Below, one piece after another: positions 1 to 64,000 of a stretch of DNA of 64,000 nucleotides. Position 1 is the stretch's first letter; the number at the start of each line of letters is the position of its first letter. The DNA lies in IMG/VR virus record IMGVR_UViG_3300046318_000165, positions 1 through 64,000 of that record; one strand, written 5' to 3'. Position numbers and translations under genes: made by a program. A model generated the notes under the pieces. That model saw only the letters and a list, made by a program, of their open reading frames with translations, ran no database searches and was not told the origin of the DNA. This DNA is from a virus.

Positions 1-1367
1 AGAACTTTGCTGAACTTGCTGCATCTAACGCTCTAGTTCGTCCAGGTGCTATGAACACTATTGGTAAGGACTACATTGCTCGTAAGCACGGTAAGCAGAA
101 TATTGCATACCACCACCAGGTGATGAAGTCATTTACTTCTGAGACTTATGGCTGTGTTTTGTATCAGGAACAGGTTATGCTTGCCTGTACAGAACTTGGC
201 GGTATGACAATGGTTGAGGCTGACAAGGTTCGTAAGATCATTGGTAAGAAGAAAGATGCAAAAGAGTTTGACCAGTTCAAGGATAAGTTTGTTACTGGAG
301 CATCACGCTTTGTAGCACAACCAGTAGCAGAAGAACTATGGCATGACTTTGAGGCTCACGCTGGATACTCATTCAATAAGTCACACGCTGTAGCATATTC
401 TACTGTATCTTATTGGACAGCATGGCTTAAGTATCATTATCCTATTGAGTTTATGTATTCGCTACTCAAGAATGAGGGTGATAAGGATGCTCGTACTGAA
501 TATCTGATTGAAGCAAAGCGTATGGGCATTCCTGTGCGTCTACCACACATTAACGAATCAGACATTGATTTCAAGATTGAGGGCAAGGGAATCCGTTTTG
601 GTCTTACAGCAATTAAGTTCATATCCGATAATATTGCAAGCAAGTATATTTCTGCTCGCCCTTTTAACAGTTATAAGGAGCTTGAGGAGTTCACATTTGG
701 TAAGGGTAACGGTGTTAATAGTCGTGCTCTACAGGCTCTACGTGTGATCGGTGCTGCAACATTCCCAGATAATCCAAGGAATGATGAAGAGGTCAAAGAG
801 AATCTATATGAATATCTAAACCTACCAGAGTTCAATATCTCTATTCCACAGCACTATCACGCCTTTATTAATGACGTAGAAGAGTATGAGGAAAAAGGTG
901 CATACATTCTTATGGGAATGGTAAAGGCTATCAAGCGTGGCAAGGGATGGTCAAGAGTAGAGCTTCTAGATAAGACTGGTAGCACTGGTATCTTTGATGA
1001 AGAGCAGACTGGTATTGAAGCAGGTAAGACTTATATTATTCTTGCCAGCGATAACCGTGTTGTTACTGCTATTCCTGCTGATGAAATTCGTGGTAGCGAA
1101 TCAGGACTTGTAAAGATCCTTAACTACCGTCAGTTGCCATACAAGGATGAAGAACTATTTGTAGTCTCATTCAAGCCACGAGTTACCAAAGCTGGTAAAA
1201 AGATGGCTTCCCTAGTTCTGGCTGATTCTAGTCGTGAACTACATAGCGTTACAGTATTCCCAACTTCATTTGCTAAGGCATACATGAAGATTGACGAGGG
1301 TAAGGCTTACACATTTTCCTTGGGTAAAACTAAGGATGGAACAATAATTATGGAGGATGTAAAATAA
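1..1367 (+). CDS. dnaE: DNA polymerase III alpha subunit (C-terminal part, 5' truncated by window)
   Basis: Replicative DNA polymerase of the bacterial C family. The reading frame is open from base 3, so the gene begins before the window; the residues just before the first internal Met read ALVRPGA, matching the DnaE 'ALYRPGP' region. Also recognisable are GKQNIAYHHQV, YGCVLYQEQVM and AGYSFNKSHAVAYS (palm/fingers) followed by the helix-hairpin-helix region near FGLTAIK and a C-terminal OB-like part. It overlaps the next gene by one base (TAATG). This phage therefore carries its own DnaE-type replicase rather than a family A or B enzyme. Confidence 0.93.
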   Translation, partial: NFAELAASNALVRPGAMNTIGKDYIARKHGKQNIAYHHQVMKSFTSETYGCVLYQEQVMLACTELGGMTMVEADKVRKIIGKKKDAKEFDQFKDKFVTGASRFVAQPVAEELWHDFEAHAGYSFNKSHAVAYSTVSYWTAWLKYHYPIEFMYSLLKNEGDKDARTEYLIEAKRMGIPVRLPHINESDIDFKIEGKGIRFGLTAIKFISDNIASKYISARPFNSYKELEEFTFGKGNGVNSRALQALRVIGAATFPDNPRNDEEVKENLYEYLNLPEFNISIPQHYHAFINDVEEYEEKGAYILMGMVKAIKRGKGWSRVELLDKTGSTGIFDEEQTGIEAGKTYIILASDNRVVTAIPADEIRGSESGLVKILNYRQLPYKDEELFVVSFKPRVTKAGKKMASLVLADSSRELHSVTVFPTSFAKAYMKIDEGKAYTFSLGKTKDGTIIMEDVK

Positions 1368-1711
1368 TGGAACTATCATTTGATGATATTGCAACAGAGT
1401 TGCATGAACTAGCAGTAGAGAAAGGCTTCTGGAGCGTCCTAGACGATGCCACGCAGGAGCAGACTGATATTTTTATGACTAAACAGTTGATGATGATTGT
1501 ATCAGAGGCTGTAGAGGTTATGGAGGCTATTCGTAAGGATAAGGGTCCAGAAAATATTGCAGATGAAATGGCTGATATTCTTATTCGTACTTTCGATCTA
1601 TATGCTGGATTAGTTGAGCATGGCTATACTGCTGTATCACTTGACTATGCTTTTGAAAATAAAACTAGCGTAAATAAACTTCGTGCACAGAAGCATGGGG
1701 TGCGTTTTTAA
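1367..1711 (+). CDS. MazG-like nucleotide pyrophosphohydrolase
   Basis: 114 aa, one MazG domain: an EAVEVMEA helix followed by EMADILIRTFD gives the acidic EExxE...ExxD metal-binding pattern of all-alpha NTP pyrophosphatases. Family members hydrolyse NTPs or dNTPs to monophosphates; phage versions may clean the nucleotide pool or alter ppGpp signalling. The start overlaps the dnaE stop and the stop overlaps the recA-like start, so the three genes are translationally coupled. Confidence 0.85.
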   Translation: MELSFDDIATELHELAVEKGFWSVLDDATQEQTDIFMTKQLMMIVSEAVEVMEAIRKDKGPENIADEMADILIRTFDLYAGLVEHGYTAVSLDYAFENKTSVNKLRAQKHGVRF

Positions 1712-2718
1712 TGACTACTATTGAAGAGGCAATGGCAGCACTTGATCCACGTATCCGCAAGCGTCTCACAAATGGAGTTGGATTTAAGACAGACTATCAG
1801 CCCACACCTAGTTTTGGTTTGAATCGTGCTCTAAATGGTGGTCTACCATATGGTCGCCAGGTACTAATTTGGGGTAGTAAATCATCAGCCAAGTCTTCAC
1901 TATGTCTACAGATGATTGCTCTTGCTCAAGAAGAGGGTAAGTTATGTGCGTGGATTGATGCTGAGATGTCATATTCTGAGGAATGGGCTAAGGCTCTTGG
2001 GGTAGATACTGATAATCTAATTGTATCACAAGCTCGTACTATCAATGAAATGGTGGATGTAGGAACTAATCTAATGAATGCTGGAGTAGATCTAATTGTT
2101 GTAGACTCTATTACTTCATTGCTACCTGCTATCTATTTTGAAAAGGGAACTGATGAACTCAAGGAACTGGAAAATACCAAGCAGATTGGAGCTGAATCAA
2201 GAGATTTCAGCAATGCGTGGAAGATGCTTAACTATGCTAATAACAAAGTTAAACCAACTCTTTTCGTACTTATTTCTCAAAGCCGAAACAATATTTCTGC
2301 CATGTATACATCGCAGCAGCCAAGCGGTGGTCAAGCGACTAAGTTTTATTCGTCAACCGTTATTAAGCTTTTTTCGTCAGAATCCGATAATCAAGCTATC
2401 AAGGGAAAGATTTCGGTTGGTGATAAACTTATCGAAGAAAAGGTGGGACGCAAGGTTAGATGGGAAGTCCAGTTCTCCAAAACATCGCCAGCCTTCCAGA
2501 GTGGTGAATATGATTTCTACTTTAGAGGTGATGTTGGCATTGACAGTATTGGTGATCTTGTTGATACTGCTGAAATGATGGGTATCGTAGAACGCACTGG
2601 TGCGTGGTATATTCTTTCTGACGGTAGCAAGATCCAGGGTAGGGATAAGTTTGTAGCAAGGGTAAGAGAAGACTTAGATCTACAAGATGAAATTAAGGCT
2701 AAGGTAGCTAATGGCTAA
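1711..2718 (+). CDS. RecA-like recombinase
   Basis: 335 aa ATPase of the RecA/UvsX type. Walker A is seen as GSKSSAKSSLCLQM (residues about 52-65) and Walker B as DLIVVDSITSLLP; 'SQSRNNISAMYTSQQPSGGQATKFYSS' resembles the L2 DNA-binding loop and is split here only for description. It would load on ssDNA for phage recombination and repair, next to the resolvase and nuclease genes of the same operon. It is close in length to cellular RecA but diverged. Confidence 0.88.
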   Translation: MTTIEEAMAALDPRIRKRLTNGVGFKTDYQPTPSFGLNRALNGGLPYGRQVLIWGSKSSAKSSLCLQMIALAQEEGKLCAWIDAEMSYSEEWAKALGVDTDNLIVSQARTINEMVDVGTNLMNAGVDLIVVDSITSLLPAIYFEKGTDELKELENTKQIGAESRDFSNAWKMLNYANNKVKPTLFVLISQSRNNISAMYTSQQPSGGQATKFYSSTVIKLFSSESDNQAIKGKISVGDKLIEEKVGRKVRWEVQFSKTSPAFQSGEYDFYFRGDVGIDSIGDLVDTAEMMGIVERTGAWYILSDGSKIQGRDKFVARVREDLDLQDEIKAKVANG

Positions 2719-2896
2719 GTATACATTAATTCACGGTGACTTTGTTTGCCACGTTTGCAAAACATCAATTAAAACTTTAAGGTTTTATCCAGATGAAAAA
2801 GAGTTAAGCTGGATGTGTCCAGATAAGCACCTTAGTTCTGTTGATTTAAATACCAAAAAGAATAGGAAAGATTATGAGCGAGAAGAGCGAGAGTAA
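2711..2896 (+). CDS. small zinc-ribbon-like protein
   Basis: 61 aa, overlaps the recA-like gene by 8 nt. Two cysteine groups, CHVCK near the N-terminus and a later MCPDKH, suggest a zinc-binding fold. No catalytic motif is visible. Its position between recombinase and nuclease candidates suggests a nucleic-acid accessory role (inference). Confidence 0.7.
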   Translation: MAKYTLIHGDFVCHVCKTSIKTLRFYPDEKELSWMCPDKHLSSVDLNTKKNRKDYEREERE

Positions 2897-3161
2897 ACGC
2901 ATTGGGGCAAAACAACATAAGAACTCTGGTCGTGGAACGCATAAAGGCGATGCTACCTGGGAAAACTTTACTGTGGACTTCAAAGAAGTTGGACGCTCTT
3001 TCACGCTCAATAAGGAAGTCTGGGCTAAAGCAACTACTGATGCTATACGTAATGGCAATGATCCTGCCATTGTTGTTGTTATTGGTGAGAACGGTATTAA
3101 AACAAGATTAGCAATAATTGAATTATCGCTACTTGAACAAATACTCTCTGATGGTGTATAA
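2874..3161 (+). CDS. putative small nuclease, PD-(D/E)XK-like fold
   Basis: 95 aa, basic N-terminus. The pattern GRGTHKGDATWENFTVDFKEVGRS has the spacing of a restriction-like nuclease core (GD, then about 11 residues, then VDFKE), followed by a helix with K and D residues and a hydrophobic strand AIVVVIGE. It sits among recombination genes and overlaps the previous gene by 23 nt. The assignment is by motif only; a DNA-binding non-enzyme is also possible. Confidence 0.55.
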   Translation: MSEKSESKRIGAKQHKNSGRGTHKGDATWENFTVDFKEVGRSFTLNKEVWAKATTDAIRNGNDPAIVVVIGENGIKTRLAIIELSLLEQILSDGV

Positions 3162-3188
3162 TAGAACTACAATATTAAAAGGAATAAA

Positions 3189-3494
3189 ATGGAACAGCAA
3201 CAAACAACACTAGAAATGGTCAATGGTCTTACAGAGATTGCTGACTTTATGAATGATGAAGAACTAACAGTAGCATTAACTTTCATTGCCAAGCTTATTC
3301 TTAAGCCTGACGTTCCACTTAATGTTGCCACTGTGGAGATTGTAAGACTACAGGCAATTGCTGCCAAGATGTCACTCAAAGCCACATGGATGGTCAACGT
3401 AGATAAAGGAGATAGAGCGAAGAAGAATATATACTTCACTGCTGCAGAGGCTATTAATAACCTCGTATCAGCACTCAAGTATATTACTCGCTAA
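3189..3494 (+). CDS. hypothetical protein, 101 aa
   Basis: Start preceded by AAAGGA. Predominantly alpha-helical; no motif recognised. It lies in the replication/recombination operon 7 nt before the Cas4-like gene, so a role in DNA metabolism is plausible but unproven. Confidence 0.7.
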   Translation: MEQQQTTLEMVNGLTEIADFMNDEELTVALTFIAKLILKPDVPLNVATVEIVRLQAIAAKMSLKATWMVNVDKGDRAKKNIYFTAAEAINNLVSALKYITR

Positions 3495-3500
3495 AAGATT

Positions 3501-4307
3501 ATGGCTAAAAATTTATTAAGTCAAGTAATGCTAAAGGTAGAAGACAAAATTACATCTAAACCATCTTTCATTGATAAAGACGCACTTATTGCAAAGATTA
3601 ACTCTGGATATACTATTAATCGTGTAGACAAGTTTCAAACCAAAAAGACATTTGCACCAAGTACTATTGCATACTCTCACGGAGAATGTCCTCGTTATTG
3701 GTATCTAGCTTTTGAGGGTGCAAACTTTACAGATAATGCTGATGCTTATGGCGGTGCTAACATGACTGCTGGTACAAAGTCACATGAGCGTATTCAGGAA
3801 GCTATGGGAAATGTCCCAGACTTTCTGATTGATTCAGAGTTTAAGATTACATATGATAGCCCACCTATCTTCGGATATGGTGACGTTATGCTTAACTGGG
3901 AAGGCACAGAACTTCTCGGTGAAATTAAGACTATGCCGAATGAAGGATTTGAATATAGAAAGATAGCTGGCAAGCCAAAGCTTGGTCACATGGTTCAGTT
4001 GCTTATTTATATGAAGATCAAGAATAAGAGCAAAGCCGTACTTATTTATGAAAATAAAAACAATCACGAATTGTTGATTTTTCCTATTGAATTAAATACG
4101 TATATGTTTGAGTGGGTAGAGAACACATTTGAGTGGATGCGAACAGTCCGTAAGGCATGGGAAGATAAAACCCTGCCTGAGAAAAACTATCGTTCTAACT
4201 CAAAGATTTGCAAGACTTGTCCAATTAGAGAAGCTTGTGATAATGCTGGTTCTGGAGTGATCAAGATCAATTCCCTGGAGCCACTAGATGAAAAACAAAC
4301 ACTGTAA
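3501..4307 (+). CDS. Cas4/RecB-like PD-(D/E)XK exonuclease with Fe-S cysteines
   Basis: 268 aa. The N-terminal GECPRYWYLAFEG contains the first cysteine, then GTKSHERIQEA, the nuclease core GYGDVMLNWEG...LLGEIKT (D...ExK), the motif HMVQLLIYM (QxxxY-like), and the C-terminal cysteine group CKTCPIREAC. This order is typical of Cas4/AddB-type nucleases that hold a 4Fe-4S cluster. It probably resects DNA ends during phage recombination, together with the RecA-like protein and the RuvC-like resolvase. No CRISPR array is present nearby. Confidence 0.82.
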   Translation: MAKNLLSQVMLKVEDKITSKPSFIDKDALIAKINSGYTINRVDKFQTKKTFAPSTIAYSHGECPRYWYLAFEGANFTDNADAYGGANMTAGTKSHERIQEAMGNVPDFLIDSEFKITYDSPPIFGYGDVMLNWEGTELLGEIKTMPNEGFEYRKIAGKPKLGHMVQLLIYMKIKNKSKAVLIYENKNNHELLIFPIELNTYMFEWVENTFEWMRTVRKAWEDKTLPEKNYRSNSKICKTCPIREACDNAGSGVIKINSLEPLDEKQTL

Positions 4308-4593
4308 ATGGTGCGATAATGCATTTGAAACAACTATAAACTATCAGATATATTGTTCTGCTGAATGTAGAGATTCTGCAACAAAAGAAAAAATAGCACA
4401 ACGCTATCTGGTAACTAGAAGGAATAATCCTAATAGAAAACAAAGAGTTTGTAAACAGTGTAATACAAAACTGTCCATATATAATGATGATGTCTTATGT
4501 CAAAAGTGTTTAATAAATCCACAAGACATTAGCAAAGCATTAAAAGATATTAAAGGATTAGCAAATGGTAAAGATAAACCAACCGACAATTAA
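4288..4593 (+). CDS. zinc-finger protein, two CxxC pairs
   Basis: 101 aa, overlapping the Cas4-like gene by 20 nt. CKWC...YCSAEC and later CKQC...CQKC give two four-cysteine zinc sites; the rest is Lys/Arg-rich. Likely nucleic-acid binding. It overlaps the resolvase start by 29 nt. Confidence 0.7.
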   Translation: MKNKHCKWCDNAFETTINYQIYCSAECRDSATKEKIAQRYLVTRRNNPNRKQRVCKQCNTKLSIYNDDVLCQKCLINPQDISKALKDIKGLANGKDKPTDN

Positions 4594-5134
4594 ACCAAAG
4601 ACTATATGCTCTATTGATGCTAGTACAAATAGCATTGCATTTGCAATATTTGAGGATGACAGTCTTATTCAGTATGGAAAGATTAACTTTGTTGGAACAA
4701 ACACATATGAAAAAGTAATGGATTCTGGCAGGAAGATCAGAGCATTCTTTAAACTATATGAAAATATTGATGCTATTGTTATTGAGCATACAGTATTTAT
4801 GAATAGTCCTAAGACTGCTGCTGACCTTGCCTTGGTCCAAGGAGCGATATTAGCTTCTGCTGGTATTGACAAGATTCGTTCTGTTGCTCCTATTACCTGG
4901 CAGATATATATCGGTAATCCAAAACTATCTAAACAAGAACTTTCTGATCTTAAAAAGCAAAACTCTGGAAAGAGTGAAGCCTGGCTCAAGACATATGCGA
5001 GGGAATTTAGAAAACAAAGAACAATAAAGCTAATAGATATCATCTATGATAGAATTGTTACAGATAATGATGTTGCAGATGCCATCGGTATTGGGCATTA
5101 TGCAATAAATAACTGGGATAAGTTGACAAGGTAA
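4565..5134 (+). CDS. RuvC-like Holliday junction resolvase
   Basis: 189 aa with an RNase H-like fold: CSIDASTNSIAFAIF supplies the first catalytic Asp, AIVIEHTVF the Glu, and DNDVADAIGIGHYA the C-terminal acidic pair. RBS AAAGGATT precedes the ATG. It should resolve branched recombination intermediates or trim branched DNA before packaging; the terminase genes follow about 440 nt downstream. Confidence 0.82.
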   Translation: MVKINQPTIKPKTICSIDASTNSIAFAIFEDDSLIQYGKINFVGTNTYEKVMDSGRKIRAFFKLYENIDAIVIEHTVFMNSPKTAADLALVQGAILASAGIDKIRSVAPITWQIYIGNPKLSKQELSDLKKQNSGKSEAWLKTYAREFRKQRTIKLIDIIYDRIVTDNDVADAIGIGHYAINNWDKLTR

Positions 5135-5137
5135 GAA

Positions 5138-5293
5138 ATGGCTGCTAAACTATATACATCAGAAACATGGCTACGCAAACGTTTTCATTTAGATAAGAAG
5201 TCTCCAGAAGAGATTGCAAAAGAATGTGGCGTTAGTGTTGAAACAATTTATGTATATCTCGCAAAATTCGGATTAAGAAAGTCTAAAAGATAA
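5138..5293 (+). CDS. small helix-turn-helix protein, 51 aa
   Basis: ATG 3 nt after the resolvase stop; the stop TAA overlaps the next ATG. The segment SPEEIAKECGVSVETIYVYL is a clear HTH (Sigma-70 region 4/Myb-like). A similar solitary HTH protein is encoded at 47851-48036. Function unknown, probably DNA binding. Confidence 0.75.
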   Translation: MAAKLYTSETWLRKRFHLDKKSPEEIAKECGVSVETIYVYLAKFGLRKSKR

Positions 5294-5583
5294 TGGGTCG
5301 TAGAAAAAAGTATGTAGCTCCTGAAATTTCAAAAAAGTTTCACCGTGAACCAACTGTAGTTGTTGATGGATTTGAAATTAATCATGGAGACATCATCAAG
5401 ATTAAAGACGAGTTTGGTGGCAAGTTTAAGTTTGATTATCTAGTAACTAATACCGAAACTGGTGCACAATGGATTGACTGCTTTGAGATTATTGGATCAG
5501 TCCCATCAGTATTCCGTTCTTTTAAGATAGAACGCATTAAGCGTATTCCAAAACGTGGAAAGAGAGCAAAGCGTGTCGTTTGA
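5293..5583 (+). CDS. hypothetical basic protein, 96 aa
   Basis: Starts on the last base of the preceding stop codon. The ends are Lys/Arg-rich and the centre is predicted beta-rich (DIIKIKDEFGGKFKFDYLV), suggesting an SH3/Tudor-like small barrel. No family recognised. It overlaps the terminase small subunit gene. Confidence 0.65.
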   Translation: MGRRKKYVAPEISKKFHREPTVVVDGFEINHGDIIKIKDEFGGKFKFDYLVTNTETGAQWIDCFEIIGSVPSVFRSFKIERIKRIPKRGKRAKRVV

Positions 5584-6112
5584 AGACTTAACAGTAGAAC
5601 ACCTTGATGAAGTAAACAAGGTTGTTGAAAAGTATCTAGCAGGTAATGAGCCTACTCAGATTTCTAAAGAACTTGCTATGCCAAGACAAAAAGTTGTTGC
5701 GTACATTAATGAGTGGAGGGCAATGGCTGCAGACAATGCTGCTATTCGTGCCAGGGCTAAGGAAGCTCTTGTTGGTGCAGACACTCATTACACAAAGCTA
5801 ATTGCTAAGGCATATGAAGTTATTGATGATGCAACTACAACTGCAAACTTAACTGCTAAAACTGCTGGTATTAAACTTGTTATGGATCTTGAATCTAAGC
5901 GTATTGATATGCTACAGAAAGCAGGACTCTTAGAGAACAAAGAACTTGCAGAAGAAATGATTGAGATTGAACGCAAGCAGGAAGTATTAGTAAATATCCT
6001 AAAAGACATTGCTAGTGAGCATCCAGATGTTAGAGACAAAATTATGTCAAGACTAAGTTCTGTTGCCAAAGAACGAGAAGTAGTTACTGTGGTGATTAAT
6101 AAAGATGTTTGA
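5573..6112 (+). CDS. terminase small subunit (probable)
   Basis: 179 aa from GTG 5573, chosen because GAAAGAGAG lies 6 nt upstream; a further GTG at 5555 has no RBS. The N-terminal half has an HTH-like segment (NEPTQISKELAMPRQKVVAYINEWR), followed by long helices with oligomerisation character. It overlaps the large terminase by 8 nt, the usual arrangement for the DNA-recognition subunit. Confidence 0.72.
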   Translation: MSFEDLTVEHLDEVNKVVEKYLAGNEPTQISKELAMPRQKVVAYINEWRAMAADNAAIRARAKEALVGADTHYTKLIAKAYEVIDDATTTANLTAKTAGIKLVMDLESKRIDMLQKAGLLENKELAEEMIEIERKQEVLVNILKDIASEHPDVRDKIMSRLSSVAKEREVVTVVINKDV

Positions 6113-7880
6113 TGATTTCTTAGATGCTTTAAAGTCTGATAATTTTGCTGAGATTCCAGTAGATGCTAAAACATTTGTTGAGGGTGAACAGTATCTAAAC
6201 CAGCCACCTTTATCACAGGTTCAGTATGACATTGTTGAGGCTATGAGTCAGATTTATAAACTTGAAGATCTTATTGACATTCTAGGAGAAGAAGAAGGTA
6301 GACGCTATTATAAAAAATACACAAAGAATGAAGTTATCCTACAACTTGGTAAAGGTTCTGGTAAAGACTTTACCTCTACAGTTGCGTGTTCTTATATCGT
6401 ATATAAGTTACTTTGTCTTAAAGACCCTGCTCGCTATTTCGGTAAGCCTAGCGGAGATGCTATTGATATCATTAACGTGGCGATTAACGCACAGCAAGCA
6501 AAGAACGTTTTCTTTAAAGGATTCAAAAACAAGATTGAACGAAGTGAATGGTTTGCTGGAAAGTTCTATGCAAAAGCGGAATCAATTGAATTTGATAAAT
6601 CTATTACAGTTTATTCTGGACACTCCGAACGTGAAAGCCATGAGGGACTCAACCTTATCTTGGCGGTTCTTGACGAGATTTCTGGATTCGCTCAGGAAAT
6701 TGGAACTGGTAATGACCAGGGTAAAACTGCAGATAACATTTACAAAGCTTTCCGTGCGTCTGTTGACTCACGATTCCCAGATCTTGGTAAGGTTGCTCTC
6801 CTATCGTTCCCACGGTATCCTGGAGACTTTATCTCGCAAAGATATGATGCAGTAATTGCAGATAAAGAAGTTATAACAAAGCATCATAAGTTTATTATGA
6901 ATCCAGATTTACCAGAAGATTCTGATGGAAATTCACTAGAAATTGAATGGGATGAAGATACAGTTCTTTCATATAAATATCCAGGCGTGTTTGCACTCAA
7001 GCGTCCTACCTGGGTAGTTAATCCTACTCGTAGCATTGAAGACTTTAAAGTATCATTCTTTACAGACCTTGGAGATGCTATGCAACGTTTTGCTTGTGTT
7101 CCAACTTTTTCATCTGATGCTTTCTTTAAGCAAGTAGAAAAGGTTCAAGCTGCAATGACCATTAGAAATCCAATTGATTCTAATAAACGCTTTGATGAAT
7201 CATTTAAGCCTGATCCAGACAAGAAGTATTATGTTCATGCTGACCTTGCACAGAAGCACGACAAGTGTGCTGTTGCAATTGCTCACGTTGAAAAATGGGT
7301 AAATATTCAGGTAGTTAAAGATTATCAACAGGTAGCACCTATCGTAATAGTAGATGCTGTAGTTTGGTGGGAACCTAAACGAGAAGGTCCAGTAAACCTA
7401 TCAGAAGTAAAACAATGGATTCAAAACTTGCGTAGACAAGGATTTGACATTGGAATGGTTTCATTTGACCGTTGGCAATCATTTGATATTCAGAATGAAC
7501 TGAAGCAGGTTGGTATTAAGACTGAAACTGTTTCTGTTGCCAAGAAGCACTATGAGGATATGGCTATGCTTATTTATGAAGAGCGTCTAGCCATGCCAGC
7601 AATTGATCTTTTGTTTGAAGAGCTTACAGAACTTAAGATAGTTAAACAAAACAGGGTTGACCACCCACGAAAATCTTCTAAGGACTTAGCTGACGCAGTA
7701 TGCGGAGCAGTCTTTGGGGCAATATCACATACACCTAAAAATCTAAATCAAGTAGTTGAGATTCACGAGTTTAGAGATAGACCAAAACAAGTACTTGACA
7801 AGGGTATTGACAATGTGATAAGATTGAAGCCTATGCCAGATGAAGTAAAGGATTATCTGGGTAGTTTCAATTTACTATAA
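6105..7880 (+). CDS. terminase large subunit
   Basis: 591 aa packaging motor. The ATPase part carries Walker A-like LGKGSGKDFTSTVA and Walker B LILAVLDEISG; the RNase H-like nuclease part has YYVHADLAQKHDKCAVA, SFDRWQS and a C-terminal SSKDLADAVCGAVFGA with the last catalytic Asp. ATP-driven translocation and cutting of concatemeric DNA into proheads via the portal encoded at 61253. It is unusually distant (over 50 kb) from the portal. Confidence 0.92.
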   Translation: MFDDFLDALKSDNFAEIPVDAKTFVEGEQYLNQPPLSQVQYDIVEAMSQIYKLEDLIDILGEEEGRRYYKKYTKNEVILQLGKGSGKDFTSTVACSYIVYKLLCLKDPARYFGKPSGDAIDIINVAINAQQAKNVFFKGFKNKIERSEWFAGKFYAKAESIEFDKSITVYSGHSERESHEGLNLILAVLDEISGFAQEIGTGNDQGKTADNIYKAFRASVDSRFPDLGKVALLSFPRYPGDFISQRYDAVIADKEVITKHHKFIMNPDLPEDSDGNSLEIEWDEDTVLSYKYPGVFALKRPTWVVNPTRSIEDFKVSFFTDLGDAMQRFACVPTFSSDAFFKQVEKVQAAMTIRNPIDSNKRFDESFKPDPDKKYYVHADLAQKHDKCAVAIAHVEKWVNIQVVKDYQQVAPIVIVDAVVWWEPKREGPVNLSEVKQWIQNLRRQGFDIGMVSFDRWQSFDIQNELKQVGIKTETVSVAKKHYEDMAMLIYEERLAMPAIDLLFEELTELKIVKQNRVDHPRKSSKDLADAVCGAVFGAISHTPKNLNQVVEIHEFRDRPKQVLDKGIDNVIRLKPMPDEVKDYLGSFNLL

Positions 7881-7900
7881 CAACTAATATAAGGAGAATA

Positions 7901-8479
7901 ATGACGATTAAGAAAATCGCCACCGCAGTAATTGCTACTGCACTAGCCATTGGCACACTAACCGCACTACCAGCAAATGCTGATAATGATGGAGATAACT
8001 CTAGTTCAGTTATTGCAGATCTACGTTCAGAGATTGTAACTCTGAATGGAAAGCTTGCGGATGCTGCAACTGCTAAGGCAACTGCTGATTCAACCATCAC
8101 AAGCCTACAGCAGTATGTAATCATCCTACAGGCAAATCTAGCAAACTCAGCTGCAGATGCTGTCAAGGATAAGGCTACTGCTGATGCAACTATTGCATCT
8201 CTACAGGCAGACAAGGTTAAGGATGCTGCAACCATTTCTGCTCTACAGGCAGAACTAGCTAAGGCTAAGGCTGATGCTGGAACTGATAAGAACAAGGATG
8301 CTGCTACTATTGCAGCTCTCCAAGCAGAGCTTGCTAAGACTAAGGTTGATCTAGCTGCTGCTGTAACCGCTGGTGGAACTGTTGTTAACGAACTAAAGGT
8401 TAAGTACAACAAGCTTGCAAAGCGTTTCAATTCAAAGGTTCGCAAGATTCACCGTGTAGCACTTCTACCTCTACCATAA
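7901..8479 (+). CDS. secreted Ala-rich coiled-coil repeat protein
   Basis: 192 aa, RBS AAGGAGA. Residues 1-27 form a Sec signal peptide (basic start, hydrophobic AVIATALAIGTLTAL, then PANA-D). The rest is a heptad-like coiled coil with internal repeats of the type ATI(A/S)ALQAELAK and ends in a basic patch. It may be a secreted or wall-associated factor, possibly a spanin-like or superinfection-related protein (inference). A strong terminator follows. Confidence 0.8.
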   Translation: MTIKKIATAVIATALAIGTLTALPANADNDGDNSSSVIADLRSEIVTLNGKLADAATAKATADSTITSLQQYVIILQANLANSAADAVKDKATADATIASLQADKVKDAATISALQAELAKAKADAGTDKNKDAATIAALQAELAKTKVDLAAAVTAGGTVVNELKVKYNKLAKRFNSKVRKIHRVALLPLP

Positions 8480-8491
8480 GGTAGTATTTTA

Positions 8492-8525
8492 AGAGGGGGC
8501 TGGGAAACCAGCCCTCTTTTTTTAT
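8492..8525 (+). terminator. intrinsic terminator
   Basis: GC-rich stem AGAGG..GGCTGG paired with CCAGCCCTCT around a GAAA loop, followed by a run of seven T. It ends the terminase operon. Confidence 0.9.
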
Positions 8526-8536
8526 TTAAATAATGA

Positions 8537-8548
8537 TATACTTGTTTT
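8537..8548 (+). promoter_or_regulatory. -10 box of leaderless promoter
   Basis: TGA-TATACT extended -10, 6 nt before the ATG of the next gene and with no RBS, so transcription should begin at or next to the start codon. Confidence 0.6.
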
Positions 8549-8902
8549 ATGGACAATGAACTGACACCAGAAACACCATCAGAAACGCTCCAGGATGCCC
8601 CTAGAAGCGATTTAGAGGGTAGTATAGATACATCTAAGGTCGTAATTAAGAAACAGGGCAGAGTTGCCGAATTCATATTCAAAACACTAGCTATCTTTTT
8701 AATCTCAGCAATCTCTGCTATTGGTGTGGGTGCGTTAATCGGGGTAGATGCTTGGAAAACAATCGTTATTGCTGGTGTAATAGGATTACTAAGAGTATTA
8801 GAAAACATAGCCAGAGGATACATAGATGATGGTCAACTCACTATTGGCGAAATAGATAATGCTTTTAAAACTGTTGACGAACAATCTGATGAAAATATTT
8901 AA
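8549..8902 (+). CDS. membrane protein, 117 aa (holin-like possible)
   Basis: Acidic N-terminus, then two adjacent hydrophobic segments (about residues 43-64 and 68-85: FIFKTLAIFLISAISAIGV... and TIVIAGVIGLL), then an acidic tail. Two membrane helices in a small phage protein suggest a holin/antiholin type, but a second candidate sits at 13638. Leaderless promoter. Confidence 0.65.
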   Translation: MDNELTPETPSETLQDAPRSDLEGSIDTSKVVIKKQGRVAEFIFKTLAIFLISAISAIGVGALIGVDAWKTIVIAGVIGLLRVLENIARGYIDDGQLTIGEIDNAFKTVDEQSDENI

Positions 8903-8919
8903 AAAAGTTGCTTTTTTAT

Positions 8920-8948
8920 TTGACAACTAAATGACCTACTGCTATAAT
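8920..8948 (+). promoter_or_regulatory. sigma-70-type promoter, leaderless
   Basis: Perfect TTGACA (8920-8925), 17-nt spacer, perfect TATAAT (8943-8948). The ATG at 8955 lies where transcription should start, and there is no RBS. The same promoter may read on into the tRNA cluster. Confidence 0.8.
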
Positions 8949-8954
8949 TGATAC

Positions 8955-9128
8955 ATGACAGAAAATGATAAAGTATGGAAATGGCTACAGGTTGGTATTG
9001 ACAATGGATGGGTCACAGAACCATTTTGCTACACGCATGATGGAGACCCATACATGTCTGAAGAAGAAGAAAAAGAATGGGAAGATGGCGGAGATCCATG
9101 TGCTCCAGTAATTAAGATTTTGGTATAA
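8955..9128 (+). CDS. small acidic protein, 57 aa
   Basis: Short ORF directly behind a perfect promoter. Contains WKWLQVGIDNGWVTEPFC and an acidic EEEEKEWEDGG stretch. No known family; it is supported by promoter position and start placement. Confidence 0.6.
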   Translation: MTENDKVWKWLQVGIDNGWVTEPFCYTHDGDPYMSEEEEKEWEDGGDPCAPVIKILV

Positions 9129-9143
9129 TATAATTTAATACTT

Positions 9144-9215
9144 TCCTCCTTAGCTCAATGGCAGAGCAGAGAGCTGTTAACTCTAAGGTTGTTAGTTCGA
9201 ATCTAGCAGGAGGAG
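9144..9215 (+). tRNA. tRNA-Asn (GTT)
   Basis: Cloverleaf: acceptor TCCTCCT/AGGAGGA, D-arm GCTC..GAGC, anticodon loop CTGTTAA, T-loop TTCGAAT. The following bases are CA, so a full 3' CCA is not encoded. Confidence 0.93.
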
Positions 9216-9217
9216 CA

Positions 9218-9408
9218 ATATAGGTCGCACCTATAGGAGGCTAATATACCTTCGTAAACGTATATTCGGTTTGACTAGGCATACCGAGATCCTAATAGAC
9301 TGGGAATCTAAAAGTTCTAGCGTTGGCTCTATGAACCTTTGTAGAGACAGTATCCAATACTGTGCTTATTGGACAGTGAGCAGAGGTCGCTAACTCTGGC
9401 TCACATCT
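9218..9408 (+). ncRNA. hairpin-rich non-coding spacer between tRNAs
   Basis: About 190 nt with no ORF but a chain of perfect short hairpins: TAGGT-CGC-ACCTA (about 9221-9233), AATATAC/GTATATT (about 9242-9266), CGGT/ACCG, CTCTA/TAGAG, ACAGTAT-CCA-ATACTGT (about 9350) and GTGAGC/GCTCAC. It lacks a TTCRA T-loop, so it is not a tRNA. It may be a structured RNA co-transcribed with the tRNAs. Confidence 0.45.
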
Positions 9409-9479
9409 ATCACCCAAGTGTTACGGTAGCACAGCAGTCTCCAAAACTGTTGGACAAGGTTCAATTCCTTGGGGTGGTG
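9409..9479 (+). tRNA. tRNA-Trp (CCA)
   Basis: Acceptor ATCACCC/GGGTGGT, D-stem GTGT/GCAC, anticodon loop CTCCAAA, T-arm CAAGG-TTCAATT-CCTTG. The 3' CCA is not encoded. Confidence 0.9.
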
Positions 9480-9480
9480 C

Positions 9481-9660
9481 GATAGACGTGACTGTTTATG
9501 TTAGGTGTCTAGTACCGAATTACTAGAACGTTACCCAGTAGCGTTATGATTGGAAGGCGTACCAAAGCCTGACCCCTAAAGTGGGGATTGGTGCTGTTAC
9601 TCGCAGGTAGTCAGGTAAAGAGTCAGTGATGGATTATTTAGTCAATAATCGCATCACATT
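9481..9660 (+). ncRNA. second hairpin-rich non-coding spacer
   Basis: About 180 nt with CTAGTA/TACTAG, AGGC/GCCT and CCCC-TAAAGT-GGGG stems. A long hairpin lies near 9626-9657: GTGATG then GATTATT, loop TAGTC, then AATAATC and CATCAC (13 bp with one bulge). No T-loop and no ORF. It resembles 9218-9408 in style but not in sequence. Confidence 0.45.
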
Positions 9661-9661
9661 T

Positions 9662-9732
9662 GCGAATATAGTGTAGTGGTAACACAAGACTCTTCCAAGG
9701 TTTTGATGCGAGTTCGATTCTCGCTATTCGCT
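9662..9732 (+). tRNA. tRNA-Gly (TCC)
   Basis: Acceptor GCGAATA/TATTCGC, D-loop with GG, anticodon loop CTTCCAA, T-arm GCGAG-TTCGATT-CTCGC. Confidence 0.92.
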
Positions 9733-9737
9733 CAAAT

Positions 9738-9824
9738 AGGTTAATGGTGTATAACGCACCTACTTGCAAGGTTAACCTGTGGTGTAAAAGTCCACCGAGT
9801 CCGATGGGGCGATATCTTCGGTTT
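9738..9824 (+). other. tRNA-like or hairpin remnant
   Basis: Contains a D-arm-like GGTG/CACC hairpin and an ACCT-ACTTGCA-AGGT anticodon-like hairpin enclosed by a 7-bp AGGTTAA/TTAACCT stem, then a GTGG/CCAC hairpin. It does not fold as a standard cloverleaf (no TTCRA loop or matching acceptor ends). Possibly a degenerate tRNA or another structured spacer. Confidence 0.3.
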
Positions 9825-9825
9825 A

Positions 9826-9900
9826 GACTCTGTAGCTCAATAGGATAGAGCACTTCCCTGTCAAGGAAGAGGTTTGCCAGTTCGATCCTGGTCAGAGTCG
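9826..9900 (+). tRNA. tRNA-Asp (GTC)
   Basis: Acceptor GACTCTG/CAGAGTC, anticodon stem CTTCC/GGAAG with loop CTGTCAA, T-arm GCCAG-TTCGATC-CTGGT. Confidence 0.94.
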
Positions 9901-9908
9901 CTTTATGG

Positions 9909-9914
9909 TATAAT
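9909..9914 (+). promoter_or_regulatory. -10 box of leaderless promoter
   Basis: TGG-TATAAT extended -10, 6 nt before the ATG of the homing-endonuclease-like gene. Confidence 0.65.
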
Positions 9915-9920
9915 AATACT

Positions 9921-10379
9921 ATGAAAAAAATAGAAAATATAATTTGGACAGCAGCATTACTAGAGGGAGAAGGTTCGTTTCTAACAAAAACAAATGCTCA
10001 TAGACCAATAGTTAGTTGCCAAATGACAGATGTTGACGTTATAAATAATTTATATAATATTTGGGGTGGTGCGATTTATCATTCATTACCCAGAAAAGAT
10101 GGATATAAAGAAACATGGCATTGGCAACTTGGTGGAGAAGATGCAGTAGAATTAATGACAATGATTCTTCCATATATGTTTTCTAGAAGATCCGAAAAAA
10201 TTAATTCTGTATTAAATATATGGAATACACAAAAACAAAAATTGAACAATATAAATGACAATGGAATAAAAGCTGCAAAAGAATATTTAAATGGAGGAAC
10301 GTCTTTAAGAAAAGTAGCAAAAAAATATTCTATTACATATGAAACTGTAAGAAGATATATTAATAAAATAAATAAATAA
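9921..10379 (+). CDS. LAGLIDADG-like homing endonuclease with C-terminal HTH
   Basis: 152 aa. The N-terminal TAALLEGEGSFLTK is a LAGLIDADG helix variant with the acidic catalytic position; one motif only, so it would act as a dimer. The C-terminal 40 residues (YLNGGTSLRKVAKKYSITYETVRRYI) are an HTH that probably binds the target. It sits alone between tRNA-Asp and tRNA-Thr and is more AT-rich than its neighbours, as expected for a mobile gene. Its own promoter is leaderless. Confidence 0.75.
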   Translation: MKKIENIIWTAALLEGEGSFLTKTNAHRPIVSCQMTDVDVINNLYNIWGGAIYHSLPRKDGYKETWHWQLGGEDAVELMTMILPYMFSRRSEKINSVLNIWNTQKQKLNNINDNGIKAAKEYLNGGTSLRKVAKKYSITYETVRRYINKINK

Positions 10380-10383
10380 ATTT

Positions 10384-10458
10384 GCTTCTATAGTTCAACG
10401 GTTAGAACGGCTGTTTTGTAATCAGCGGATGTGGGTTCGATTCCTACTAGAAGCTCCA
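10384..10458 (+). tRNA. tRNA-Thr (TGT), CCA encoded
   Basis: Acceptor GCTTCTA/TAGAAGC, anticodon loop TTTGTAA in a GCTGT/TCAGC stem, T-arm GTGGG-TTCGATT-CCTAC. Ends TCCA, so the CCA end is encoded. Confidence 0.94.
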
Positions 10459-10503
10459 AGGTGTATAATAGATTGTAGTTTAAATAACTACTTAGGAGAT
10501 AAT

Positions 10504-10953
10504 ATGACAGTAGTATATAAAGAGCCTTTTGACAAAAGTCTAAGAGGCGATGAATTTGGAAACTTAGCACCATATCGTAATGGAAAGCCTCACAGAGGAC
10601 AAGACTGGCATCCAGCAGAAAACACAATTATTCCAGCAATTTCTGACGCAACTGTTCACAATATTTTTTGGACAGATGTTCTAGGAAATGTGGTTGAGGT
10701 TGTAGATGCAGATGGAGTATATTCGCAATATTCTCACCTTGCCAAAAAGCCAAAGAGCATTAAAAAGGGAAGTGTAATTAAGCTAGGGCAACCTGTAGGT
10801 CGCACTGGCGGAGGACCTAACACACCGTCTGGATCCGCCAGTACTGGGAGTCACCTTCATCTAGCTATGGCTAAAGTTCCTAATGTACATCTAGCACCAT
10901 ATAGCAAACTTATTGATCCACTTAAATATATTCAAAAACACAAAGGAGCATAA
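10504..10953 (+). CDS. M23-family metallopeptidase (lysin or tail-associated)
   Basis: 149 aa from ATG 10504 (RBS AGGAGAT); an upstream in-frame extension would run into tRNA-Thr and is rejected. Zn ligands of the M23/LytM family are visible: HRGQDW (H..D) and GSHLHLAM (HxH). It has no signal peptide, so it would act as a lysis endopeptidase released by a holin or as a virion component cutting peptidoglycan cross-bridges. The stop overlaps the next start (TAATG). Confidence 0.85.
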   Translation: MTVVYKEPFDKSLRGDEFGNLAPYRNGKPHRGQDWHPAENTIIPAISDATVHNIFWTDVLGNVVEVVDADGVYSQYSHLAKKPKSIKKGSVIKLGQPVGRTGGGPNTPSGSASTGSHLHLAMAKVPNVHLAPYSKLIDPLKYIQKHKGA

Positions 10954-11129
10954 TGGCACTATACGATTATAAATGTAAGGATTGTAACATTGTTAAAATT
11001 ATTACTAGAGGATTTGACGAAGAAGATCCAGGATATAAGTGTAGTACTTGCAATTCTGACTTAATTCGTGTATACTCTAATGTAGGCGTTGCTTTCAAGG
11101 GTAGCGGATTTTATTCAACAGACAAGTAA
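10953..11129 (+). CDS. FmdB-type zinc ribbon protein
   Basis: 58 aa. MALYDYKCKDCNIV, then YKCSTC, then GVAFKGSGFYSTDK match the FmdB family zinc ribbon including its conserved FKGSGFY end. Function of the family is unclear. Coupled to the M23 gene. Confidence 0.78.
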   Translation: MALYDYKCKDCNIVKIITRGFDEEDPGYKCSTCNSDLIRVYSNVGVAFKGSGFYSTDK

Positions 11130-11138
11130 GGGTATATC

Positions 11139-11369
11139 TTGGTAGAAGAAGCAGTAAAGACAAAAGAGTGGACTCTTAGGATTGCTGATCGTTGTGACGC
11201 TAAAGACTGCGGAGCACAAGCCTATGTTAATGTAAAAGGTATTTCTGGAGAACTACTATTTTGCTCACATCACTTTAATAAGTTTGATGGAGATAAGCTA
11301 CAGGCTTTTGCTTTTGAAATTATTGACGAGCGTGAGCGTCTTATTGAGAATCGTACCAAAGAAGATTAA
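11139..11369 (+). CDS. DUF7455-like protein
   Basis: 76 aa from TTG. DRCDAKDCGAQAYV and GELLFCSHHFNKF match the cysteine/histidine pattern of DUF7455 proteins, which I know chiefly from actinobacteria and their phages. It supports the host assignment. Molecular role unknown. Confidence 0.7.
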   Translation: MVEEAVKTKEWTLRIADRCDAKDCGAQAYVNVKGISGELLFCSHHFNKFDGDKLQAFAFEIIDERERLIENRTKED

Positions 11370-11384
11370 GCGGTATAATTAATT

Positions 11385-11813
11385 ATGCAGTATTTTTTGG
11401 GATCGGTAATAACTCTAATTGTTGTTGCTGTATGTTTTAAACTATTTAAAGTTAAACAAATAGAAAAAGAAAAGCAACCTTTGCTCTATAGCCAAAGCTA
11501 TGTGTATAACTTGTTTGCTCCAATCATGCCAACAAATAATTATTTAAATAATCTAAAGCCATTGAACTCTCAAGCTAAAAAGTATTATGACAAAGCTTAT
11601 ATGAGAATTATCTTTACCAGCGATAAAGCCTACTGGATTAAAGAAAATGCACTTTATGTTGCTGATTATGTAGATGGAGAAATTTTAGAAGAATCTACAA
11701 AAACAGTTGACACAATGGGTATGGATAAGGTAGAATTAGAGAAGATGAGTTTTATCGTAGATAAGTTAACGGAAGGATTATCAAATGATAGTGGCAATTC
11801 AGGGAAGTCGTAA
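11385..11813 (+). CDS. membrane-anchored protein, 142 aa
   Basis: Leaderless (TATAAT 11374-11379, ATG 6 nt on). One N-terminal membrane helix (YFLGSVITLIVVAVCFKLF), the remainder soluble with a mixed alpha/beta pattern. No family recognised. It overlaps the next gene by 29 nt. Confidence 0.65.
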   Translation: MQYFLGSVITLIVVAVCFKLFKVKQIEKEKQPLLYSQSYVYNLFAPIMPTNNYLNNLKPLNSQAKKYYDKAYMRIIFTSDKAYWIKENALYVADYVDGEILEESTKTVDTMGMDKVELEKMSFIVDKLTEGLSNDSGNSGKS

Positions 11814-12135
11814 TTTTGACGATTACCAAATTTTTCTAAGAGCAATGGGCACTGCCCTATCAACATTGCCAGAAGGCGATGATGAATTCCTAATTTATTC
11901 TGCAGGTCCTGCACAGATTAACTCATTTGGGATGGAGTTCTCTAACATCTCTGAGCGTAGTCTAAAGATTCGTGGAATCAAGATTAGACTATTTAAGATT
12001 CCACCTAGCTGGATTAGAGATAACATTCATAACATTGATTACTTTGCATACTTTAGCAAGCCAAAGGAAACTGTATCAGATCTTGTAGATCTTGCAGACT
12101 CTAAGGACGTTAATGTTGGAGTATATAGATTTTAA
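11785..12135 (+). CDS. SLOG-like (DprA/YspA-type) protein
   Basis: 116 aa with MIVAIQGSRNFDDY at the N-terminus, the GSRxF nucleotide-binding loop of the SLOG/YspA family, followed by a Rossmann-like pattern (FLIYSAGPAQINSFG, IDYFAYFSKP). Such proteins bind nucleotides or nucleic acids. It overlaps the deaminase gene by one base. Confidence 0.65.
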   Translation: MIVAIQGSRNFDDYQIFLRAMGTALSTLPEGDDEFLIYSAGPAQINSFGMEFSNISERSLKIRGIKIRLFKIPPSWIRDNIHNIDYFAYFSKPKETVSDLVDLADSKDVNVGVYRF

Positions 12136-12503
12136 TGTTGAGTAATAGACAGGAAGCATTTCTGTCCGTTGCTAGATACATGGCTTCTAAATCAGAGTCA
12201 CGTCAAAAGCATGGGGCAGTAATAGTTAAATCTGGTAGGGTATTGGGGACTGGATTTAACAAAGATAAAAATAACCCAGACAATGTTTCACCTGAGCATA
12301 TCAAGTCTCACTGCTCTGTACACGCAGAGGTTGATGCGATAAGAGATGCCAAGTGGAATGTTAAGGGTGCAACACTATATGTTGCCAGGGTAAATCGCCA
12401 GGGCAAAGACAGAAATAGCGAACCATGTGATAGATGCAAGGTAGTTATTGAAGAGTCACAAATTAAAAAGGTAATCTATACAGGGAGTAACTGTGTTAAT
12501 TAA
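12135..12503 (+). CDS. cytidine/dCMP deaminase
   Basis: 122 aa with the zinc deaminase signature: CSVHAEVDAI (HAE, catalytic Glu) and EPCDRCKVVI (PCxxC). It converts a cytosine nucleotide or nucleoside to the uracil form, which ThyX (22691) can methylate to make dTMP. Short length favours a cytidine/deoxycytidylate type. Confidence 0.83.
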   Translation: MLSNRQEAFLSVARYMASKSESRQKHGAVIVKSGRVLGTGFNKDKNNPDNVSPEHIKSHCSVHAEVDAIRDAKWNVKGATLYVARVNRQGKDRNSEPCDRCKVVIEESQIKKVIYTGSNCVN

Positions 12504-12702
12504 ATCACTAGAACAAATGGAATCTATCGTAGATTCAGATGATAGCCTAATCTGGGATGGATGGACTGTTGTCAATCTAAAGCCTGTAAAAGATGGGCTT
12601 ATGTCAAAAGATGCACTCAGGATAGATAATTCCTGGTATCTACAAAAGCGTTATGAGCCATCGGAACAGGGTTGGAATCTTCCAGATAGGTTTGTTAGAT
12701 GA
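12493..12702 (+). CDS. hypothetical protein, 69 aa
   Basis: GTG start overlapping the deaminase end by 11 nt. Contains WDGWTVVNLKPVKDG; no family recognised. Confidence 0.55.
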   Translation: MLIKSLEQMESIVDSDDSLIWDGWTVVNLKPVKDGLMSKDALRIDNSWYLQKRYEPSEQGWNLPDRFVR

Positions 12703-12706
12703 TTAA

Positions 12707-13000
12707 ATGGACAAGCATGAATGGAAAGACGAAGCTAACTGCATTGGATATGACACCAATATATTCTTTGACAAGTACGAAGAAGATGTTGCCCTAAGAC
12801 CAGCAGTTGACAAGTTTTGTTCTGAATGTCCATTAGCAAAGATTTGTTTTGCTGTGGGTATATCCCAAAAAGAATGGGGAGTCTGGGGAGGAATTTATCT
12901 AGAGAATGGAAAAATATCTAGAGAGTTTAACAGACATAGAACAAAGCAGGACTGGGCAGAAACATGGCAATATTTAACTATGGATTTGGACGAGAAATAA
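12707..13000 (+). CDS. WhiB-like Fe-S transcription factor
   Basis: 97 aa. Four cysteines in the Wbl pattern (ANC...FCSECPLAKIC) followed by the GVWGG turn (EWGVWGGIY) and a basic C-terminus. WhiB-like proteins are restricted to actinobacteria and their phages, where they bind sigma factor region 4 and redirect transcription. This is the best single host marker in the window, and the protein may control phage or host promoters. Confidence 0.9.
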   Translation: MDKHEWKDEANCIGYDTNIFFDKYEEDVALRPAVDKFCSECPLAKICFAVGISQKEWGVWGGIYLENGKISREFNRHRTKQDWAETWQYLTMDLDEK

Positions 13001-13001
13001 A

Positions 13002-13241
13002 ATGATGTATACAGATGCAATGAAAAGAGCATTTAGATCTTTGACCCCACCAAAAGGATTCTACGTTGATATTATTGATAGCGAACACTTTTTAACAGTA
13101 AGAGCAAATGAAAAAGTTTTTATGGCATTGAGTGGACAAGACAAGATTTATGCGGTAGAATATATGATAAAGGTCAAGAAAGTGCTAGAAGAGAATGGAG
13201 CCATTGTGCTTCTAATACGAGAGGGTGGAGTGGAAGAATAA
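13002..13241 (+). CDS. hypothetical protein, 79 aa
   Basis: Starts 1 nt after the whiB-like stop; its last base overlaps the next ATG. Mixed alpha/beta, no motif recognised. Confidence 0.6.
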   Translation: MMYTDAMKRAFRSLTPPKGFYVDIIDSEHFLTVRANEKVFMALSGQDKIYAVEYMIKVKKVLEENGAIVLLIREGGVEE

Positions 13242-13636
13242 TGCTTGAACTAATATCCTTCATCGTAATAATTTCTTTACTAGCAGTATCAGTTCTTGGA
13301 GTCCTATATTTGAGAATTCAAAATGTAAGACTATCAAAGACACTGGCACAAACAATTATTGATAAGATTATTGCTCTTGATAGACTAGGTAAAGAACTAG
13401 AACTAAAAGATAACAAGAGTCTTGAACAAACAGAAGGCTTTATCAAATTTGTTTCGCAATCACGAGACTATGCATTTGAGTATATTGAAGATGCACAGGA
13501 ACGTATTGCAAGTTTTGATAAAGAGTTAAATAACATTATCAATCTTGGCGGTAACAAAAAAGAAACCGTCAAACTAATTCTGGCAGCATATCAACCAATA
13601 AGGGAACTGCTACCAGAAGAACAAGGAGAAAAATAA
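13241..13636 (+). CDS. membrane-anchored coiled-coil protein, 131 aa
   Basis: N-terminal membrane helix (LISFIVIISLLAVSVLGVLYL) followed by a long helix-rich cytoplasmic or periplasmic part. Next to the holin candidate, so a spanin-like or holin-partner role is conceivable; no direct motif. Confidence 0.62.
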   Translation: MLELISFIVIISLLAVSVLGVLYLRIQNVRLSKTLAQTIIDKIIALDRLGKELELKDNKSLEQTEGFIKFVSQSRDYAFEYIEDAQERIASFDKELNNIINLGGNKKETVKLILAAYQPIRELLPEEQGEK

Positions 13637-13637
13637 A

Positions 13638-13901
13638 ATGAGTAAAACACTAAAGGCACTATTGGCTTCATATGGTCGTAGCGTTCTATCAGCAGCATCT
13701 GCACTATACCTTGCAGGTGTAACTGATCCAGTAGACCTAGCATGGTCACTAGTAGCAGCAGTACTTCCTGTACTAATTCGTTACATCAATCCTAATGACC
13801 CTGCTTTTGGTCGTACACCAAAGTCTGAGGAAGTTATTGATGCAATCTCTAAGGCTACTCCAAAGAAGGCTCCAGTCAAGAAGCCAGCTGCAAAAAAGTA
13901 A
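13638..13901 (+). CDS. holin-like protein
   Basis: 87 aa, RBS AAGGAG. One or two weakly hydrophobic helices (residues about 14-46) ending in IRYINPNDPAFG and a Lys/Ala/Pro-rich tail, the layout of small holins in many actinophages. It would form membrane lesions that release the lysin. Terminator immediately downstream. Confidence 0.65.
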   Translation: MSKTLKALLASYGRSVLSAASALYLAGVTDPVDLAWSLVAAVLPVLIRYINPNDPAFGRTPKSEEVIDAISKATPKKAPVKKPAAKK

Positions 13902-13917
13902 ATAAGAACAAAAAGAT

Positions 13918-13948
13918 AGCCAGGGATAAAACCCTGGCTTTTCTTTTA
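13918..13948. terminator. bidirectional terminator
   Basis: Perfect 8-bp stem AGCCAGGG/CCCTGGCT, loop ATAAAA, with T-rich tracts on both strands. It separates the plus-strand lysis region from the convergent glycosyltransferase operon. Confidence 0.9.
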
Positions 13949-14980
13949 CTCGTTTATTATTTCTAAATATTTAGTTTTTAATTCATCAACAAAATGTTTT
14001 CTGCCAATATCAATTGCCTTTAATTTTTGTTGTTGTTTATCTTTAGAATTAACATAGTTGTCTATGTGCTGTGCAAGTAGTTTTGGATCTGCTTCATAAA
14101 CAGAAATCATTCCAGCCTTTGTCCTAAAACTTAGATGCACTCTAGACTGAGTTAGCCAGGATTCAGGAAGAATAAAATTGTTAGGTTCAATATTAGTCAT
14201 AAATACTGGTAGACCACTAACCAAAGCTTCATTCATAGGTAGGCATAAACCAGCATATCTTCTAGGTAATACCATAGCATCAAATCCAACATAAAGGTCT
14301 TGATTATTTTTTACATTGCTTTTGTCTATGGTCAATCTTGGATCGTTTGACATTCCCTCAAAATCACTTTGAGTTTTTATTACAAGTTCGTAATCTGCTG
14401 TAGAATGCTTTAACATCTTTAAAATAGTTTCTGTTCCATTTCTATCTTGAGCAGCAATCTTTCCAGCAATATGAAGTATTCGTAAATGATCTTTAGATAG
14501 ATTTTCTTCTCTAGCTTCTTCAAATAAACTAAAGTCTGTAGGTGGTGGTAGATGAACAACCTTACACTGTCTACCAAATAATCTATTTACCATTCCAATG
14601 TTCCAAAGACTTGGAGCAAGAAGAACGTCTGGTAGCGGAAGATGTCTCTGAGTTACATTTTCAAATAGTTCAAAGTTATATTGAAGAATAGTCTTAACTT
14701 TCTTTTCCTTGGCTTTTGTAATCAGGGTATCGCTGTAAAAGATTTCACAACTCAACACAACATCAACACTATCCAAGAATAAGTCAACTTCCGCATCAGT
14801 TGCAAAACCATTAGTAGTCATTACATCATAACCAACATACCATTCTGGATGCTGCTCATTGTTATTAAATGGAGTAGAATCAATAAGCATTATCTTTGAT
14901 GGCTCTAATAGCTTTACAAGCTCTCTTGTTTGATTTCCTAGACCAGTGTTATCTGATCTTGCAATAATTCCTAGTCTCAT
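13946..14980 (-). CDS. GT-B glycosyltransferase (GT4-like)
   Basis: 344 aa. N-terminal Rossmann start (RLGIIARSDNTGLGNQTRELV) and the C-terminal donor-binding region RRYAGLCLPMNEALVSGLPVF, equivalent to the GT4 E(x7)E motif. Last gene of a five-gene operon (18202 to 13946) whose members overlap by 3 to 11 nt. It could glycosylate phage virion proteins, phage DNA or host surface polymers; the sequence does not decide which. Confidence 0.8.
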   Translation of the reverse strand: MRLGIIARSDNTGLGNQTRELVKLLEPSKIMLIDSTPFNNNEQHPEWYVGYDVMTTNGFATDAEVDLFLDSVDVVLSCEIFYSDTLITKAKEKKVKTILQYNFELFENVTQRHLPLPDVLLAPSLWNIGMVNRLFGRQCKVVHLPPPTDFSLFEEAREENLSKDHLRILHIAGKIAAQDRNGTETILKMLKHSTADYELVIKTQSDFEGMSNDPRLTIDKSNVKNNQDLYVGFDAMVLPRRYAGLCLPMNEALVSGLPVFMTNIEPNNFILPESWLTQSRVHLSFRTKAGMISVYEADPKLLAQHIDNYVNSKDKQQQKLKAIDIGRKHFVDELKTKYLEIINE

Positions 14981-15738
14981 ACTTCTGTCAGCCCCCAGGC
15001 ATCATCGTCTGAGGTAAACTTCCTCAAGTTCTTACGACCATCAAGATGCTGAGTAACTCTAATATCTTCTTTACCTTGTGGATTATAAAGCCAAAGCCTA
15101 TGTTCATCCCATCTTTTTAAAGTCTCGTGACAATCAGAGAAAACCTTTCCATAGAATTTATCTTCAATAAAATAATTGGGTATTGTATTTGGAAGAACCA
15201 TATGCCTATAATAAGCTACAGTAGACATATGCGGTTGTTGACTCCACTGGAAAGTTTGAATAAAATCTCCCTTTTGCTCTAGCATTAAATACATGTGATC
15301 TGGTTCAATAAAAATATTAAAAGAATAAAATCTAATTGTATAAGCTTCTTTTGAATCAAGCATATCAAGCAATACTTGCCAATCAATATCTAAATTATCT
15401 TTTAAAGCAACGTCACCCTCAATATAAAACATCAATGGTGTACGAATAAGGTCAATTGTTTCTGCCATCATTGTAGACTGGTGACTATGTTTTTCAAAAA
15501 TTACTGGTAAAACATTTTTCCATTCATGCAAAGATTTCCACAAGATACGATTCTTGTATTCATCATACTGCTCTTTTCTGTGGGCTTGTTCTTCACGCAA
15601 GCCATCAACTTGTAAGATAATTTCATTATCAGGAAAGTACTTTCTAACGCTAGAAATAACCTGATCAATTATTTCTGTACTAGGATGTATAGGACTTACA
15701 GACGTAGGCATAACTATTGTTACATCATTAATATTCAT
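14977..15738 (-). CDS. GT-A-type glycosyltransferase-like protein
   Basis: 253 aa. VTIVMPTSVSP at the N-terminus and the acidic FYIEGDVALKDN (in place of DxD) suggest a GT2-like nucleotide-sugar transferase. Overlaps its downstream neighbour by 4 nt and the upstream gene by 11 nt. Confidence 0.68.
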   Translation of the reverse strand: MNINDVTIVMPTSVSPIHPSTEIIDQVISSVRKYFPDNEIILQVDGLREEQAHRKEQYDEYKNRILWKSLHEWKNVLPVIFEKHSHQSTMMAETIDLIRTPLMFYIEGDVALKDNLDIDWQVLLDMLDSKEAYTIRFYSFNIFIEPDHMYLMLEQKGDFIQTFQWSQQPHMSTVAYYRHMVLPNTIPNYFIEDKFYGKVFSDCHETLKRWDEHRLWLYNPQGKEDIRVTQHLDGRKNLRKFTSDDDAWGLTEV

Positions 15739-16594
15739 TTACTTGCTCCATAATCTTGTTTGCAAAATCTCTTTTATATCTTATCCACCAGGAAACTATT
15801 CTGTGTAAGTTTGCTGAGTAATCAGTAAGTAAATCATTAGTTATTGATGGAAGTTCATTCCAGTTAGAAGTGGTCTGTGCTGGAAATTCTTCAGGGAATA
15901 CGTAATGGAAAAAATCAAATTCTTCACCAATAGCATTCTTAGAATCTGCAATAGGAATTGATAGCATCTCTATTGCCTCATAGAATCTAAATGAATCAAT
16001 TGTTACATTACCAGCAGGGGCAGGAACAATCCTAGATTGTGCCATATACTTGTAGTAGTCTTTAGGCTCAAAGCCTTGCATAAAGCCTTTTGTGGGGTTA
16101 TAGAAGGCATTTGGCATTGATTTCATTACTGATGCCAGCTCTTGTCGTCTTTCATGAGTTACCTGACCAGAAAAGAATAGGTCATACTCTTTCTCAGTAT
16201 ATTCAGGAATGACTGACTTCATTGTAAAAGGACATCCAATAGGAAGTTTGTGGTATGGCTCATGCTTTGGGAATGGAGACTGAACCCATACCTCCATATT
16301 GTCATGAACTAATAAACCTGGATCAAAGAATCCTGCTTCATCAGAAGTTACAAATAAAATAACTCTTTTTATTTTCGATAGCTCTAAACTAATTTTATTT
16401 TCATAGCCCAAGCTATCATAGCCAGGAATGACCACAAAAGCTCTATCCTCTTCTAAAAGAGTTTCTACCTCAAACATTTCAACTTTCTTTAGTTCAAATG
16501 TCTCTTTAAGTAATCCAAAATCACCTTTATGATTTGAATAATTCTTACCGTCTGGGGATAGTAAAAATGCTTTTATACTACTCAAGTTATTCAT
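15728..16594 (-). CDS. exostosin-like glycosyltransferase
   Basis: 288 aa. The segment RIVPAPAGNVTIDSFRFYEAIEMLSIPI is like the exostosin/GT47 donor-binding region (cf. CPRGxxxDSxRxxEAL..GCIPV). Part of the glycosyltransferase operon. Confidence 0.68.
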   Translation of the reverse strand: MNNLSSIKAFLLSPDGKNYSNHKGDFGLLKETFELKKVEMFEVETLLEEDRAFVVIPGYDSLGYENKISLELSKIKRVILFVTSDEAGFFDPGLLVHDNMEVWVQSPFPKHEPYHKLPIGCPFTMKSVIPEYTEKEYDLFFSGQVTHERRQELASVMKSMPNAFYNPTKGFMQGFEPKDYYKYMAQSRIVPAPAGNVTIDSFRFYEAIEMLSIPIADSKNAIGEEFDFFHYVFPEEFPAQTTSNWNELPSITNDLLTDYSANLHRIVSWWIRYKRDFANKIMEQVNEY

Positions 16595-17249
16595 ACCTTC
16601 CTTTGGTAATTTTACTTACATGATTTTTATCATCTTTATCTGGGCAATACTTTATGTCTACATCTGGAAGATTGAATGGAAGATCGTAACAATCTTCAAA
16701 TGTTGCTCCACTGCCAGGATAATGACCCCACTTGTTGTAAAAATATTGATGAAGAATATTGTCATTTGATCTAACGCCACCAAGTTTAATGCTATGCCCC
16801 ATGATTGTGTCAGACACATCAAACTTTATTTTTTCCCACCTGACATGTGGAAATGCTTTTTGAATTCTAATACTATAATCAAGATCGTCATATCCGTAAG
16901 GTGTAAAGTTTTCATCCCATCCGCCAACAGCATCAATTATGTCTCTTCTAAATGCCATTAAGTGCCATCCATAGAGTCCATACCCTTCTACAACTTGAAC
17001 ATCAGTTTTGCTTAAATACTCAATAAGGTCTTGTCCACCACTTTGTCCAAATCTAATTGCAGCACTCATTATAATAAGCCAGTCTGCATCATCTTCATAA
17101 AGTTTTTTAATACCTAAATTATGACTAGCCATAATGCCAATATTATTTTCTGTATTATCGATCTCTACTATGTTCTCAAGCTTGCAGGTTTGTATACAAG
17201 CATCTCTAAACTCTTGAACTTTATATGGTAGAACTACAACATATTTCAT
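16587..17249 (-). CDS. GT2-family glycosyltransferase
   Basis: 220 aa from ATG 17249, chosen because it overlaps the upstream TGA as ATGA; a longer in-frame start at 17279 lies inside the upstream gene. KYVVVLPYK at the N-terminus, and AVGGWDENFTPYGYDDLDYSIRI, the hallmark GGWDE...EDxD region of GT2 enzymes. Confidence 0.78.
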   Translation of the reverse strand: MKYVVVLPYKVQEFRDACIQTCKLENIVEIDNTENNIGIMASHNLGIKKLYEDDADWLIIMSAAIRFGQSGGQDLIEYLSKTDVQVVEGYGLYGWHLMAFRRDIIDAVGGWDENFTPYGYDDLDYSIRIQKAFPHVRWEKIKFDVSDTIMGHSIKLGGVRSNDNILHQYFYNKWGHYPGSGATFEDCYDLPFNLPDVDIKYCPDKDDKNHVSKITKGRYE

Positions 17250-18202
17250 ATGCCAAGTTCTTTCAGTATTTCTTCCCACCTATGTTTATAGGTATGTTCT
17301 TTGACTGCACGTTTATGTCCAGCTAATCTAATAGATTCTCTTAGTTCATCATCAGCAAGATACTTATCAATCTTATCTTTTAAGTCTTGAAGGTTGCCGT
17401 GCTCATAAAAAACTATTTCTTTTTCATCTTCAAAATATTGATCCAGACCAACAATCCTGGGGTAAATAGTAAAGCCACCACGACCAGTAGATTCAAAAAG
17501 TCTATCACTTGTATAATAAGGATAATCAAAACCTATATTAAGGGTATCTCCAATAGCAATCTTGCTACGAGCATACATTCTATTTAAAGCTTCTCCTCTT
17601 AGAGTTCCTGTGTCTCCATCTCCTCCAACATGAACAAAACGATCTTTATAAGTCTCTCTTAGGAAATCAATTAGTTCTGCTCTATATGGATACTCTGGGT
17701 GGTATCTCTTGCTTCCAACAAAAATAACATCCTGGTCAAAATTATTTTTATCGTATACCTTGTGAAGATAGCATTCTGGACCAAATACTCCTGCTGTTAA
17801 GAAGTGACCTTTAACGTTAGTATTATCATTAAACCAGTCAGCCATTAACTTATCTACTGTAAAGAAATGTCCAATAGTTTTATAAAAGTTGTCATTTTCT
17901 AAATCTTTTTCACGATGTAGCCCCATCCACAAGTCTAGGTGGTATGTCATTGTAGGAACTTTTCTTTCAGCAAGAATTTCTAGGACTTCATCCATTTTCA
18001 TTTTGCCTGGAGTATTCCATCCGTGAGTGTGAATCCATATAAATAAATCTGTTTGACTTGCAATTCTTAAGATTCTTTCAGAGCGAGCCTCTGTTTCTTG
18101 CATAGTTATTACCCTATGCCCCATAGATTCTAAAGTTTTTACATGATGTGTTTCGCTTGAGTAGCTTACTCTGAAGTTTCCCAGAAAAGTTATTGTTGCC
18201 AA
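17246..18202 (-). CDS. GT-B glycosyltransferase (CgeB/Glyco_trans_1_2-like)
   Basis: 318 aa from TTG with RBS TTGGAGA. The N-terminus TITFLGNFRVSYSSETHHVK, the middle DVIFVGSKR and the C-terminal DRLFESTGRGGFTIYPR...HKRAVKEHTYKHRWEEI match CgeB-like transferases. First gene of the operon, behind promoter 18226-18231. Confidence 0.75.
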   Translation of the reverse strand: MATITFLGNFRVSYSSETHHVKTLESMGHRVITMQETEARSERILRIASQTDLFIWIHTHGWNTPGKMKMDEVLEILAERKVPTMTYHLDLWMGLHREKDLENDNFYKTIGHFFTVDKLMADWFNDNTNVKGHFLTAGVFGPECYLHKVYDKNNFDQDVIFVGSKRYHPEYPYRAELIDFLRETYKDRFVHVGGDGDTGTLRGEALNRMYARSKIAIGDTLNIGFDYPYYTSDRLFESTGRGGFTIYPRIVGLDQYFEDEKEIVFYEHGNLQDLKDKIDKYLADDELRESIRLAGHKRAVKEHTYKHRWEEILKELGI

Positions 18203-18225
18203 TTTGTCTCCAATGTTTGTAATTA

Positions 18226-18245
18226 ATTATACCATATGCTATAAT
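18226..18245. promoter_or_regulatory. divergent promoter pair (glycosyltransferases / hsp20)
   Basis: Minus strand: TGG-TATAAT (bases 18231-18226) for the glycosyltransferase operon. Plus strand: TGC-TATAAT (18240-18245) for hsp20. Both are extended -10 boxes. Confidence 0.7.
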
Positions 18246-18305
18246 TGGAATACCTGCCCAATTGGGGGGTAAAAAATAACTCGCTTAATAAAAGGAGACG
18301 ATAGT
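18246..18305 (+). promoter_or_regulatory. hsp20 5' leader, possible RNA thermometer
   Basis: The leader holds a 6-bp hairpin (AATTGG/CCAATT at 18243-18263). CTCGCTT (18280-18286) can partly pair with the RBS AAAGGAG (18291-18297), leaving two mismatches. Such imperfect RBS sequestration is usual in heat-shock thermometers, but the helix here is weak. Confidence 0.3.
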
Positions 18306-18695
18306 ATGATTACAACATCATATGCATTTGGAAACCTTGCTCAGGAATTTGAGAAGGCATTCAACAAACCAGTAAGTACCACCTACCCACCTTACAATGT
18401 CGTCAAAGTAAATGACGAAAAGTTTGTAATGGAATTTGCGGTAGCTGGATTCAAAAAGGACGAGATCAGTATTACTACTGAGAAGAACGTTCTATCCATC
18501 AAGGCAGAAAAGCCAGAGACAGATGAAAAGAAATACCTGCATAAAGGTATTGCTGCTCGTAAGTTCTCTCGCTCATTCTCACTACCTGAATTCTTTGAGG
18601 TAGAGTCTGCTGGATTTGAAGACGGTATCTTGTATATTGATCTTATTAAAAATATTCCAGAAGAGAAAAAGCCAAAGAATATTACAATTAAGTAG
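18306..18695 (+). CDS. Hsp20-family small heat-shock protein
   Basis: 129 aa. Alpha-crystallin domain with the characteristic FVMEFAVAGFKKDEISITTEKNVLSIKAEK and a C-terminal IxI-type tail (NITIK). An ATP-independent holdase that would protect host or phage proteins during infection. It has a 60-nt leader and RBS AAAGGAG. Confidence 0.88.
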   Translation: MITTSYAFGNLAQEFEKAFNKPVSTTYPPYNVVKVNDEKFVMEFAVAGFKKDEISITTEKNVLSIKAEKPETDEKKYLHKGIAARKFSRSFSLPEFFEVESAGFEDGILYIDLIKNIPEEKKPKNITIK

Positions 18696-18708
18696 TATAA
18701 TATAAGTG

Positions 18709-18795
18709 TCCCCCATACAGGCTCGCTCTTAGGATGGAGTAGTTACCAATTATAAGACCGTGCCATATGCAGGTAGAATCTGTATGGGGGATTTC
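18709..18795 (+). ncRNA. structured non-coding RNA closed by an 11-bp stem
   Basis: A TATAAT box (18696-18701) lies 7 nt before the region. The perfect 11-bp stem CCCCCATACAG (18710-18720) with CTGTATGGGGG (18780-18790) encloses a 59-nt internal segment, and ATTT follows. No ORF with an RBS covers it. Not a tRNA (no T-loop). A stand-alone small RNA or a leader element; its family is unknown to me. Confidence 0.55.
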
Positions 18796-18819
18796 ACCTA
18801 TCTATGGTATAATTTACAT

Positions 18820-19278
18820 ATGGAAAAACTAATCTCACAACTAAGAATGCTTCTTGCAGATAATATTGCACTTAAATTTAAGGCACATGGATATCACTGG
18901 AATGTAGAGTCAGACGACTTTAAACAATTCCACGATTTCTTTGGTGAAATTTATGAAAACTATGATGAAGCAACTGATACATATGCAGAATGGTTGCGTA
19001 TGCTAAAGGCATATGCTCCATATAGACTGGTAGACTTTTTTGATATGTCAACAGTATCAGAACCAATTATTGTGGGAGAACCAGAGCCAATGGTGGCTGA
19101 CCTATATGAGTCAATTGAAATGCATATTGAGGCACTGGTGTTAGCAAGTGACTTGGCTAATGAAGCAAAACAATACGGACTAGCAAATTTCTTTGCTGAC
19201 CGTCAAACAGCATCACAGAAGTTATGTTGGCAACTTCGTGCAAGCATGGAAGAGCCAGAAACGGAGATGGAAGACTAA
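18820..19278 (+). CDS. Dps/ferritin-like protein
   Basis: 152 aa from ATG 18820, which lies 7 nt after TGG-TATAAT (18808-18813): a leaderless start; an upstream in-frame extension would cross the promoter and the structured RNA. KFKAHGYHWNVESDDFKQFHDFFGEIYENYDEATDTYAEWLR is the Dps ferroxidase region (H, D and E ligands) and is described here by its spacing. It should bind iron and perhaps DNA, protecting against oxidative damage. Confidence 0.8.
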   Translation: MEKLISQLRMLLADNIALKFKAHGYHWNVESDDFKQFHDFFGEIYENYDEATDTYAEWLRMLKAYAPYRLVDFFDMSTVSEPIIVGEPEPMVADLYESIEMHIEALVLASDLANEAKQYGLANFFADRQTASQKLCWQLRASMEEPETEMED

Positions 19279-20513
19279 TGCCATATTCAGTAGGTGCTCA
19301 AGGATCATATGGATGTTCAGGATATCCAGTAGTAAAAGAAGGTGGCGAAGTAATGGGTTGCCACAAAACAGAAGCAGAAGCAATGAATCAAGTTCAAGCT
19401 TTGTATGCTTCAGAGGCAGACAAGTCTGATACAAGCGTTAATCCATCATCAACAGCAGATCCACTATATCCAAATGTTGGGGTAAGAACACCAACCTCTA
19501 TGAGTAATGCTACAAGACAAAGAGGAAAAATGAAAATTCGTAAGCCAAAAAGACGTTCACAGCCTGGTAGTGGCACAAATGCATCTGGTTCTGTTAATAG
19601 TGGTGGCACTTCAATTAGTGCTATGTATAAAGGCGAAGGCATTGTTGAAGGTGACTTTGTAAGAGGAATGACAACCGAAGGTATGGTTGTCGGTCTTGTT
19701 GAACATGTAATGACTGAGGGTGGAGTATATGGAATAAGAGGCACAGAGTATGCTATCCAATCTACACCAGAAAATCCAGCAATGGCTGTAAGAGTTTTTG
19801 AAGAAGATGAAGGTGTATGGGAAGCAACAGCATACTCAATTGGAATGCTAATGTCTGATGCAGAAAAGATTCCAGAACCTGAAATGGAAATTGAAGAAGT
19901 AGAAGAAGATGTAGAGAAAGCTGGCTATGCTCCTACAGCTGGAATGAAGACTGCTGCTGCTCGTGCTATCCGATGGAAAGAAGAAGGCAAAGCAACAGGT
20001 GCAGGAACTCCAGTTGGCTGGGGTAGAGCAAGAGATATCGTAGCAGGACGCTCAATGTCTCTTAGTGTTGTTAAGCGTATGTACTCATTCTTCTCACGTC
20101 ACGAAGTAGATAAAAAGGGTAAAGATTTTTATAACACTAGCAATCCTAGTAATGGTCGTATCATGTGGGATGCTTGGGGTGGAGATGCTGGCTTCTCTTG
20201 GAGTCGTGGCATTGTAAACAGAGAAACAGATAAGACATTGTTTGCTGATTTTGGAAAAGATTACTCAATGCACGAAACACTTTTTGCTAAGGGCATCAGT
20301 GTTGGAGATACAGTTTCATGGTCTTCTTCTGGTGGAACAGCAACAGGAAAAGTTATTAGAATTATCAGAGATGGTAAGTATAAGGTTCCAGGTTCTAGTT
20401 TTACAATCACTGGCACAACAGATGATCCAGCGGTTGCAATTAGAATTTATCAAGATGGAAAACCAACAGATACAGTTGTTGGACACAAACTAAGCACATT
20501 AAGGAAAAAATAA
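19278..20513 (+). CDS. multidomain protein with small beta-barrel (HVA1/Tudor-like) domains
   Basis: 411 aa from ATG 19278, overlapping the Dps stop (TAATG). The N-terminus has a Gly/Cys module (YGCSGYPVVKEGGEVMGCHK). A 'GEGIVEGDFVRG' barrel follows, then a conserved module (GWGRARDIVAGRSMSLSVV...FFSRHEVDKKGKDF...GRIMWDAWGGDAG) that I recall in several phage structural or processing proteins, and last a barrel (ISVGDTVSWSSSGGTATGKV...VAIRIYQDGK) like hypervirulence-associated HVA1. The role is unclear; structural or DNA-processing are both possible. Confidence 0.6.
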   Translation: MPYSVGAQGSYGCSGYPVVKEGGEVMGCHKTEAEAMNQVQALYASEADKSDTSVNPSSTADPLYPNVGVRTPTSMSNATRQRGKMKIRKPKRRSQPGSGTNASGSVNSGGTSISAMYKGEGIVEGDFVRGMTTEGMVVGLVEHVMTEGGVYGIRGTEYAIQSTPENPAMAVRVFEEDEGVWEATAYSIGMLMSDAEKIPEPEMEIEEVEEDVEKAGYAPTAGMKTAAARAIRWKEEGKATGAGTPVGWGRARDIVAGRSMSLSVVKRMYSFFSRHEVDKKGKDFYNTSNPSNGRIMWDAWGGDAGFSWSRGIVNRETDKTLFADFGKDYSMHETLFAKGISVGDTVSWSSSGGTATGKVIRIIRDGKYKVPGSSFTITGTTDDPAVAIRIYQDGKPTDTVVGHKLSTLRKK

Positions 20514-20764
20514 TGCAAGAACTGCTACACTTTACTGCTGACTGGTGTCAGCCATGTAAGAAAATGGCTCCAATGATTGATGAATTTATTTCTAACAATC
20601 CAGAAATTATTTATACAAAGATTGATGTTGATACAGACTCAGCATTTGTTGAAGAGTATGAGATCCGTGGTGTTCCAACATTCATTATTAAAAATGATGG
20701 AGAGGTTGTGAATCGTCACACAGGCGTAGCAACTGCTGATAAGTTTGCTACACTATTTAATTAA
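20513..20764 (+). CDS. thioredoxin
   Basis: 83 aa, short thioredoxin fold with the active site DWCQPCKKMAP (WCxxC) and the cis-Pro loop GVPTFIIK. Overlaps the upstream stop by one base. It could reduce the C-terminal cysteines of the class II ribonucleotide reductase encoded at 58765. Confidence 0.9.
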   Translation: MQELLHFTADWCQPCKKMAPMIDEFISNNPEIIYTKIDVDTDSAFVEEYEIRGVPTFIIKNDGEVVNRHTGVATADKFATLFN

Positions 20765-20770
20765 TTTTTA

Positions 20771-20814
20771 ATTAACCTTCTATTAACTAAGTTAATTAAT
20801 TACTACCCTATAAT
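20771..20814 (+). promoter_or_regulatory. pstS promoter with 11-bp-spaced ATTAAC repeats
   Basis: ATTAACCTTCT (20771) and ATTAACTAAGT (20782) are direct repeats with an 11-bp period, followed at the same period by TAATTAATTAC (20793), then TATAAT (20809-20814). Tandem 11-bp half-sites upstream of a phosphate gene resemble Pho boxes of OmpR/PhoB-type regulators. Confidence 0.5.
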
Positions 20815-20853
20815 TAATTATGCGATAAATTACGCATAAAACAAGGAGATAAA

Positions 20854-21894
20854 ATGAAAAACAAACTATCATTTGCAGTAGCCGTAGCTTTAGTATCAAC
20901 ACTAATTCTAGGAGTATCAGCAAATGCTGAGACTACTCAAATAACAGGACAAGGATCAAGTTTTGCAGGTAACATTATTACTACCTGTTCAACAACTTAT
21001 CCAGGTTCATCCGTAGCATATTCTGCTACAGGTTCAGGAACAGGCAGAACAGCTTTTTTAAATAATCTAAATGATTTTGTTGCAAGCGATGTTCCATATG
21101 GACAAGCTGATAAGCAACCAGCAGCAGATAGCTTTACATACATTCCAGTAATTGGTGGTGCAGTAGCATTCATTTACAACCTTCCATCAGCATATGGAAT
21201 TAAAGCTTTGAAGCTTACCTCAAAAGTAGCATCTAATATCTTTAATGGAACTATTACTAAGTGGAATGATGCAAGTATTGTAGCACTTAATCCAACAGCT
21301 AAACTACCAGCAAAAGATATCAAGGTATTTTATCGTGGATCTTCTTCTGGTACAACACAAAATGTTGCTAAGTATTTTATTGCTAATGGCAACACTACTT
21401 GGACTGACAATGGAGGATATTCAACAGCTATTGGAAAAGAAATTCCAGGAAACTTCAACTCTGCTGGAACATCAGCCTTGTTGGTAGATGGTGTAGATGA
21501 TACATCGTTCTCAATTGGGTATGTAGATCTATCTGACGCTGTTTCACGACAGGTTTCTTATGCACTTCTTAAGAATCAATATGGTCAGTTTATTAAGCCA
21601 TCCGTTACCTCAGCATCTTTGTTCTTAAAGGCTCAGACTGTTTCATCAAACGGTATTGTAAACATTAACTTCAAGGCAAAGGTAAAAGGTGGATACAATC
21701 TATCAATCATTACCTATGTATTAGCTTATACAGGTCCTGCACAAAAAGATGCTGTAAAGCAATCAAAGGTTAATGGTTTTGTTAAGTATATCCTAAAGTC
21801 TTGTGGACTTGCTAAAGGTTCAAAGCTAGGATATGTAGCACTGTCTGGCAAAGTTAAAGACAAGGCTCTTGCATTATCTGATAAAATTAAATAA
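20854..21894 (+). CDS. pstS: PstS-like phosphate-binding protein (auxiliary metabolic gene)
   Basis: 346 aa, RBS AAGGAG. Signal peptide 1-25 (AVAVALVSTLILGVSANA). TQITGQGSSFAGN, YSATGSGTGRTAF, DFVASDVPYG and FYRGSSSGTTQNVAKY are the phosphate-cradling loops of PstS. It captures phosphate for the host ABC transporter PstCAB; phages carry it to sustain DNA synthesis in phosphate-poor water. Terminator downstream. Confidence 0.9.
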   Translation: MKNKLSFAVAVALVSTLILGVSANAETTQITGQGSSFAGNIITTCSTTYPGSSVAYSATGSGTGRTAFLNNLNDFVASDVPYGQADKQPAADSFTYIPVIGGAVAFIYNLPSAYGIKALKLTSKVASNIFNGTITKWNDASIVALNPTAKLPAKDIKVFYRGSSSGTTQNVAKYFIANGNTTWTDNGGYSTAIGKEIPGNFNSAGTSALLVDGVDDTSFSIGYVDLSDAVSRQVSYALLKNQYGQFIKPSVTSASLFLKAQTVSSNGIVNINFKAKVKGGYNLSIITYVLAYTGPAQKDAVKQSKVNGFVKYILKSCGLAKGSKLGYVALSGKVKDKALALSDKIK

Positions 21895-21908
21895 ACAATA
21901 AAAAGTTT

Positions 21909-21959
21909 CCCCTCTCCTAGCATCACTCAACGATATTTCACTGGAGAGGGGATTTTTTA
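21909..21959 (+). terminator. intrinsic terminator after pstS
   Basis: CCCCTCTCC (21909-21917) pairs with GGAGAGGGG (21943-21951) around a 25-nt loop, then ATTTTTTAT. Confidence 0.85.
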
Positions 21960-21988
21960 TTGACAACATAATGCTATTCCTGTATAAT
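21960..21988 (+). promoter_or_regulatory. sigma-70-type promoter
   Basis: TTGACA (21960-21965), 17-nt spacer, TATAAT (21983-21988). RBS AAGGGAGA follows before the GTG at 22015. Confidence 0.8.
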
Positions 21989-22014
21989 AGATAAGTAACG
22001 AACAAAGGGAGAAT

Positions 22015-22218
22015 GTGGCAACTTATACAAGTACTCTGCTTAGAAGCAGGGAAGAAAAAGATATGGTAAAAGAAGAAGTTTACGCAGAACGAGATAGGAT
22101 TATCTCAATAATTAAAAATGAGATGCATAAGATGCAAACTCCAGAGCTTCAGTGCTACTGTGATCGTTGTCAAGACCTTACAAACCTAATTATAACTATA
22201 TTAAAGGAGAAACGTTGA
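22015..22218 (+). CDS. hypothetical helical protein, 67 aa
   Basis: GTG start behind AAGGGAGA. Charged helices and one CYCDRC cysteine group near the C-terminus. Its TGA overlaps the TTG start of the GroES-like gene. Confidence 0.62.
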   Translation: MATYTSTLLRSREEKDMVKEEVYAERDRIISIIKNEMHKMQTPELQCYCDRCQDLTNLIITILKEKR

Positions 22219-22502
22219 TTCAACCACTAGAGGATCGTGTGATTCTACAAAAAGAAAAGACTGCTGAAAATGTGTCCAGCTTCGGACTAATACTTACTAC
22301 GGAGGATGATTCCTCTAAAGCAAAGGTGATAGCAGTAGGACAGGGAAGACTGCTTCCAAATGGAAAACGTGCAGAAATGGATGTTGCAATTGGTGACACT
22401 GTTCTGTATAATAAATATGCAATACAAGAAATTGAACATGATGGTGAAGACTATATGATTATCTTTACCAAGGACATCCTTGCCATTCTTGGCGAAGAAT
22501 AG
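22215..22502 (+). CDS. GroES-like co-chaperonin
   Basis: 95 aa from TTG 22215 with RBS AAAGGAGA 6 nt upstream; a more upstream in-frame start lacks an RBS. IQPLEDRVILQ at the start, a mobile-loop region (KTAENVSSFGLILT) and GDTVLYNKYA are GroES features. It probably pairs with host GroEL to fold phage capsid proteins. Confidence 0.82.
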   Translation: MIQPLEDRVILQKEKTAENVSSFGLILTTEDDSSKAKVIAVGQGRLLPNGKRAEMDVAIGDTVLYNKYAIQEIEHDGEDYMIIFTKDILAILGEE

Positions 22503-22511
22503 GAATAACTA

Positions 22512-22691
22512 ATGCACGAAGAAGCATTGCTAGATGTAGTGTTTGGTATTAATCATATGATTGCAGAGTTTTTCTGGAATCTAGTATTTGCAGCTGTCTT
22601 ATTTGTGTTCTCAAAAGCGAGGGCATTGCGTAAGATTCACAAATACGTTGATGATAAGCATGGTGTAAAGCACCAGGAAAGCGAGTACTAA
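22512..22691 (+). CDS. small membrane protein, 59 aa
   Basis: One membrane helix (FFWNLVFAAVLFVFS) followed by a basic tail. The TAA overlaps the thyX ATG. No family recognised. Confidence 0.6.
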   Translation: MHEEALLDVVFGINHMIAEFFWNLVFAAVLFVFSKARALRKIHKYVDDKHGVKHQESEY

Positions 22692-23380
22692 TGAGTACTA
22701 TTAATGTTTTAGATAAAGGATATGTTCGTCTAGTAGATACACTAGGTAGCGACCTATCAGTAGTAAATGCTGCTCGTGTTTCCTATGATAAAGAGACAGA
22801 AGAATTCGGATCAAAAGATGAAAAACTTATTAAGTTCCTTATCCGTGAGGGACATACTAGCCCTTTCCGCCATGCAGCAATCACCTTTGAGGTCTATGCA
22901 CCTTTATTCGTTGCAAGGCAATGGTGGAAATACGCAGTAGCTTCTACTCATATTGACGATCAGAATGGTTGGAACGAATCTTCTCGCCGTTACATTACAG
23001 AGTCTGAGGAGTTCTATATCCCCAGTGCATCGTCTTGGCGTAGTAAGCCTGAGAATAGCAAGCAGGGTAGTGGTGAACCAATTCACTTTAGTCTAGGTAG
23101 TCACTACACTAATAAGCTTAATGAGCTTGTAAACCTAAGTACAGAACTTTATCACGAGGCAATGAGCGATAACGTTGCACCAGAGATTGCTCGTCTATTC
23201 TTACCAGCATACGGCATGTATGTTCGCTGGCGTTGGACGGTATCTCTACAAGGTGTTATGACATTCCTAGAACAGCGTCTAGAACATGATGCTCAAAAGG
23301 AAATACAAGAATATGCTTTTGCTGTTAAGGATTTGACATCACATGCTTTCCCACAAACATTTAAGGCATTTCACGAATGA
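22691..23380 (+). CDS. thyX: flavin-dependent thymidylate synthase ThyX
   Basis: 229 aa. Recognisable ThyX regions: NAARVSYDKETEEFG near the N-terminus, RHAAITFEVYAPLFVARQWWKYAVAS, NGWNESSRRYI and PAYGMYVRWRWTVSLQG. It makes dTMP from dUMP using FAD and methylene-THF. The usual RHR of the signature is replaced by WKY in the RQWWKY segment. Overlaps the dNMP kinase by 4 nt. Confidence 0.87.
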   Translation: MSTINVLDKGYVRLVDTLGSDLSVVNAARVSYDKETEEFGSKDEKLIKFLIREGHTSPFRHAAITFEVYAPLFVARQWWKYAVASTHIDDQNGWNESSRRYITESEEFYIPSASSWRSKPENSKQGSGEPIHFSLGSHYTNKLNELVNLSTELYHEAMSDNVAPEIARLFLPAYGMYVRWRWTVSLQGVMTFLEQRLEHDAQKEIQEYAFAVKDLTSHAFPQTFKAFHE

Positions 23381-23916
23381 TTATTGGTTTAAGTGGTTAT
23401 GCTCAAGTAGGCAAAGATACCGTTGCAAACTATCTTGTTGAACATTATGGTTTTGTAAAGGTATCGTTTGCTGATCCTATTAGAGAAGCTTTATATCGTC
23501 TCAACCCTAACATTGCTATTGGTGAATTTGCATCTGCAAGTCTTGCTAGTGCAGTTGATCATATGGGATGGGAAGAGGTAAAACGTTCCTCCAGCGAGGC
23601 TAGGAGCCTCCTACAGAGGTTTGGCACTGAAGTAGGTCGTGATATGTTCGGTAAAGATTTTTGGGTGAACCAGGCACTGTTAAGGGCTAAAGAACATGAG
23701 AATGTAGTATTTGCTGATACTCGTTTTGAGAATGAAGCAGAAGCTATTCAGGCTAATGGTGGTCAAGTATGGCGTATTGAAAAATACGGTCATGGTCCAG
23801 TAAATGGACATCCATCTGAAACTGCATTAGATAAGTATGCATTCAATTGGGCTTTTGCTAATTCTGGAAGTAAAGAAGACTTATATCAAATTATTGATGA
23901 AATAATGATTGATTAA
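23377..23916 (+). CDS. deoxynucleoside monophosphate kinase
   Basis: 179 aa P-loop kinase: IIGLSGYAQVGKDTVANYLVEHYGF at the N-terminus, VSFADPIREAL, and VVFADTRFENEAEAI (lid and Walker-B-like). It phosphorylates dNMPs for phage DNA synthesis, downstream of ThyX in the same operon. Confidence 0.82.
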   Translation: MIIGLSGYAQVGKDTVANYLVEHYGFVKVSFADPIREALYRLNPNIAIGEFASASLASAVDHMGWEEVKRSSSEARSLLQRFGTEVGRDMFGKDFWVNQALLRAKEHENVVFADTRFENEAEAIQANGGQVWRIEKYGHGPVNGHPSETALDKYAFNWAFANSGSKEDLYQIIDEIMID

Positions 23917-23921
23917 GGTTT

Positions 23922-23998
23922 GGGGTGTTAACTCAGCTGGTTAGAGTAGCAGACTCATAATCTGTCAGTCGTGGGTTCAAGTCCCACACACCCCACCA
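23922..23998 (+). tRNA. tRNA-Met (CAT), CCA encoded
   Basis: Acceptor GGGGTGT/ACACCCC, anticodon loop CTCATAA, T-arm GTGGG-TTCAAGT-CCCAC, ends ACCA. A CAT anticodon could also be an Ile2 tRNA after lysidine modification. Confidence 0.92.
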
Positions 23999-23999
23999 C

Positions 24000-24072
24000 G
24001 CTCCTATAGCTCAGTTGGTAGAGCTACGGACTTTTAATCCGCAGGTCGTAGGTTCAAGTCCTACTGGGAGCA
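24000..24072 (+). tRNA. tRNA-Lys (TTT)
   Basis: Acceptor GCTCCTA/TGGGAGC, anticodon loop CTTTTAA, T-arm GTAGG-TTCAAGT-CCTAC. CCA not encoded. Confidence 0.93.
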
Positions 24073-24076
24073 CTAA

Positions 24077-24149
24077 CCCTTCGTAGCTCAGTGGATAGAG
24101 CAAGAGCCTTCTAATCTCTTGGTCGTAGGTTCGATTCCTACCGAGGGGA
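24077..24149 (+). tRNA. tRNA-Arg (TCT)
   Basis: Acceptor CCCTTCG/CGAGGGG, anticodon loop CTTCTAA, T-arm GTAGG-TTCGATT-CCTAC. Its last 12 nt overlap, antisense, the end of the gene at 24138-24836. Confidence 0.9.
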
Positions 24150-24836
24150 CTCATAAATACTAGGATCAGGAAACATATCCTTTAAAACATCTTCTAGCAA
24201 CATATCAAATGAATCATCCTCGCTGGATAAAAAGGGGTAGCGTAAGTTTGTATAATCATATGAATAAGATTGTTGATGTTCATTGTTATATACTTTAACA
24301 TCATTCATTTGCTCTCCACCAATACCGTGAATGTTTCCATATAATGATCTCCACAAATGTGGTAACTTAATTAATTTAATTAGTTTTTCTTTGTTCATAA
24401 CCATAGGAACATGGAGTTCGTAATCAAGTGGTTCCTCAATCTTGTATTGCCTTCTTAAAAAATGATATGTGTTTTCTAAAAGATCTATATAAGAGTTTTT
24501 GCCACCGTGTTGAATTGTTCTTTCATCTATCTTATGTTTTAGAGTTCCATTAATAAAACTATTTAAACTCTCAACTGGCTTAACAATATAAAAATCATCA
24601 TTCATTAAAATAAAATCATTAGATATTTCTGAGCTTAAACAGGCTTGATAAATATTCATTCTAACAGTTCTATATTTTGTATTTTGCTGTGTCACTTCTA
24701 GAAAGTTACCAGAATACCAGCTAGGTTTGCTGCCAACTACCCATAAACTATCATGCGGTAAATTCTTAACTGCTGATCTAATTGAATATCTTAATTCTTC
24801 ATTTGGTCCAGGTTTGCAAAAATAAACTAAGTCCAT
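24138..24836 (-). CDS. Stealth-type sugar-phosphate transferase-like protein
   Basis: 232 aa. DLVYFCKPGPNEELRYSIRSAVKNLP and especially DFILMNDDFYIVKP match the Stealth family (CR2 'NDDFF') of capsular polysaccharide phosphotransferases, with later H-rich regions. It would transfer sugar-1-phosphate to a glycan. The stop codon lies inside tRNA-Arg. Promoter on the minus strand: TGC-TATAAT near 24863-24858. Confidence 0.7.
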   Translation of the reverse strand: MDLVYFCKPGPNEELRYSIRSAVKNLPHDSLWVVGSKPSWYSGNFLEVTQQNTKYRTVRMNIYQACLSSEISNDFILMNDDFYIVKPVESLNSFINGTLKHKIDERTIQHGGKNSYIDLLENTYHFLRRQYKIEEPLDYELHVPMVMNKEKLIKLIKLPHLWRSLYGNIHGIGGEQMNDVKVYNNEHQQSYSYDYTNLRYPFLSSEDDSFDMLLEDVLKDMFPDPSIYESPR

Positions 24837-24886
24837 TACACTCTTTCTTCTATATCAATTATAGCATTAGTGGTATAATTGTATTG

Positions 24887-25162
24887 ATGGTAAAGTCTAA
24901 AAAGCACCGTCAAGAGTGTGCTTTAGTATTAGAACAGATGCACCTTCTCAAGGAGAAGCGTGGATGTTATGACTGCCGAAACAAGTATCCACACTATGTG
25001 TTAGAGTTTGACCATAGACCAGGGGAAGTTAAAATAGATAATGTTACTCGTGTTCTAAAGAACTATGGCATAGAAATGGCTTGGAAAGAAGTAGCCAAGT
25101 GTGATGTAGTATGTTCGAACTGTCATAAGATTAGAACTTATGCAAGAGAACACAATATTTAA
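24887..25162 (+). CDS. HNH endonuclease-like protein
   Basis: 91 aa from ATG 24887 (TGG-TATAAT 24874-24879, so nearly leaderless). CYDCRNKYPHYVLEFDHRPGE and CDVVCSNCHKIRT give the CxxC...DH...CxxCH pattern of zinc-ribbon HNH nucleases. Could be a free-standing homing-type nuclease next to the tRNAs. Confidence 0.72.
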   Translation: MVKSKKHRQECALVLEQMHLLKEKRGCYDCRNKYPHYVLEFDHRPGEVKIDNVTRVLKNYGIEMAWKEVAKCDVVCSNCHKIRTYAREHNI

Positions 25163-25320
25163 TCATCGTCTGCTAGACGCTCATAAGCCCAACCAAGAAC
25201 AGTTGCTGCAATAATATCATTGGCTTTATCTTTTTCCATAATTAGATTACGAAGCTTTGCAAAGAAAATAATTCTTTGATCATCTAAACCTTGTTGATAA
25301 AGTTCAGGAATGTTATCCAT
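25159..25320 (-). CDS. small acidic protein, 53 aa
   Basis: Leaderless: TGA-TATAAT on the minus strand (25332-25327), 6 nt, ATG. Helical protein with DNIPELYQQGLDDQRIIFFAK; no family recognised. Confidence 0.6.
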   Translation of the reverse strand: MDNIPELYQQGLDDQRIIFFAKLRNLIMEKDKANDIIAATVLGWAYERLADDD

Positions 25321-25339
25321 TCACTAATTATATCAGTTA

Positions 25340-25954
25340 TTATGAAGCAGAAATGTATGAACCATTGATATAGAATCTACTTGCAGTAGTTAATGTATCT
25401 GGAGCACCTTGCTTAAATTGCTGTTCAATAACTGCTTGGTTTGCTGGTCCAGCCTTTAAATAATGTAGATCAAGTGATGTTGAGTTTGGAAGATGATCTG
25501 CAACAAGAATGTGGTGTCCTGCAACATCTGGATCTTCTGCTGGATTTACCCAAAGCCAGGAATGGAAGTGGTTTGATGTACCAGCAAGAGGAGCATAAGG
25601 AAGTTCAACCTTATATTGACCTGTTCCAAAATTTGTAACGGTAGTTAGATCAACAGCAATCCAGAATGTAACCATTTGTCCAAATTTAGTATAGTATGAG
25701 TTATAAGTTGGATAGGTTGTACTAGTTCCAGTAAAAGCTAGTCCTGTAGCTGAAAATGTAGGGGACCATCTTGTTGATGTTGGTAATGCTGGAATATCAC
25801 CAATAGTAGCAATTGTATTATTTGGATTTGAAGAATCATCTATAAAACTTCCACCAGAACCTGCTAGAGTAATTTTTCCACCAGAGAGTGCTGTAATGCT
25901 TATGTCTCCATAAGCAAATAAACTAGATTGAGAAGAAGGAGAGAATCTAGCCAT
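25340..25954 (-). CDS. putative tail/receptor-binding structural protein, 204 aa
   Basis: Ser/Thr/Gly-rich with beta-strand patterns (GKITLAGSGGSFID, RWSPTFSATGLAFTGT, RFYINGSYISAS), like minor tail or appendage proteins. Overlaps the upstream 84-aa gene by one base. Confidence 0.55.
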   Translation of the reverse strand: MARFSPSSQSSLFAYGDISITALSGGKITLAGSGGSFIDDSSNPNNTIATIGDIPALPTSTRWSPTFSATGLAFTGTSTTYPTYNSYYTKFGQMVTFWIAVDLTTVTNFGTGQYKVELPYAPLAGTSNHFHSWLWVNPAEDPDVAGHHILVADHLPNSTSLDLHYLKAGPANQAVIEQQFKQGAPDTLTTASRFYINGSYISAS

Positions 25955-26229
25955 TATTTACCAGTCTCCAGGTGAGCACGAAGAACTGCTACGTATGTGC
26001 CATTTTGATCAGTAGTAACATAAAGATCATCCTGACCAGATAGTTCAATAGAGAATGCAGTTCCTGCATCGATGCGGTATCCGAAGTCTTCACTATTTAC
26101 TCCAGCACCTCCAATATAAATTGGAAAAGAGTTGATATTTTGAATAGTGATATCAAAGCCAGAATCAAGTCCAGCTGTTAGGTTCTGAACATTGCCAGAC
26201 ATTAGGTAGTACAAATTATGTGTAATCAT
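25954..26229 (-). CDS. putative small structural protein, 91 aa
   Basis: Start at ATG 26229, 6 nt after TATAAT on the minus strand (26241-26236): leaderless. Beta-rich (DITIQNINSFPIYIGG, YRIDAGTAFSIEL). Paired with the 204-aa gene downstream; perhaps a head-decoration or tail appendage pair. Confidence 0.58.
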   Translation of the reverse strand: MITHNLYYLMSGNVQNLTAGLDSGFDITIQNINSFPIYIGGAGVNSEDFGYRIDAGTAFSIELSGQDDLYVTTDQNGTYVAVLRAHLETGK

Positions 26230-26261
26230 ACTTCTATTATACACTAGATGTATAATTAATC

Positions 26262-26939
26262 ATGCAAGTTTTACTAAATACATCAAATACAAAAGCAGTA
26301 ATGTTTGATAAACAAACTGATATTGTATTTCTATCTTTTACAAGTTTATTAGGTGATGACTTTGATCCAAATGATGACGAACAAACTTTTATGGATTTTA
26401 AATCACTTTCATCATCATACACAACAATCTATATTACAGATAAAACAATGTCCTGGGCAAATAATGTTGAGTGGGAATTATTAGCAAAAACTATAAAACC
26501 ATATATTGACAACAAATATGTAGTTGCTATTGGATTATCTATGGGGGCATTTAATGCAATCATAAGTTCTAATTTTATTAATATAAATAGAGTTGTAGCT
26601 TTTAATCCACAATATACAATTAATACCAGGATATTTCCTAAAACAGGATATGCTCAATGGGCAAAGAAAATACGAAGGTGGAGATTTCCAACAGTACTTT
26701 ATGGATTCAAAAAACATACAGAGTATATAGTGGTTGTTGGAGAGATAGATATTGGAGATACAATGTTCTTACACAAGTTTCCAAAGTCAGTTAATATAGT
26801 TAATTTTGGAGAACATTATGGACATAATCTTCCTAAAGATTTAAAAGATAGAGGAGTTCTACAATCTTTTTTAAGTTTAGTTGCAGATCAAGATATATCT
26901 GAAATATATAAGTTTAGAGATTTGCACTCTACTTATTAA
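26262..26939 (+). CDS. alpha/beta hydrolase-like protein
   Basis: 225 aa, leaderless (TATAAT 26251-26256). AIGLSMGAFNA is the nucleophile elbow GxSxG, VVVGEIDIGDT contains a plausible acid position and GEHYGHNLP the His. Predicted esterase or peptidase; substrate unknown. A rare enzyme type in phages; it might trim host surface glycans or esters. Confidence 0.6.
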   Translation: MQVLLNTSNTKAVMFDKQTDIVFLSFTSLLGDDFDPNDDEQTFMDFKSLSSSYTTIYITDKTMSWANNVEWELLAKTIKPYIDNKYVVAIGLSMGAFNAIISSNFININRVVAFNPQYTINTRIFPKTGYAQWAKKIRRWRFPTVLYGFKKHTEYIVVVGEIDIGDTMFLHKFPKSVNIVNFGEHYGHNLPKDLKDRGVLQSFLSLVADQDISEIYKFRDLHSTY

Positions 26940-27303
26940 AGATGTCCCAGGTTTGCCAACTCTTGTCAATCGTGGCTGGATCTTTTGTGGGAATTCCGTA
27001 TTTGCTATAAGCACGTCTTGCACCAGGATTATCATCAATGGCTAGAGATACCTTTGCATTAAGGCGAGAAGCTACTTCAGACTTGTGCTTGTTGGAGTCC
27101 CTAGTTCCATATGGATTCATAATCAAACGGCTGTAGTGGACTCCAGCAGCTTGTAGTGCTGCTACTGTTCTTGCTCTTTGTGATTCTGGTCTACCAGTTA
27201 CAATAACCTTTTCACCCTTCTGAGCATTAAGCCAATCAATGACATGCCTAATAGGCTGAGTTCCATTTCTTAGCAGGGTATCGTCAATGTCGCAAATAAT
27301 CAT
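26929..27303 (-). CDS. HAD-family phosphatase (PNKP-like 3' phosphatase)
   Basis: 124 aa from ATG 27303 (RBS AAAGGATT). MIICDIDDTLLRNG (DxDxT), VIVTGRPESQR (second motif T) and AIDDNPGARRAY (acidic fourth motif) are HAD motifs as in T4 Pnk phosphatase domains. No kinase domain is present, so it may repair 3'-phosphate nucleic-acid ends or dephosphorylate metabolites. Confidence 0.78.
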   Translation of the reverse strand: MIICDIDDTLLRNGTQPIRHVIDWLNAQKGEKVIVTGRPESQRARTVAALQAAGVHYSRLIMNPYGTRDSNKHKSEVASRLNAKVSLAIDDNPGARRAYSKYGIPTKDPATIDKSWQTWDIFNK

Positions 27304-27383
27304 TCGTAATCCTTTAAGTATTCGCAAACACTACAAGTGCCATTGCATTCTTCACAGGTTGATGATTGTTCTTGTTTGCTCAT
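27300..27383 (-). CDS. tiny cysteine-rich protein, 27 aa
   Basis: Leaderless: TGG-TATAAT on the minus strand (27394-27389), 5 nt, ATG. Two CxxC groups (CEEC, CSVC). Its TGA overlaps the HAD gene start as ATGA, so it may serve as a coupled leader peptide or a zinc micro-protein. Confidence 0.5.
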   Translation of the reverse strand: MSKQEQSSTCEECNGTCSVCEYLKDYE

Positions 27384-27417
27384 ACTATATTATACCACTT
27401 ATGATATACTTGAATAT

Positions 27418-27603
27418 ATGAATTGTTTAACATGTAATAATCCTATGGTAGAGATTTGGTATGGTATTCCCACATGGGGAGAGATTGAGTTATCTAAAAT
27501 GGAGCGTCTAGTTCTTGGCGGTCCAAAGAAAAAGGAATATACTCACTACTGCTTTACTTGTCAAGAAACATATCCAGAAATAGAAGTGCCCTATCACGAT
27601 TAG
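27418..27603 (+). CDS. zinc-binding protein, 61 aa
   Basis: Leaderless: TGA-TATACT (27405-27410), 7 nt, ATG. Cysteine pairs CLTC and CFTC flank WYGIPTWGEIEL...GGPKKKEYTHY. No catalytic motif. Confidence 0.65.
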   Translation: MNCLTCNNPMVEIWYGIPTWGEIELSKMERLVLGGPKKKEYTHYCFTCQETYPEIEVPYHD

Positions 27604-27713
27604 ACGTGACAGGGACACTGACATTTAATTTTGTCTGTTGGTGTTTCTACAATACAGTCTTTATGATAACCATCTGAGCACCAACCTAATTTAAATATCT
27701 TTGGCTTACTCAA
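27600..27713 (-). CDS. small cysteine-rich protein, 37 aa
   Basis: TTG start overlapping the upstream TAA (TTGAGTAAG). C and H residues (WCSDGYHKDC, CQCPCH) suggest metal binding. Ends overlapping, tail to tail, the stop of the plus-strand gene. Confidence 0.45.
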   Translation of the reverse strand: MSKPKIFKLGWCSDGYHKDCIVETPTDKIKCQCPCHV

Positions 27714-27885
27714 TATTATTGCTTGATCTATTTACTCCAGTAATATAGCCATTCTTCCAGGCTTCTACTTCTTCTAGTGTAGGCTCTTTCTCAAGAGTAC
27801 TAAACCAATTTTCCATATCAATCTTTGCCTTGCGTCTAAAGCTTGCAAGTATACGCTCTTGCTTACGCTTATCAGATCTTCCCAT
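27706..27885 (-). CDS. small basic protein, 59 aa
   Basis: Basic N-terminal helix (GRSDKRKQERILASFRRKA) and an acidic C-terminal helix. It overlaps the upstream gene end by 14 nt. No family recognised. Confidence 0.55.
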   Translation of the reverse strand: MGRSDKRKQERILASFRRKAKIDMENWFSTLEKEPTLEEVEAWKNGYITGVNRSSNNIE

Positions 27886-28066
27886 TGATAATATCCTTTA
27901 CCTCTTGAATGTTTATTGACTTTCTATATTCCCCACCACTGGCAGCAGCTGCACGATTTAAAAGTATTTTGTTTAGCTCAATAACAATATCTCGTGCTAA
28001 GTCTTTTCTTCCCAGTTGATAGGATTTGTCTAAATATGCTTTAGCAGTTTGCTCTTCTATTTCCAT
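27872..28066 (-). CDS. small helical protein, 64 aa
   Basis: Leaderless from a near-perfect promoter: TTGACA (28101-28096), 17-nt spacer, GATAAT (28078-28073), 6 nt, ATG. Helix-rich; no family recognised. Confidence 0.6.
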   Translation of the reverse strand: MEIEEQTAKAYLDKSYQLGRKDLARDIVIELNKILLNRAAAASGGEYRKSINIQEVKDIINGKI

Positions 28067-28072
28067 GTATTA

Positions 28073-28133
28073 ATTATCCCATAAAGTGTAGTCTATGTCA
28101 AGTATTGACAACCTATGATTTATAATGTACAAT
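28073..28133. promoter_or_regulatory. divergent promoters with back-to-back -35 boxes
   Basis: The minus promoter (TTGACA 28101-28096, GATAAT 28078-28073) and the plus promoter (TTGACA 28105-28110, TACAAT 28128-28133) both have 17-nt spacers. Their -35 boxes form the palindrome TGTCAA-GTA-TTGACA, so one regulator or polymerase could exclude the other. Confidence 0.7.
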
Positions 28134-28139
28134 TTACTT

Positions 28140-28286
28140 ATGAATAATTTTGAATCAAAGAATGTGCCAACATCTTATAAGCTGCTAATTGAAGGCAAGG
28201 AAGTTTCTGTGCCTGAAGATGAGTTTGCAATAGTAAGAATGTATCTTATTTCTAATCGGATTGAGTTCGAAATTTTAGAGGGCTGA
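28140..28286 (+). CDS. small acidic protein, 48 aa
   Basis: Leaderless, ATG 6 nt after the -10 box. MNNFESKNVPTSYKLLIEGKEV..., no family recognised. Confidence 0.55.
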   Translation: MNNFESKNVPTSYKLLIEGKEVSVPEDEFAIVRMYLISNRIEFEILEG

Positions 28287-28312
28287 AAGCTCGGCGGTAG
28301 GAATACCCATGC

Positions 28313-28341
28313 TTGACAAGCAAGCAAGTATCAAGTATAAT
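28313..28341 (+). promoter_or_regulatory. sigma-70-type promoter
   Basis: TTGACA (28313-28318), 17-nt spacer, TATAAT (28336-28341), followed by RBS AGGAGAT and the ATG at 28373. It drives the plus-strand small-gene operon to about 31972. Confidence 0.82.
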
Positions 28342-28372
28342 TAATATATAAGGTCCATTAAACAGGAGATGT

Positions 28373-28861
28373 ATGCAAACCTTTCTACCATATGCCAGTT
28401 TTACTAAGACTGCAGAAGTTCTAGACAACAAACGACTCAATAAGCAAATACTTGAATGCTACCAAATTCTTAAGGTGCTATCTAGTGACGATCCTCATGC
28501 TGGATGGCGTAATCACCCTGCTGTAAAGATGTGGCGTGGTTTTGAGATGGGTCTATATCAGTATGCTATGGTTATGGTAGCAGAGGCTAACAGACGTGGC
28601 ATCAAGACAGAGAACAATGTTCGTAATCTAGAAGAACTTAATGACAGAGCCTACATGGATTGGGGCTATGGTCTTCCTTTCTGGATGGACGACAAGAAGA
28701 TTATGGCTAAGGTAACTACTACCCACAAAGCTAACCTATATCGTAAAGATAGCATTTATTATGCTGACTTCGTAAAGGCGGTAGTATCTAAGAACAACGA
28801 GCCTTGTTGCGAACGTTGTCAATACTACTGGGTAACACACAATACTAAGGAGACTGTATGA
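28373..28861 (+). CDS. Pyr_excise/MSMEG_6728-like DNA repair protein
   Basis: 162 aa. MQTFLPYASFTKTAEVLDNKRLNKQILECYQILK with GWRNHPAVKMWRGFE matches the pyrimidine-dimer DNA glycosylase superfamily, specifically the MSMEG_6728-like branch known from actinobacteria. Two late CxxC-like pairs (CCERC) are present. Likely base-excision of UV photoproducts, useful in sunlit water. Confidence 0.72.
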   Translation: MQTFLPYASFTKTAEVLDNKRLNKQILECYQILKVLSSDDPHAGWRNHPAVKMWRGFEMGLYQYAMVMVAEANRRGIKTENNVRNLEELNDRAYMDWGYGLPFWMDDKKIMAKVTTTHKANLYRKDSIYYADFVKAVVSKNNEPCCERCQYYWVTHNTKETV

Positions 28862-29094
28862 AAAGCAGTGAACGTATGAATGACTATACATATAGATTTA
28901 ACGAATATACAATATCTATTGTTCTTAGTGACTATAGTCTTGTAAATGCCGAGGCAGTTGAGAGCAATCCATATATTCTAGAGTTTGCTAAGGATAATTT
29001 TTTAAAGCGACTACAGTCTCATGTAGCTAATATGACTACTGACGACCTTTATGTAACTGCCCCACTTACTTATGGAGATGAAATAAATGATTAG
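28858..29094 (+). CDS. hypothetical protein, 78 aa
   Basis: ATG overlaps the upstream TGA. Soluble mixed fold; no family recognised. Confidence 0.6.
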   Translation: MKSSERMNDYTYRFNEYTISIVLSDYSLVNAEAVESNPYILEFAKDNFLKRLQSHVANMTTDDLYVTAPLTYGDEIND

Positions 29095-29275
29095 TTATAG
29101 CAAGGCTGAAGCAGTTGGTAAGATTGTTATTGATTTTATTAATGCAGGGTATCAGGTAAAGTTTGATGCCCCTGCTATTGGCAAAAGTGATGGACACTTT
29201 ATACATTTTAGTGCTATCGATGAACTAAACAATACTAAGAATTTTGATATTTACGATTATATAAAGAAGGATTAA
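29087..29275 (+). CDS. hypothetical protein, 62 aa
   Basis: Overlaps the previous gene by 8 nt. No motif recognised; helix followed by strands. Confidence 0.58.
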   Translation: MISYSKAEAVGKIVIDFINAGYQVKFDAPAIGKSDGHFIHFSAIDELNNTKNFDIYDYIKKD

Positions 29276-29276
29276 A

Positions 29277-29570
29277 ATGACTATTTATTATATAAAGCAA
29301 GACAATACCATATGGGGTTGTGGAGAACCAGGATGTTGCGGTGAATGGCAAGAAGAGATCGATGAATCATTTGTAGAATGTACCTGCTCTGATATCAAAT
29401 ATGATATGAATGAACATCTACAATCATGTGCTGGTGGCGGACCTGTTTTAAAATGGCGTGAAGCAAAACGTCTTGAGGCTTTAGCTTTTAACCGTGGTAA
29501 AGATGATGGTTCATCTGAGGGATGGTTCAATGGTATTCAGTATCAGAAAAGGCAGGGAGAGAACAAGTGA
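29277..29570 (+). CDS. cysteine-rich protein, 97 aa
   Basis: CGEPGCCGEWQ and CTCSDI..CAGGG clusters in the N-terminal half suggest zinc binding; the C-terminal half is an acidic helix with RGKDDGSSEGWFNG. Its TGA overlaps the GTG start of the next gene. Confidence 0.6.
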   Translation: MTIYYIKQDNTIWGCGEPGCCGEWQEEIDESFVECTCSDIKYDMNEHLQSCAGGGPVLKWREAKRLEALAFNRGKDDGSSEGWFNGIQYQKRQGENK

Positions 29571-29827
29571 GCGATTACATTCCTAGAACTGCTGATGTTC
29601 GTGACGCTTATAGCAGTGAGAGCAGTGATGGCACTTATGCAAACCGAATGTTTGACGCTTGGTTGGCACGATACAAAGCCAAGGTTGTTGCCAAGACTGA
29701 GGAACGCATTATCAAACTGCTAGAAACGCATGTTCACGATGAAACTTGCTCAGAGGCTGATAGTTCTCGTGCATACCAAGCAGGGTTTGAACACGGCATC
29801 GCTCTTATCAAAGGAGAGAACAAGTGA
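29567..29827 (+). CDS. small protein of the 'ALIKGE' series, 86 aa
   Basis: GTG start coupled to the previous TGA (GTGA). Contains EERIIKLLETHVH and ends IALIKGENK. The DNA of this end (TTATCAAAGGAGAGAA) also forms the RBS of the next gene. Similar units follow at 29824 and 30012. Confidence 0.62.
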   Translation: MSDYIPRTADVRDAYSSESSDGTYANRMFDAWLARYKAKVVAKTEERIIKLLETHVHDETCSEADSSRAYQAGFEHGIALIKGENK

Positions 29828-30015
29828 GTGAACCTTGTGTGCTATGTGCAGATTACGAAGAAGGCGGAATGCTTGCAGAGCGTGAACGCATTATCAAACT
29901 GCTAGAAAAGCAATACGATAACAAAGATGAAAACGGCAAGTCTATTTATCAACGCCACATGCCTGAGTGTTGTAACTGCGATGTTATCGCTCTTATCAAA
30001 GGAGGGAACGAGTGA
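29824..30015 (+). CDS. small protein of the 'ALIKGE' series, 63 aa
   Basis: GTG start coupled to the previous stop. Shares ERERIIKLLEKQ and the C-terminal VIALIKGGNE with its neighbours and has CVLC and CCNC cysteine pairs. Confidence 0.62.
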   Translation: MSEPCVLCADYEEGGMLAERERIIKLLEKQYDNKDENGKSIYQRHMPECCNCDVIALIKGGNE

Positions 30016-30320
30016 GCGACTACCGCAGACTACGAGTTGCTGTTCCGCCAAAGCAACAGGGGATAGGTATTGCTAGCGACCTAGCAACTTCACCGATTGA
30101 ATTTGAAGTAATTGAGTTTGAGCATTGGGATGGCGTGTGGCGTTGTGTTGAGTGCCAAGAGCCGTATGGCTATACCGAACCCACTGACCCACAAAACTTG
30201 CTCTTGCTACATCTAGACAACCACCGAGCCAATCAAAAAGAAAAGGCAGACCAGAAGAAGATTCTTGCCATTCTGAACGAGGCTTACCGCCAAATCGCTC
30301 TTATCAAAGGAGAGCAATGA
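30012..30320 (+). CDS. small protein of the 'ALIKGE' series, 102 aa
   Basis: GTG start coupled to the previous stop. One CxxC (WRCVECQEPYGY), long helix, and the shared end QIALIKGEQ with an embedded RBS for the next gene. Confidence 0.62.
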   Translation: MSDYRRLRVAVPPKQQGIGIASDLATSPIEFEVIEFEHWDGVWRCVECQEPYGYTEPTDPQNLLLLHLDNHRANQKEKADQKKILAILNEAYRQIALIKGEQ

Positions 30321-30547
30321 AGATATTTAAATGGCGATTACGTCTAATCCAAAAGGGATATGACTTAGGATGGAAGCATGGATACGAAGCTGGTATGAGC
30401 GAACATCACAAACAGATTGTGGATCTGCTCAACAAAAACATTGAAGATATTGACTGGGGTAAAGAAGAACCATTCAAGCTAAGAGAAGTAGTCCCATTGG
30501 TAAAACAATATAAAGCGGAGCTTGACCAAATAGGATGGAACAAATGA
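30317..30547 (+). CDS. hypothetical protein, 76 aa
   Basis: ATG overlaps the previous TGA. Contains GYDLGWKHGYEAGMSEHH, a Gly/His helix seen also in neighbouring genes (RGIEAGKQ, EGFDAGERD). Function unknown. Confidence 0.6.
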   Translation: MKIFKWRLRLIQKGYDLGWKHGYEAGMSEHHKQIVDLLNKNIEDIDWGKEEPFKLREVVPLVKQYKAELDQIGWNK

Positions 30548-30639
30548 TAATCTGTAATGGTAATGACTCCACTTGGTTTATCGTAATAATGTCTATATGG
30601 GCAGTTATAGGAATATCACTAACATTTTTTAGGAAGTAA
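30544..30639 (+). CDS. single-pass membrane micro-protein, 31 aa
   Basis: ATGA overlap with the previous stop; one hydrophobic helix (WFIVIMSIWAVIGISLTFF) and a basic end. The TAATG overlap continues the chain. Confidence 0.5.
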   Translation: MIICNGNDSTWFIVIMSIWAVIGISLTFFRK

Positions 30640-30701
30640 TGGAAGAACCAGAAGAGCAACATCCACCAGAGAGATTCAGAGATAAGGCACAAGGAGAATA
30701 A
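30639..30701 (+). CDS. acidic micro-protein, 20 aa
   Basis: Short ORF overlapping stops and starts on both sides; AAGGAGAA inside its end is the RBS of the next gene. It may simply carry translational coupling. Confidence 0.35.
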   Translation: MEEPEEQHPPERFRDKAQGE

Positions 30702-30982
30702 TGAATATTGAAGTAAACATAGATGATCTTGATAACGATGCATATTTTCGGGGCATTGAGGCAGGAAAGCAAATGGAACGTGAACGTAATAAAGATATTT
30801 TACAAGAATTAGAAGTATTGTCTGAAATCATTATTAAGCATGAAGATAGAATTGATGAATTAGAGATGATTGTAAAGCGATGGACCGAACATCAATCATT
30901 TCCACCAAAGATTGTGATTACACCAGCAACTAATGGACCAGATATGCGTAAGGTTTTTCCTTGGACAGGAATTTATAACTAA
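30701..30982 (+). CDS. coiled-coil protein, 93 aa
   Basis: Acidic N-terminus, long amphipathic helix (ERERNKDILQELEVLSEI...). TAATG overlap with the next gene. No family recognised. Confidence 0.6.
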   Translation: MNIEVNIDDLDNDAYFRGIEAGKQMERERNKDILQELEVLSEIIIKHEDRIDELEMIVKRWTEHQSFPPKIVITPATNGPDMRKVFPWTGIYN

Positions 30983-31245
30983 TGGCTAATCCAGATTATG
31001 TGCCAGAAACCAAAGTAGTACTGGCTAGTTATATCCATAGTAATTTTATTACTCGTATGGGATTTGATAACACTAGTGATATCTATGCAGCAGAATTTGA
31101 TCGTTGGCTAAATAAACTTAAAGCTGATATTTGGGCAGAAGGATTTGATGCTGGAGAGCGTGATGTTTGGGAACACCAACATGGTGAAGCAGATGAAAAT
31201 TGGGATAAGGATTGTATTCCTAATCCATATAAGGAGAAACAATGA
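30982..31245 (+). CDS. hypothetical protein, 87 aa
   Basis: Contains AEFDRWLNKLKADIWAEGFDAGERDVWEHQHG, resembling FDAWLARYKAKV of the 29567 gene, so it is probably a distant paralogue. Function unknown. Confidence 0.6.
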   Translation: MANPDYVPETKVVLASYIHSNFITRMGFDNTSDIYAAEFDRWLNKLKADIWAEGFDAGERDVWEHQHGEADENWDKDCIPNPYKEKQ

Positions 31246-31562
31246 GTTACCATATAGTCTATGATCCAGTTACAGGAAAAATTATTGAGCAATATGAACA
31301 GGATGAAGTGAAAGAGCTAGATCAGTCACAAACTTTATATGAATTGGGTATTATTCACGAACGTGAACGCATACTTAAACTTTGGAATGATTGGTGCGAT
31401 TATTATGCTACTGTAACCATTGAAGAATTGTCTAAATCGGTTGCTGATGGAGAATGGAATTCAGAAACTTCCAGAGAGTATTTTATTAACCTTGTCAATA
31501 ATAAAGTATTTATAACATCTGCTCAAACTGAGCAACTAGCAAATGACCTATTTGAGGAATAA
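31242..31562 (+). CDS. hypothetical protein, 106 aa
   Basis: ATGA overlap with the previous gene. Contains GIIHERERILKLWNDWC, again like the ERERIIKLLE segment of the series. Function unknown. Confidence 0.6.
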   Translation: MSYHIVYDPVTGKIIEQYEQDEVKELDQSQTLYELGIIHERERILKLWNDWCDYYATVTIEELSKSVADGEWNSETSREYFINLVNNKVFITSAQTEQLANDLFEE

Positions 31563-31564
31563 TA

Positions 31565-31972
31565 ATGACTCCACTAGAAGAAGAAATAGTTAAACTAACA
31601 AATATCTGGATGCGTTTTGTAGGACAAGATCATCACAAGGATAGAGATGTGCACTGGTATGTCCAACAATATTTTTCTTATGGAGAAGCACCTTATTTCC
31701 AGGCATGGCATCATGGGTATATTGCTAATGATTTCGAGGGTACAAAGTGTACAACTCTTGAAGAAGCACAAGAAGAACTAAGAGATACACTCCTAGTAGA
31801 AATACACAAGGCTAAGATATGGGTTGGTCGTAATCTAGAAGAAATTAAAAAGCTAGAAGAAAGTGATAGTCAAGAACCTTTCTTTGGCAGCTCAGAAGAA
31901 TATAAAAGAATGCTTTGGGCTTTGAATGGAGAGTTTGAAAAACTTTCGGGGAATTTAAATGAAGCTTTGTAA
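31565..31972 (+). CDS. hypothetical protein, 135 aa
   Basis: Starts 2 nt after the previous stop. His-rich first half (GQDHHKDRDVHWYVQQYF) and helical second half. No family recognised. Confidence 0.62.
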   Translation: MTPLEEEIVKLTNIWMRFVGQDHHKDRDVHWYVQQYFSYGEAPYFQAWHHGYIANDFEGTKCTTLEEAQEELRDTLLVEIHKAKIWVGRNLEEIKKLEESDSQEPFFGSSEEYKRMLWALNGEFEKLSGNLNEAL

Positions 31973-32006
31973 TCCCTAGTATAAACAACTAATAGAAAGA
32001 ATACCT

Positions 32007-32126
32007 ATGTCAATAGATGATTTTAAATATATCCTATTTCCAGATAGGAAGTATGTCATTGGTGTTAATATAGAGGTTAGTGGACAAGACCTGATAACAG
32101 CTTATCTGGCATATACGAAAGACTAA
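32007..32126 (+). CDS. small protein, 39 aa
   Basis: MSIDDFKYILFPDRKYVIGVN..., preceded by a weak AGAAAGAA. Last plus-strand gene before the origin-like block. Confidence 0.42.
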   Translation: MSIDDFKYILFPDRKYVIGVNIEVSGQDLITAYLAYTKD

Positions 32127-32850
32127 ATACCCTGGACTTATCCACAAGTTATACACAGGTTTATTCACAGATAGATCTTACTGATAATAGTTTTTAATAA
32201 GGATAAGAGAGATTTGAGATGTTTATATGTGTAATAATACACCATATCATAACCCATTCGTAATGTCAAGCATTTTATTCCCATCTTAACCAAATTGTTA
32301 TCATATATTTTTATGCACAAAATCCCTGATTTATCCACATATTTCTATATTTATTGAGAATAATTATCAATAATAATATAAAAACATATAGAAACTATAA
32401 CAAAAACCCCATTTTCCTTATAAAAAGAATAGTTCTTTATAACCCTATAGTGTATTTGCTTATAGTTATACTAGGAACTAAGAATAATACCATATCAAAA
32501 ACCAGGGAAAAATAAAGCTCTATCGTAATGTATTATTACCATAGGTATTTTATATACTAGGGAGATTTGATACTACTTCGTAATACCCCTTCATAAAATC
32601 GGGGTATAGATAATCATTCATCGTAATATCCCTAGTATAAGATACAATAGTTACATAGGGAGATATACTACTTCTTGGGGATATATTTGTTATATCGTAA
32701 TACCTGGCAAAATAAACAAGGATCGTAATCTATTTAAATGAATAAACTTTCTGGGAAATTTTGATCGCTATCGTAATAATGTTTAATAGGATTTGCTACA
32801 GGTGGGTCGGGCACTGCCCCCCTCCGCAATGGAGGGAGACAGTTATCCTA
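32127..32850. other. gene-free AT-rich block: candidate replication origin
   Basis: 724 nt without a credible ORF between convergent gene sets. It contains five perfect DnaA boxes TTATNCACA in one orientation: 32138-32146, 32149-32157, 32161-32169, 32311-32319 and 32331-32339. A very AT-rich stretch (about 32340-32480) follows and could serve as the unwinding element. At least seven copies of (A/T)TCGTAAT lie between 32265 and 32780. The left end holds the GC-rich terminator of the leftward operon. Confidence 0.6.
32800..32836 (-). terminator. GC-rich hairpin ending the leftward operon
   Basis: CCTCC-GCAAT-GGAGG stem beside GGTCGGGC, directly after the stop of the gene at 32851. No long T tract. 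Confidence 0.5.
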
Positions 32851-33129
32851 TTATGCTTCTTCTGCTGTTCCTAGTATCTCATCAAGATTATCAAATCCTG
32901 TATCAGTAACTTCAAGACCAGCGAGTAGCAACTCAAAAGTTTCCTCAATAAAACTTTCTGCTATTGGAGTTGGCTCTACAATCTTATTATCAAGGGCATA
33001 GGCTAGTGGCAATCCCAAATCATTGTATTCTAGGAAATCAGCAAACTCTTCGTCATTACGATAGTTTAGCCAAAGGTCAGCAAGAATACTTACCTTATTA
33101 GAAAAGGGGGTGGTGGTTGGCTCTGTCAT
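32851..33129 (-). CDS. acidic protein, 92 aa
   Basis: Pro/Thr-rich start then acidic helices (EEFADFLEYNDLG...). Overlaps the upstream gene by 32 nt. Function unknown; it belongs to the leftward small-gene region. Confidence 0.6.
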   Translation of the reverse strand: MTEPTTTPFSNKVSILADLWLNYRNDEEFADFLEYNDLGLPLAYALDNKIVEPTPIAESFIEETFELLLAGLEVTDTGFDNLDEILGTAEEA

Positions 33130-33307
33130 TCATTACTTCTTTCTCGTATTCTGCTGAACTAATAACAATGTCTAAACGGCGATAACTTACATTTGGTAAT
33201 GACCTTGCTAAGTATCGCCCTACTAAGTCAAGGTCTATTGTTACATTGGATAAAAGGTCTGATAACTTCTTGGCAATCTTTTCTTCTTCCGTTATTCTAT
33301 GTCGCAT
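33098..33307 (-). CDS. hypothetical protein, 69 aa
   Basis: First gene behind the promoter/operator at 33333-33357. Charged N-terminal helix (RHRITEEEKIAKKLSDLL). No family recognised. Confidence 0.6.
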   Translation of the reverse strand: MRHRITEEEKIAKKLSDLLSNVTIDLDLVGRYLARSLPNVSYRRLDIVISSAEYEKEVMNDRANHHPLF

Positions 33308-33332
33308 TGGTTACTCCTATTCAGTTGTATGT

Positions 33333-33357
33333 CTATTCTAGCATTACCCTCCGACAA
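33333..33357 (-). promoter_or_regulatory. promoter with degenerate operator
   Basis: Minus strand ATTTGTCGGAGGGT then TAGAAT, a divergent copy of the ATGTCGGTGGTA element. Confidence 0.5.
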
Positions 33358-33366
33358 ATACAACCC

Positions 33367-33750
33367 CTAGAACAAAGTATTTATCCAACGGTAGTCGTCT
33401 ATATCTTCTGGGACCGAATCAACATGCGGTAGTGAATCAAGAAGAGCTTTTACCCTATCAGGAATAGTCTTAGCAATGTTACGGAATGAGTCCAGGGTTA
33501 TAAAGAAATCATCTCCCCATTCCTTTTCAGGAAAGTCTGGTGCAAGCATCCTAGTCTCTGCTAGGGTTAGAGTAAAAGATTCAAGATAGGACCTTGTTGA
33601 TACCCATTCTCCGTCTACCCTATACACTGAAGGCTGGATAGTAAAGACATCTGCCCATTCATTCTCACCAGTCTCTTCATTAGTGCCTAGGTCCCTATAG
33701 AAAACGTTGAGGTCATACTCTTTTTCAATCTGATCGGTTTTAGTTGTCAT
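33367..33750 (-). CDS. hypothetical protein, 127 aa
   Basis: Start at ATG 33750 (GGAGAG upstream, overlapping the upstream stop region), not the longer in-frame start at 33783. Mixed alpha/beta, acidic. Last gene of the operon starting at 35156. Confidence 0.62.
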   Translation of the reverse strand: MTTKTDQIEKEYDLNVFYRDLGTNEETGENEWADVFTIQPSVYRVDGEWVSTRSYLESFTLTLAETRMLAPDFPEKEWGDDFFITLDSFRNIAKTIPDRVKALLDSLPHVDSVPEDIDDYRWINTLF

Positions 33751-33925
33751 ACCACTTCTCTCCTTCGTGTTCTTCACATTCACAACAGTTTACGCAATAC
33801 CCCTCATCATAGGGGCAAGCAAATGTATCCATAATCCATTCGCCCTCATGGGTATACTCTTTACCACAATCAAGACAAATAATATTATTTAGTATGTCAG
33901 CCAACAATCTTTGCGTCCTCTCCAT
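33740..33925 (-). CDS. zinc-finger protein, 61 aa
   Basis: Cys-rich: CLDCGKEYTHEG and CPYDEGYCVNCCECEEHEG. The ATG start at 33925 overlaps the upstream gene; a TTG nearer the upstream stop is an alternative. Probably binds zinc. Confidence 0.58.
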   Translation of the reverse strand: MERTQRLLADILNNIICLDCGKEYTHEGEWIMDTFACPYDEGYCVNCCECEEHEGEKWYDN

Positions 33926-34325
33926 AAAATGCTTTTAGGTCTTCTACAGTGTCAATGGGGATATGGATATAGCCCTCACGCTCTTCACACTCATTACAGT
34001 ATACAGGGTTGTCCCAGTCAAAGTCAAGAGTTTCTAGGCAATCACATTGACGCTCTGCCCAAGTAGGGACTTCAATGTCTTCTTCCCAAGGAACATTGGT
34101 AATATAGTAATGAATACGATTGACATAGTGATAACCAGAAACAATGTAACTTCCCTCATCACCGTCTACTTCAGTCCAAATGTTATGCTCATCCTGTAGT
34201 TTGACATACTCCTTTTCGTCACCGTATGTTTCGTAGGGTAGTTCAAGACCATTACTTTGATTCCTAAGATAATTAGGCATAGGCTGAAACTTCTCAACCC
34301 AAGCGTCATAAGTATAAATAGTCAT
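33897..34325 (-). CDS. hypothetical protein with CxxC pair, 142 aa
   Basis: Aromatic/acidic protein (MTIYTYDAWVEKFQP...) with CDCLE and CNECEE in the C-terminal third. Translationally coupled to both neighbours. Confidence 0.62.
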   Translation of the reverse strand: MTIYTYDAWVEKFQPMPNYLRNQSNGLELPYETYGDEKEYVKLQDEHNIWTEVDGDEGSYIVSGYHYVNRIHYYITNVPWEEDIEVPTWAERQCDCLETLDFDWDNPVYCNECEEREGYIHIPIDTVEDLKAFYGEDAKIVG

Positions 34326-34489
34326 TAGTTATTTTCCAATCCTGCTACACCATAGGGGTCAATGTGTTCTTGTAACTTATTATAAATAGCGTTGATAAAG
34401 ATGTCATTATCTCTATAAGTTATTTCGGCAAGGTAGCCATTCAAAACTTCTAACTCAATTTCTGTTAGTTCAATAGTATAAGTATTCAT
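34325..34489 (-). CDS. small acidic protein, 54 aa
   Basis: TAATG overlaps at both ends. MNTYTIELTEIELEVLNGYL..., helical. Function unknown. Confidence 0.6.
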   Translation of the reverse strand: MNTYTIELTEIELEVLNGYLAEITYRDNDIFINAIYNKLQEHIDPYGVAGLENN

Positions 34490-34632
34490 TATCCCTCGCT
34501 AACTTCAACATAACAATCACTAATGATACTATCGGCAATATCTTCTACATCATAGTCCTCACCAAAATCGGCATAGAACTCAATGTAGTGACCAGTTGGT
34601 GAATGAACAATAGTTATCTTCTTTTCCATCAT
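34489..34632 (-). CDS. small acidic protein, 47 aa
   Basis: Starts with two Met codons behind AGGAGT; TAATG overlap downstream. Predicted beta then helix (KKITIVHSPTGHYIEFYADFG). Function unknown. Confidence 0.58.
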   Translation of the reverse strand: MMEKKITIVHSPTGHYIEFYADFGEDYDVEDIADSIISDCYVEVSEG

Positions 34633-34637
34633 TACTC

Positions 34638-35156
34638 CTAAAAGTGGAAATCAACAGGGACAAGATACCAGTCTACACCCTCAGTGGGTAGTTTGTCAAG
34701 CATATGCTTAGTATTGGTAGAAGAATGTTCAGCGTCAAAATACTTTGAATTGAAATCCCAGTTACCCTGTAGCATATCAATTGCTTTACTCAGGGGGTAT
34801 AGGTCAAAAGAATAATCAATATTTCCAGTATATATATCTAACTTATCTTTGATAGAATCAAAATCAATACGACTAACATAATTCTTGAACTCATTTAGTC
34901 TAGACTCAATACACGAATCAATTTTCGCAGCAAATATTTCAGGGTCTTTAGCATAAGAGATAATCATATTAGAAGAAGAACTATAAGGGTCTTGCTCTGG
35001 GTTCCAACGACCGCCACCGATAACAAACCAATCATACCAAGATGAACCTGGGTTTAGTTCGTTATTTAGAAAACTCTCAACATACTCCATTGCTTCCTGC
35101 TCTGGGTCGTCTAGTCCGTCTTCTACCTTTATAGCAATCCATTGTAAAGTGTGCAT
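34638..35156 (-). CDS. hypothetical protein, 172 aa
   Basis: Start at ATG 35156 (RBS AAAGGAAA); the longer in-frame ORF to 35201 would translate the operator itself (MSVVG...). First gene of a six-gene operon. Contains SSWYDWFVIGGGRWNPEQDP, reminiscent of phage proteins of unknown function with a WxxGGRW motif. Confidence 0.65.
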   Translation of the reverse strand: MHTLQWIAIKVEDGLDDPEQEAMEYVESFLNNELNPGSSWYDWFVIGGGRWNPEQDPYSSSSNMIISYAKDPEIFAAKIDSCIESRLNEFKNYVSRIDFDSIKDKLDIYTGNIDYSFDLYPLSKAIDMLQGNWDFNSKYFDAEHSSTNTKHMLDKLPTEGVDWYLVPVDFHF

Positions 35157-35178
35157 TTGATTTCCTTTCGATGTTTCA

Positions 35179-35202
35179 AGTATACTGCCTACCACCGACA
35201 TT
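35179..35202 (-). promoter_or_regulatory. promoter with ATGTCGGTGGTA operator
   Basis: Minus strand: AATGTCGGTGGTA (35202-35190), then TATACT (35184-35179). Leader of about 20 nt with RBS AAAGGAA before the ATG at 35156. Confidence 0.75.
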
Positions 35203-35283
35203 CGTAAAACCTGGGAAAAAGCTGATCTATCGTAATTCTTTATTTGTGACTAATTATATTATGTAAGATAGGTCGGGCTTTCC

Positions 35284-35448
35284 CTACTCCTCCATTCTTT
35301 TCAAACTTGCTTTCAAAATCCCTAGCACGATTCTTGACGGTATCAAAGGCAAATCCTCATTCTTCAAAAACCCATCAATCATTCCATCAACTAGACTAAT
35401 AGCATTGTCATAGCCCATAGTGTAGGACTTCAATTCATCATTGGTCAT
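35284..35448 (-). CDS. hypothetical protein, 54 aa
   Basis: Start at ATG 35448, which overlaps the upstream TGA (ATGA). Helical; contains YTMGYDNAISLVDGMIDGFL. Last of a ten-gene micro-operon from 36603. Confidence 0.58.
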   Translation of the reverse strand: MTNDELKSYTMGYDNAISLVDGMIDGFLKNEDLPLIPSRIVLGILKASLKRMEE

Positions 35449-35555
35449 TTCTTTGCTCCCAAGCAACCCATACAGAAAAACTTTAGTAATGCGTCAGCAG
35501 GGTTAGTGCTGGTAGTCTCACATTTGTCACACTTGTAAATAGTTTCTTTATTCAT
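35445..35555 (-). CDS. zinc-ribbon micro-protein, 36 aa
   Basis: CDKC and CMGC pairs in 36 residues; chain of overlapping starts and stops. Function unknown. Confidence 0.55.
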   Translation of the reverse strand: MNKETIYKCDKCETTSTNPADALLKFFCMGCLGAKK

Positions 35556-35715
35556 TATCTTCCACCTCAAAATCCCATTGTGCGTTAGTTTCAAAATCTT
35601 CAAAGTCCTCAGCAATAAAGTCGTTTATCAACTCCAGAGCCTTTTCTCTACTCTCTGCCTCAACAGGGACTTCATAGTATTTCATTAGTTTTGCTTGAAC
35701 AAGATACTTATTCAT
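35548..35715 (-). CDS. small acidic protein, 55 aa
   Basis: MNKYLVQAKLMKYYEVPVEAESREKALELINDFI... resembles the 35829 gene product (MSKYFITTTVEYYFEVEADSEAEAEE): both are strand-strand-helix micro-proteins, probably paralogues of a ferredoxin-like half fold. Confidence 0.6.
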   Translation of the reverse strand: MNKYLVQAKLMKYYEVPVEAESREKALELINDFIAEDFEDFETNAQWDFEVEDNE

Positions 35716-35836
35716 CTTCTAGTTCCATTCCTGCTACTTCATACTCTTCCCAGAGATTTACGATTACTTCATTATCAATCTTTTCCAACTCACCCATCAG
35801 TGACCAGAACAGGGTTTGCCAGTTAGTATCATTCAT
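35708..35836 (-). CDS. small acidic protein, 42 aa
   Basis: Helical, MNDTNWQTLFWSLMGELEKIDNE...; coupled to neighbours by 8-nt overlaps. Confidence 0.52.
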   Translation of the reverse strand: MNDTNWQTLFWSLMGELEKIDNEVIVNLWEEYEVAGMELEDE

Positions 35837-35996
35837 CTTCTTCATCTTCCTCTAGGGCTTCAACCTCAATAGAATCAACTTCAGCAGTGTATGGATAGTT
35901 TTCATAGAGCCAGCCCATTTCCTCTGCTTCGGCTTCGCTGTCTGCCTCAACTTCAAAATAGTATTCAACAGTGGTAGTAATAAAATACTTACTCAT
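35829..35996 (-). CDS. small very acidic protein, 55 aa
   Basis: Beta hairpin then acidic tail (EALEEDEEDE). A DNA-mimic role is conceivable for such acidity but is speculation. Probable paralogue of 35548. Confidence 0.58.
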   Translation of the reverse strand: MSKYFITTTVEYYFEVEADSEAEAEEMGWLYENYPYTAEVDSIEVEALEEDEEDE

Positions 35997-36096
35997 TGAC
36001 CATAACCTTTCTTAGTTCATCATCACTTAGTCTATTTATTGTATCAAGACCCTCCGACATTATCAGGTCCAAAAGCCTACGGTATTCTTCAATCAT
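35989..36096 (-). CDS. micro-protein, 35 aa
   Basis: MIEEYRRLLDLIMSEGLDTI..., two amphipathic helices. Coupled on both sides. Confidence 0.5.
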   Translation of the reverse strand: MIEEYRRLLDLIMSEGLDTINRLSDDELRKVMVNE

Positions 36097-36098
36097 TA

Positions 36099-36248
36099 CT
36101 AACCGTGCTTTCTATAATAAGCATCGCAGGAAGACTTCTTGTGACCAATCTTTTTGGCGGAAGACTTCCAAACCCTTCCACATTCACGACAAGCATAAAT
36201 GTCATACTCTTCACCCTTGTGCTTACGCACCTCAACATTTCGTTCCAT
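36099..36248 (-). CDS. basic zinc-binding protein, 49 aa
   Basis: YACRECGRVW plus a later SSCDAYYRKHG: C2 plus C/H pattern, Lys/Arg-rich. Possibly nucleic-acid binding. Confidence 0.58.
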   Translation of the reverse strand: MERNVEVRKHKGEEYDIYACRECGRVWKSSAKKIGHKKSSCDAYYRKHG

Positions 36249-36463
36249 TAGTCCTCCTCTGAGTAGTAAAGTTCTAGTGGCACACCAATCATTCCTGCTA
36301 CTGATTGATAAGCAGAAATAAGACCACTAAGATAATCGTGGAAACCATCCAAATCATTTTCATCATAACCTTTCAACTCTTCTTGATAGCCAGTGATTCT
36401 ATCAACCAAGGCGGTAGCAAGAGATGTCATTGATACATAATCAGCATTAGGGTCAAGATTCAT
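36248..36463 (-). CDS. hypothetical acidic protein, 71 aa
   Basis: MNLDPNADYVSMTSLATALVDRITGYQEEL..., helical. TAATG-type overlaps at both ends. Confidence 0.58.
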   Translation of the reverse strand: MNLDPNADYVSMTSLATALVDRITGYQEELKGYDENDLDGFHDYLSGLISAYQSVAGMIGVPLELYYSEED

Positions 36464-36603
36464 TAGTTAGACTCTCCAAAGTATTCTATCCATAGGTCAG
36501 TATCCATAATGCCCTCACCATAAACCTCTTCAAGAGATTCTAGAGCATACTTGACACCATCAGTAAACGCTTCACCAATGGCTTCTTCATAAGTCTTTGA
36601 CAT
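36463..36603 (-). CDS. small acidic protein, 46 aa
   Basis: First gene of the ten-gene micro-operon, behind RBS GAAAGGAAAG and the operator promoter at 36628-36652. Function unknown. Confidence 0.58.
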   Translation of the reverse strand: MSKTYEEAIGEAFTDGVKYALESLEEVYGEGIMDTDLWIEYFGESN

Positions 36604-36627
36604 TGCTTTCCTTTCGTTGATGTATTT

Positions 36628-36652
36628 AGTTTACACCCTACCACCGACATTT
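36628..36652 (-). promoter_or_regulatory. promoter with ATGTCGGTGGTA operator
   Basis: Minus strand TTGTAA (-35), AATGTCGGTGGTA inside the spacer, TAAACT (-10). Confidence 0.72.
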
Positions 36653-36785
36653 ACAAGGAAAACCTGGGAAAAAATAGATCTATCATAATAGTTGTAAGTA
36701 GTTTAAATATACTATTTTGCTACAGCTGCCCGACCTGCCCCTGCCCCATATTCCGTTATTGGAATACAGGGCAAGGACTAATGGC

Positions 36786-37808
36786 TTACGCCATTGCCAC
36801 TTGCTGAACAATCTTTAGCAGACGGTTCTTCTCAGCGTTTACCATTGGGTCAAAGCCTGAAGCCGAAGCCAAGATAGACTCGTTGCTTCCGCCTCGTGAG
36901 TTACGATACCAGTCCAAACGCTCAGTTAGACCATTCAACGCACCCCAAGCAGTGCCAGCAATCATGCCATTCTGCTGTCCATTGTAAATGCTGTGAATCA
37001 AGTCAATCTTGCCGTCATGCTTTTTGAATGAACCCTTAGCGTCTTTTTCTGGGGCAGGATAAGCAAGGTTGATGATTTCCTCAAACTGCTTTTGAGTAAT
37101 AGTCTTTTCAATCATAGCCTTTGCCATAAGGTCAAACTCATCCATGTAAGCATTAGCCAATCCAAGAGCCTCACGAGCAACCGAAATCTTGCCCTCAGCA
37201 GTCTGAGTGTGGCGAATCTTGAAAGACTGCTTCGGTGCTTTGCCCTTACCCTTTAGAGCAGACAGAGCCAAGTTTAGGGTATTGGCACAGACAACACGAA
37301 CAGGGGTAATGCTTGCCTGAATAGCAACAGAACCGTCATGGCTAGTATTGATTAGCAAATAAGTCTTTACCTTATCAGACACGCCATTAGGGTCAAGGAT
37401 AGTTTCACGCTCTAGTGCTAGGCTACCAAATACTTGTCTACCACCCTTGATAGAGCCAGCAGTTTCCCAACGACCGCCGCCGTCTAGGATGTTGTCACCA
37501 AAGGCGAACAAGTCCTCATTTTGTAGAACCTTGTAACGCTCACCAACAACGCCTAGGACATCATTCTGGGTAGCGTCAAAAGGATTAGTGCGAGTAACAA
37601 AAGAATAAGTCTTGTCAGAAGCAAAAGTTTCTGGAATGGCAACATCTTCCAAGCGAACATTCCACTTGTCAAGGTGTGCTAACTCTAGCATTTTAGCGGT
37701 AGTTACTTCCTCAGTGAATACAGTGCCAAGACCATGCCAAGCAGGTTCACGCAAAGAAGCAAAAGTTGCTTCGCCAGTAGTTTGGTTGATTTCTAGTTCG
37801 TGAGCCAT
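36786..37808 (-). CDS. DUF932-family phage/plasmid-like protein
   Basis: 340 aa from ATG 37808; the longer frame to 37871 would cross the operator. MAHELEINQTTGEATFASLREPAWHGLG and the later RVVCANTLNLAL...SFKIRHT match the DUF932 (TIGR03299-like) family found in phages and plasmids. Function of the family is not established. It is the largest gene of the leftward region and stands alone behind its promoter. Confidence 0.82.
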   Translation of the reverse strand: MAHELEINQTTGEATFASLREPAWHGLGTVFTEEVTTAKMLELAHLDKWNVRLEDVAIPETFASDKTYSFVTRTNPFDATQNDVLGVVGERYKVLQNEDLFAFGDNILDGGGRWETAGSIKGGRQVFGSLALERETILDPNGVSDKVKTYLLINTSHDGSVAIQASITPVRVVCANTLNLALSALKGKGKAPKQSFKIRHTQTAEGKISVAREALGLANAYMDEFDLMAKAMIEKTITQKQFEEIINLAYPAPEKDAKGSFKKHDGKIDLIHSIYNGQQNGMIAGTAWGALNGLTERLDWYRNSRGGSNESILASASGFDPMVNAEKNRLLKIVQQVAMA

Positions 37809-37848
37809 GATACCCAACTTTCTTATTAGTGATTTATTTGATAAGATA

Positions 37849-37878
37849 AGTATACAGTCTACCACCGACATTTGTCAA
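37849..37878 (-). promoter_or_regulatory. promoter with operator and consensus -35
   Basis: Minus strand TTGACA (37878-37873), AATGTCGGTGGTA filling the 18-nt spacer, TATACT (37854-37849). The clearest copy, showing that the repeated element is a spacer-embedded operator rather than the -35 box. Confidence 0.8.
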
Positions 37879-37944
37879 GTTATTTAGTCTAGAATCTGGA
37901 GAATTTTTGACTAATCGTAAAGAGATCCCCTAGAAAGCTCGCAG

Positions 37945-37975
37945 ACCGCCCGACCCCTGAAAGGGAGCCTTTTCA
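37945..37975 (-). terminator. GC-rich hairpin with GGTCGGGC
   Basis: CCCT-TTC-AGGG stem followed by GTCGGGCGG, between the stop at 38024 and the next operator promoter. Lacks a T tract. Confidence 0.45.
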
Positions 37976-38023
37976 CGTCATGCTCAGGACGTATGCAGAC
38001 TTGCTGCATGTTTTCATAGCCCC

Positions 38024-38518
38024 CTATGAAACTTCAGTAACAGAATAGATTTCCTCAACCCAACCATCTTGGATATATTCGTAGCCACTAACCGAAATAT
38101 CAAGGTCACTCTCAAGTTCACTGGACATATCATCAATGGTCTTTCCAAACGGAATAGTAACATTAGTACGAATAATAATACTGAAATCAACAATAGCCTC
38201 AGTATTCAAATCAATGTCAAGGTTGTTAGCAATAGTAACGATAGTGTCATTATCAGTATCAGCAAACTCAGCAGTCTCAACAAGAACATTCTTTACTCGC
38301 TCAATGTAGTCAGTATAGCGTCTGTTAGCATTGCTAACCAACTCTGACTTTGCGGAAAGTTCTACTCGCTTGACTTGTAGTTCATCGTTCAATGACTCAA
38401 TGGTTAGTTCAAGTTCAGCAATCTTATTCTTGAACTGCTGTAGGACAGGATGCTGGCTCTCTGCCAGAGCCTGATTGATAACATCGTTGTTTGGTCTAGT
38501 AAATACTACTTCATCCAT
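38024..38518 (-). CDS. coiled-coil protein, 164 aa
   Basis: Start at ATG 38518. Long coiled coil (QFKNKIAELELTIESLNDELQVKRVEL...), then a beta-rich C-terminus. Single gene behind operator promoter 38547-38570. Confidence 0.65.
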   Translation of the reverse strand: MDEVVFTRPNNDVINQALAESQHPVLQQFKNKIAELELTIESLNDELQVKRVELSAKSELVSNANRRYTDYIERVKNVLVETAEFADTDNDTIVTIANNLDIDLNTEAIVDFSIIIRTNVTIPFGKTIDDMSSELESDLDISVSGYEYIQDGWVEEIYSVTEVS

Positions 38519-38546
38519 TTGGGGCTTCTTTCTCTTGATTAGTTCT

Positions 38547-38570
38547 ATTATAAATGGGACCACCGACATT
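38547..38570 (-). promoter_or_regulatory. promoter with ATGTCGGTGGT operator
   Basis: Minus strand AAATGTCGGTGGT then TATAAT (38552-38547). Confidence 0.7.
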
Positions 38571-38719
38571 TAGAATCCGAAGATAGAATCCAAGTCGTGA
38601 GTATGGATAGATTTAGTTGTATCGGTTTTTCCACATTTGGGGCAGGGTGGTGAAACTTCTCCTGGTTTTAGGGCAAACACAATCTTAGCGTGTTCTAATA
38701 GTCTTTGTTCCATAGTCAT
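38570..38719 (-). CDS. zinc-ribbon protein, 49 aa
   Basis: CPKCGKTDTTKSIHTHD, one CxxC plus histidines. The stop codon overlaps the operator of the next unit. Coupled to the 65-aa gene upstream. Confidence 0.55.
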   Translation of the reverse strand: MTMEQRLLEHAKIVFALKPGEVSPPCPKCGKTDTTKSIHTHDLDSIFGF

Positions 38720-38916
38720 TAGCCGTCCCATTCGGAAGTGTCTTGTCCGTTCAATACGGCTAGGGCATAGGGATACTTGCTGTTATCTCCAAGGGAATCA
38801 AGAATGTCAATCTGTTCCTCAGTAAAACTACTAAAGTTAGTAATGATAATGTCACTACCACCATAAGAACCGTCTTCGGTAATCCATAGAACGCCACTTA
38901 GTTGGTCATACGCCAT
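38719..38916 (-). CDS. hypothetical protein, 65 aa
   Basis: RBS AAAGAGGAAA. Acidic, MAYDQLSGVLWITEDGSYGG...; no family recognised. Confidence 0.62.
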   Translation of the reverse strand: MAYDQLSGVLWITEDGSYGGSDIIITNFSSFTEEQIDILDSLGDNSKYPYALAVLNGQDTSEWDG

Positions 38917-38942
38917 TAGTTTCCTCTTTCTTTGTTATTACT

Positions 38943-38966
38943 ATTGTAGGGCATACCACCGACATT
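38943..38966 (-). promoter_or_regulatory. promoter with ATGTCGGTGGTA operator
   Basis: Minus strand AATGTCGGTGGTA then TACAAT (38948-38943). Confidence 0.68.
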
Positions 38967-39041
38967 CTGGAAAAAGTTTATGAGTTTTATAATGTCTATC
39001 GTAAACGGATCCTGGGGCAGGTGTAGTGCCCGACCCCAGCC

Positions 39042-39076
39042 AGAAGAAAACCCCCATCTCGTCAGACAGGGGTTCT
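39042..39076 (-). terminator. intrinsic terminator
   Basis: Minus strand AACCCC...GGGGGTT stem followed by TTTTCTTC. It ends the 39175-39615 unit; a TAGGC/GCCTA hairpin lies before it at 39157-39170. Confidence 0.75.
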
Positions 39077-39174
39077 TGATAGTTTTATTATCAACTAACA
39101 ACTTCATCACCAGACTTTGGTGCTTGTGAGCAGTTTAGAACCCATACTCAGGGGTTTAGGCGTGAGCCTATGGT

Positions 39175-39615
39175 TTATAGCAAGTCCATTACTGAACTGT
39201 AAGTGGAAGCGTTGATTTCTTCCTGCTGAGTCATTTTGAGAACAGCAAGGTTCTTCTTGAGCAAGTCAAGACGGTTAGCGTGTTCACGACCAAGCCAAAC
39301 CTTGTCGTTTGGGTTCTCTGGCTTTACAGGCTCTTCTGGCAGGGTAATCAAAGACTTGTCAATGGTTAGTTGGACATCACCACGATACGAAGTGCCAACA
39401 GACAAAGCATCATTGTCATTTAGCAAAGCAGGGTCAGAGTTGATAGCATCAACAGCAATACGAAGAATGTTCTCCTTGTAAGCCTTGTATGCTTCCTTGT
39501 ATGTCTTTAGGTCAGCAGGGTATGAAGCAATCTTTACCTCAATCTCAGCAATCTTACCCTCAATAAGAGCAATAACGCTTGCGGTTGGAACTTTTACGGA
39601 TAGAGAACGAGCCAT
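39175..39615 (-). CDS. helical protein, 146 aa
   Basis: MARSLSVKVPTASVIALIEGKIAEIEVKIASYPADLKTYKEAY...; strongly helical, two-helix hairpin then a beta segment. Single gene behind operator promoter 39646-39670. No family recognised. Confidence 0.65.
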   Translation of the reverse strand: MARSLSVKVPTASVIALIEGKIAEIEVKIASYPADLKTYKEAYKAYKENILRIAVDAINSDPALLNDNDALSVGTSYRGDVQLTIDKSLITLPEEPVKPENPNDKVWLGREHANRLDLLKKNLAVLKMTQQEEINASTYSSVMDLL

Positions 39616-39645
39616 TTTATTTTCCTTTGTTTGGATTATACATTT

Positions 39646-39670
39646 ATTATACAGGGGGCTACCGACATTT
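39646..39670 (-). promoter_or_regulatory. promoter with operator
   Basis: Minus strand AAATGTCGGTAG then TATAAT (39651-39646). Confidence 0.7.
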
Positions 39671-39732
39671 ATACTCCGAAGAGTGAGCAGTTATTTTTGC
39701 TAGTCATACTCAGGACTACCCCATAAAGGGAC

Positions 39733-39885
39733 TTACTTGACGGTTGTCCAGCGGTCAGAACCGTTCACCGAAAGGCGGACACGATACGAGCCAGACTTGT
39801 TAGCGATTACTTCCTGAACCGTTCCAACAACGCCAGACTTCTGAGTTGCGAACTGTGAGCCAACAGTAGGGATTGAAATAGCCAT
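39733..39885 (-). CDS. small SH3-like protein, 50 aa
   Basis: Start at ATG 39885 (RBS AAAGGAAG). Predicted beta barrel: GSQFATQKSGVVGTVQEVI...YRVRLSVNGSDRWTTV. Similar in layout to KOW/Tudor domains. Confidence 0.6.
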   Translation of the reverse strand: MAISIPTVGSQFATQKSGVVGTVQEVIANKSGSYRVRLSVNGSDRWTTVK

Positions 39886-39934
39886 TATTGCTTCCTTTGT
39901 TTGTATTTTTAGTATCAACTTTTGCTGATACTCT

Positions 39935-40041
39935 ATTATAGCATTAGGGTCAGACATTTGTCAAGTCCATTTGGAAACTTTTTTATTTTTTATTTTCTGC
40001 TCTTTTGCTATGTTTCTATTATAGAGCATACCTCCGACATT
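39935..40041 (-). promoter_or_regulatory. tandem promoters, one with operator
   Basis: Proximal: TTGACA, ATGTCTGACC (degenerate operator), TATAAT (39940-39935). Distal: AAATGTCGGAGGT then TATAAT (40023-40018). The only clear tandem pair. Confidence 0.6.
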
Positions 40042-40136
40042 TACAAGGGTTTCAGGAAAAAAGATCCAGGGTTTTTAATGTCTATCGTAAATAAGCTGGG
40101 AGGGAGAGGAGCCGCCCGACCCCCTTTCGGGGTAGC

Positions 40137-40856
40137 CTACTTTTTACTAGCACTAAATAGAATGTCATTGCGATTGAATACACACTGAGAACATAGGACA
40201 CAAGCAGAACCAGATTGGCTAATCATCTTTATCTTTTTGTTGTTTTCGGGGCAGGGAATAGCAGACTTAGACTGTAACTTTTCAAAGTCAGCCTTGCCAG
40301 TAGCAAAGTCCTTAGCAAGATAGGCTAACTTCACGCCATACTCTTGTTTTAGACTGATAGCCAAATCCTTGTTGGCTTCATCGGCACTAAAGTATAGGCT
40401 AAGGTTATCCATACCGATAAGGATAGGGACAGCAAAGTCTGAGCGAGTGTATGCCCAAAACTGAACCTTTGGGAACATACGAATAACCTTTTTCCACGCT
40501 AGAGTGTATTCCTCACTAAAGAAGTCACCGTCCCAGTGAATACGGAACAACTTTTCTGCCCCACGCTTTTCACATTCTTTTTCAAAACTTTCAATCATTT
40601 CTGATAACAAGTAAACCATTTCCAAAGCATTAGAACAAGCCTGTAGTTGCTCCCAGTTGGATAGCAGAACAGTCTTTACGCCCTTGAATACCTTTTCAAG
40701 TTTGCCAGCGTAGCAAATAGTTTCACACACGCTAGTAGCCCCAGGACAAGAGAACGCTTTACCACTAGGCAAGCCAAAAGTGTTAGCCATACTTGCCTGA
40801 TTACCACCAGCGTTTACTTGATTAGCAACTTTGCGGTCTTTTGAACGAATAAGCAT
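40137..40856 (-). CDS. Cys-rich phage protein, Gp88/DUF7227-like
   Basis: 239 aa from ATG 40856. FSCPGATSVCETICYAG has three cysteines, and the C-terminus has a second cluster (CPENN..., CVLCSQC). The centre IHWDGDFFSEEY...VQFWAYTRS looks like a TIM-barrel segment. The whole resembles radical-SAM-like proteins and actinophage Gp88-type proteins of unknown function; an Fe-S cluster is likely but unproven. Confidence 0.65.
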   Translation of the reverse strand: MLIRSKDRKVANQVNAGGNQASMANTFGLPSGKAFSCPGATSVCETICYAGKLEKVFKGVKTVLLSNWEQLQACSNALEMVYLLSEMIESFEKECEKRGAEKLFRIHWDGDFFSEEYTLAWKKVIRMFPKVQFWAYTRSDFAVPILIGMDNLSLYFSADEANKDLAISLKQEYGVKLAYLAKDFATGKADFEKLQSKSAIPCPENNKKIKMISQSGSACVLCSQCVFNRNDILFSASKK

Positions 40857-40881
40857 TTTAGTCCTTTTGTTTGATAAGTCT

Positions 40882-40905
40882 ATTTTACACCCTACCACCG
40901 ACATT
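40882..40905 (-). promoter_or_regulatory. promoter with ATGTCGGTGGTA operator
   Basis: Minus strand AATGTCGGTGGTA then TAAAAT (40887-40882). Confidence 0.68.
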
Positions 40906-40974
40906 CTTAAAGGTTATCGTAAATAGATTCGGATCCCCAACAGCTGCCCGACCCCCAGGGGCAGAGCCTAAGCC

Positions 40975-41304
40975 CTACTCCCAATGCTGTGTTACAAAAT
41001 CCCTAAACGAATAAGTTATGTCACCAAACTCAACGGTATTGGTTTCAAAGTCAATCACCATTGGCTCATACGATTCTTCAAACTCATTCTTAGCACTAAT
41101 GCCAAATCCAGTTTCCTCATACCAACTATCTCCAATAATACTACTAATGAAGATACGCATTCCATAGGTTGTATCATTCCAGCGTGGCTCTGCTTTGAAT
41201 AGAGCAGTTACAGCGTCTTCCAACTTCCTATCTCCACCCCAATGTGAATAAAGAAAAATACTTCCGCTACGGTCTTTGACTTCAAATACTGTTCTTGCTC
41301 CCAT
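40975..41304 (-). CDS. hypothetical protein, 109 aa
   Basis: MGARTVFEVKDRSGSIFLYSHWGGDRKLEDAV..., mixed alpha/beta; similar short proteins occur in phages as unknowns. Single gene behind promoter 41331-41355. Confidence 0.62.
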   Translation of the reverse strand: MGARTVFEVKDRSGSIFLYSHWGGDRKLEDAVTALFKAEPRWNDTTYGMRIFISSIIGDSWYEETGFGISAKNEFEESYEPMVIDFETNTVEFGDITYSFRDFVTQHWE

Positions 41305-41330
41305 TTAGTCCTGCTTTCTTTGTTACTACT

Positions 41331-41355
41331 ATTATAGACTGACCCACCGACATTT
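41331..41355 (-). promoter_or_regulatory. promoter with ATGTCGGTGGG operator
   Basis: Minus strand AAATGTCGGTGGG then TATAAT (41336-41331). Confidence 0.7.
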
Positions 41356-41581
41356 ACACGTCTTTGCTAAAGAACGCAACATCGTTTTCGTCATTTGGCT
41401 CAGTGATTATTTCAACACAGATTCCGACAGGCGATTCGCAATCTTCATTTTCACAATGCAAACGGTAGTCAGCAACCAATCCAGTACTGTAGTCAGTATA
41501 CTTAGCAATAACAACTTTGTGTCCAAAGTGCTCTGCAAGTGACTCTAGGAAATAAGTATCTCCTGATTTTACTTTACTCAT
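41354..41581 (-). CDS. hypothetical protein, 75 aa
   Basis: Contains a HCENEDCESPVGICVE cysteine group. Its stop codon touches the operator of the next unit. No family recognised. Confidence 0.58.
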   Translation of the reverse strand: MSKVKSGDTYFLESLAEHFGHKVVIAKYTDYSTGLVADYRLHCENEDCESPVGICVEIITEPNDENDVAFFSKDV

Positions 41582-41607
41582 TATTCTGTCCTTTGTTTGA
41601 TAATACT

Positions 41608-41632
41608 ATTATAAACTGAACCACCGACATTT
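41608..41632 (-). promoter_or_regulatory. promoter with ATGTCGGTGGT operator
   Basis: Minus strand AAATGTCGGTGGT then TATAAT (41613-41608). Confidence 0.7.
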
Positions 41633-41762
41633 AGAGAAATTCAAAAGGGTCACGGTCTTGGAATATGTCTTCAAAATCAGAAAAGGAATATAGCTCTGGG
41701 TTAGCGTTAAATTCTTCTAGGGCTTGTTTGATTTCTTCTGCTTGTTCATCGATTTTATTCAT
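41631..41762 (-). CDS. small acidic protein, 43 aa
   Basis: MNKIDEQAEEIKQALEEFNANPELY..., helical. The ATG is about 6 nt after the TATAAT of promoter 41769-41792, so it is leaderless; the stop touches the next operator. Confidence 0.52.
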   Translation of the reverse strand: MNKIDEQAEEIKQALEEFNANPELYSFSDFEDIFQDRDPFEFL

Positions 41763-41768
41763 ATTTAT

Positions 41769-41792
41769 ATTATAAGTGATACCACCGACATT
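41769..41792 (-). promoter_or_regulatory. leaderless promoter with ATGTCGGTGGTA operator
   Basis: Minus strand AAATGTCGGTGGTA then TATAAT (41774-41769), then ATG at 41762. Confidence 0.7.
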
Positions 41793-41869
41793 TAGGAATG
41801 GGGAAAGCTTTATCGTAACGTAAAGTTGGATCCTGGAGCAGCTAGGGGGGTCGGGCGATCGCCCTGCCC

Positions 41870-42013
41870 CTATCCCATAGCCATAAATAAACTAACTAAG
41901 AATGCTGAGATAGCGATTATCACAAAAACAAACGGTATACCAGACATTAGAGCAATCATTGCCAGAGTAAAAAGAATACCAACGCTAACAGCACGACCAA
42001 TAAAATCAATCAC
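41870..42013 (-). CDS. membrane protein, 47 aa
   Basis: GTG start overlapping the upstream TGA. Two hydrophobic segments (VGILFTLAMIALMSGIPFV and FVIIAISAFLVSLFMAM). Function unknown. Confidence 0.55.
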   Translation of the reverse strand: MIDFIGRAVSVGILFTLAMIALMSGIPFVFVIIAISAFLVSLFMAMG

Positions 42014-42123
42014 TTATCCAACTCTCTTTTTATCTTTTCCATAGCACCAACGATAAGACCAATGCCCATTACTGCCATAGCCAACGGTATTAGAATAACT
42101 ATACCAATAAGAATAATCTCCAT
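42010..42123 (-). CDS. membrane protein, 37 aa
   Basis: Single hydrophobic helix (IILIGIVILIPLAMAVMGIG) and a basic tail. Coupled to both neighbours. Confidence 0.55.
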   Translation of the reverse strand: MEIILIGIVILIPLAMAVMGIGLIVGAMEKIKRELDK

Positions 42124-42347
42124 TAGAGAATACAACCCCAATCTCCAGCATCACGAAATGCTCGCTCAATGTCCATCTCAGCCATCTCGCCCTTGTAGTA
42201 TTTTGTCTTGCCGTTTAGTTTGACTTTGTAGTAGCCAAAAATGTTTAGGGCAGACCATACCGTTCCAATGTCGCTAGAGTAAGACTCACTCCACTCGCTA
42301 ACATCAGAAACCTTTGTTTGTCTTGTAACATAACCTAAGTGGCTCAT
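42123..42347 (-). CDS. hypothetical protein, 74 aa
   Basis: MSHLGYVTRQTKVSDVSEWSESYSS..., contains LNIFGYYKVKLNGKTKYYKG (beta). No family recognised. Confidence 0.6.
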   Translation of the reverse strand: MSHLGYVTRQTKVSDVSEWSESYSSDIGTVWSALNIFGYYKVKLNGKTKYYKGEMAEMDIERAFRDAGDWGCIL

Positions 42348-42460
42348 AGACTTTCCTCCTCATACTGGCACTGGCAGGGAATAACACGAATAGAGTTATC
42401 CATTCTCGCCTCAACGAAAGCATAACCCTTACACACAGAACAAAAATACTCTTGAATCAT
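42344..42460 (-). CDS. zinc-binding micro-protein, 38 aa
   Basis: CSVCKGYAFVEARMDN...CQCQ: two cysteine pairs. Starts behind operator promoter near 42484-42508. Confidence 0.55.
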   Translation of the reverse strand: MIQEYFCSVCKGYAFVEARMDNSIRVIPCQCQYEEESL

Positions 42461-42621
42461 TAGTTGCCTTTCTTGTTACTTACACTATACACTAGACCAC
42501 CGACAATTACAGTTTCAAAACTATACAAGTCTTCATCGTGGCTTGGGCAGATAGCAAAATAGCCTTTAGAAACATTCTCATAGACTACTGGCGTTTCGCA
42601 ACGCTTACATACTCTTGTCAT
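42460..42621 (-). CDS. zinc-ribbon protein whose C-terminus encodes the operator
   Basis: 53 aa with CKRCETPVV and AICPSH. The frame stays open through the promoter/operator at 42484-42508 and stops by TAATG overlap with the next gene, so the operator DNA is translated as VIVGGLVYS. Unusual because the other operators lie outside genes. Confidence 0.5.
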   Translation of the reverse strand: MTRVCKRCETPVVYENVSKGYFAICPSHDEDLYSFETVIVGGLVYSVSNKKGN

Positions 42622-42791
42622 TAGTAACTTTCTTGAATGGCTTTACGGTTATTGGTTGCTCTTGTTCCCTTGCGGTTATCAGGGATAACAACGGTATGCT
42701 TTGCTTTTAGCATAGTCTGGAATAACGCTTGGGCTTCTGCCTTGCGTCTTGCTTCGTTTGCCTTGTGTAGTGGCTTAGTTCTTTTCTTCAT
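42621..42791 (-). CDS. basic protein, 56 aa
   Basis: ATG 42791 directly behind TATAAT (42803-42798) of an operator promoter: leaderless. Lys/Arg-rich (KKRTKPLHKANEARRKAEAQ), so likely nucleic-acid binding. Confidence 0.6.
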   Translation of the reverse strand: MKKRTKPLHKANEARRKAEAQALFQTMLKAKHTVVIPDNRKGTRATNNRKAIQESY

Positions 42792-42797
42792 AGTTTT

Positions 42798-42821
42798 ATT
42801 ATACACCACCCTACCGACATT
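42798..42821 (-). promoter_or_regulatory. leaderless promoter with operator
   Basis: Minus strand AATGTCGGTAG then TATAAT (42803-42798), 6 nt, ATG. Confidence 0.7.
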
Positions 42822-42894
42822 CTGGGAAATGGGGATCTTTCACTTAATCGTAAATTGATCTTGGATCAGCGAAGCTGCCCGCCCCCCGAAGGGT

Positions 42895-43011
42895 CTAGAA
42901 CGGTGGTTTCAGTTCTTCGACCCAACGGCGGTATTGGTCTAGCATATATGCCTGATATAGAATGTATCCAGCCAAAGCAACATAACCAATAGCAACAATA
43001 AACCAAATCAT
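42895..43011 (-). CDS. membrane micro-protein ending in PPF, 38 aa
   Basis: ATG 43011 behind AAAGGAACAG. Hydrophobic helix (MIWFIVAIGYVALAGYILY) and the end RRWVEELKPPF. A similar membrane protein ending KPPF is encoded at 45415. Confidence 0.52.
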   Translation of the reverse strand: MIWFIVAIGYVALAGYILYQAYMLDQYRRWVEELKPPF

Positions 43012-43028
43012 TTTCTGTTCCTTTTCTT

Positions 43029-43088
43029 CTACTGTCTTACTAAAATAATAATAACCACTGCCATAGCAAGAATAAAAATCCAAGTCAT
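43029..43088 (-). CDS. 19-aa membrane micro-protein
   Basis: MTWIFILAMAVVIIILVRQ. Same length and pattern as ORFs at 45519 and 46903; each lies next to another small membrane gene. Confidence 0.42.
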   Translation of the reverse strand: MTWIFILAMAVVIIILVRQ

Positions 43089-43089
43089 T

Positions 43090-43278
43090 TTATTCACCCC
43101 AGCAAGCGTTATCAAAACGGTCTGAGTCAAAACGCTCATTATCGTTTTCAAACATTTCAGCAAAGTCTGCCACTAGCAAACCAAAAATGTCTTCGCCCTC
43201 TTGACCAAGTGAAACGATACTTTCACGAACATCAGAGAGAATCTTAGCAGTCTGAACATAGTCCTTGCGTGTCATCAT
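43090..43278 (-). CDS. small acidic protein, 62 aa
   Basis: MMTRKDYVQTAKILSDVRESIVS..., with the phage-typical FAEMFENDNERFDSDRF segment. Function unknown. Confidence 0.62.
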   Translation of the reverse strand: MMTRKDYVQTAKILSDVRESIVSLGQEGEDIFGLLVADFAEMFENDNERFDSDRFDNACWGE

Positions 43279-43436
43279 TAGTTGTCCACCTCTTGTTTTG
43301 AAAGATAGGTTAGTAGAGTGTTTAGGTCTTCGTCAGTTGCTCTTGAGGACAAGAAGCCCCAAGCCCAAGCATAGGCTTCACCGCTAGAGTAACCCCTTTC
43401 CTTTAGGGTTTCGATTATTTCGTTTTGCTTTCGCAT
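43278..43436 (-). CDS. small protein, 52 aa
   Basis: MRKQNEIIETLKERGYSSGEAYAWAWGFL..., helical. First gene behind operator promoter 43461-43485; four-gene unit. Confidence 0.58.
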   Translation of the reverse strand: MRKQNEIIETLKERGYSSGEAYAWAWGFLSSRATDEDLNTLLTYLSKQEVDN

Positions 43437-43460
43437 AGTTTTCCTTTCGTTGATAGTTCT

Positions 43461-43485
43461 ATTATAGGGGATACCACCGACATTT
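43461..43485 (-). promoter_or_regulatory. promoter with ATGTCGGTGGTA operator
   Basis: Minus strand AAATGTCGGTGGTA then TATAAT (43466-43461). Confidence 0.72.
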
Positions 43486-43486
43486 A

Positions 43487-43660
43487 CTAAAGCTTAGTAG
43501 AACCCTTAGCCTTAGCCATTGAGATTAGCCATTCAAGTTCATTCTGAAACTGTGGAGTGATGTCATAGTCGCAACGCTCTGCAATAGCGATGTATTCGCT
43601 AATGGTCTTTTCGATGACGGTAAGGGGCTTAGTAGCGATGTCGATAACTGAGAAGTTCAT
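43487..43660 (-). CDS. small helical protein, 57 aa
   Basis: MNFSVIDIATKPLTVIEKTISEYIAIAERCDYDITPQFQNELEWLI... Paralogue of the 45945 product (VALAIQSDYNLTPKFERELMLL). Function unknown. Confidence 0.6.
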   Translation of the reverse strand: MNFSVIDIATKPLTVIEKTISEYIAIAERCDYDITPQFQNELEWLISMAKAKGSTKL

Positions 43661-43803
43661 TAGTATTACCTTTCTTTGTAACTACTATTATTTTAGCAGA
43701 CACCACCGACATTTTGGGGAAAAGATCAGGACATTTTTAATACGTTACGTAAATGTTATATGGATCACGATCGCAGCCCGACCCCTGGTTGGGGCGTGTC
43801 ACC

Positions 43804-43977
43804 CTACCAGTCCTCACCACCATAGTATCCATAGTCCTCGTCAGTGCCAAAGCCAGCACTGGCTAGAGCGTCACCATCCATCCAATCCCCATCATCCTCA
43901 AAAGAGTCCTGACGGTTGAAATCGGCACAGCCGTCCCAGTCGTGTCCGCAAGCTGGGTAGTCTTCGCATCGCTTCAT
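43804..43977 (-). CDS. very acidic protein, 57 aa
   Basis: Start at ATG 43977; the frame beyond would cross the operator. C and H near the start (RCEDYPACGHDWDGCADF), then Asp/Glu-rich with Gly/Tyr. Acidity like DNA-mimic inhibitors, unproven. Confidence 0.58.
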   Translation of the reverse strand: MKRCEDYPACGHDWDGCADFNRQDSFEDDGDWMDGDALASAGFGTDEDYGYYGGEDW

Positions 43978-44025
43978 AGCGTGTCCTTTCGTTGATAAAA
44001 TAAGTATACATTGAGCCACAGACAT

Positions 44026-44313
44026 TTACTGTTTGCGTTGCTCGTCATAGGTATAAATGATGTGGCAGTTGGCACAGAGAATACGGCACTTAGCCATTTC
44101 AGCAAGAATGAGAGCTTGAGAGTATGAAGCCATGTGGCTAGGGTGAACCAACTTGCCATTCTTGTTGCGGAACTTGGTTTCAGGGTCAATGTGGTCAAAC
44201 TGAAGTGCCAAAGGTGAAGCGTTGTAGCCACAAATCTCGCAACCCCTGTCAGTCTTATACTTGTTCATTAGGATACGGTTTGCGGTATAGCGGTCAATCT
44301 TTTTGATAGCCAT
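44026..44313 (-). CDS. HNH endonuclease
   Basis: 95 aa. CEICGYNASPLALQFDHIDPETK and CRILCANCHIIYT form the zinc-ribbon HNH pattern (CxxC, DH, CxxCH). A small free-standing nuclease, either homing-type or acting in packaging/defence. Behind its own operator promoter near 44345-44362. Confidence 0.78.
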   Translation of the reverse strand: MAIKKIDRYTANRILMNKYKTDRGCEICGYNASPLALQFDHIDPETKFRNKNGKLVHPSHMASYSQALILAEMAKCRILCANCHIIYTYDEQRKQ

Positions 44314-44429
44314 TAGTTTGCCTTTCGTTGATAAGACAAGTATACATTACACCTATGACATTTACAAATTTGGGGAAAACTGGAGATCTATTTTAATATC
44401 GTAAATGAATTTGACAAAAGCTTGATCCT

Positions 44430-44458
44430 GTGCCCGACCACGCTGTCGGGCGTGTCGC
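44430..44458 (-). terminator. GC-rich hairpin with GGTCGGGC
   Basis: CGCCCGA paired with TCGGGC(A) directly after the stop at 44461; same form as the copies at 45367, 46243 and 46856. Confidence 0.55.
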
Positions 44459-44460
44459 AA

Positions 44461-44577
44461 CTACTTTCTAAATATTTTTGCGTCAGGGTATTCTAGACGA
44501 AACATAGCCAAATCATAGGCGTGAATAGCCGAAACAACTTTAGAACCATTTAGAGTGTATTCCATTAGAGTGAACAT
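44461..44577 (-). CDS. micro-protein, 38 aa
   Basis: MFTLMEYTLNGSKVVSAIHAYD..., preceded by AAAGGAACAC. Function unknown. Confidence 0.52.
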   Translation of the reverse strand: MFTLMEYTLNGSKVVSAIHAYDLAMFRLEYPDAKIFRK

Positions 44578-44688
44578 AGTGTTCCTTTCTTTAGGGGACT
44601 TATTTGCTTAGGCTCACCATTTCTGGATTATTTGCTAAGGCTCATTCCCATTTGTTTACTTATTTAGTTTATCAGTGACTACCGACAT

Positions 44689-44856
44689 TTACGGCAGAGG
44701 GATTGCCCTGTGTCGCAGAATGGTTTCTGCTTGTTCTGGCGTTATGTAGGCAGACAAGATACCATACATCTTTGCGTATCGCATAGCCAGAGATTCCTCT
44801 GGATTCTCGATTTCCAAAGACTTCTCAACAAGTTGAATCATTTCGCTTACTAGCAT
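44689..44856 (-). CDS. small helical protein, 55 aa
   Basis: MLVSEMIQLVEKSLEIENPEESLAMRYAKMYGIL..., with operator promoter 44880-44910 upstream. The stop codon lies in the operator of the next unit. Confidence 0.56.
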   Translation of the reverse strand: MLVSEMIQLVEKSLEIENPEESLAMRYAKMYGILSAYITPEQAETILRHRAIPLP

Positions 44857-44907
44857 TTATTTCTCATTTCTTTTTAGTAGTTTTAGTTTATCAGTGACTA
44901 CCGACAT

Positions 44908-45081
44908 TTATCGGTTAGGGCAACTGACAAAGTGGGCTTCAAAGTTGAACATTAGGGCAGACTTGTTTTTACCAACAATAACCTTTCCACACAGACACTC
45001 AAAGTCGTAGTGTGTATCTACATAGTCTGCCATAACCCAAGCGTAGTTTGAAGCGGTGATTAGTTGTTCGTTGAAGTTCAT
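44908..45081 (-). CDS. zinc-binding protein, 57 aa
   Basis: CLCGKVIVGK plus later HFVSCPNR. Behind operator promoter near 45105-45136. Function unknown. Confidence 0.56.
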   Translation of the reverse strand: MNFNEQLITASNYAWVMADYVDTHYDFECLCGKVIVGKNKSALMFNFEAHFVSCPNR

Positions 45082-45171
45082 TTATTTCTCATTTCTTTTT
45101 ATCTATTTATACTCTATACCATACCACCGACATTTACGATGATTTGGAGCCAACAAGTGGCTAAAAAACGG

Positions 45172-45228
45172 TTACATTTTGGTTACGCTTTCCGCACTCT
45201 TTGTTGGCTTTATCTCTGTTTTCTTCAT
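45172..45228 (-). CDS. possible leaderless micro-protein, 18 aa
   Basis: ATG a few nt after TATAAA of the operator promoter at 45235-45260. It also covers the 11-bp repeat array, so it may be chance. Confidence 0.25.
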   Translation of the reverse strand: MKKTEIKPTKSAESVTKM

Positions 45229-45343
45229 ATTTATACTGTATCAGACCCCACCGACATTTACAGAGCTTTTAGATAAATAAATGGCTAAGAAATGGCTAAA
45301 AAATGATCAAGTTTTGGGAACATTCTTAAGCTTACGTAAATAG

Positions 45344-45364
45344 TTATCCACAGAGTTATCCACA
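45344..45364 (+). promoter_or_regulatory. pair of DnaA boxes
   Basis: Two perfect TTATCCACA boxes at 45344-45352 and 45356-45364, 12 bp apart, next to a GC-rich hairpin. Same orientation as the boxes at 32138-32339. Confidence 0.55.
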
Positions 45365-45366
45365 GA

Positions 45367-45406
45367 CCGCCCGACCACGCTTTCGGGCGTGTCGCCCTCC
45401 AGGTGG
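45367..45406 (-). repeat. 40-nt hairpin repeat, copy 1
   Basis: CGCCCGA...TCGGGCG stem then GACACGCCC and CCACCTGGAGGG. Near-identical copies at 46243-46282 and 46856-46893, each just downstream of an operon end. Acts as a terminator or processing hairpin (inference). Confidence 0.6.
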
Positions 45407-45414
45407 GGATCCGT

Positions 45415-45507
45415 TTAGAACGGTGGCTTATTGGCAAGGTAGTGACCAAAAAGCTTTGCATTGAAAGCCATTGATACTGCTAGGGTTGCGATTAGGATTG
45501 ATACCAT
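45415..45507 (-). CDS. membrane micro-protein ending KPPF, 30 aa
   Basis: MVSILIATLAVSMAFNAKLFGHYLANKPPF: one helix and the PPF end shared with 42895. Confidence 0.48.
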   Translation of the reverse strand: MVSILIATLAVSMAFNAKLFGHYLANKPPF

Positions 45508-45518
45508 TTTTCTGTCCT

Positions 45519-45578
45519 TTACTGATTGAGTAGAATAACGATTACTGCTAAGACTATGATAGCAAATACCCCAGACAT
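45519..45578 (-). CDS. 19-aa membrane micro-protein
   Basis: MSGVFAIIVLAVIVILLNQ, paired with the KPPF gene as at 43029/42895. Confidence 0.42.
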   Translation of the reverse strand: MSGVFAIIVLAVIVILLNQ

Positions 45579-45579
45579 T

Positions 45580-45717
45580 TTAGAGTTTGCCCCCATTTGC
45601 CTTGATAAACTTTACAAGGTATAGGCTACGGTCTAAGTCTGCCATTGGCACATAGTCTGCTTCTTTGGCTTCACGCACTAGGCGGTTTAGTTCAAGTTTT
45701 GCTTGCTTTACGGTCAT
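45580..45717 (-). CDS. small basic protein, 45 aa
   Basis: MTVKQAKLELNRLVREAKEADYVPMADLDRSLY..., first gene of the unit behind promoter near 45741-45770 (degenerate operator AGCGACATT on plus). Confidence 0.56.
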   Translation of the reverse strand: MTVKQAKLELNRLVREAKEADYVPMADLDRSLYLVKFIKANGGKL

Positions 45718-45740
45718 TAGATTTTCCTTTGTTTGGTTAT

Positions 45741-45887
45741 TTATAGACTAGCACTACCCAGCGACATTTTCCTTTTTTCTAATGCCAGTTCTAGTCTGGC
45801 GATTCGTTCCTGCTGTCGCTTGTCATAGGCTTCTAGTCGCTTTGCCATAGCGATTTCTAGGCTCTTGATGTATTCTGCTTTAGTCAT
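45741..45887 (-). CDS. coiled-coil protein reading through the operator, 48 aa
   Basis: MTKAEYIKSLEIAMAKRLEAYDKRQQERIARLELALEKRK then MSLGSASL, the last part encoded by the downstream operator/promoter. RBS AAAGAAAT region. Like 42460 it overlaps regulatory DNA. Confidence 0.5.
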   Translation of the reverse strand: MTKAEYIKSLEIAMAKRLEAYDKRQQERIARLELALEKRKMSLGSASL

Positions 45888-45944
45888 TTTATTTCTCATT
45901 TCTTTTGTTACTTATACTTTATCAGTAGCCACCGACAAAGTGGA

Positions 45945-46094
45945 TTAGACTCTGCCACCAAGTGACTTGACGGTCTGAGTCAAGAGCATTAGTTCACGCT
46001 CAAACTTTGGGGTAAGGTTGTAGTCTGACTGGATAGCCAGAGCAACCATACGGTCATACTCTGCCTGTAGGTCTGATAGGGACTTGATGTTCAT
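45945..46094 (-). CDS. small helical protein, 49 aa
   Basis: Paralogue of 43487 (shared Y(D/N)(I/L)TP(Q/K)F pattern). RBS AAAGGTAAT. Behind operator promoter near 46120-46149. Confidence 0.58.
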   Translation of the reverse strand: MNIKSLSDLQAEYDRMVALAIQSDYNLTPKFERELMLLTQTVKSLGGRV

Positions 46095-46242
46095 TGGGAT
46101 TACCTTTCTTTCTAACTACTATTACTCTAACACATACCACCGACATTTACGCCCCTTTTAGGTAACAAAATGGTTACAATATGGCTAGAATCTGGACAAT
46201 CTTAAAAAGCTACGTAAAAGCTTTTCGAACAAATTTTCGAAA

Positions 46243-46282
46243 CCGCCCGACCACGCTTTCGGGCGTGTCGCCCTCCAGGTGG
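46243..46282 (-). repeat. 40-nt hairpin repeat, copy 2
   Basis: Same 40-nt sequence as 45367-45406, directly after the stop of the gene at 46291. Confidence 0.6.
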
Positions 46283-46290
46283 CGGTAGGT

Positions 46291-46413
46291 CTAGAACAGA
46301 CCCTCAGCCTTTGCTACAAGGTATAGAGCCAATGCCCCAAGGTTCAAAAAGATTACTGCTGTAAATACGATAGCAACTACTGCATCCTGTAAGTCAATCT
46401 GCTTGTTTTCCAT
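46291..46413 (-). CDS. membrane protein, 40 aa
   Basis: MENKQIDLQDAVVAIVFTAVIF...: one membrane helix. It lies downstream of tRNA-like element 1 in the same leftward transcript. Confidence 0.52.
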   Translation of the reverse strand: MENKQIDLQDAVVAIVFTAVIFLNLGALALYLVAKAEGLF

Positions 46414-46436
46414 TTTTCATTCCTTTGTTTATTGAG

Positions 46437-46539
46437 TGAGCAGTGCTGGAATCGAACCAACTTGTATATAGATTCTCTTTATAAGTAAAGCTTTGGTGTA
46501 AGCAATCTGTCTATCCCCATACCATTTGGGTTACTGCCC
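46437..46539 (-). ncRNA. tRNA-like element 1 with 37-nt anticodon-position loop
   Basis: Read on the minus strand: acceptor GGGCAGT/ACTGCTC, D-arm CCCA-AATGGTA-TGGG, a 27-31 stem ATAGA/TCTAT and T-arm GTTGG-TTCGATT-CCAGC. The loop closed by ATAGA/TCTAT is 37 nt instead of 7. It contains GCTT/AAGC and TTTA/TAAA mini-hairpins. It starts 11 nt after the expected start of the operator promoter at 46555-46580. No clear anticodon. Confidence 0.6.
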
Positions 46540-46554
46540 TTATTGATTTGTAGT

Positions 46555-46580
46555 TTTAGTTTATCCTATGTCACCGACAT
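46555..46580 (-). promoter_or_regulatory. operator promoter driving tRNA-like element 1
   Basis: Minus strand AAATGTCGGTGA then TAAACT, directly upstream of the tRNA-like gene. Confidence 0.6.
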
Positions 46581-46632
46581 TTACACGTCTACTTGGTAAC
46601 TTTTTGATAACATTTTCTTTTTAGTTTTTTTG

Positions 46633-46734
46633 TGAGAAGTGTTGGAATCGAACCAACCTTTTCCAGAGCCTCTTTATAAGTAAAGCTTTGTTATAAGCAA
46701 TCTGTCTGTCCCCAAACCATTTGGGCTACTTCCC
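46633..46734 (-). ncRNA. tRNA-like element 2 with 37-nt anticodon-position loop
   Basis: Acceptor GGGAAGT/ACTTCTC, D-arm CCCA-AATGGTT-TGGG, stem CAGA/TCTG and T-arm GTTGG-TTCGATT-CCAAC. The 37-nt loop is nearly identical to that of element 1. Pair 28-42 changes from T-A to C-G between the copies, supporting the fold. It has its own operator promoter (46755-46775) and no gene between itself and the next promoter. Confidence 0.6.
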
Positions 46735-46754
46735 TTATTTATTTATATCTATAT

Positions 46755-46775
46755 ATTATCATTCATTACCGACAT
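46755..46775 (-). promoter_or_regulatory. operator promoter driving tRNA-like element 2
   Basis: Minus strand AAATGTCGGTAA then GATAAT (46760-46755), about 20 nt before the tRNA-like 5' end. Confidence 0.6.
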
Positions 46776-46855
46776 TTGTCAAGCTAAACACGCCAATTTA
46801 GGGAAATTTATTTGATCGTTATAAAGCTGTAACATTCGAATGTTTGTTCGAAAAT

Positions 46856-46893
46856 GCCCGACCCCGCTTTCGGGCGTGTCGCCCTCCAGGTGG
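46856..46893 (-). repeat. 40-nt hairpin repeat, copy 3
   Basis: GCCCGACCCCGC variant of the repeats at 45367 and 46243, after the stop at 46903. Confidence 0.6.
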
Positions 46894-46902
46894 CTGGGGT
46901 AG

Positions 46903-46962
46903 TTACTGACTCATTCCAAACATTACAATACCGATCAAAACTAAGATTAGTCCAATAGTCAT
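46903..46962 (-). CDS. 19-aa membrane micro-protein
   Basis: MTIGLILVLIGIVMFGMSQ, third member of the 19-aa series, 10 nt after the 52-aa gene upstream. Confidence 0.42.
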   Translation of the reverse strand: MTIGLILVLIGIVMFGMSQ

Positions 46963-46972
46963 TAGCTTATCC

Positions 46973-47131
46973 CTACTTTACCAAGGTAGCAGACGAAGCA
47001 CGAAATACAATACCCAACTTCTTTTGGGCAAAGGTGATAGCAGGATGTCCATACCAAGCAGACACAACTACCTTGTGAGTAACCCCACTGTAGTCGATTC
47101 CTGTTACTAGCCATTCTTTGTTCTTGTTCAT
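46973..47131 (-). CDS. small protein, 52 aa
   Basis: Start at ATG 47131 (AAAGGAAAT upstream), not the longer frame through the operator. MNKNKEWLVTGIDYSGVTHKVVV..., predicted beta-rich. Function unknown. Confidence 0.56.
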   Translation of the reverse strand: MNKNKEWLVTGIDYSGVTHKVVVSAWYGHPAITFAQKKLGIVFRASSATLVK

Positions 47132-47215
47132 TTCAATTTCCTTTTCTTTGATACTTCTATTATAGGCATAGCCTAAGACATTTGTCAAGTCTATTTGGTA
47201 ACGGTTTGATAACGG

Positions 47216-47443
47216 TTACATGATGGGAAATAGTTCATAGAATAGGTGAGCATGGTCACATTCACCGTCAAGGTTAGGCATACCATCGGAATCTAAGTAG
47301 CACTCAGAGTCACCACAAACTTTTGGGGTATAGGTTTCAAGTTCTTTTACTGTCATGGTAGTCATGCCAGAACAAGCGATACATACACACTTGTAGTCAC
47401 CGTTCTCTAGTTGGAATCCACAACTTACGCAATACTTGAACAT
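47216..47443 (-). CDS. cysteine-rich zinc protein, 75 aa
   Basis: CVSCGFQLENG, CVCIACSG and C/H residues further on; probably two zinc sites. Behind the last operator promoter (47470-47495). Confidence 0.62.
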   Translation of the reverse strand: MFKYCVSCGFQLENGDYKCVCIACSGMTTMTVKELETYTPKVCGDSECYLDSDGMPNLDGECDHAHLFYELFPIM

Positions 47444-47495
47444 TTCTTTTTCCTTTTCCTTGTTGATACAAGTCTATGTGATAGCACCGACAAAC

Positions 47496-47697
47496 GCAAG
47501 TTAGATAGACATATTTTGGTAACAAGTTTATAACATCGTAGGGGGTGTGTGCTCACTATAAAAAGCTTGAAAAATGATCAAAAACCTGTATCATACATCA
47601 GTTTAAAATATTCAGATTTTGTCAAATTTGATTTTTTTCAGATTTTGCTGGATATGATTATAACATTTTGATAACGATTTGATATACTTGGGGGTAT
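47496..47697. other. intergenic, regulatory repeats only
   Basis: No ORF. Contains TAAC half-sites at 11-bp period (47520/47531 and 47661/47672) and a plus-strand TGA-TATACT at 47683-47688 with no plus-strand gene close by. Confidence 0.45.
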
Positions 47698-47766
47698 TTA
47701 GTAATTAATCTGAGCTAAAATCCAAGTAATAATCATTACAGTCATAAAAACAATTACTTCAAGCAT
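47698..47766 (-). CDS. membrane micro-protein, 22 aa
   Basis: MLEVIVFMTVMIITWILAQINY; ATG overlaps the end of the upstream 31-aa ORF. Low certainty because of its length. Confidence 0.38.
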   Translation of the reverse strand: MLEVIVFMTVMIITWILAQINY

Positions 47767-47854
47767 ATAAAAATGTCCTAACTACGAAATAGAAAGCCAA
47801 ATCAAACAAAAACAGTGCGGTAGCACCACTTAAAACATATAAAAACTTGATCAT
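47759..47854 (-). CDS. membrane micro-protein, 31 aa
   Basis: MIKFLYVLSGATALFLFDLAFYFVV...; overlaps the HTH gene by 4 nt (ATGA-type chain). Confidence 0.45.
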   Translation of the reverse strand: MIKFLYVLSGATALFLFDLAFYFVVRTFLYA

Positions 47855-48036
47855 GGTACTTTAGTTTCGGGGGTACGAAGGATAAATCCATATTTAATCA
47901 GCCATACATTAACAAGCTTATAAGAAACATTATTCTCTTTGGCAATTTGCTTGGCTGACATATTCTTATTTACAAAAACATCTTGTAGATATTCTTTTTC
48001 ACGATATTGTGCACGGTATCCAACTATTTCTGGCAT
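47851..48036 (-). CDS. helix-turn-helix protein, 61 aa
   Basis: EYLQDVFVNKNMSAKQIAKENNVSYKLVNVWLIKYGF is a clear HTH, related in layout to the 51-aa protein at 5138. RBS AGGAGAAAA. A candidate regulator for the leftward region. Confidence 0.7.
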   Translation of the reverse strand: MPEIVGYRAQYREKEYLQDVFVNKNMSAKQIAKENNVSYKLVNVWLIKYGFILRTPETKVP

Positions 48037-48048
48037 TTTCTCTCCTAA

Positions 48049-48249
48049 TCACCATTTATCCAAAGGGCACTGAGCTTTATGTAAAGTCGTTTTTAACTTC
48101 ATAAAGCAACCACACTTTGTACATTTTACTAATTTTTTATTTAAAAAAGGGCATTCATTACAAATCGCAAGTCTCGCAGCTATTAACTCTTCATCACTTC
48201 TTGGTTGATTCGGATTAAATAGATCTATGAATCTTACATCGTCTGACAT
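48049..48249 (-). CDS. DUF6171-like zinc protein, 66 aa
   Basis: ARLAICNECPFLNKKLVKCTKCGCFMKLKTTLHKAQCPLDKW: the C-C/CxxCxC/C pattern common in phages. Leaderless: TGA-TATACT then 6 nt to the ATG. Confidence 0.72.
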   Translation of the reverse strand: MSDDVRFIDLFNPNQPRSDEELIAARLAICNECPFLNKKLVKCTKCGCFMKLKTTLHKAQCPLDKW

Positions 48250-48254
48250 AGTAC

Positions 48255-48466
48255 AAGTATATCATATTGTCTCTAGGATGGCTACTGAGGACATTTGCCC
48301 CGATTTGTTTATCGCCGTTACCCCGAAACCTAAAAACGTCTCTAAATCGATCCTACGGCTTGCTAGAAGCATGTAATACATTTCAAGTCGGAGACTTGTG
48401 GATTGTATTTGGTGTACTCTATATTCCGCCGAACCAAATCTGTGTATAACCTGTTAAAAACTCTGT
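48255..48466. other. intergenic region
   Basis: No supported gene. Holds the leaderless minus promoter (near 48255-48262) and the plus promoter -10 TATAAT at 48467-48472. Less AT-rich than its surroundings. A degenerate copy of the operator (TACTGAGGACATTT, plus strand) lies at about 48283-48296. Confidence 0.4.
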
Positions 48467-48482
48467 GTATAATAGTTTTATT

Positions 48483-48767
48483 ATGACTATTGAAGCTTTG
48501 ATAGGAACGATCGTTGGTGTTATCTCAATTGTGACATCACTAGCACTTGGCATCCGCTGGCTCGTAAAACGTTACTTTGACGAAATCATGCACGAACTTA
48601 AACCCAACAGCGGAACTTCAATAAAAGACCAGGTAACGAGACTAGAACAAAATGTTAAAGATCTAACACACCAGAACGTAAAAGGTGAAGAGTACCATGA
48701 AAAGCTAGATAATAAAATAGATCACTTAACAAGTATGTTTGTAGATTATATAACACGCCAGAGGTAA
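48483..48767 (+). CDS. membrane-anchored coiled-coil protein, 94 aa
   Basis: Start at ATG 48483, 10 nt after TGTATAAT. N-terminal membrane helix (TIEALIGTIVGVISIVTSLALG), then a coiled coil (KDQVTRLEQNVKDLTHQ...). Layout like holin-associated or XhlA-type proteins. Confidence 0.6.
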   Translation: MTIEALIGTIVGVISIVTSLALGIRWLVKRYFDEIMHELKPNSGTSIKDQVTRLEQNVKDLTHQNVKGEEYHEKLDNKIDHLTSMFVDYITRQR

Positions 48768-49165
48768 AGGAACTCTAGCAAAAAACCTTTGAAAGAAAAC
48801 AATCCAGCAAAAGCGGTTGATTATTATTATTTAATATTATAAACTAGTAAGTAGTTAATATATTTAATATATTATATATTTACTATCTATCTATCTATCT
48901 ATCTATCTATTACTATATATAGTAGCACGGAACTTGGTCTTGTCAAGTGTTTTTTATGTAAATTCTTTGTAACGATTTTGTAACATATTTGTAACATAAG
49001 ATTTTTATTGCGTAAAGCATTAAACAGTGCTATAATTTTACCTAACACCTGAAAGGGTGTTTTGTTCTTATTGAGCAAACCAATAGTATTTCTGCTTCTG
49101 TAAAGAATACTGTGTGCCAAGGATCTTCTGGTCCGTAACTACATAAAAAATAAGGAGGTAGCAAA
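48768..49165 (+). other. non-coding region: CTAT microsatellite, repeats, promoter and leader
   Basis: Seven CTAT units at 48883-48910. Three TTTGTAAC repeats at an exact 11-bp period (48966, 48977, 48988). TGC-TATAAT -10 at 49031-49036. About 123 nt of leader with hairpins (ACACC/GGTGT at about 49046-49060, AGTATT/AATACT) before the NlpC/P60 gene. Confidence 0.6.
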
Positions 49166-49729
49166 ATGATTAAAAAATTTGCTGCAGTAAGTATCTTCAC
49201 TTTGGTGTTGAGTCTTACAACTTGTCAAAGCATTACTGCTGAGGCAAAACAATTAAATACTCATGTAACACAAATAGTAAAACCAATTAAACAAACAAAC
49301 CTAATGAGTGATTCATATTTGAAAACTATCATATTGACTAAGAATACAGAACTTGTTAATAAAATGATTACTAAGGTTTCTGAATATAATCAAAAGACTT
49401 GGTATGTTTTTTCTGGAAGTACCCCCAGCGGATGGGATTGCTCTGGACTTGTGATGTGGTCTTATGATCAGATTGGAATTAATCTTGAACATAGTGCCAC
49501 TATTCAAAAACATTCAGGTAAAACTGTAAAATCTCCAAAGGTAGGCGATATCGTTGCTTTTGGATGGAAAGATAGAAGTGACTTCCAGCATGTTGGAATC
49601 TATCTGGGCGATGGACTAATGATCCACGCTGGTGGTGGTAAAGGTGAAAAGACTGAAACAGTCAACATTAATAAATGGGGAAAGCACTACACCAAAATCA
49701 CTTATACAAGATTAATAGATACACTATGA
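49166..49729 (+). CDS. secreted NlpC/P60 peptidoglycan endopeptidase
   Basis: 187 aa, RBS AAGGAGG. Signal peptide or lipoprotein-like start (KFAAVSIFTLVLSLTTCQSITA, with TTC as a possible lipobox). Catalytic NlpC/P60 motifs: PSGWDCSGLVMWS (Cys) and HVGIYLGDGLMIHAGG (His). It is exported by itself, unlike the M23 enzyme at 10504. It may weaken the wall for release or serve superinfection exclusion or virion assembly. Confidence 0.87.
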   Translation: MIKKFAAVSIFTLVLSLTTCQSITAEAKQLNTHVTQIVKPIKQTNLMSDSYLKTIILTKNTELVNKMITKVSEYNQKTWYVFSGSTPSGWDCSGLVMWSYDQIGINLEHSATIQKHSGKTVKSPKVGDIVAFGWKDRSDFQHVGIYLGDGLMIHAGGGKGEKTETVNINKWGKHYTKITYTRLIDTL

Positions 49730-49746
49730 TGTGATATAATAAAATA

Positions 49747-49801
49747 ACTGGTATCCAGGTTAGTCTCTCCCCTACCCACTAATTTGGATACCAGTTTTTT
49801 A
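49747..49801 (+). terminator. intrinsic terminator
   Basis: ACTGGTATCCA (49747-49757) pairs with TGGATACCAGT (49785-49795), followed by TTTTTTATTTTT. Confidence 0.88.
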
Positions 49802-49828
49802 TTTTTATTATGATATAATTTATCTACT

Positions 49829-50191
49829 ATGACAATTCTTGGATCAGACCCAATACAAACTAATTGGAATGTAACTCGTGGAGATACTTCAATCATTAGA
49901 CTTGAATTTCTTGAAGATGATGAAGCTACCCCAATTGATATCTCAGCTTGGGACATTATCTCAACTGCCTATAACATCAAAACAAAAACTACAGATGATC
50001 TAGAAGTTACTATCGGTACAGGATTTGTAGACATTACAGTTCCTGCAGATATCTCTATTGATTGGGGCACAGGATTTGGATCAGTAGTTGGAACATTATT
50101 CTTTGACGTGCAAGTAACATCTGGAGATTTTATTTGGACACCTGTAACTGGAACTATTACTGTTCTAGGAAACGTAAGTGGTGTATTGTAA
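49829..50191 (+). CDS. tail/baseplate-type structural protein, 120 aa
   Basis: Promoter TGA-TATAAT (49814-49819) 9 nt before the ATG. Beta-sandwich pattern: NWNVTRGDTSIIRLEFLEDDEATP...GTITVLGNVSG, similar to the N-terminal part of BppU-like baseplate proteins and to the 134-aa product at 50309 (VRGDTSAFRVYV). Confidence 0.62.
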   Translation: MTILGSDPIQTNWNVTRGDTSIIRLEFLEDDEATPIDISAWDIISTAYNIKTKTTDDLEVTIGTGFVDITVPADISIDWGTGFGSVVGTLFFDVQVTSGDFIWTPVTGTITVLGNVSGVL

Positions 50192-50286
50192 TGGTAATTA
50201 AAATTTCTAATGTAAAGACTGAGCTACCAAGTGTTGTAAAACTAACAGACACAGAAAAAATCAAGTTTTATAAAATATCTAAATAA
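50191..50286 (+). CDS. small basic protein, 31 aa
   Basis: MVIKISNVKTELPSVVKL...; TAATG overlap with the upstream gene. Confidence 0.45.
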   Translation: MVIKISNVKTELPSVVKLTDTEKIKFYKISK

Positions 50287-50308
50287 GATATGATATAATT
50301 TAACTACT

Positions 50309-50713
50309 ATGGCATCTACTAAAACTTATAATGTTGGCAATCAGCCACCCCAGGTCGTATGGACAATCGTTCGTGGTGATACATCAGCTTTTAGAGTTTA
50401 TGTAACTGACGATGCAAAGCAGCCAATTAGCATTCCTGATTGGACAATTTCTGCAAAGATTAAAAGACCAAATAACTATCTCCCAGCAGATTTTGGTATC
50501 ATCACAGATGATGCAACAACAATTTTGACACTTACCCCTGCACCAGTAACTGGAGATGGAGCTGGAGAGTTTACAGTAAGTTTATCAGCAAGTCAGTCAG
50601 TAACTTTAGAAACAGGAGACATCTTCGATGTTCAGTTGTCCTCAGCTGGCAGTGCACAGGTTTGGACTGTTTGTCAGGGTGCAGTGAGTGTTCTTGAAGA
50701 TGTAACTGACTAA
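50309..50713 (+). CDS. tail/baseplate-type structural protein, 134 aa
   Basis: Promoter TGA-TATAAT 9 nt before the ATG. Paralogue of the 49829 product (WTIVRGDTSAFRVYVTDDAKQPI...AVSVLEDVTD). Confidence 0.62.
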   Translation: MASTKTYNVGNQPPQVVWTIVRGDTSAFRVYVTDDAKQPISIPDWTISAKIKRPNNYLPADFGIITDDATTILTLTPAPVTGDGAGEFTVSLSASQSVTLETGDIFDVQLSSAGSAQVWTVCQGAVSVLEDVTD

Positions 50714-51021
50714 TGCCAGTATCAATAAAAGAAAAAATTCAAGGAACATTAAGATCAGTATCTGAAAAAACTTTTTCTTCTAAAGTTTTTCATAATGTTT
50801 TTTATTCAAGCATTAAAAATAAAACTGGATTTACAAAAACAGTAAAAGCTTCAAGATATCCTATAACAAAAATATCTAATATTGAGATAAATGTAAAGCC
50901 AACAGAGGTTCTTCCTTTTAGAGTTAAGTTTACAACTGTAAGTCTTACAACAAGTTATGGACCAGGTAATCCAGCACCTATCGGCATTGCTGTTATCGGT
51001 TTAAATAACTATATTTTATGA
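50713..51021 (+). CDS. hypothetical basic protein, 102 aa
   Basis: ATG overlaps the previous stop. Beta-rich, MPVSIKEKIQGTLRSVSEKTF...; unknown, in the tail region. Confidence 0.56.
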   Translation: MPVSIKEKIQGTLRSVSEKTFSSKVFHNVFYSSIKNKTGFTKTVKASRYPITKISNIEINVKPTEVLPFRVKFTTVSLTTSYGPGNPAPIGIAVIGLNNYIL

Positions 51022-51067
51022 TATAATTATTTAAACCCTGCAAAAAGCAGATAAACAAAGGAAAAAA

Positions 51068-51298
51068 ATGGCAATCGATTTTAATGAAATTTTAACTGTA
51101 GACCAGAAGCGTCAGATTCTTGAACAACGTATTCTTCAGTATGCAGCAGCAAGATATGAAAATGTTATCAACAAAGAAATTGCTGAAAAAACCGAAAATC
51201 AGGCTGGCATTGATGAAGCTGAAAAGAATATTCTTACTTGTGAAACAGGAATTACTGTTCACAAGGAGCATCTAGATTCCTTGCCACCAGTAGAGTAA
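51068..51298 (+). CDS. coiled-coil protein, 76 aa
   Basis: RBS AAAGGAAAA. MAIDFNEILTVDQKRQILEQRILQYAAARYEN...; helical, possibly a fibre-attachment or chaperone-like protein. Confidence 0.58.
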   Translation: MAIDFNEILTVDQKRQILEQRILQYAAARYENVINKEIAEKTENQAGIDEAEKNILTCETGITVHKEHLDSLPPVE

Positions 51299-51356
51299 TC
51301 TACTAAATAATTATAGTATTTGAATGCTATAATTATTAATTGAGGATAGTGAATCA

Positions 51357-52298
51357 ATGACAACAACTAATGTTAACTTTAAAGTTAAAAACGGCTTAGA
51401 TGTAGCTGGTGCAATCGGTGTTGGATCAACACCATCATATGGAACATCTGGACAAGTGCTAACATCTGGAGGCACAGGTGTAGCACCAACATGGACAACA
51501 GTTTCTGGAGGCAGTGGTGGAACCACAACAAATTCACTTACCTTTGGAACATCTGGATTAATTGCTACTACAGGAACAAGTCCCTGGAACGGTTCTGCAG
51601 CTGCAACTATTGACATTGATACTTCAAAAGTTCCACTACTATCTTCTGCAAACACTTTTACTGGCATTACATCAATTACAAATACCACAGAAACAACAAC
51701 AGCATCTAATGGTGCATTGCTTATTTCTGGAGGTCTAAACGTTGCTAAAAATGCAAACTTTGGTCAAAATCTTTATGTTGGAAATGGTGCTGTTACTCAA
51801 ACTGCCGTTGCAACTAATCCAATTATTATTGCTAAAGACTCTGGTGCAACATATGTTCAAACGGCAATGATAAACTCATCATCAACAGGCTCCGCAGACT
51901 TTGCAGCTTATGGAGATAATGGAACAGATACTGCTGGATGGGTAGATATGGGATTTACTGGTAGTGCGTTTAGTGACACTAATTATACTATTACTGGTAA
52001 GAATGATGGATATATTTTCACACAGGCAGTTTCAGGAGCAGGTCTTACAGGAAATCTAGTTTTAGCAACTGGTGCTAATGGAACATCAAATGATATTATT
52101 TTTGGCACTGGTGGATTTTTAACAGCAAATGAAAAAATGCGTCTAGACCATGCTACAGGAAAATTAGTAATGGTTTCAGGCGGAGGGTACTCAATATCTG
52201 GAGGAACATCTTCTCAATACTTAATGGCAGATGGATCTACATCATCAGGTAGTGGAGGCTTTGTAGACTATCAAGCCTTAACCTTAGTTTATAGATAA
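51357..52298 (+). CDS. tail fibre-like protein, 313 aa
   Basis: RBS GAGGATAG. Fibre-type composition (Gly/Thr/Ser), N-terminal NFKVKNGLDVAGAIGVGSTPSYGTSGQVLTSGG like the base of actinophage fibres, and a C-terminal GGYSISGGTSSQYLMADGS close to cyanophage/actinophage fibre ends. Shares its start style with the 56239 product (DFRLKAGLVVEG). Confidence 0.7.
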   Translation: MTTTNVNFKVKNGLDVAGAIGVGSTPSYGTSGQVLTSGGTGVAPTWTTVSGGSGGTTTNSLTFGTSGLIATTGTSPWNGSAAATIDIDTSKVPLLSSANTFTGITSITNTTETTTASNGALLISGGLNVAKNANFGQNLYVGNGAVTQTAVATNPIIIAKDSGATYVQTAMINSSSTGSADFAAYGDNGTDTAGWVDMGFTGSAFSDTNYTITGKNDGYIFTQAVSGAGLTGNLVLATGANGTSNDIIFGTGGFLTANEKMRLDHATGKLVMVSGGGYSISGGTSSQYLMADGSTSSGSGGFVDYQALTLVYR

Positions 52299-52341
52299 TG
52301 ATATAATTAATAAAACAAAATTTTGAAAGGATTTGATTTTT

Positions 52342-52848
52342 ATGGCAACAACACCACAATTTGCAGCAACACCAAAAGTTTGGACAGCAGCAACTTATTT
52401 AATTACATCTGGTGGAACTACTGCTTATGCTACAGCAACACCAACTGACGTTCAACTACAAGGAACTGGTGGAGTTGGTTATGCTAGAAGTGCTGGAGCT
52501 ACTGCTGTTGGCGGTGCTACTACACCTGTAGGATCAGTGCTGCTAGTAACTGGTGGGACAAATGGTTCTCGTGTAGACGAAATTACTTTTACATCAATTG
52601 TTCAATCAACAGCTAACGTAGGTCGTATTTTTATTTATGATGGAGCTAGATTTTTTCTTTATAAAGAAATAGCTATTCCTGCAGTAACTCCATCAGTATC
52701 AATACCTACTGCTTCTGTAACTACTACGTTTTCAAACTTAATTCTTCCAAGTGCAACATACAAAATTTATGTTTCAGTTGCCACGGTTGGTAACGCTACA
52801 ACAACAGATAATGGTTATGCAGTTATGGCATTTGGTGGAGACTTCTAA
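52342..52848 (+). CDS. virion structural protein, 168 aa
   Basis: Start at ATG 52342 (RBS GAAAGGA) rather than the in-frame ATG 9 nt upstream. Beta-rich, TPKVWTAATYLITSGGTTAYATATPTD...SVATVGNATTTDNGYAVMAFGGDF. Resembles small decoration or tail-associated proteins. Confidence 0.6.
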   Translation: MATTPQFAATPKVWTAATYLITSGGTTAYATATPTDVQLQGTGGVGYARSAGATAVGGATTPVGSVLLVTGGTNGSRVDEITFTSIVQSTANVGRIFIYDGARFFLYKEIAIPAVTPSVSIPTASVTTTFSNLILPSATYKIYVSVATVGNATTTDNGYAVMAFGGDF

Positions 52849-52850
52849 AA

Positions 52851-53756
52851 ATGAATAAAGGTGCATTGCATGGTTTTGGATATTCACCATCTGAAATATC
52901 ACTACAACGCACCATTATATCTACAGGATATATAGATATTCCGTCCAATGTTACTGTAGTATTTGCTGTTTTGGTAGGTGGTGGAGGATCTGGAGGATCA
53001 GGAACAACTCTAACATCAGCGTCTGGCGGTGGCGGAGGTGGAGGCTGTGTAGTCTCTGGATGGGTTCCAGTAGATAACTACGTTATTATCGGTGCTGGTG
53101 GAACTGCAACTGCAGGTTCTCGTGGTGGTACAGGTGGAACAACCTATTATTCAAATCTTTATGCATCTGGAGGACAGGGTGGTGCAGGAACAACAACTGC
53201 TGTAACTTCAAATGCAACTTCTGGTGGAGGTGCTGGTGGAGGCTGTGCAGCATCAACTGGTGCAGGAACACAATCAATTTTTAACTATCAGCTTGGCGGT
53301 GCTGGCGGTGCAGGTGCTACAGGAACTACTGGAACTACAACTGGAGCTGCAGGATCAACAGGCGGACCAGCTGGCGGAGGTGGAGGAGGTTGCTATACAA
53401 CCACTGGCTTGGCTACTGGTGGAGCTGGAGGTCAAGGACTAACAGGCGGTGGAGGAGGTTCTGCAACAAATACCACTGCAGCAACTGTGCTTACAAAATC
53501 TGGTAATGGTGGAGATGGTATTTTTCCAGGAGGAACTGGACAAACTGCATCAGCTACATCATCAGTAAAGTATGCCTCTGGCGGTGGTGGTGGTGGAATG
53601 CTAGGTCCTGGGTCAAATGGAACATTAAGCGTTACAGCAGTACGTACAGACGGAGGAGCTGGCGGACTTGGCGGTGGCGGAGGTGGCGGAGGTCTAGGCT
53701 CTGCTGCTGCATTAGGTGGGGCAGGAGGAGCAGGAGTTCTATTCCTGTACTGGTAA
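52851..53756 (+). CDS. glycine-rich fibre/adhesin, paralogue A
   Basis: 301 aa. A non-repetitive start (SLQRTIISTGYIDIPSNVTVVFAVLVGGGGSGG) is followed by long Gly/Ala/Thr repeats and ends LGGAGGAGVLFLYW. Matches the glycine-rich-domain fibres known from phages that vary receptor specificity. Followed 1 nt later by paralogue B. Confidence 0.7.
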   Translation: MNKGALHGFGYSPSEISLQRTIISTGYIDIPSNVTVVFAVLVGGGGSGGSGTTLTSASGGGGGGGCVVSGWVPVDNYVIIGAGGTATAGSRGGTGGTTYYSNLYASGGQGGAGTTTAVTSNATSGGGAGGGCAASTGAGTQSIFNYQLGGAGGAGATGTTGTTTGAAGSTGGPAGGGGGGCYTTTGLATGGAGGQGLTGGGGGSATNTTAATVLTKSGNGGDGIFPGGTGQTASATSSVKYASGGGGGGMLGPGSNGTLSVTAVRTDGGAGGLGGGGGGGGLGSAAALGGAGGAGVLFLYW

Positions 53757-54674
53757 ATGATTTCAAAATTAACTGTTCCATATGGATTAACTTTACAACG
53801 CACTATAACTACAACTGGATATATTGATGTTCCAGATTATGTACAACAAGTTTATGCTGTAATTGCTGGAGGAGGTGGAGCTGGTGGCGGTGTTGCAGGA
53901 ACATCTTTAAATCAACCAGGAGGATCTGGTGGAGCAGGTCGTGTAGCTTCTGGATGGGTTCCAAAAACAAACTACGCTATTATTGGTGCTGGAGGACTAG
54001 GGGTTTCATCAGGAACAGTAGGTGGTAATGGTGGAACAACATACTATTCAATTTTATTCGCATACGGTGGTCAAGGTGGTGGATCAGGAGTTACACCAGT
54101 AGGAATTAACACTCTTTCTGGATCTGGATCAGGTGGAGGAGGAGCTATTGCTGGCGGTGGTGGTGGTGCAGGAACTGGTAGTGCTGGAACAACCTTTGTT
54201 TATCAAGTAGGTGGAGCAGGAGGAGCAGGAGTAGCTGGAAGCGTTTCTGGAGTAGCTTCAGTAGCTGGTGGTGATGGAACTTCTGGTGGAGGTGCTGGAG
54301 CATGTTCAGGAACAAGTGCAAATGTAACAGGTGGTAATGGAGGAAGTGGATTAGCTGGTGGTGGTGGTGGAACATGTTTTCAAACTACACCAAATGGAAC
54401 AAGTGTTTTGACTCCAGGTAATGGTGGTAGTGGTATTTATCCAGGAGGAACTGCAACAGCAGTAGGTTTTGGAACAAATACAAATGTTGGTTCTACTGGT
54501 GGAGGCGGTGGTGGAATTACTGGTGCTGGACAAGATGGATCTTATTTAGCAGTTGGAAATGATGTTGTTAATGGAGCAAATGGAGGTATCGGTGGTGGCG
54601 GAGGATCCTCTGGATATGGTACTGGTGCTATTAGTGGTAGCGGAGGAGTTGGGGCAGTACTTCTGTACTGGTAA
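53757..54674 (+). CDS. glycine-rich fibre/adhesin, paralogue B
   Basis: 305 aa. Same plan as A: LTLQRTITTTGYIDVPDYVQQVYAVIAGGGG start and GSGGVGAVLLYW end. Internal Gly-Gly repeats are diverged. Directly adjacent to A (0 nt) and C (2 nt). Confidence 0.7.
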   Translation: MISKLTVPYGLTLQRTITTTGYIDVPDYVQQVYAVIAGGGGAGGGVAGTSLNQPGGSGGAGRVASGWVPKTNYAIIGAGGLGVSSGTVGGNGGTTYYSILFAYGGQGGGSGVTPVGINTLSGSGSGGGGAIAGGGGGAGTGSAGTTFVYQVGGAGGAGVAGSVSGVASVAGGDGTSGGGAGACSGTSANVTGGNGGSGLAGGGGGTCFQTTPNGTSVLTPGNGGSGIYPGGTATAVGFGTNTNVGSTGGGGGGITGAGQDGSYLAVGNDVVNGANGGIGGGGGSSGYGTGAISGSGGVGAVLLYW

Positions 54675-54676
54675 TT

Positions 54677-55561
54677 ATGAATAAAGGAAATTTAAAAGGA
54701 TTTGGATCAATTCCACAAGGATTGACATTACAAAAAACAATTTTATCAACTGGTTATGTTGATATTCCATCAAATATTTTTGTTGCTTATGCAATTTTAA
54801 TTGGCGGAGGTGGAGCTGGCGGTGCATCTACAACATCAACATCAGGATGTGGTGGAGGAGGAGCAGGAGCCATTGTTGCTGGATGGGTTATGGTAGATAA
54901 CTATGCAATAGTTGGTGCAGGAGGTCTTGGTTCTAGTGCTGCTTCAGCAGTAGGAGCAACTGGAGGAACAACTTATTATTCTAATTTATATGCTACTGGC
55001 GGTACTGGTGGTGCTTCTGATACTACCGCTGCAACTTCGCCTACTGGCGGTGCAGGTGCAGGAGGAGGATGTAGAAACACAACTATTGCAAGAGCAGCAG
55101 GTTCACAATCAATTTTTATATATAACTTAGGTGGAGCAGGAGGTCAACCAAACGTTGGGGTTGCTGGAACTGGAGATGCTTCACCAGGAGCATCTGGCGG
55201 TGGAGGTGGAGGTTCTTACACTGCATCAACTGCAGGAACATACTATGCTGGTAATGGTGGCATTGGTGCTACTGGCGGAGGTGGAGGAGCTTGTAGAAAA
55301 GGTGCAGCTGGAGCAACTACTACAACTATAGGTGGTTCTGGAGGTGCTGGTCTTTATCCAGGAGGATCTGGATGGTCAATTACTGGATCTGGTGGTACAA
55401 CGTTGTCAGGCGGAGGCGGAGGCGGAGGATATTTAGGTCCAGGATCTTCAGCAACAGTTGATAACTTAGGTGGTAATGGAGGACTCGGCGGCGGAGGCGG
55501 TGGCGGAGGCTGGGGTCCTTCAGGTTCAGGTGGTAAGGGTGCTATACTTTTATATTGGTAA
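54677..55561 (+). CDS. glycine-rich fibre/adhesin, paralogue C
   Basis: 294 aa. LTLQKTILSTGYVDIPSNIFVAYAILIGGGG start and SGGKGAILLYW end. Three such genes in tandem look like duplication of a receptor-binding module, allowing switching or co-display. Confidence 0.7.
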   Translation: MNKGNLKGFGSIPQGLTLQKTILSTGYVDIPSNIFVAYAILIGGGGAGGASTTSTSGCGGGGAGAIVAGWVMVDNYAIVGAGGLGSSAASAVGATGGTTYYSNLYATGGTGGASDTTAATSPTGGAGAGGGCRNTTIARAAGSQSIFIYNLGGAGGQPNVGVAGTGDASPGASGGGGGGSYTASTAGTYYAGNGGIGATGGGGGACRKGAAGATTTTIGGSGGAGLYPGGSGWSITGSGGTTLSGGGGGGGYLGPGSSATVDNLGGNGGLGGGGGGGGWGPSGSGGKGAILLYW

Positions 55562-55573
55562 AGGAGAAATAAA

Positions 55574-55750
55574 ATGGCGGTATTCGCAGTAGTAAATCCA
55601 GAAGGTGGAGTAGTAACAAACACCATAGTTGGAGATAGCCTTGAGTCTATTACTCAATTTGTAGGTGCTTGTGTTGAAATTACAGAAGCAACAGGAGGAG
55701 CCTCTATTGGCGACATCTGGGATGGTACAACTTTTACAAGACCTCAATAA
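55574..55750 (+). CDS. small protein, 58 aa
   Basis: RBS AAGGAGA. MAVFAVVNPEGGVVTNTIVGDSLESITQF...DIWDGTTFTRPQ: similar to short tail proteins with the phage 'WDGTTF' end (often a tail-fibre-associated chaperone-like or domain remnant). Confidence 0.58.
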   Translation: MAVFAVVNPEGGVVTNTIVGDSLESITQFVGACVEITEATGGASIGDIWDGTTFTRPQ

Positions 55751-55776
55751 TTAATTAATTATGTTATAATGTTTAC

Positions 55777-56223
55777 ATGGCTATAATTGATATTAATGAC
55801 GTAAAAGCAGCGTTTGAAACAGGTGACAGACCTACAGGTGCTGATTTTGTTAATTTAATTGATACCCTCGCTGCTAATGCAACATTGCTAGGAGCAGGAT
55901 CAAATAATGATTCAATAATTACAGGCATTGAAAATGAAACTGTAGTAGATTCTTTAGTCGCATCAGACTGGAGATTTATTAGATATATGGTTTCTTTAAC
56001 AAGTACAATATCTGGATCAAACAAACATTATGCAACAGAAATTACAGTTTTACTTGATAATAATAATGTAAACATAAGTGAGTATGGCTCACTAGACAAT
56101 GATGGGGATGTTGGAACTGTTACTGTCTCAAAGGTATCAGGAGCAATACAACTAATTGTAACTCCAGATCCACAAACTAAGCCAGTCACTCTACGATTTA
56201 GTCGTATAGGACTTAAGGCATAA
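55777..56223 (+). CDS. structural protein, 148 aa
   Basis: Leaderless: TATAAT (55765-55770), 6 nt, ATG. N-terminus AIIDINDVKAAFETGDRPTGADFVNLIDTLAAN resembles phage short fibre bases; beta-rich C-terminus. Similar in its end to 56239 (RDIIK.. VTVLLDNNNVNI vs FTLSTNNVNI). Confidence 0.62.
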   Translation: MAIIDINDVKAAFETGDRPTGADFVNLIDTLAANATLLGAGSNNDSIITGIENETVVDSLVASDWRFIRYMVSLTSTISGSNKHYATEITVLLDNNNVNISEYGSLDNDGDVGTVTVSKVSGAIQLIVTPDPQTKPVTLRFSRIGLKA

Positions 56224-56238
56224 TTTAGGAGATAGAAA

Positions 56239-58662
56239 ATGGCAACAGTTACAAAAGATTTTAGATTAAAAGCAGGTTTAGTAGTCGAAGGACTAACTAC
56301 CGCAGGTCTTGTTACAACATCAGCTGCTGGAGTAATTTCCAGTTCAGCTTCAGGGTATGGAGATACCTATAACCCATATGGTTCAAAAACAGCTAACTAC
56401 GTATTAGCAGCTCCAAACGGATCTTCAGGTGCACCATCATTCCGTGCATTAGTAAAAGCAGACATTCCTGGAGTAAATAATTCCCTAGTTCTTAAAGCAG
56501 ATACAGGAACTACAGAAGGAACAGATTTATATACATTTGATGGTTCTGCTGCAAAAACACTTAACGTAGTAGCAGGTTCAAACATTGTTATTACAAAAAC
56601 ATCTGGACAGTGGTCTATTGCTGCTACTGGTGGTGGAACAGGTTCTGTAACATCAGTATCTGTTGTATCTGCCAATGGTTTTGCAGGTACTGTAGCAACT
56701 GCCACATCTACTCCAGCAATTACACTAACAACAACAATTACAGGACTACTTAGCGGTAACGGAACTGCAATTTCTGCTGCCTCTGCTGGATATGGAGATA
56801 CTACAAACCCATATGCTTCAAAGACTGCAAACTATTTCTTAGCTGCTCCAAATGGAGCATCTGGATCACCAACATTCCGTGCAATTGTTGCTGCAGATAT
56901 CCCAAGCTTATCTTCAACTTATCAGCCACTTGATGCAGATCTTACAGCTATTTCTGCTATTGCAAGTACTGGATGGCTACAAAGAACAGCTACAGATACA
57001 TGGAGCGTTGGAACCCCACCAAACTACTACCCAACAGCAGTTACAATGACTGCTGGTACTACTGCAGGTCCTACTGTTGATCTAACAATGTCTGGAGTCT
57101 CAAACATTACTGGTTCAGCAATTCCTTCAGCTTCTGCCACAGCTTCTGGTGTAATTACAACTGGAGCACAAACTCTTGCAGGTGCAAAGACATTCTCAGG
57201 TGCTGCAGTATTTAATTCCACTGTTACTCTTTCTGCAGATCCTACATCAGCAATGCACGCTGCTACTAAACAGTATGTTGATGGAGTAGCTCAGGGTGTA
57301 AATGCTCACGATGCTGTTCAATATGCAACTACAGGAACAATCGCTGGTACTTATACAGCAGGTTCTGCAGGTGCTGATGGCGGAACTGGTGTTGGTGCAA
57401 CAATTACCTATACATCAACAGGAACTACAACAATTGATAGCGGAGCTTCTCCATTAGCACTTAATGACCGTGTTCTTGTTAAAGATGGTGTTACTGCAGA
57501 TGCAGGAACAGGTTCAAAAGCCAACGGTATTTACTATGTAACAACTGCTGGTGCTACTGGCGTAGCCACTATTCTTACTCGTGCACTAGATTACGATAAC
57601 TCCATTGCTGGAGACATTATGACTGGTGACTTGGTATATGTTATTTCTGGATCATCAAATGGTGGAATCCAATACTTGATGAATGTTTCAGGTACTTCAA
57701 CCACACCAGTCAAGGGTATTAAGATTGGTACAGATCCAATTACCTTTACACAATTCTCAGGTGCAACTAGCACACTTGCTGGTGCTGGTCTTGTTGCTAC
57801 TGGAAATACATTTGCTGTAGGTGCTGGAACAGGCATTACAGTAGCAGCAGATGCTGTTTCTATTGATACTGCCTGGACTGGTCAAACAGCAATTACAACA
57901 GTTGGAACAATTACAACTGGTACATGGTCTGGATCATTTGGATCAGTATCTGGTGCAAACCTTACAACTCTGAATGCATCAAATATTTCTTCTGGAACAA
58001 TTGGTGCTGCAAGACTTCCAAGCGTTAATATTGGTACTACATCAGTAGACCTAACTCGTGCATCAGGTGCTTTAACACTAGCTGGTCTAACTCTTACCAC
58101 TCCAGTACTAGGTGTTGCAACTGCAACTAGCATTAACAAGGTTGCAATTACTGCTCCTGCTACAAGTGCTACCTTAACAATTGCTGATGGTAAAACATTT
58201 ACTGCAAGCAATACCTTAACAATAGCAGGAACAGATGGAAGCACTCTTACTATCGGTTCTGGAGGAACACTTGGTTCAAATGCATATACATCAACAGCAT
58301 ATGCTCCAATTGCATCTCCTGCACTTACTGGAACACCAACTTTTGGTGGAAATGCTGGAATTGTAAACGCTTCTGGATCAGGATCAGCACTATTTACGCT
58401 ATCAAGTATATTTGACAAGACAGTTTACAATGGTGGAGAATTTATTGTTAAACTTTCTGACGGTACTGACTTTGAAATCATCAAACTATTAGTAGTTATT
58501 AAGGGAACAACTTTTTATGTAACTCAATATGGAGATGTATATTCAAACGCAGTAATCGGAACAGTTGACTTTACACTATCTACAAACAATGTTAATATTA
58601 CAATTACTCCAGCAGCAGGAACAGTTACTGCTAAGGTAGTAGGAACACTACTAGCTGTCTAA
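56239..58662 (+). CDS. long tail fibre protein, 807 aa
   Basis: RBS AGGAGAT. Repeated fibre modules: SYGDTYNPYGSKTANYVLAAPNG(A/S)SG near residue 40 and again SAGYGDTTNPYASKTANYFLAAPNG near residue 180, STYQPLDADLTAISAIASTGWLQR, and the C-terminal VVIKGTTFYVTQYGDVYSNAVIGTV. Ser/Thr/Gly/Ala-rich trimeric fibre. A terminator follows. Confidence 0.75.
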   Translation: MATVTKDFRLKAGLVVEGLTTAGLVTTSAAGVISSSASGYGDTYNPYGSKTANYVLAAPNGSSGAPSFRALVKADIPGVNNSLVLKADTGTTEGTDLYTFDGSAAKTLNVVAGSNIVITKTSGQWSIAATGGGTGSVTSVSVVSANGFAGTVATATSTPAITLTTTITGLLSGNGTAISAASAGYGDTTNPYASKTANYFLAAPNGASGSPTFRAIVAADIPSLSSTYQPLDADLTAISAIASTGWLQRTATDTWSVGTPPNYYPTAVTMTAGTTAGPTVDLTMSGVSNITGSAIPSASATASGVITTGAQTLAGAKTFSGAAVFNSTVTLSADPTSAMHAATKQYVDGVAQGVNAHDAVQYATTGTIAGTYTAGSAGADGGTGVGATITYTSTGTTTIDSGASPLALNDRVLVKDGVTADAGTGSKANGIYYVTTAGATGVATILTRALDYDNSIAGDIMTGDLVYVISGSSNGGIQYLMNVSGTSTTPVKGIKIGTDPITFTQFSGATSTLAGAGLVATGNTFAVGAGTGITVAADAVSIDTAWTGQTAITTVGTITTGTWSGSFGSVSGANLTTLNASNISSGTIGAARLPSVNIGTTSVDLTRASGALTLAGLTLTTPVLGVATATSINKVAITAPATSATLTIADGKTFTASNTLTIAGTDGSTLTIGSGGTLGSNAYTSTAYAPIASPALTGTPTFGGNAGIVNASGSGSALFTLSSIFDKTVYNGGEFIVKLSDGTDFEIIKLLVVIKGTTFYVTQYGDVYSNAVIGTVDFTLSTNNVNITITPAAGTVTAKVVGTLLAV

Positions 58663-58682
58663 TAGTTATTAAAATAAGTAAG

Positions 58683-58718
58683 CTCTCCCTAATATTTTTA
58701 GGGAGAGTTTTACTTTTT
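58683..58718 (+). terminator. intrinsic terminator after long fibre
   Basis: CTCTCCCTAA/TTAGGGAGAG stem then TTTTACTTTTTT. Confidence 0.9.
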
Positions 58719-58764
58719 TGAAAACTCTGCTATAATTGATATATCAATCAATCCTAAAGAAAGT

Positions 58765-60807
58765 GTGGTAGATACCATGTCAGAGTTTTTTTCATTTAGA
58801 CTTACAGATGATTTTGTAGATAAATACAAGGCTGTAGAGTCCCCATTCGGTTTCGTAGATGCAGGAGGTAACTCTCTAGGCGAAATTACATTTGTAAGAA
58901 CCTACTCTCGTGTCAAGGAAGATGGCACAAAGGAACGCTGGCACGAAGTCTGTCGCCGTGTAATTGAGGGTATGTATTCAGTTCAGAAGAACCATGCCAA
59001 AGAATCACGTCTTCCTTGGAATGACTACAAGGCACAGAAATCAGCACAAGAAGCATTTGATCGAATGTTTACTTTGAAGTGGACACCACCAGGACGTGGT
59101 ATGTGGTCATTTGGAACACCACTAACTATGGAGAAGCGTAACTCTGCTGCTCTGCAAAACTGTGCTGTAGTATCTACTAAAGACTTAGATAAAAATGATC
59201 CAGGTGCATTATTTGCTTGGGTTATGGATGCTCTAATGCTTGGTATTGGTGTTGGCTTTGATACCCTTGGACAAGATAAGAATTTCCAGATTTATGCACC
59301 AACAGAACCAGCAACTACTTTTGTTATTCCAGATGACCGTGAGGGTTGGGTAGAATCTACTCGTCTACTTATTAATTCATTCCTACGACCTAACCAGTCT
59401 ATTCAGGAATTTGACTATTCTGAGATTCGTCCAGAGGGAGCACCAATCAAGGGATTTGGTGGAACTGCTTCAGGACCTGCTCCACTAATCAAGATGCACA
59501 ATACTATCCGTCAAGCTATTGGAACTCGTGCAGGAGAGCACTTTGACTCTCGTGCAATCGTAGATATTATCAACCTTATTGGAACCTGTGTTGTTGCAGG
59601 TAACGTTAGACGATCCGCTACCCTTGCTCTTGGAGTAGATGGTGACGAAGACTTCCTAAACCTAAAGAATGCTGAGGCATTTCCAGAGCGTAACTCATAT
59701 GATCCAGCAAAGCCAGGCTGGGCATGGATGTCTAATAACTCTATTGCTGCAACCGTAGGAATGGACTATGCAAAGTATGTAGACCGTATTGCAGATAACG
59801 GAGAGCCAGGATTTATTTGGCTAGATGTTGCTCGTAACTTCGGTCGTCTAGCAGATCCAGCAGATGGTGCAGACTATCGTGTAGTTGGATTCAATCCTTG
59901 TGCAGAACAGCCACTAGAGTCATATGAGCTATGTACTCTAGTTGAGGTTCACCTAAACCGTCACGAGTCAAAGGAAGACTTCCTACGTACTCTAAAGTTT
60001 GCCTACCTATATGGAAAGACTGTAACACTTCTTCCAACTCACTGGCAACAGACAAATGGTATCATGCAACGTAATCGCCGTATCGGAACATCACTTACTG
60101 GTATTGCGTCATTTGCTGATGAGCATGGTCTACCAACTACTCGTGAGTGGATGGACGAAGGCTACAACAAGATTCGTTTCTACGACAAGAAGTATTCAGA
60201 ATGGCTATGTGTTCGTGAATCAATTCGTGTAACTACAGTTAAGCCGTCTGGATCTGTATCGATTCTATCTGGAGCTACCCCTGGCGTTCACTGGGGTCCA
60301 GGTGGAAAGTTCTATCTTCGTGCTATTCGTTTTGGTAACACTGACCCAATGCTTCACCTTTTCAAGGCAGCAGGGTACAAAGTTGAAGACGATCTAGTAT
60401 CAGGTGGAACATCAGTAGTATACTTCCCAATTGCATCTGGACAGAAGCGAGCAGAGAAGCAAGTAACACTATTTGAAAAGATGGCTCTTGCTGCAACTGC
60501 ACAAAAGTACTGGTCAGATAATGGAGTATCAGTAACCCTATCATTTGATAAGGAAACTGAGAAGCAGCACATTGCTTCTGTTCTAAATATGTATGAGGGT
60601 CAGCTAAAGGCTGTATCGTTCCTGCCAATGGGTAACACTGTTTATCCACAGCAGCCATACACTGAAATTACAGAGAATGAATATGACTACTACATCGGTC
60701 GTATTGCTAAGATTGATTTCTCTGCAATCTATGATGGAGTAGACAATTTAGAAGCTCTTGGCGAAAGTTACTGCACCACGGACTACTGTGAGATTAAAAT
60801 CAAGTAG
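58765..60807 (+). CDS. nrdJ: adenosylcobalamin-dependent class II ribonucleoside-triphosphate reductase
   Basis: 680 aa (GTG 58765; an ATG at 58777 is an alternative). RTPR-type monomer: NSAALQNCAVVS, NVRRSATLALG, FNPCAEQPLESYELCTLVEVHL (active-site Cys and Glu), ESIRVTTVKPSGSVSILSGATPG, and the C-terminal redox pair SYCTTDYC. It reduces NTPs to dNTPs with vitamin B12 and thioredoxin (20513 is a candidate donor). Flanked by terminators, so it is a separate transcription unit within structural genes. Confidence 0.93.
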   Translation: MVDTMSEFFSFRLTDDFVDKYKAVESPFGFVDAGGNSLGEITFVRTYSRVKEDGTKERWHEVCRRVIEGMYSVQKNHAKESRLPWNDYKAQKSAQEAFDRMFTLKWTPPGRGMWSFGTPLTMEKRNSAALQNCAVVSTKDLDKNDPGALFAWVMDALMLGIGVGFDTLGQDKNFQIYAPTEPATTFVIPDDREGWVESTRLLINSFLRPNQSIQEFDYSEIRPEGAPIKGFGGTASGPAPLIKMHNTIRQAIGTRAGEHFDSRAIVDIINLIGTCVVAGNVRRSATLALGVDGDEDFLNLKNAEAFPERNSYDPAKPGWAWMSNNSIAATVGMDYAKYVDRIADNGEPGFIWLDVARNFGRLADPADGADYRVVGFNPCAEQPLESYELCTLVEVHLNRHESKEDFLRTLKFAYLYGKTVTLLPTHWQQTNGIMQRNRRIGTSLTGIASFADEHGLPTTREWMDEGYNKIRFYDKKYSEWLCVRESIRVTTVKPSGSVSILSGATPGVHWGPGGKFYLRAIRFGNTDPMLHLFKAAGYKVEDDLVSGGTSVVYFPIASGQKRAEKQVTLFEKMALAATAQKYWSDNGVSVTLSFDKETEKQHIASVLNMYEGQLKAVSFLPMGNTVYPQQPYTEITENEYDYYIGRIAKIDFSAIYDGVDNLEALGESYCTTDYCEIKIK

Positions 60808-60826
60808 TTATAATTAAAAAATGGTT

Positions 60827-60862
60827 ATGCCCTGTCACGAAATGGCAGGGCATTTCTATTTT
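60827..60862 (+). terminator. intrinsic terminator after nrdJ
   Basis: ATGCCCTGTC pairs with GGCAGGGCAT (one G.U), then TTCTATTTT. The next -10 (TATACT 60867-60872) follows directly. Confidence 0.85.
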
Positions 60863-60879
60863 GTGGTATACTTGATGTT

Positions 60880-61260
60880 ATGAAACCAATCGGAAAAGTA
60901 ATGAAGGGTCAAATTGGAACGACTCGTATGCAGGTTGTTGAAGAACCTTTTTCAAATGCTGGCATCTATGTCTGGCAATTACCATCAGGAAAATACTTTA
61001 CAGATGGTGAGGGTAATGCCCTTAGCATTGAGTCAATGAAAGACGACCCTGCTAAAATCAAAGAACTTACACAAGCAGCAGCCTACTATGGACAACCAGA
61101 TGGACAAGCAGTATTCTTTTCAAATGTTAAAAAGATTTCTGACGAAGAACACAGTGAACAACTTGACCGTATGAAGCAAGGACTCATTCCATCAATGAAT
61201 GACCTTGGTGCTTTGATTGCTGCTAAGAAAACACAGGAGGTATGGGGTAACGATGAATAA
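60880..61260 (+). CDS. hypothetical protein preceding the portal, 126 aa
   Basis: Leaderless: TGG-TATACT, 7 nt, ATG. MKPIGKVMKGQIGTTRMQVVEEPFSNAGIYVWQLPSGKYFTDGEGN...: a recurrent phage protein upstream of portals in my recollection, function unknown. The portal RBS AGGAGG and start lie inside its end. Confidence 0.62.
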   Translation: MKPIGKVMKGQIGTTRMQVVEEPFSNAGIYVWQLPSGKYFTDGEGNALSIESMKDDPAKIKELTQAAAYYGQPDGQAVFFSNVKKISDEEHSEQLDRMKQGLIPSMNDLGALIAAKKTQEVWGNDE

Positions 61261-62875
61261 CGAAATTAACAAAATTCCTATCCCAATTAAGGATGATTCT
61301 TCATACCTTGTAGACCAATTGCAAGAACAGGCAAATGCTTACAAGGCTATGGACCCATTTAATAAATCATGGGATGATGTAAAAGGACTGGCTGGACTAG
61401 ACTTAAACTTTAAGCGTAGAACTCAAAGAATAGCCAAGAACGTTGCCACAGATGCATACCTAGAATCAGCAGGTGCTGTTCAGATGGGTATTGGAGATGC
61501 AAAATCAAAGGAGATCAATCCTGGTGCAATCTATAGAAATGCCTATGGTCTATTTGATGTTATTACCCCACCATACAACTTATACGAACTTGCAAATTAT
61601 TATGACACTTCATTTGCCAACCACGCAGCTATTGATGCAAAGGTAGAAAACACAGTTGGTCTTGGCTATGACTTTATTGTTTCTGACAGAACAGTTCTAA
61701 AACTTGAAATGACTGAGAGTGCAGAAGCTGTTGATCGTGCTCGCAAGCGTATCGAAAGACTTAAGATTCAACTCCGTGATTGGCTAGAAAGTCTAAACCA
61801 AGATGAAAGTTTTACCAGCATTCTTGAGAAGGTGTTTACAGACGCACACGCAACTGGAAATGGCTACATTGAAATTGGTAGAACAGTAACTGGAGAGATT
61901 GGTTACGTTGGTCACATTCCATCAACAACAATGCGTATTCGCCGTCTTCGTGATGGATATGTTCAGATTGTTGGAAACAAGGTTGTGTACTTCCGTAACT
62001 TTGGGGCAAATAATCCAAATACAATTACTGATGATCCACGTCCAAATGAGATTATCCACGTTAAGGAATACTCTCCACTAAATACCTTCTATGGTGTTCC
62101 AGACGTTATCTCTGCTATGCCATCACTACTTGGCGATGCACTAGCAGCACAGTTTAATATTGACTATTTCCAGAACAAGGCTGTTCCTCGTTACATTGTA
62201 ACTCTTAAGGGTGCATCTTTATCATCTGAAGCAGAAGATAAACTATTTAGATTCCTACAATCAGGACTAAAGGGACAGAACCACAGAACACTTTATATCC
62301 CACTCCCTGGAGATTCAGAAGGAAATAAGGTAGAATTCAAAATGGAACCAATTGAGAATGGAGTACAAGAAGGCTCATTCTCTGAATACCGTAAGCAGAA
62401 TCGTGACGACATTCTTGTTGCTCACCAGGTTCCACTTTCAAAGCTTGGTGGCTCTGACTCTTCTCAAATTGCTGCATCTCTTGCTCAAGACCGCACTTTT
62501 AAAGAGCAGGTTGCAAGACCAGCACAGCGTAATCTTGAGAAGATTCTTAATAAGATTATTCGTGAAAAGACAGACATCCTAGAATTTAAGTTTAATGAAC
62601 TTACTCTTACAGATGAAGTTGCTCAATCACAGATTCTAGAGCGTCTAATTAGAAACAAGATTATTGTTCCTAATGAAGCTAGAAATGAACTTGGATTACC
62701 AGATCGTCCAGATGGAGATACTCCAGTTGAACTAACTGCAAGAGCAGCAGCAGATGCTTCTGCTAATACTCGTCAGGGTAGAACCAGAGATGCTGAAAGA
62801 ACAGCAGGACAGTCTGATGGAGAAGCTACCACTACAGGTAGAAATCCCAAGGGAGAGGGTAGGTCCACTCAATAG
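61253..62875 (+). CDS. portal protein
   Basis: 540 aa from ATG 61253 (RBS AGGAGG), overlapping the upstream gene by 8 nt. Portal signatures: YRNAYGLFDVITPPYNLYELANYYDTSFANHAAIDAKVENTVGLGY, NEIIHVKEYSPLNTFYGVPDVISAM, YFQNKAVPRYIV, and the Ala/Thr/Gly-rich C-terminal extension. Dodecameric ring through which terminase threads DNA. Confidence 0.88.
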   Translation: MNNEINKIPIPIKDDSSYLVDQLQEQANAYKAMDPFNKSWDDVKGLAGLDLNFKRRTQRIAKNVATDAYLESAGAVQMGIGDAKSKEINPGAIYRNAYGLFDVITPPYNLYELANYYDTSFANHAAIDAKVENTVGLGYDFIVSDRTVLKLEMTESAEAVDRARKRIERLKIQLRDWLESLNQDESFTSILEKVFTDAHATGNGYIEIGRTVTGEIGYVGHIPSTTMRIRRLRDGYVQIVGNKVVYFRNFGANNPNTITDDPRPNEIIHVKEYSPLNTFYGVPDVISAMPSLLGDALAAQFNIDYFQNKAVPRYIVTLKGASLSSEAEDKLFRFLQSGLKGQNHRTLYIPLPGDSEGNKVEFKMEPIENGVQEGSFSEYRKQNRDDILVAHQVPLSKLGGSDSSQIAASLAQDRTFKEQVARPAQRNLEKILNKIIREKTDILEFKFNELTLTDEVAQSQILERLIRNKIIVPNEARNELGLPDRPDGDTPVELTARAAADASANTRQGRTRDAERTAGQSDGEATTTGRNPKGEGRSTQ

Positions 62876-62929
62876 TGTGATATAATAATCTATACACATT
62901 TTTAAAAAGGGACCTATAATTAAACTAAC

Positions 62930-64000
62930 ATGACTATATCTAAAGCATTCTTTGACACAAATGGAGACAACGTTCGTCTGTCAATGCCTTTTAGCAAGGT
63001 AGACAAGGAAAGACGTATTGTCTCAGGCTTTGCAACACTTGATAATGTTGACAAGCAAATGGATATCGTTACCCCAGAAGCTTCACTAAAGGCTTTCTCA
63101 AATTTCCGTGGTAACATTCGTGAAATGCACCAGAACATTGCTGTTGGCAAGATGGTTTCATTTAAAGAAGAAAAATATTTTGATCCAGAAACAAAGAAGT
63201 TCTATTCTGGAGTTTACGTCTCAGCATATGTATCTAAGGGTGCACAGGACTGCTGGGAAAAGGTTCTAGATGGAACCTATTCAGGTTTCTCTATCGGTGG
63301 TAGAATGAAGGACTGGGAAAACGCATATAGCGAGAAGCTAGATTCTGATATTCGTATTATCAAGGAATATGACCTACTAGAACTTTCTCTGGTTGATACC
63401 CCAGCAAATCAGTTTGCAAACATCCTTTCAATTGAAAAGGTAGACGGAGTAAATACTGTTGTTGGTCAAGACACAGTTATCGAAAACGTGTTCTGGGACA
63501 AGGAATCAGGGGTAGTCATTCTTTCAGAAAATGAAACTGAAAAGAGTCCACTTAGCGGAATCCCTATGCAAAACATTGGCTTTGTAGAAAAGTCAGATGA
63601 TGAAAAAGCAGATTTAATAAAGTTCTTGGTTGATAGTGCTAAAGGCATTAATACAATTGAGATTAAAAAGGAGAATGATAACATGACAGATGAGATTGTT
63701 AACGATGTTCCTGCAGAAAATCCTGTAGAGGACGTAGCTGTTGAAATCGCTCCAGAGGCAGATGCCACAATTGAACCTACCGTAGATGTAGAGAAGGCTG
63801 TAAAGCCTGAAGTCGAACCAGTGACTCCTGAAGAGGATGCCGTTGAAGACGCTACAGAAGAGGTAGACGATGAAGAAATTACAGCTAAGTCAGATACTGT
63901 TACTGTTGAGGCAGTTACAGAACTCAAAGATGCTGTTACATCAGCCTTTAGCGAACTTACAGCACTAGTTAAGTCACTAAATGACGAACTAGTAAATGTA
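62930..64000 (+). CDS. prohead protease fused to scaffold-like region (3' end beyond window)
   Basis: Open to the end of the window (357 codons, no stop). S78-type protease signatures: VSGFATLDNVDKQMDIVTPEA, EMHQNIAVGKM (catalytic His), GTYSGFSIGGRM (catalytic Ser) and LLELSLVDTPANQFA. From about residue 240 an acidic, Pro/Glu/Val-rich scaffold-like tail follows. TATAAT (62915-62920) lies 9 nt before the ATG. It would self-cleave and trim scaffold during head maturation; the major capsid gene is expected next. Confidence 0.85.
   Translation, partial: MTISKAFFDTNGDNVRLSMPFSKVDKERRIVSGFATLDNVDKQMDIVTPEASLKAFSNFRGNIREMHQNIAVGKMVSFKEEKYFDPETKKFYSGVYVSAYVSKGAQDCWEKVLDGTYSGFSIGGRMKDWENAYSEKLDSDIRIIKEYDLLELSLVDTPANQFANILSIEKVDGVNTVVGQDTVIENVFWDKESGVVILSENETEKSPLSGIPMQNIGFVEKSDDEKADLIKFLVDSAKGINTIEIKKENDNMTDEIVNDVPAENPVEDVAVEIAPEADATIEPTVDVEKAVKPEVEPVTPEEDAVEDATEEVDDEEITAKSDTVTVEAVTELKDAVTSAFSELTALVKSLNDELVNV

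Follow-up and report, generated by a model that had tools for sequence, protein, structure and literature searches.

How does a phage that encodes its own DNA polymerase III alpha subunit (PolIII alpha) begin to copy its genome, and does it draw on the initiator DnaA of its host to do so? The question is raised by a noncoding block in the IMG/VR virus record IMGVR_UViG_3300046318_000165, of which positions 1 to 64,000 form the window analysed here (64,000 nt); the full record is 90.7 kb long and closes on itself through a 126-bp overlap, with PolIII alpha straddling the junction. A sequence-only reading of the window had proposed that five DnaA boxes in this block mark an origin at which the phage recruits host DnaA. 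We find that this phage and a large group of its relatives appear to carry a small copy of a bacterial start site and therefore probably borrow host DnaA to begin DNA copying. On balance, we favour the view that host DnaA opens the block (31973–32850) as an oriC-like origin, with a phage TCGTAAT-binding protein as probable helper.

Architecture of the noncoding block

The DnaA box TTATNCACA occurs five times in the block, at 32138, 32149, 32161, 32311 and 32331, always on the plus strand and with box-to-box steps of 11, 12, 150 and 20 bp, which agrees exactly with the positions, single orientation and 11/12/20 phasing given by the sequence-only reading. This five-box cluster is far beyond chance. 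Among 400 first-order Markov genomes of the same local composition (800 strands), the maximum was two same-strand boxes per 202 bp, and the window as a whole contains 12 TTATNCACA sites against 4.0 ± 2.0 in shuffles. The description of the block as gene-free and followed by very AT-rich DNA also holds: no open reading frame (ORF) of at least 60 amino acids was found in 31973–32850, where the sole possible gene noted is a 39-codon ORF (32007–32126), and GC content within the block falls to some of the lowest window values in the record, with 17% GC in the 100-bp window at 32341 (lower in 3 of 9,066 windows). Boxes might have been equally dense in other intergenic regions; additional pairs do occur at 45344/45356 (plus strand) and 48441/48464 (minus strand), none as dense as the cluster at 32138.

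The sequence-only reading overlooked an 8-bp spacer and a TTACTGATAAT motif directly after box 3, as well as seven copies of TCGTAAT. Box 3 (32161–32169) is followed after 8 bp by TTACT at 32178, and this motif reads as a run of DnaA-trios. The elements of the block are as follows.

31973–32850, no strand: whole noncoding block, no ORF of at least 60 amino acids
32138–32146, plus: DnaA box 1, TTATCCACA
32149–32157, plus: DnaA box 2, TTATACACA, −29 relative to TTACT, one of the modal box positions among relatives
32161–32169, plus: DnaA box 3, TTATTCACA, −17 relative to TTACT, the modal box position among relatives
32171–32470, no strand: candidate unwinding region rich in AT; its 300 bp have 24% GC, which ranks second lowest among 9,046 windows
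32178–32195, plus: DnaA-trio-like run TTA CTG ATA ATA GTT TTT, 8 bp past box 3; its TTACT is invariant in relatives and common to actinobacterial oriC
32198–32257, plus: region occupied in most relatives by GTGGAG repeats with a 10-bp period, degenerate in the studied phage
32258–32264, plus: first of the TCGTAAT elements, 80 bp downstream of TTACT
32311–32319, plus: DnaA box 4, TTATGCACA, within the AT-rich stretch
32331–32339, plus: DnaA box 5, TTATCCACA, within the AT-rich stretch
32505–32777, plus: TCGTAAT array, copies at 32523, 32578, 32621, 32695, 32723 and 32771

The GTGGAG repeats are possibly weak DnaA sites. A GGGAAA/GGCAAA element lies at a fixed distance before three of the six TCGTAAT copies of the array, which is a candidate site for a phage protein.

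Conservation of the module among relatives

At least 600 IMG/VR stretches code for a relative. Relatives reached through the terminase or neighbouring proteins have a common noncoding block with TTACT and TCGTAAT copies, and most also have DnaA boxes. To avoid selecting for boxes, we scanned IMG/VR with two box-free patterns and obtained 140 matches, 130 of them with a span of 83–92 bp; 100 were distinct and had enough flank. Two or more boxes lie within 200 bp upstream in 90 of these 100 blocks (mean 2.6), whereas other parts of these loci have 0.02 per 200 bp, an enrichment of roughly 130-fold, and in 82 of the 90 exactly 8 bp separate the end of the nearest box from TTACT. Five of the ten box-less blocks also lack the remaining module and look like chance pattern matches. 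The block consensus reads agTTATcCACA.gtTTATCCACAgATtaATCTTACTGATtATaTtaTTAgAcA..cTAgAAGTGGAGtgaa..., with a 10-bp period in its GTGG repeats; its positions 0–10 (95 blocks) and TCGTAAT were set by the search pattern, the boxes were not, and at the triplet centres +13 and +16, which are free of the pattern, T is found in 69% and 97% of the 95 relatives. Pairwise identity among 97 aligned blocks, which form 58 clusters at 70% identity, is 0.34–0.39 at −200 to −80 and 0.80–0.85 at −40 to +20. By this comparison, the box cluster is under strong constraint, and the conserved noncoding module spans a large and diverse group of relatives. The spacing is similarly restricted in ten members found without a pattern (the studied phage and relatives identified via neighbouring proteins or terminase), where the gap between box and TTACT is only 6 or 8 bp. 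The span from TTACT to TCGTAAT(C) is mostly 87–88 bp in relatives and 80 bp in the studied phage.

Most relatives have only two or three boxes, and in most the tandem boxes are at most 3 bp apart. High-affinity clusters of this kind, together with the extra pairs at 45344/45356 and 48441/48464, could instead act as a datA-like sponge, which would stop host initiation by titrating host DnaA or inactivating it. However, a sponge requires neither a fixed 8-bp distance to TTACT nor an adjoining AT-rich stretch, and two or three boxes per block is a small number for one; we consider this role very improbable.

TTACT is retained beside no perfect box in several relatives (G001, G005, G020/L093/L094 and L120–L123), and likewise in five blocks from the large set; DnaA boxes are thus dispensable within the family. 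Such relatives also keep TCGTAAT, and this persistence, like the seven TCGTAAT copies in the studied block, favours a composite origin in which a phage initiator on the array takes the lead and the boxes are accessory, as in plasmid origins of the P1 and pSC101 type. P1 oriR and the iteron origins of such plasmids combine DnaA boxes and AT-rich DNA with arrayed short repeats, all of which the phage block shares; it differs from them in its irregular array spacing and in that no Rep-type initiator was recognised. However, TCGTAAT also occurs upstream of several early genes, where it looks regulatory, no initiator gene was identified among the phage proteins scanned, and the boxes are as conserved, and as fixed in spacing, as an opening site should be. 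We regard a composite origin as unlikely, and yet as the main rival to an origin opened by host DnaA, ahead of an injection stop signal of the T5 type, titration of DnaA and transcription control, in that order.

Elements of the form TCGTAAA, TCGTAAT or TACGTAAA recur on the plus strand between 35202 and 46211, 10–85 bp upstream of leftward promoter-like elements; TCGTAAW is thus not specific to the origin, since it is also found upstream of leftward genes. The TTTACGAT elements of the Streptomyces phages Moab, Gilson and Faust resemble them. DnaA is also a transcription factor, and the proximity of TCGTAAW to several leftward promoter cores raises the alternative that DnaA and a phage regulator control early or antisense transcription from the block. 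Yet the promoter core TGTCGGTGG-N10-TATAAT was not found in the block, and its sigma-70-like sites (13 versus 8.0 ± 2.7 in shuffles) are in modest excess, which leaves a transcription control region a remote prospect. Consensus scans for promoters and terminators gave weak support for either as an explanation of the block, and we set that explanation aside.

Resemblance to bacterial origins

The published rule for the basal unwinding system of bacterial origins calls for a DnaA box, a spacer of 0–16 and at least three NAN triplets (PMC8287927). The phage block has an 8-bp spacer and six triplets, an agreement that alone says little in AT-rich DNA. Its boxes at 32138, 32149 and 32161 are also in tandem, separated by 2 and 3 bp and thus within the 3-bp limit for tandem boxes, and an AT-rich candidate unwinding region lies next to the trios. 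The block therefore shares with the oriC of Bacillus subtilis and many other bacteria (PMC8287927) tandem same-strand boxes 2–3 bp apart, a short spacer, consecutive NTN triplets (which read NAN on the trio strand) and an AT-rich flank. In contrast to bacterial oriC, it is borne by a phage, has no adjacent dnaA gene and continues into GTGGAG and TCGTAAT elements.

For comparison with potential host origins, we read 20 dnaA–dnaN regions directly, nearly all from low-GC genomes of the class Actinomycetes that measure 1.2–1.5 Mb and, judged by size and composition, are presumably Nanopelagicales. All but one of the 20 end in a box or near-box, a gap of usually 12–14 bp (6–8 bp in the phages) and then one of TTACTACTACTAC, TTACTACGACTAC or a close variant, and most have TATATA-like DNA after the trio motif. 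Aligned with one of these regions (L201), the phage window scores 22, while shuffles average 10.2 and none of 200 does as well; the alignment runs through box, trio and GGATAARAGAG. This direct reading replaced a broad scan of 394 actinobacterial genomes for TTATCCACA-N-TTACT, which gave nine scattered matches.

Similar modules exist in T5-like phages. In UTK0009, the arrangement is TTATACACA-GGTTATCC-TACTGTATAAATA, with tandem boxes 12 bp apart and a TACTG run 8 bp on. At 901–960 of L385, and also in L386 and L387, T5-like phages show a TACTG run and AT-rich DNA about 8 bp after their DnaA boxes. The T5 stop region has been described as having repeats, palindromes and DnaA boxes and has been proposed as an injection stop signal (PMC13250531). 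By analogy, boxes and repeats in the actinophage block might arrest incoming DNA once an initial early segment has entered, given that tandem boxes and TACTG runs of T5-like phages lie in the noncoding pre-early or terminal region and that the box cluster of phage Faust is about 7 kb from the right end of its record, among small genes. The T5-like module sits within or near the terminal repeat, with no TCGTAAT array seen. Against a stop signal, the block studied here is mid-record, and such a signal needs no trios beside its boxes, which DnaA-driven opening explains. We consider an injection stop signal improbable.

Replication genes, host and phage relatives

The phage encodes PolIII alpha, a DnaB-type helicase (DnaB_C), a primase (DnaG-type zinc ribbon/Toprim) and RecA, along with ThyX, a B12-dependent ribonucleotide reductase, WhiB, Hsp20 and ferritin-like proteins. 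A search for the Bac_DnaA domain in the phage and eight relatives gave no match; in the search for a phage initiator gene, many small proteins matched no family and many short ORFs lay outside the scans. The WhiB gene (12707–13000) belongs to a type regarded as an actinophage marker (PMC10202952) and thus points to an actinobacterial host. The phage is probably a lytic virus of freshwater actinobacteria, its host perhaps a low-GC group such as Nanopelagicales. An attempt to name the host through the PstS-like protein was abandoned, as genome contigs gave only distant matches, mainly in mycobacteria and Nocardia. The periplasmic phosphate-binding-like protein (PBP superfamily, 20854–21894) and the ferritin-like (Dps-type) protein (18760–19278) are possibly encoded by metabolic genes of host origin.

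The closest terminases, at about 54% identity, are those of Streptomyces phages of the Stanwilliamsviridae type, and no DNA similarity to known phages was found for 31500–33300. Three cultured Stanwilliamsviridae, Faust, Moab and Gilson, have TTATCCACA-GRT-TTATCCACA in noncoding gaps of 1.5–1.8 kb. They thus resemble the studied phage in that a long noncoding gap contains tandem TTATCCACA boxes at a 12-bp step, theirs with TTTACGAT elements nearby, but they infect Streptomyces and have no TTACT trio beside the last box. These cultured relatives make the DnaA part of the proposal testable now.

A model for origin opening by host DnaA

The claim that a phage with its own PolIII alpha nevertheless recruits host DnaA is well supported, though not proven, by the comparison, because the boxes are under strong constraint, their distance to the trios is fixed, and DnaE, DnaB and primase are present with no detectable DnaA. 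Read from the sequences, the anatomy of the block, its conservation and its likeness to actinobacterial oriC suggest an opening step that copies the bacterial basal unwinding system. We infer that host DnaA would bind the tandem boxes (32138–32169), load onto the adjoining trio strand from 32178 and melt the AT-rich stretch to the right, whereupon the phage DnaB-type helicase would be loaded and, with the phage primase and PolIII alpha, would take over. The TCGTAAT sites are probably bound by a phage-encoded protein that would assist the origin and also act upstream of early genes.

DnaA boxes on phages and oriC-type box–trio modules in bacteria are already known. Among titles and abstracts retrieved with a few sets of terms, subscription papers not included, we found no description of trios in a phage; a few sets of terms likewise returned nothing on DnaA boxes in Streptomyces phages, actinophages or T5-like phages, or on dependence on host DnaA, and the literature does include one Pseudomonas phage for which DnaA boxes form part of an Ori-Finder prediction. 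If the model is correct, even lytic phages that encode a helicase, primase and polymerase of their own depend on the host initiator, the start of phage replication is tied to the growth state of the host, and nature offers a conserved set of compact modules of DnaA boxes and trios for studying DNA opening by DnaA. More speculatively, and with less confidence than in the model for this block, a mostly uncultured group of lytic actinophages may start replication through a mimic of host oriC and continue with the rest of its own replisome, and the likeness to box–trio modules in T5-like phages of enterobacteria may mean that large lytic phages recurrently use opening by DnaA as their way into replication.

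Gene orientation and GC skew

The sequence-only reading had placed the boxes at a switch between rightward and leftward gene sets and suggested GC skew as a check. Such a switch is real in this phage, and the two gene sets meet at the block convergently; in 30 of 38 relatives, however, genes on both sides of the block run leftward, and we discarded the orientation switch as a defining feature. With convergent genes, the skew switch at the block is a cumulative maximum, not the minimum typical of an origin. Indeed, cumulative GC skew peaks at 32 kb, and the GC3 skew of plus-strand genes is +0.10 to the left of the block versus −0.09 at 49–77 kb, the reverse of what a bidirectional origin at 32 kb would give. 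A skew change thus exists at the site with the opposite sign to that of an origin; because skew follows gene strand, its sign is only weak evidence, and we dropped skew as support for the origin. The divergent gene junction near the skew minimum (48441–48960) has a pair of reverse DnaA boxes along with CTAT repeats and a very AT-rich stretch; an origin or a genome end could also be sought there.

Neighbouring repeats and regulatory elements

About 24 copies of a leftward promoter-like element, AAATGTCGGTGG-N10-TATAAT, precede small genes on the minus strand between 33348 and 46137; a conserved block near −30 replaces TTGACA, an arrangement reminiscent of T4 middle promoters. A search of Rfam over 31900–49200 gave no match, including for a hairpin-forming 27-nt repeat, GCCCGACCACGCTTTCGGGCGTGTCGC, present in five plus-strand copies (43776–46882) in leftward intergenic regions. 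LexA-type boxes, TCGAACAAATTTTCGA at 46225 and TCGAATGTTTGTTCGA at 46836, occupy the position taken by the DnaA box pair at 45344/45356, and each precedes a GCCCGACC..GGGC hairpin.

Follow-up and report, generated by a model that had tools for sequence, protein, structure and literature searches.

Thirty-two credible sites, selected from the 41 rows of a relaxed scan, lie on the minus strand between 33.3 and 47.5 kb of the window (33,356 to 47,492; the window is the whole 64,000-nucleotide stretch of viral DNA that was analyzed), and each has TGTCGGTG or a variant of it placed 8 nt before a TATAAT-like −10 box. They bear out the original prediction of about 30 leftward promoters with a common element. 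Judged by its sequence, this shared element is very probably a −26 element of the kind found in PafBC-type (RecA-NDp) promoters, the LexA-independent DNA-damage class of Actinobacteria, and is read by the host's own PafBC. RecA-NDp is the RecA-independent DNA-damage promoter of Actinobacteria, with the consensus tTGTCRgtg-8nt-TannnT (PMC5656591). The host's WYL heterodimer PafBC, triggered by binding ssDNA, docks on the "−26 element" of this promoter and takes the place of −35 recognition ("sigma adaptation"); PafB sits on the −26 motif and PafC on domain 4 of sigma-A (PMC11804915). The TGTCGGTG-N8-TATAAT arrangement in the window agrees with that consensus in both letters and spacing. Coordinates are collected in Table 1.

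Table 1. Positions in the window of promoters with the putative −26 element, of contrast promoters and of associated genes.
Feature	Position	Strand
Type promoter: TTGACA (−35), AAATGTCGGTGGTA (−26 element), TATACT (−10); then DUF932 gene	37849..37878	-
−26 element (TGTCGGTG) + 8 nt + TAGACT	47471..47492	-
Variant promoter: perfect TTGACA, half −26 element (TGTCTTAG), TATAAT	47159..47188	-
−26 promoter (TGTCGGTA; TTGACA present), then tRNA-like gene	46753..46774	-
−26 promoter (TGTCGGTG), then tRNA-like gene	46558..46579	-
−26 promoter TGTCGGTG..TAGAGT	46124..46145	-
−26 promoter TGTCGGTG..TAAAGT	45916..45937	-
−26 promoter variant TGTCGCTG..TAGTCT	45745..45766	-
Weak −26 promoter TGTCTGGG..TATCAT	45556..45577	-
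−26 promoter TGTCGGTG..TACAGT; ATG right after, leaderless-like	45235..45256	-
−26 promoter TGTCGGTG..TAGAGT	45111..45132	-
−26 promoter TGTCGGTA..TAAACT	44885..44906	-
−26 promoter TGTCGGTA..TAAACT	44666..44687	-
Variant TGTCATAG..TATACT, driving downstream HNH gene	44339..44360	-
Variant TGTCTGTG..TATACT	44003..44024	-
−26 promoter TGTCGGTG..TAAAAT	43690..43711	-
−26 promoter TGTCGGTG..TATAAT	43461..43482	-
−26 promoter TGTCGGTA..TATAAT, leaderless-like ATG	42798..42819	-
−26 promoter TGTCGGTG..TATAGT	42484..42505	-
−26 promoter TGTCGGTG..TATAAT, leaderless-like ATG	41769..41790	-
−26 promoter TGTCGGTG..TATAAT	41608..41629	-
−26 promoter TGTCGGTG..TATAAT	41331..41352	-
−26 promoter TGTCGGTG..TAAAAT, driving GP88-family gene	40882..40903	-
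−26 promoter TGTCGGAG..TATAAT	40018..40039	-
Variant promoter: perfect TTGACA, half element (TGTCTGAC), TATAAT	39935..39964	-
−26 promoter TGTCGGTA..TATAAT	39646..39667	-
−26 promoter TGTCGGTG..TACAAT	38943..38964	-
−26 promoter TGTCGGTG..TATAAT	38547..38568	-
−26 promoter TGTCGGTG..TAAACT	36628..36649	-
−26 promoter TGTCGGAG..TACAAT, within small ORF	36038..36059	-
−26 promoter TGTCGGTG..TATACT	35179..35200	-
−26 promoter TGTCGGAG..TAGAAT, downstream-most site	33335..33356	-
Contrast promoter: canonical TTGACA-N17-TATAAT, without −26 element	21960..21988	+
Contrast promoter: canonical TTGACA-N17-TATAAT, without −26 element	28313..28341	+
DUF932 gene under type promoter; handle for motif-free sampling of related loci	36786..37808	-
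WhiB-like protein, candidate regulator of the original prediction	12707..13000	+
61-aa HTH/HNH-associated protein, other candidate of the original prediction	47851..48036	-

With up to three mismatches allowed, AAATGTCGGTGGTA matched 33 times in the window, compared with 4.7 ± 2.1 times in shuffled sequence (largest value 11), and the matches at 35.1–46.8 kb were all on the minus strand. The original prediction had named random position and orientation as the finding that would count against it, and this was not seen: across the whole 90,751-base virus record, TGTCRGTG followed by TA...T at a spacing of 8 nt occurred 18 times on the minus strand and never on the plus strand, while every other spacing from 3 to 15 nt gave at most two occurrences. 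The shorter core TGTCGG, in the same 8-nt register, gave 26 minus-strand and no plus-strand occurrences. TGTCGGTG itself is present in most of the 32 sites, with the base ahead of TGTC usually an A, where the consensus has a weakly conserved t. The −10 box begins 8 nt 3′ of TGTCGGTG, which is 5 nt past ...GGTGGTA, so the distance is fixed as had been claimed, although the figure of about 10 nt was loose. At the type promoter a perfect TTGACA-N18-TATACT holds the element inside its spacer, confirming its placement between the −35 and −10 boxes.

Promoters were also called blind to the motif, from the −10 box, Shine–Dalgarno sequence and ATG without use of the element. At least six of its eight positions were present in 15 of the 30 minus-strand calls in the window and in none of the 28 plus-strand calls. 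The scans turned up no copy outside a promoter, every credible site being in fixed register with a −10 box. We rejected the idea that the element is translated (AATG TCG GTG...); the ATG inside it is incidental because the copies differ in frame and a Shine–Dalgarno sequence with its own ATG comes further downstream.

A perfect TTGACA is the exception at these promoters, being confined to those with −10 boxes at 37,854, 39,940 and 47,164, plus 46,775; of the four, those at 39,940 and 47,164 are missing the GGTG half of the element. A Shine–Dalgarno-like sequence and ATG follow at 27 of the 32 sites, mostly 28–38 nt from the start of the −10 box. At three of the remaining five (45,256, 42,819 and 41,790) an ATG lies a few nucleotides past the −10, which suggests that the mRNAs from these promoters are leaderless. 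A −35 box was present at 13 of 115 promoters with the element (11%) vs. 47 of 96 without it (49%; p = 2e-9). This scarcity is what sigma adaptation predicts, and it points to activation rather than repression. The 11% of −26 promoters that have a −35 box as well may need no activator.

The same architecture, on one strand only, is found in dozens of uncultured phage contigs. Scanning IMG/VR for the element with its 8-nt spacing returned more than 118 stretches, compared with 11 for the reversed motif and 3 when the spacing was increased by one; the literature form, TTGTCAGTGG-N7-TATAAT, likewise filled the IMG/VR listing with matches. In 37 of 41 virus records there were 4–24 sites each, all on one strand, with the reversed control near zero. 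A search of related phages for the element, as had been proposed, was also positive: 80 related loci sampled through the DUF932 gene, without consulting the motif, held 285 sense vs. 10 antisense sites (control 0), with a sharp spacing peak at N8. Of 1880 motif-blind promoters, 609 had the element, and 0–23 did when it was shifted. Cellular genomes yielded eight stretches in 257 Gb, about the number expected by chance; six look like chance matches and the other two are from Actinomadura-type genomes. Of 148 Actinomycetes genomes sampled, 147 lacked the strict phage form. There were no convincing sites in eight cultured actinophages (Patience had two weak ones), and neither the region nor a relative matched any phage record by megablast. 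The Stanwilliamsviridae (Streptomyces phages Peebs, Wakanda and Annadreamy) share a portal protein about 47–49% identical and a DUF932 protein about 53% identical, but RecA-NDp sites are absent from them, and the DUF932 region of Peebs has other promoters.

The WhiB gene and sequence homology with phages of Streptomyces and Mycobacterium place the phage host in Actinomycetota, and a comparison of PstS did not make any single lineage stand out. The lead to PafBC came from the two strict-pattern matches in Actinomadura-type genomes, since both precede a WYL-domain gene. Small-genome Actinomycetes have WYL genes in adjacent pairs, one of which matches PafB and PafC in the PDB (about 2e-35 and 5e-29). 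In these genomes the motif lies ahead of recA, with an SOS-box-like palindrome alongside, and ahead of carD. Because the element matches the known PafBC/RecA-NDp element, host PafBC is the likeliest regulator. The phage sites share with RecA-NDp promoters (recA P1 and the LexA-independent DNA-damage regulon) the TGTCRGTG core, its spacing of exactly 8 nt from a TAnnnT −10 box, a position of about −28 to −21 and the usual lack of a −35 box. Unlike host RecA-NDp sites, they number about 30 in 14 kb ahead of small phage genes, prefer AA rather than T before TGTC, have a near-perfect TATAAT and an extra G after GTG, and in the window carry G at the R position. These differences in flavor could reflect a related but different reader.

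The sharing of one oriented element by the leftward small-gene units, which implies common control, has held up, but the original assignment of that control to a phage-encoded regulator, with the WhiB-like or HTH protein as candidate, has not. Such a protein, WhiB-like or another small DNA-binding protein, would read the element and control the leftward genes, and the likeness to RecA-NDp would be convergent. WhiB-like proteins act on sigma-A, and WhiB genes occur in 14 of 30 motif-bearing records. However, WhiB7 targets AT-rich DNA upstream of the −35 box and not the spacer, and convergence would have to recreate an 8-base core together with an exact 8-nt spacing. Homologs of the HTH protein at 47,851 were found in just 7 of 27 motif-bearing records, its own included, which argues against it as a universal regulator, and WhiB marks actinophages generally (PMC10202952). 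We also rejected a phage WYL/PafB regulator (WYL domain in 0 of 30 virus records; PafB-type HTH in 0 of 24, where a positive control genome scores 4e-42) and phage sigma-factor promoters (Sigma70_r2 in 0 of 27 motif-bearing records), although many records may be incomplete, so that an absent gene is weak evidence for any single record. Altogether, we consider a phage-encoded reader unlikely.

The analogy originally drawn to the operators and stoperators of L5-type (cluster A) mycobacteriophages, in which one phage repressor on many oriented sites silences genes, has in its favor that the element is asymmetric, oriented and repeated many times in one phage genome. Stoperators also sit away from promoters, whereas here the element is a fixed promoter part: the −10 box stands at one spacing from each credible site, promoter-distal copies were not found, and the rarity of −35 boxes indicates activation. 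We rejected this reading on the fixed register and regard it as highly improbable. Somewhat less remote, though still less probable than a phage regulator, is a host WYL activator other than PafBC that likewise works by sigma adaptation. SiwR/DriD-type activators share nucleic-acid sensing by WYL domains, and the extra conserved AA and G positions of the phage element would fit such a reader. SiwR also requires the −26 region, but the triplet conserved there is GGA instead of TGTCRGTG (PMC10693628), and in the sampled small-genome Actinomycetes the element precedes recA, a classic PafBC target.

If host PafBC is the reader, the whole leftward small-gene region would be under some 30 copies of the −26 element. 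ssDNA exposed as phage DNA enters or replicates, or as host DNA is broken down, would activate the constitutively present PafBC. With PafB reading TGTCGGTG (positions −28 to −21) and PafC bound to domain 4 of the housekeeping sigma factor, host RNA polymerase could then initiate at promoters mostly lacking a −35 box, and the small-gene arsenal would be switched on as one, keeping pace with infection or damage. PafBC binding, induction by ssDNA or damage, host identity and timing are what we infer here. The promoters themselves, about 30 here and hundreds in relatives, suggest that such viruses couple their small-gene arsenal to the damage alarm of the host. The small-gene program is probably an early one for host takeover and counter-defense. 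We put at about even the chance that, throughout a large group of actinobacterial phages, the entire small-gene program is wired to the host's ssDNA-sensing PafBC, firing when infection or a defense nuclease makes ssDNA and forming a PafBC regulon denser than the host's own.

Among the open papers searched, we found none in which phage genes are tied to control by PafBC or by RecA-NDp promoters; the promoter class is already known, and its apparent use by phages is the new part. As a simple sequence tag, the element can serve to locate small-gene arsenals in phages of this sort and to link uncultured phages to PafBC-bearing hosts. If PafBC control is correct, many uncultured actinophages would have a regulator, a trigger (ssDNA) and a promoter logic assigned to their small-gene regions, with predictions testable in M. 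smegmatis, and the DNA-damage response, a host defense, would become the virus's infection sensor.

Leftward transcription in the window is marked by one recurring element. AAATGTCGGTGGTA had 33 matches where 4.7 were expected (0 of 100 shuffles scored as high) and is strictly oriented, which bears out the original prediction of a shared, oriented element. In the full 90,751-base record, TGTCRGTG followed after 8 nt by TA...T occurred 18 times on the minus strand and 0 times on the plus strand, and other spacings from 3 to 15 gave at most 2 matches each. A relaxed listing yielded 32 credible sites, spanning 33,356 to 47,492. With the -10 box set at -12 to -7, the logo placed the element at -28 to -21, inside the promoter spacer, as had also been proposed; only a few copies have TTGACA as a -35 box. 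Downstream of 27 of the 32 sites there is an ATG with an SD-like sequence, and at three further sites ATG falls a few nt past the -10 box, as it would in leaderless mRNAs.

Both letters and spacing fit a known promoter class. The RecA-independent DNA-damage promoter (RecA-NDp) consensus of Actinobacteria is tTGTCRgtg - 8 nt - TannnT (PMC5656591); the phage element matches its letters, and the spacing is exactly equal. Across 257 Gb of genomes from bacteria and archaea, the pattern turned up in only 8 stretches, approximately the chance number. Two of these, from Spirillospora and Actinomadura, precede a gene whose WYL domain we recognized by eye, and they led us to the WYL activator PafBC. At both loci AAATGTCGGTGGTCGAACATATAAT is immediately 5' of the small WYL-domain gene, ATG follows the -10 box by 6 nt in a leaderless-like arrangement, and the promoter is conserved and chromosomal. 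By cryo-EM, PafB contacts the -26 motif and PafC touches domain 4 of SigA; the activating ligand is ssDNA (PMC11804915). SiwR, a second WYL activator, also needs the -26 region, but its triplet is GGA (PMC10693628).

Under sigma adaptation, the -26 element would be expected to substitute for the -35 box. Among homology-chosen, de-duplicated promoters, a TTGACA-like -35 box was present in 13 of the 115 with the element and in 47 of the 96 that lack it (odds ratio 0.13, p = 2e-9). The window's promoters follow the same trade-off.

Promoters and other features (window coordinates unless marked)
Feature	Position	Direction	Remark
Half-element promoter	39,956	leftward	perfect TTGACA
Half-element promoter	47,180	leftward	perfect TTGACA
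Plain TTGACA-N17-TATAAT promoter	21,983	rightward	contrast
Plain TTGACA-N17-TATAAT promoter	28,336	rightward	contrast
-10-only promoters	record 20809, 51022, 58731, 65403, 69927, 80991	plus	AT-rich TATAATTAATATA-like extension
TTACGA/TTACGT-type elements	upstream of sites such as 38,964, 40,039, 43,711	leftward	also in further loci L230-L308
GGAGGGCGACACGCCCGAAAGCG(T/G)GGTCGGGC stem-loops	examples ~45370, 46270, 46880		between leftward units
Tandem tRNA-like genes	46633-46734 and ~46438-46539	minus	behind -26 promoters
PstS-like phosphate-binding protein	20854-21894	plus	phage-borne

The -10-only rightward promoters look late and are apparently a third promoter class of the same phage. Roughly 10 of the 32 leftward sites are preceded, no more than ~80 nt 5' of the -26 element, by recurrent TTACGA/TTACGT (and GTAAC...GTTAC) motifs, possibly the site of a second regulator. 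The repeated stem-loops are terminator-like and lie 5' of several -26 promoters. Both tRNA-like genes have intact acceptor and T arms and share a ~34-nt anticodon-loop insertion, which has no exact copy in IMG/VR; ARAGORN missed them, and Rfam scored one as a tRNA (33.8 bits).

In IMG/VR, the window's form with the right spacing saturated the scan at more than 118 stretches, versus 11 for its reversed letters and 3 with one extra spacer base. The literature form, TTGTCAGTGG-N7-TATAAT (the published consensus with one G added), likewise saturated it. Relaxed sites numbered 4-24 per record, on a single strand each, in 37 of 41 virus records, which were picked by motif and include some near-copies; the reversed-pattern control was near zero. 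Because these records were motif-chosen, we assembled a second set of 80 loci by DUF932 protein homology alone. It held 285 sense versus 10 antisense sites and 0 control matches, with a dominant spacing peak at 8 nt; 27 loci had at least 3 sites and 23 had 0. A occupied the R position in 73% of this set's sites and in 77% of putative host sites. When promoters were called from -10, SD and ATG only, the element was in exact register in 609 of 1880, a pool that includes motif-selected loci, versus 0-23 with the register shifted by 1-6 nt. Eight cultured actinophages showed no convincing copies, which makes this a habit of particular phage groups rather than of actinophages generally. The corresponding DUF932 region of Streptomyces phage Peebs uses a different repeated style, GTAGACA...TAGACT.

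Motif-bearing virus records, often fragments, had a WYL domain in 0 of 30 and a Sigma70_r2 domain in 0 of 27; a PafB-type HTH profile hit 0 of 24 (positive control, cellular PafB, 4e-42). The phage regulators originally nominated are not supported. Homologues of the HTH protein at 47,851 occur in 7 of 27 such records; WhiB occurs in 14 of 30, yet it is a trait of actinophages in general (PMC10202952).

WYL genes commonly stand in adjacent pairs in Actinomycetes with small genomes (1.0-1.5 Mb for the most part, sampled from Spirillospora's class); the two members of one pair match the solved structures of PafB and PafC. Among the loci inspected, a TatC-like gene adjoins two pairs and a tRNA-methyltransferase-like gene another, a gene context associated with pafBC. 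The RecA-NDp pattern lies 5' of recA, beside an SOS-box-like palindrome, TCGAACAGATGTTCG, and 5' of a CarD-like gene, both genes recognized by sequence. These findings make the element such lineages' own damage promoter, with host PafBC the simplest candidate reader of the phage copies. Phage sites differ slightly in flavour from host sites. Among cultured phages, it is mainly those of Streptomyces and Mycobacterium that carry portal, GP88 and DUF932 relatives. The phage's PstS-like protein has its best full-length match in the sampled Actinomycetes at ~38% identity, and this comparison favoured no single lineage as host.

We found no report tying PafBC or RecA-NDp to phage promoters in the open-access literature. 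The leftward small proteins are mostly of unassigned function, the recognizable ones being DUF932, GP88 and HNH proteins. In the likely mechanism, ssDNA arising from infection, replication or defence would activate PafBC and allow the housekeeping polymerase to initiate together at some 30 promoters, the majority of them lacking a -35 box; small proteins would then be made in a burst gated by damage or infection. As an alternative compatible with the data, the strong TATAAT boxes may make basal PafBC activity enough, and the genes would simply be early.
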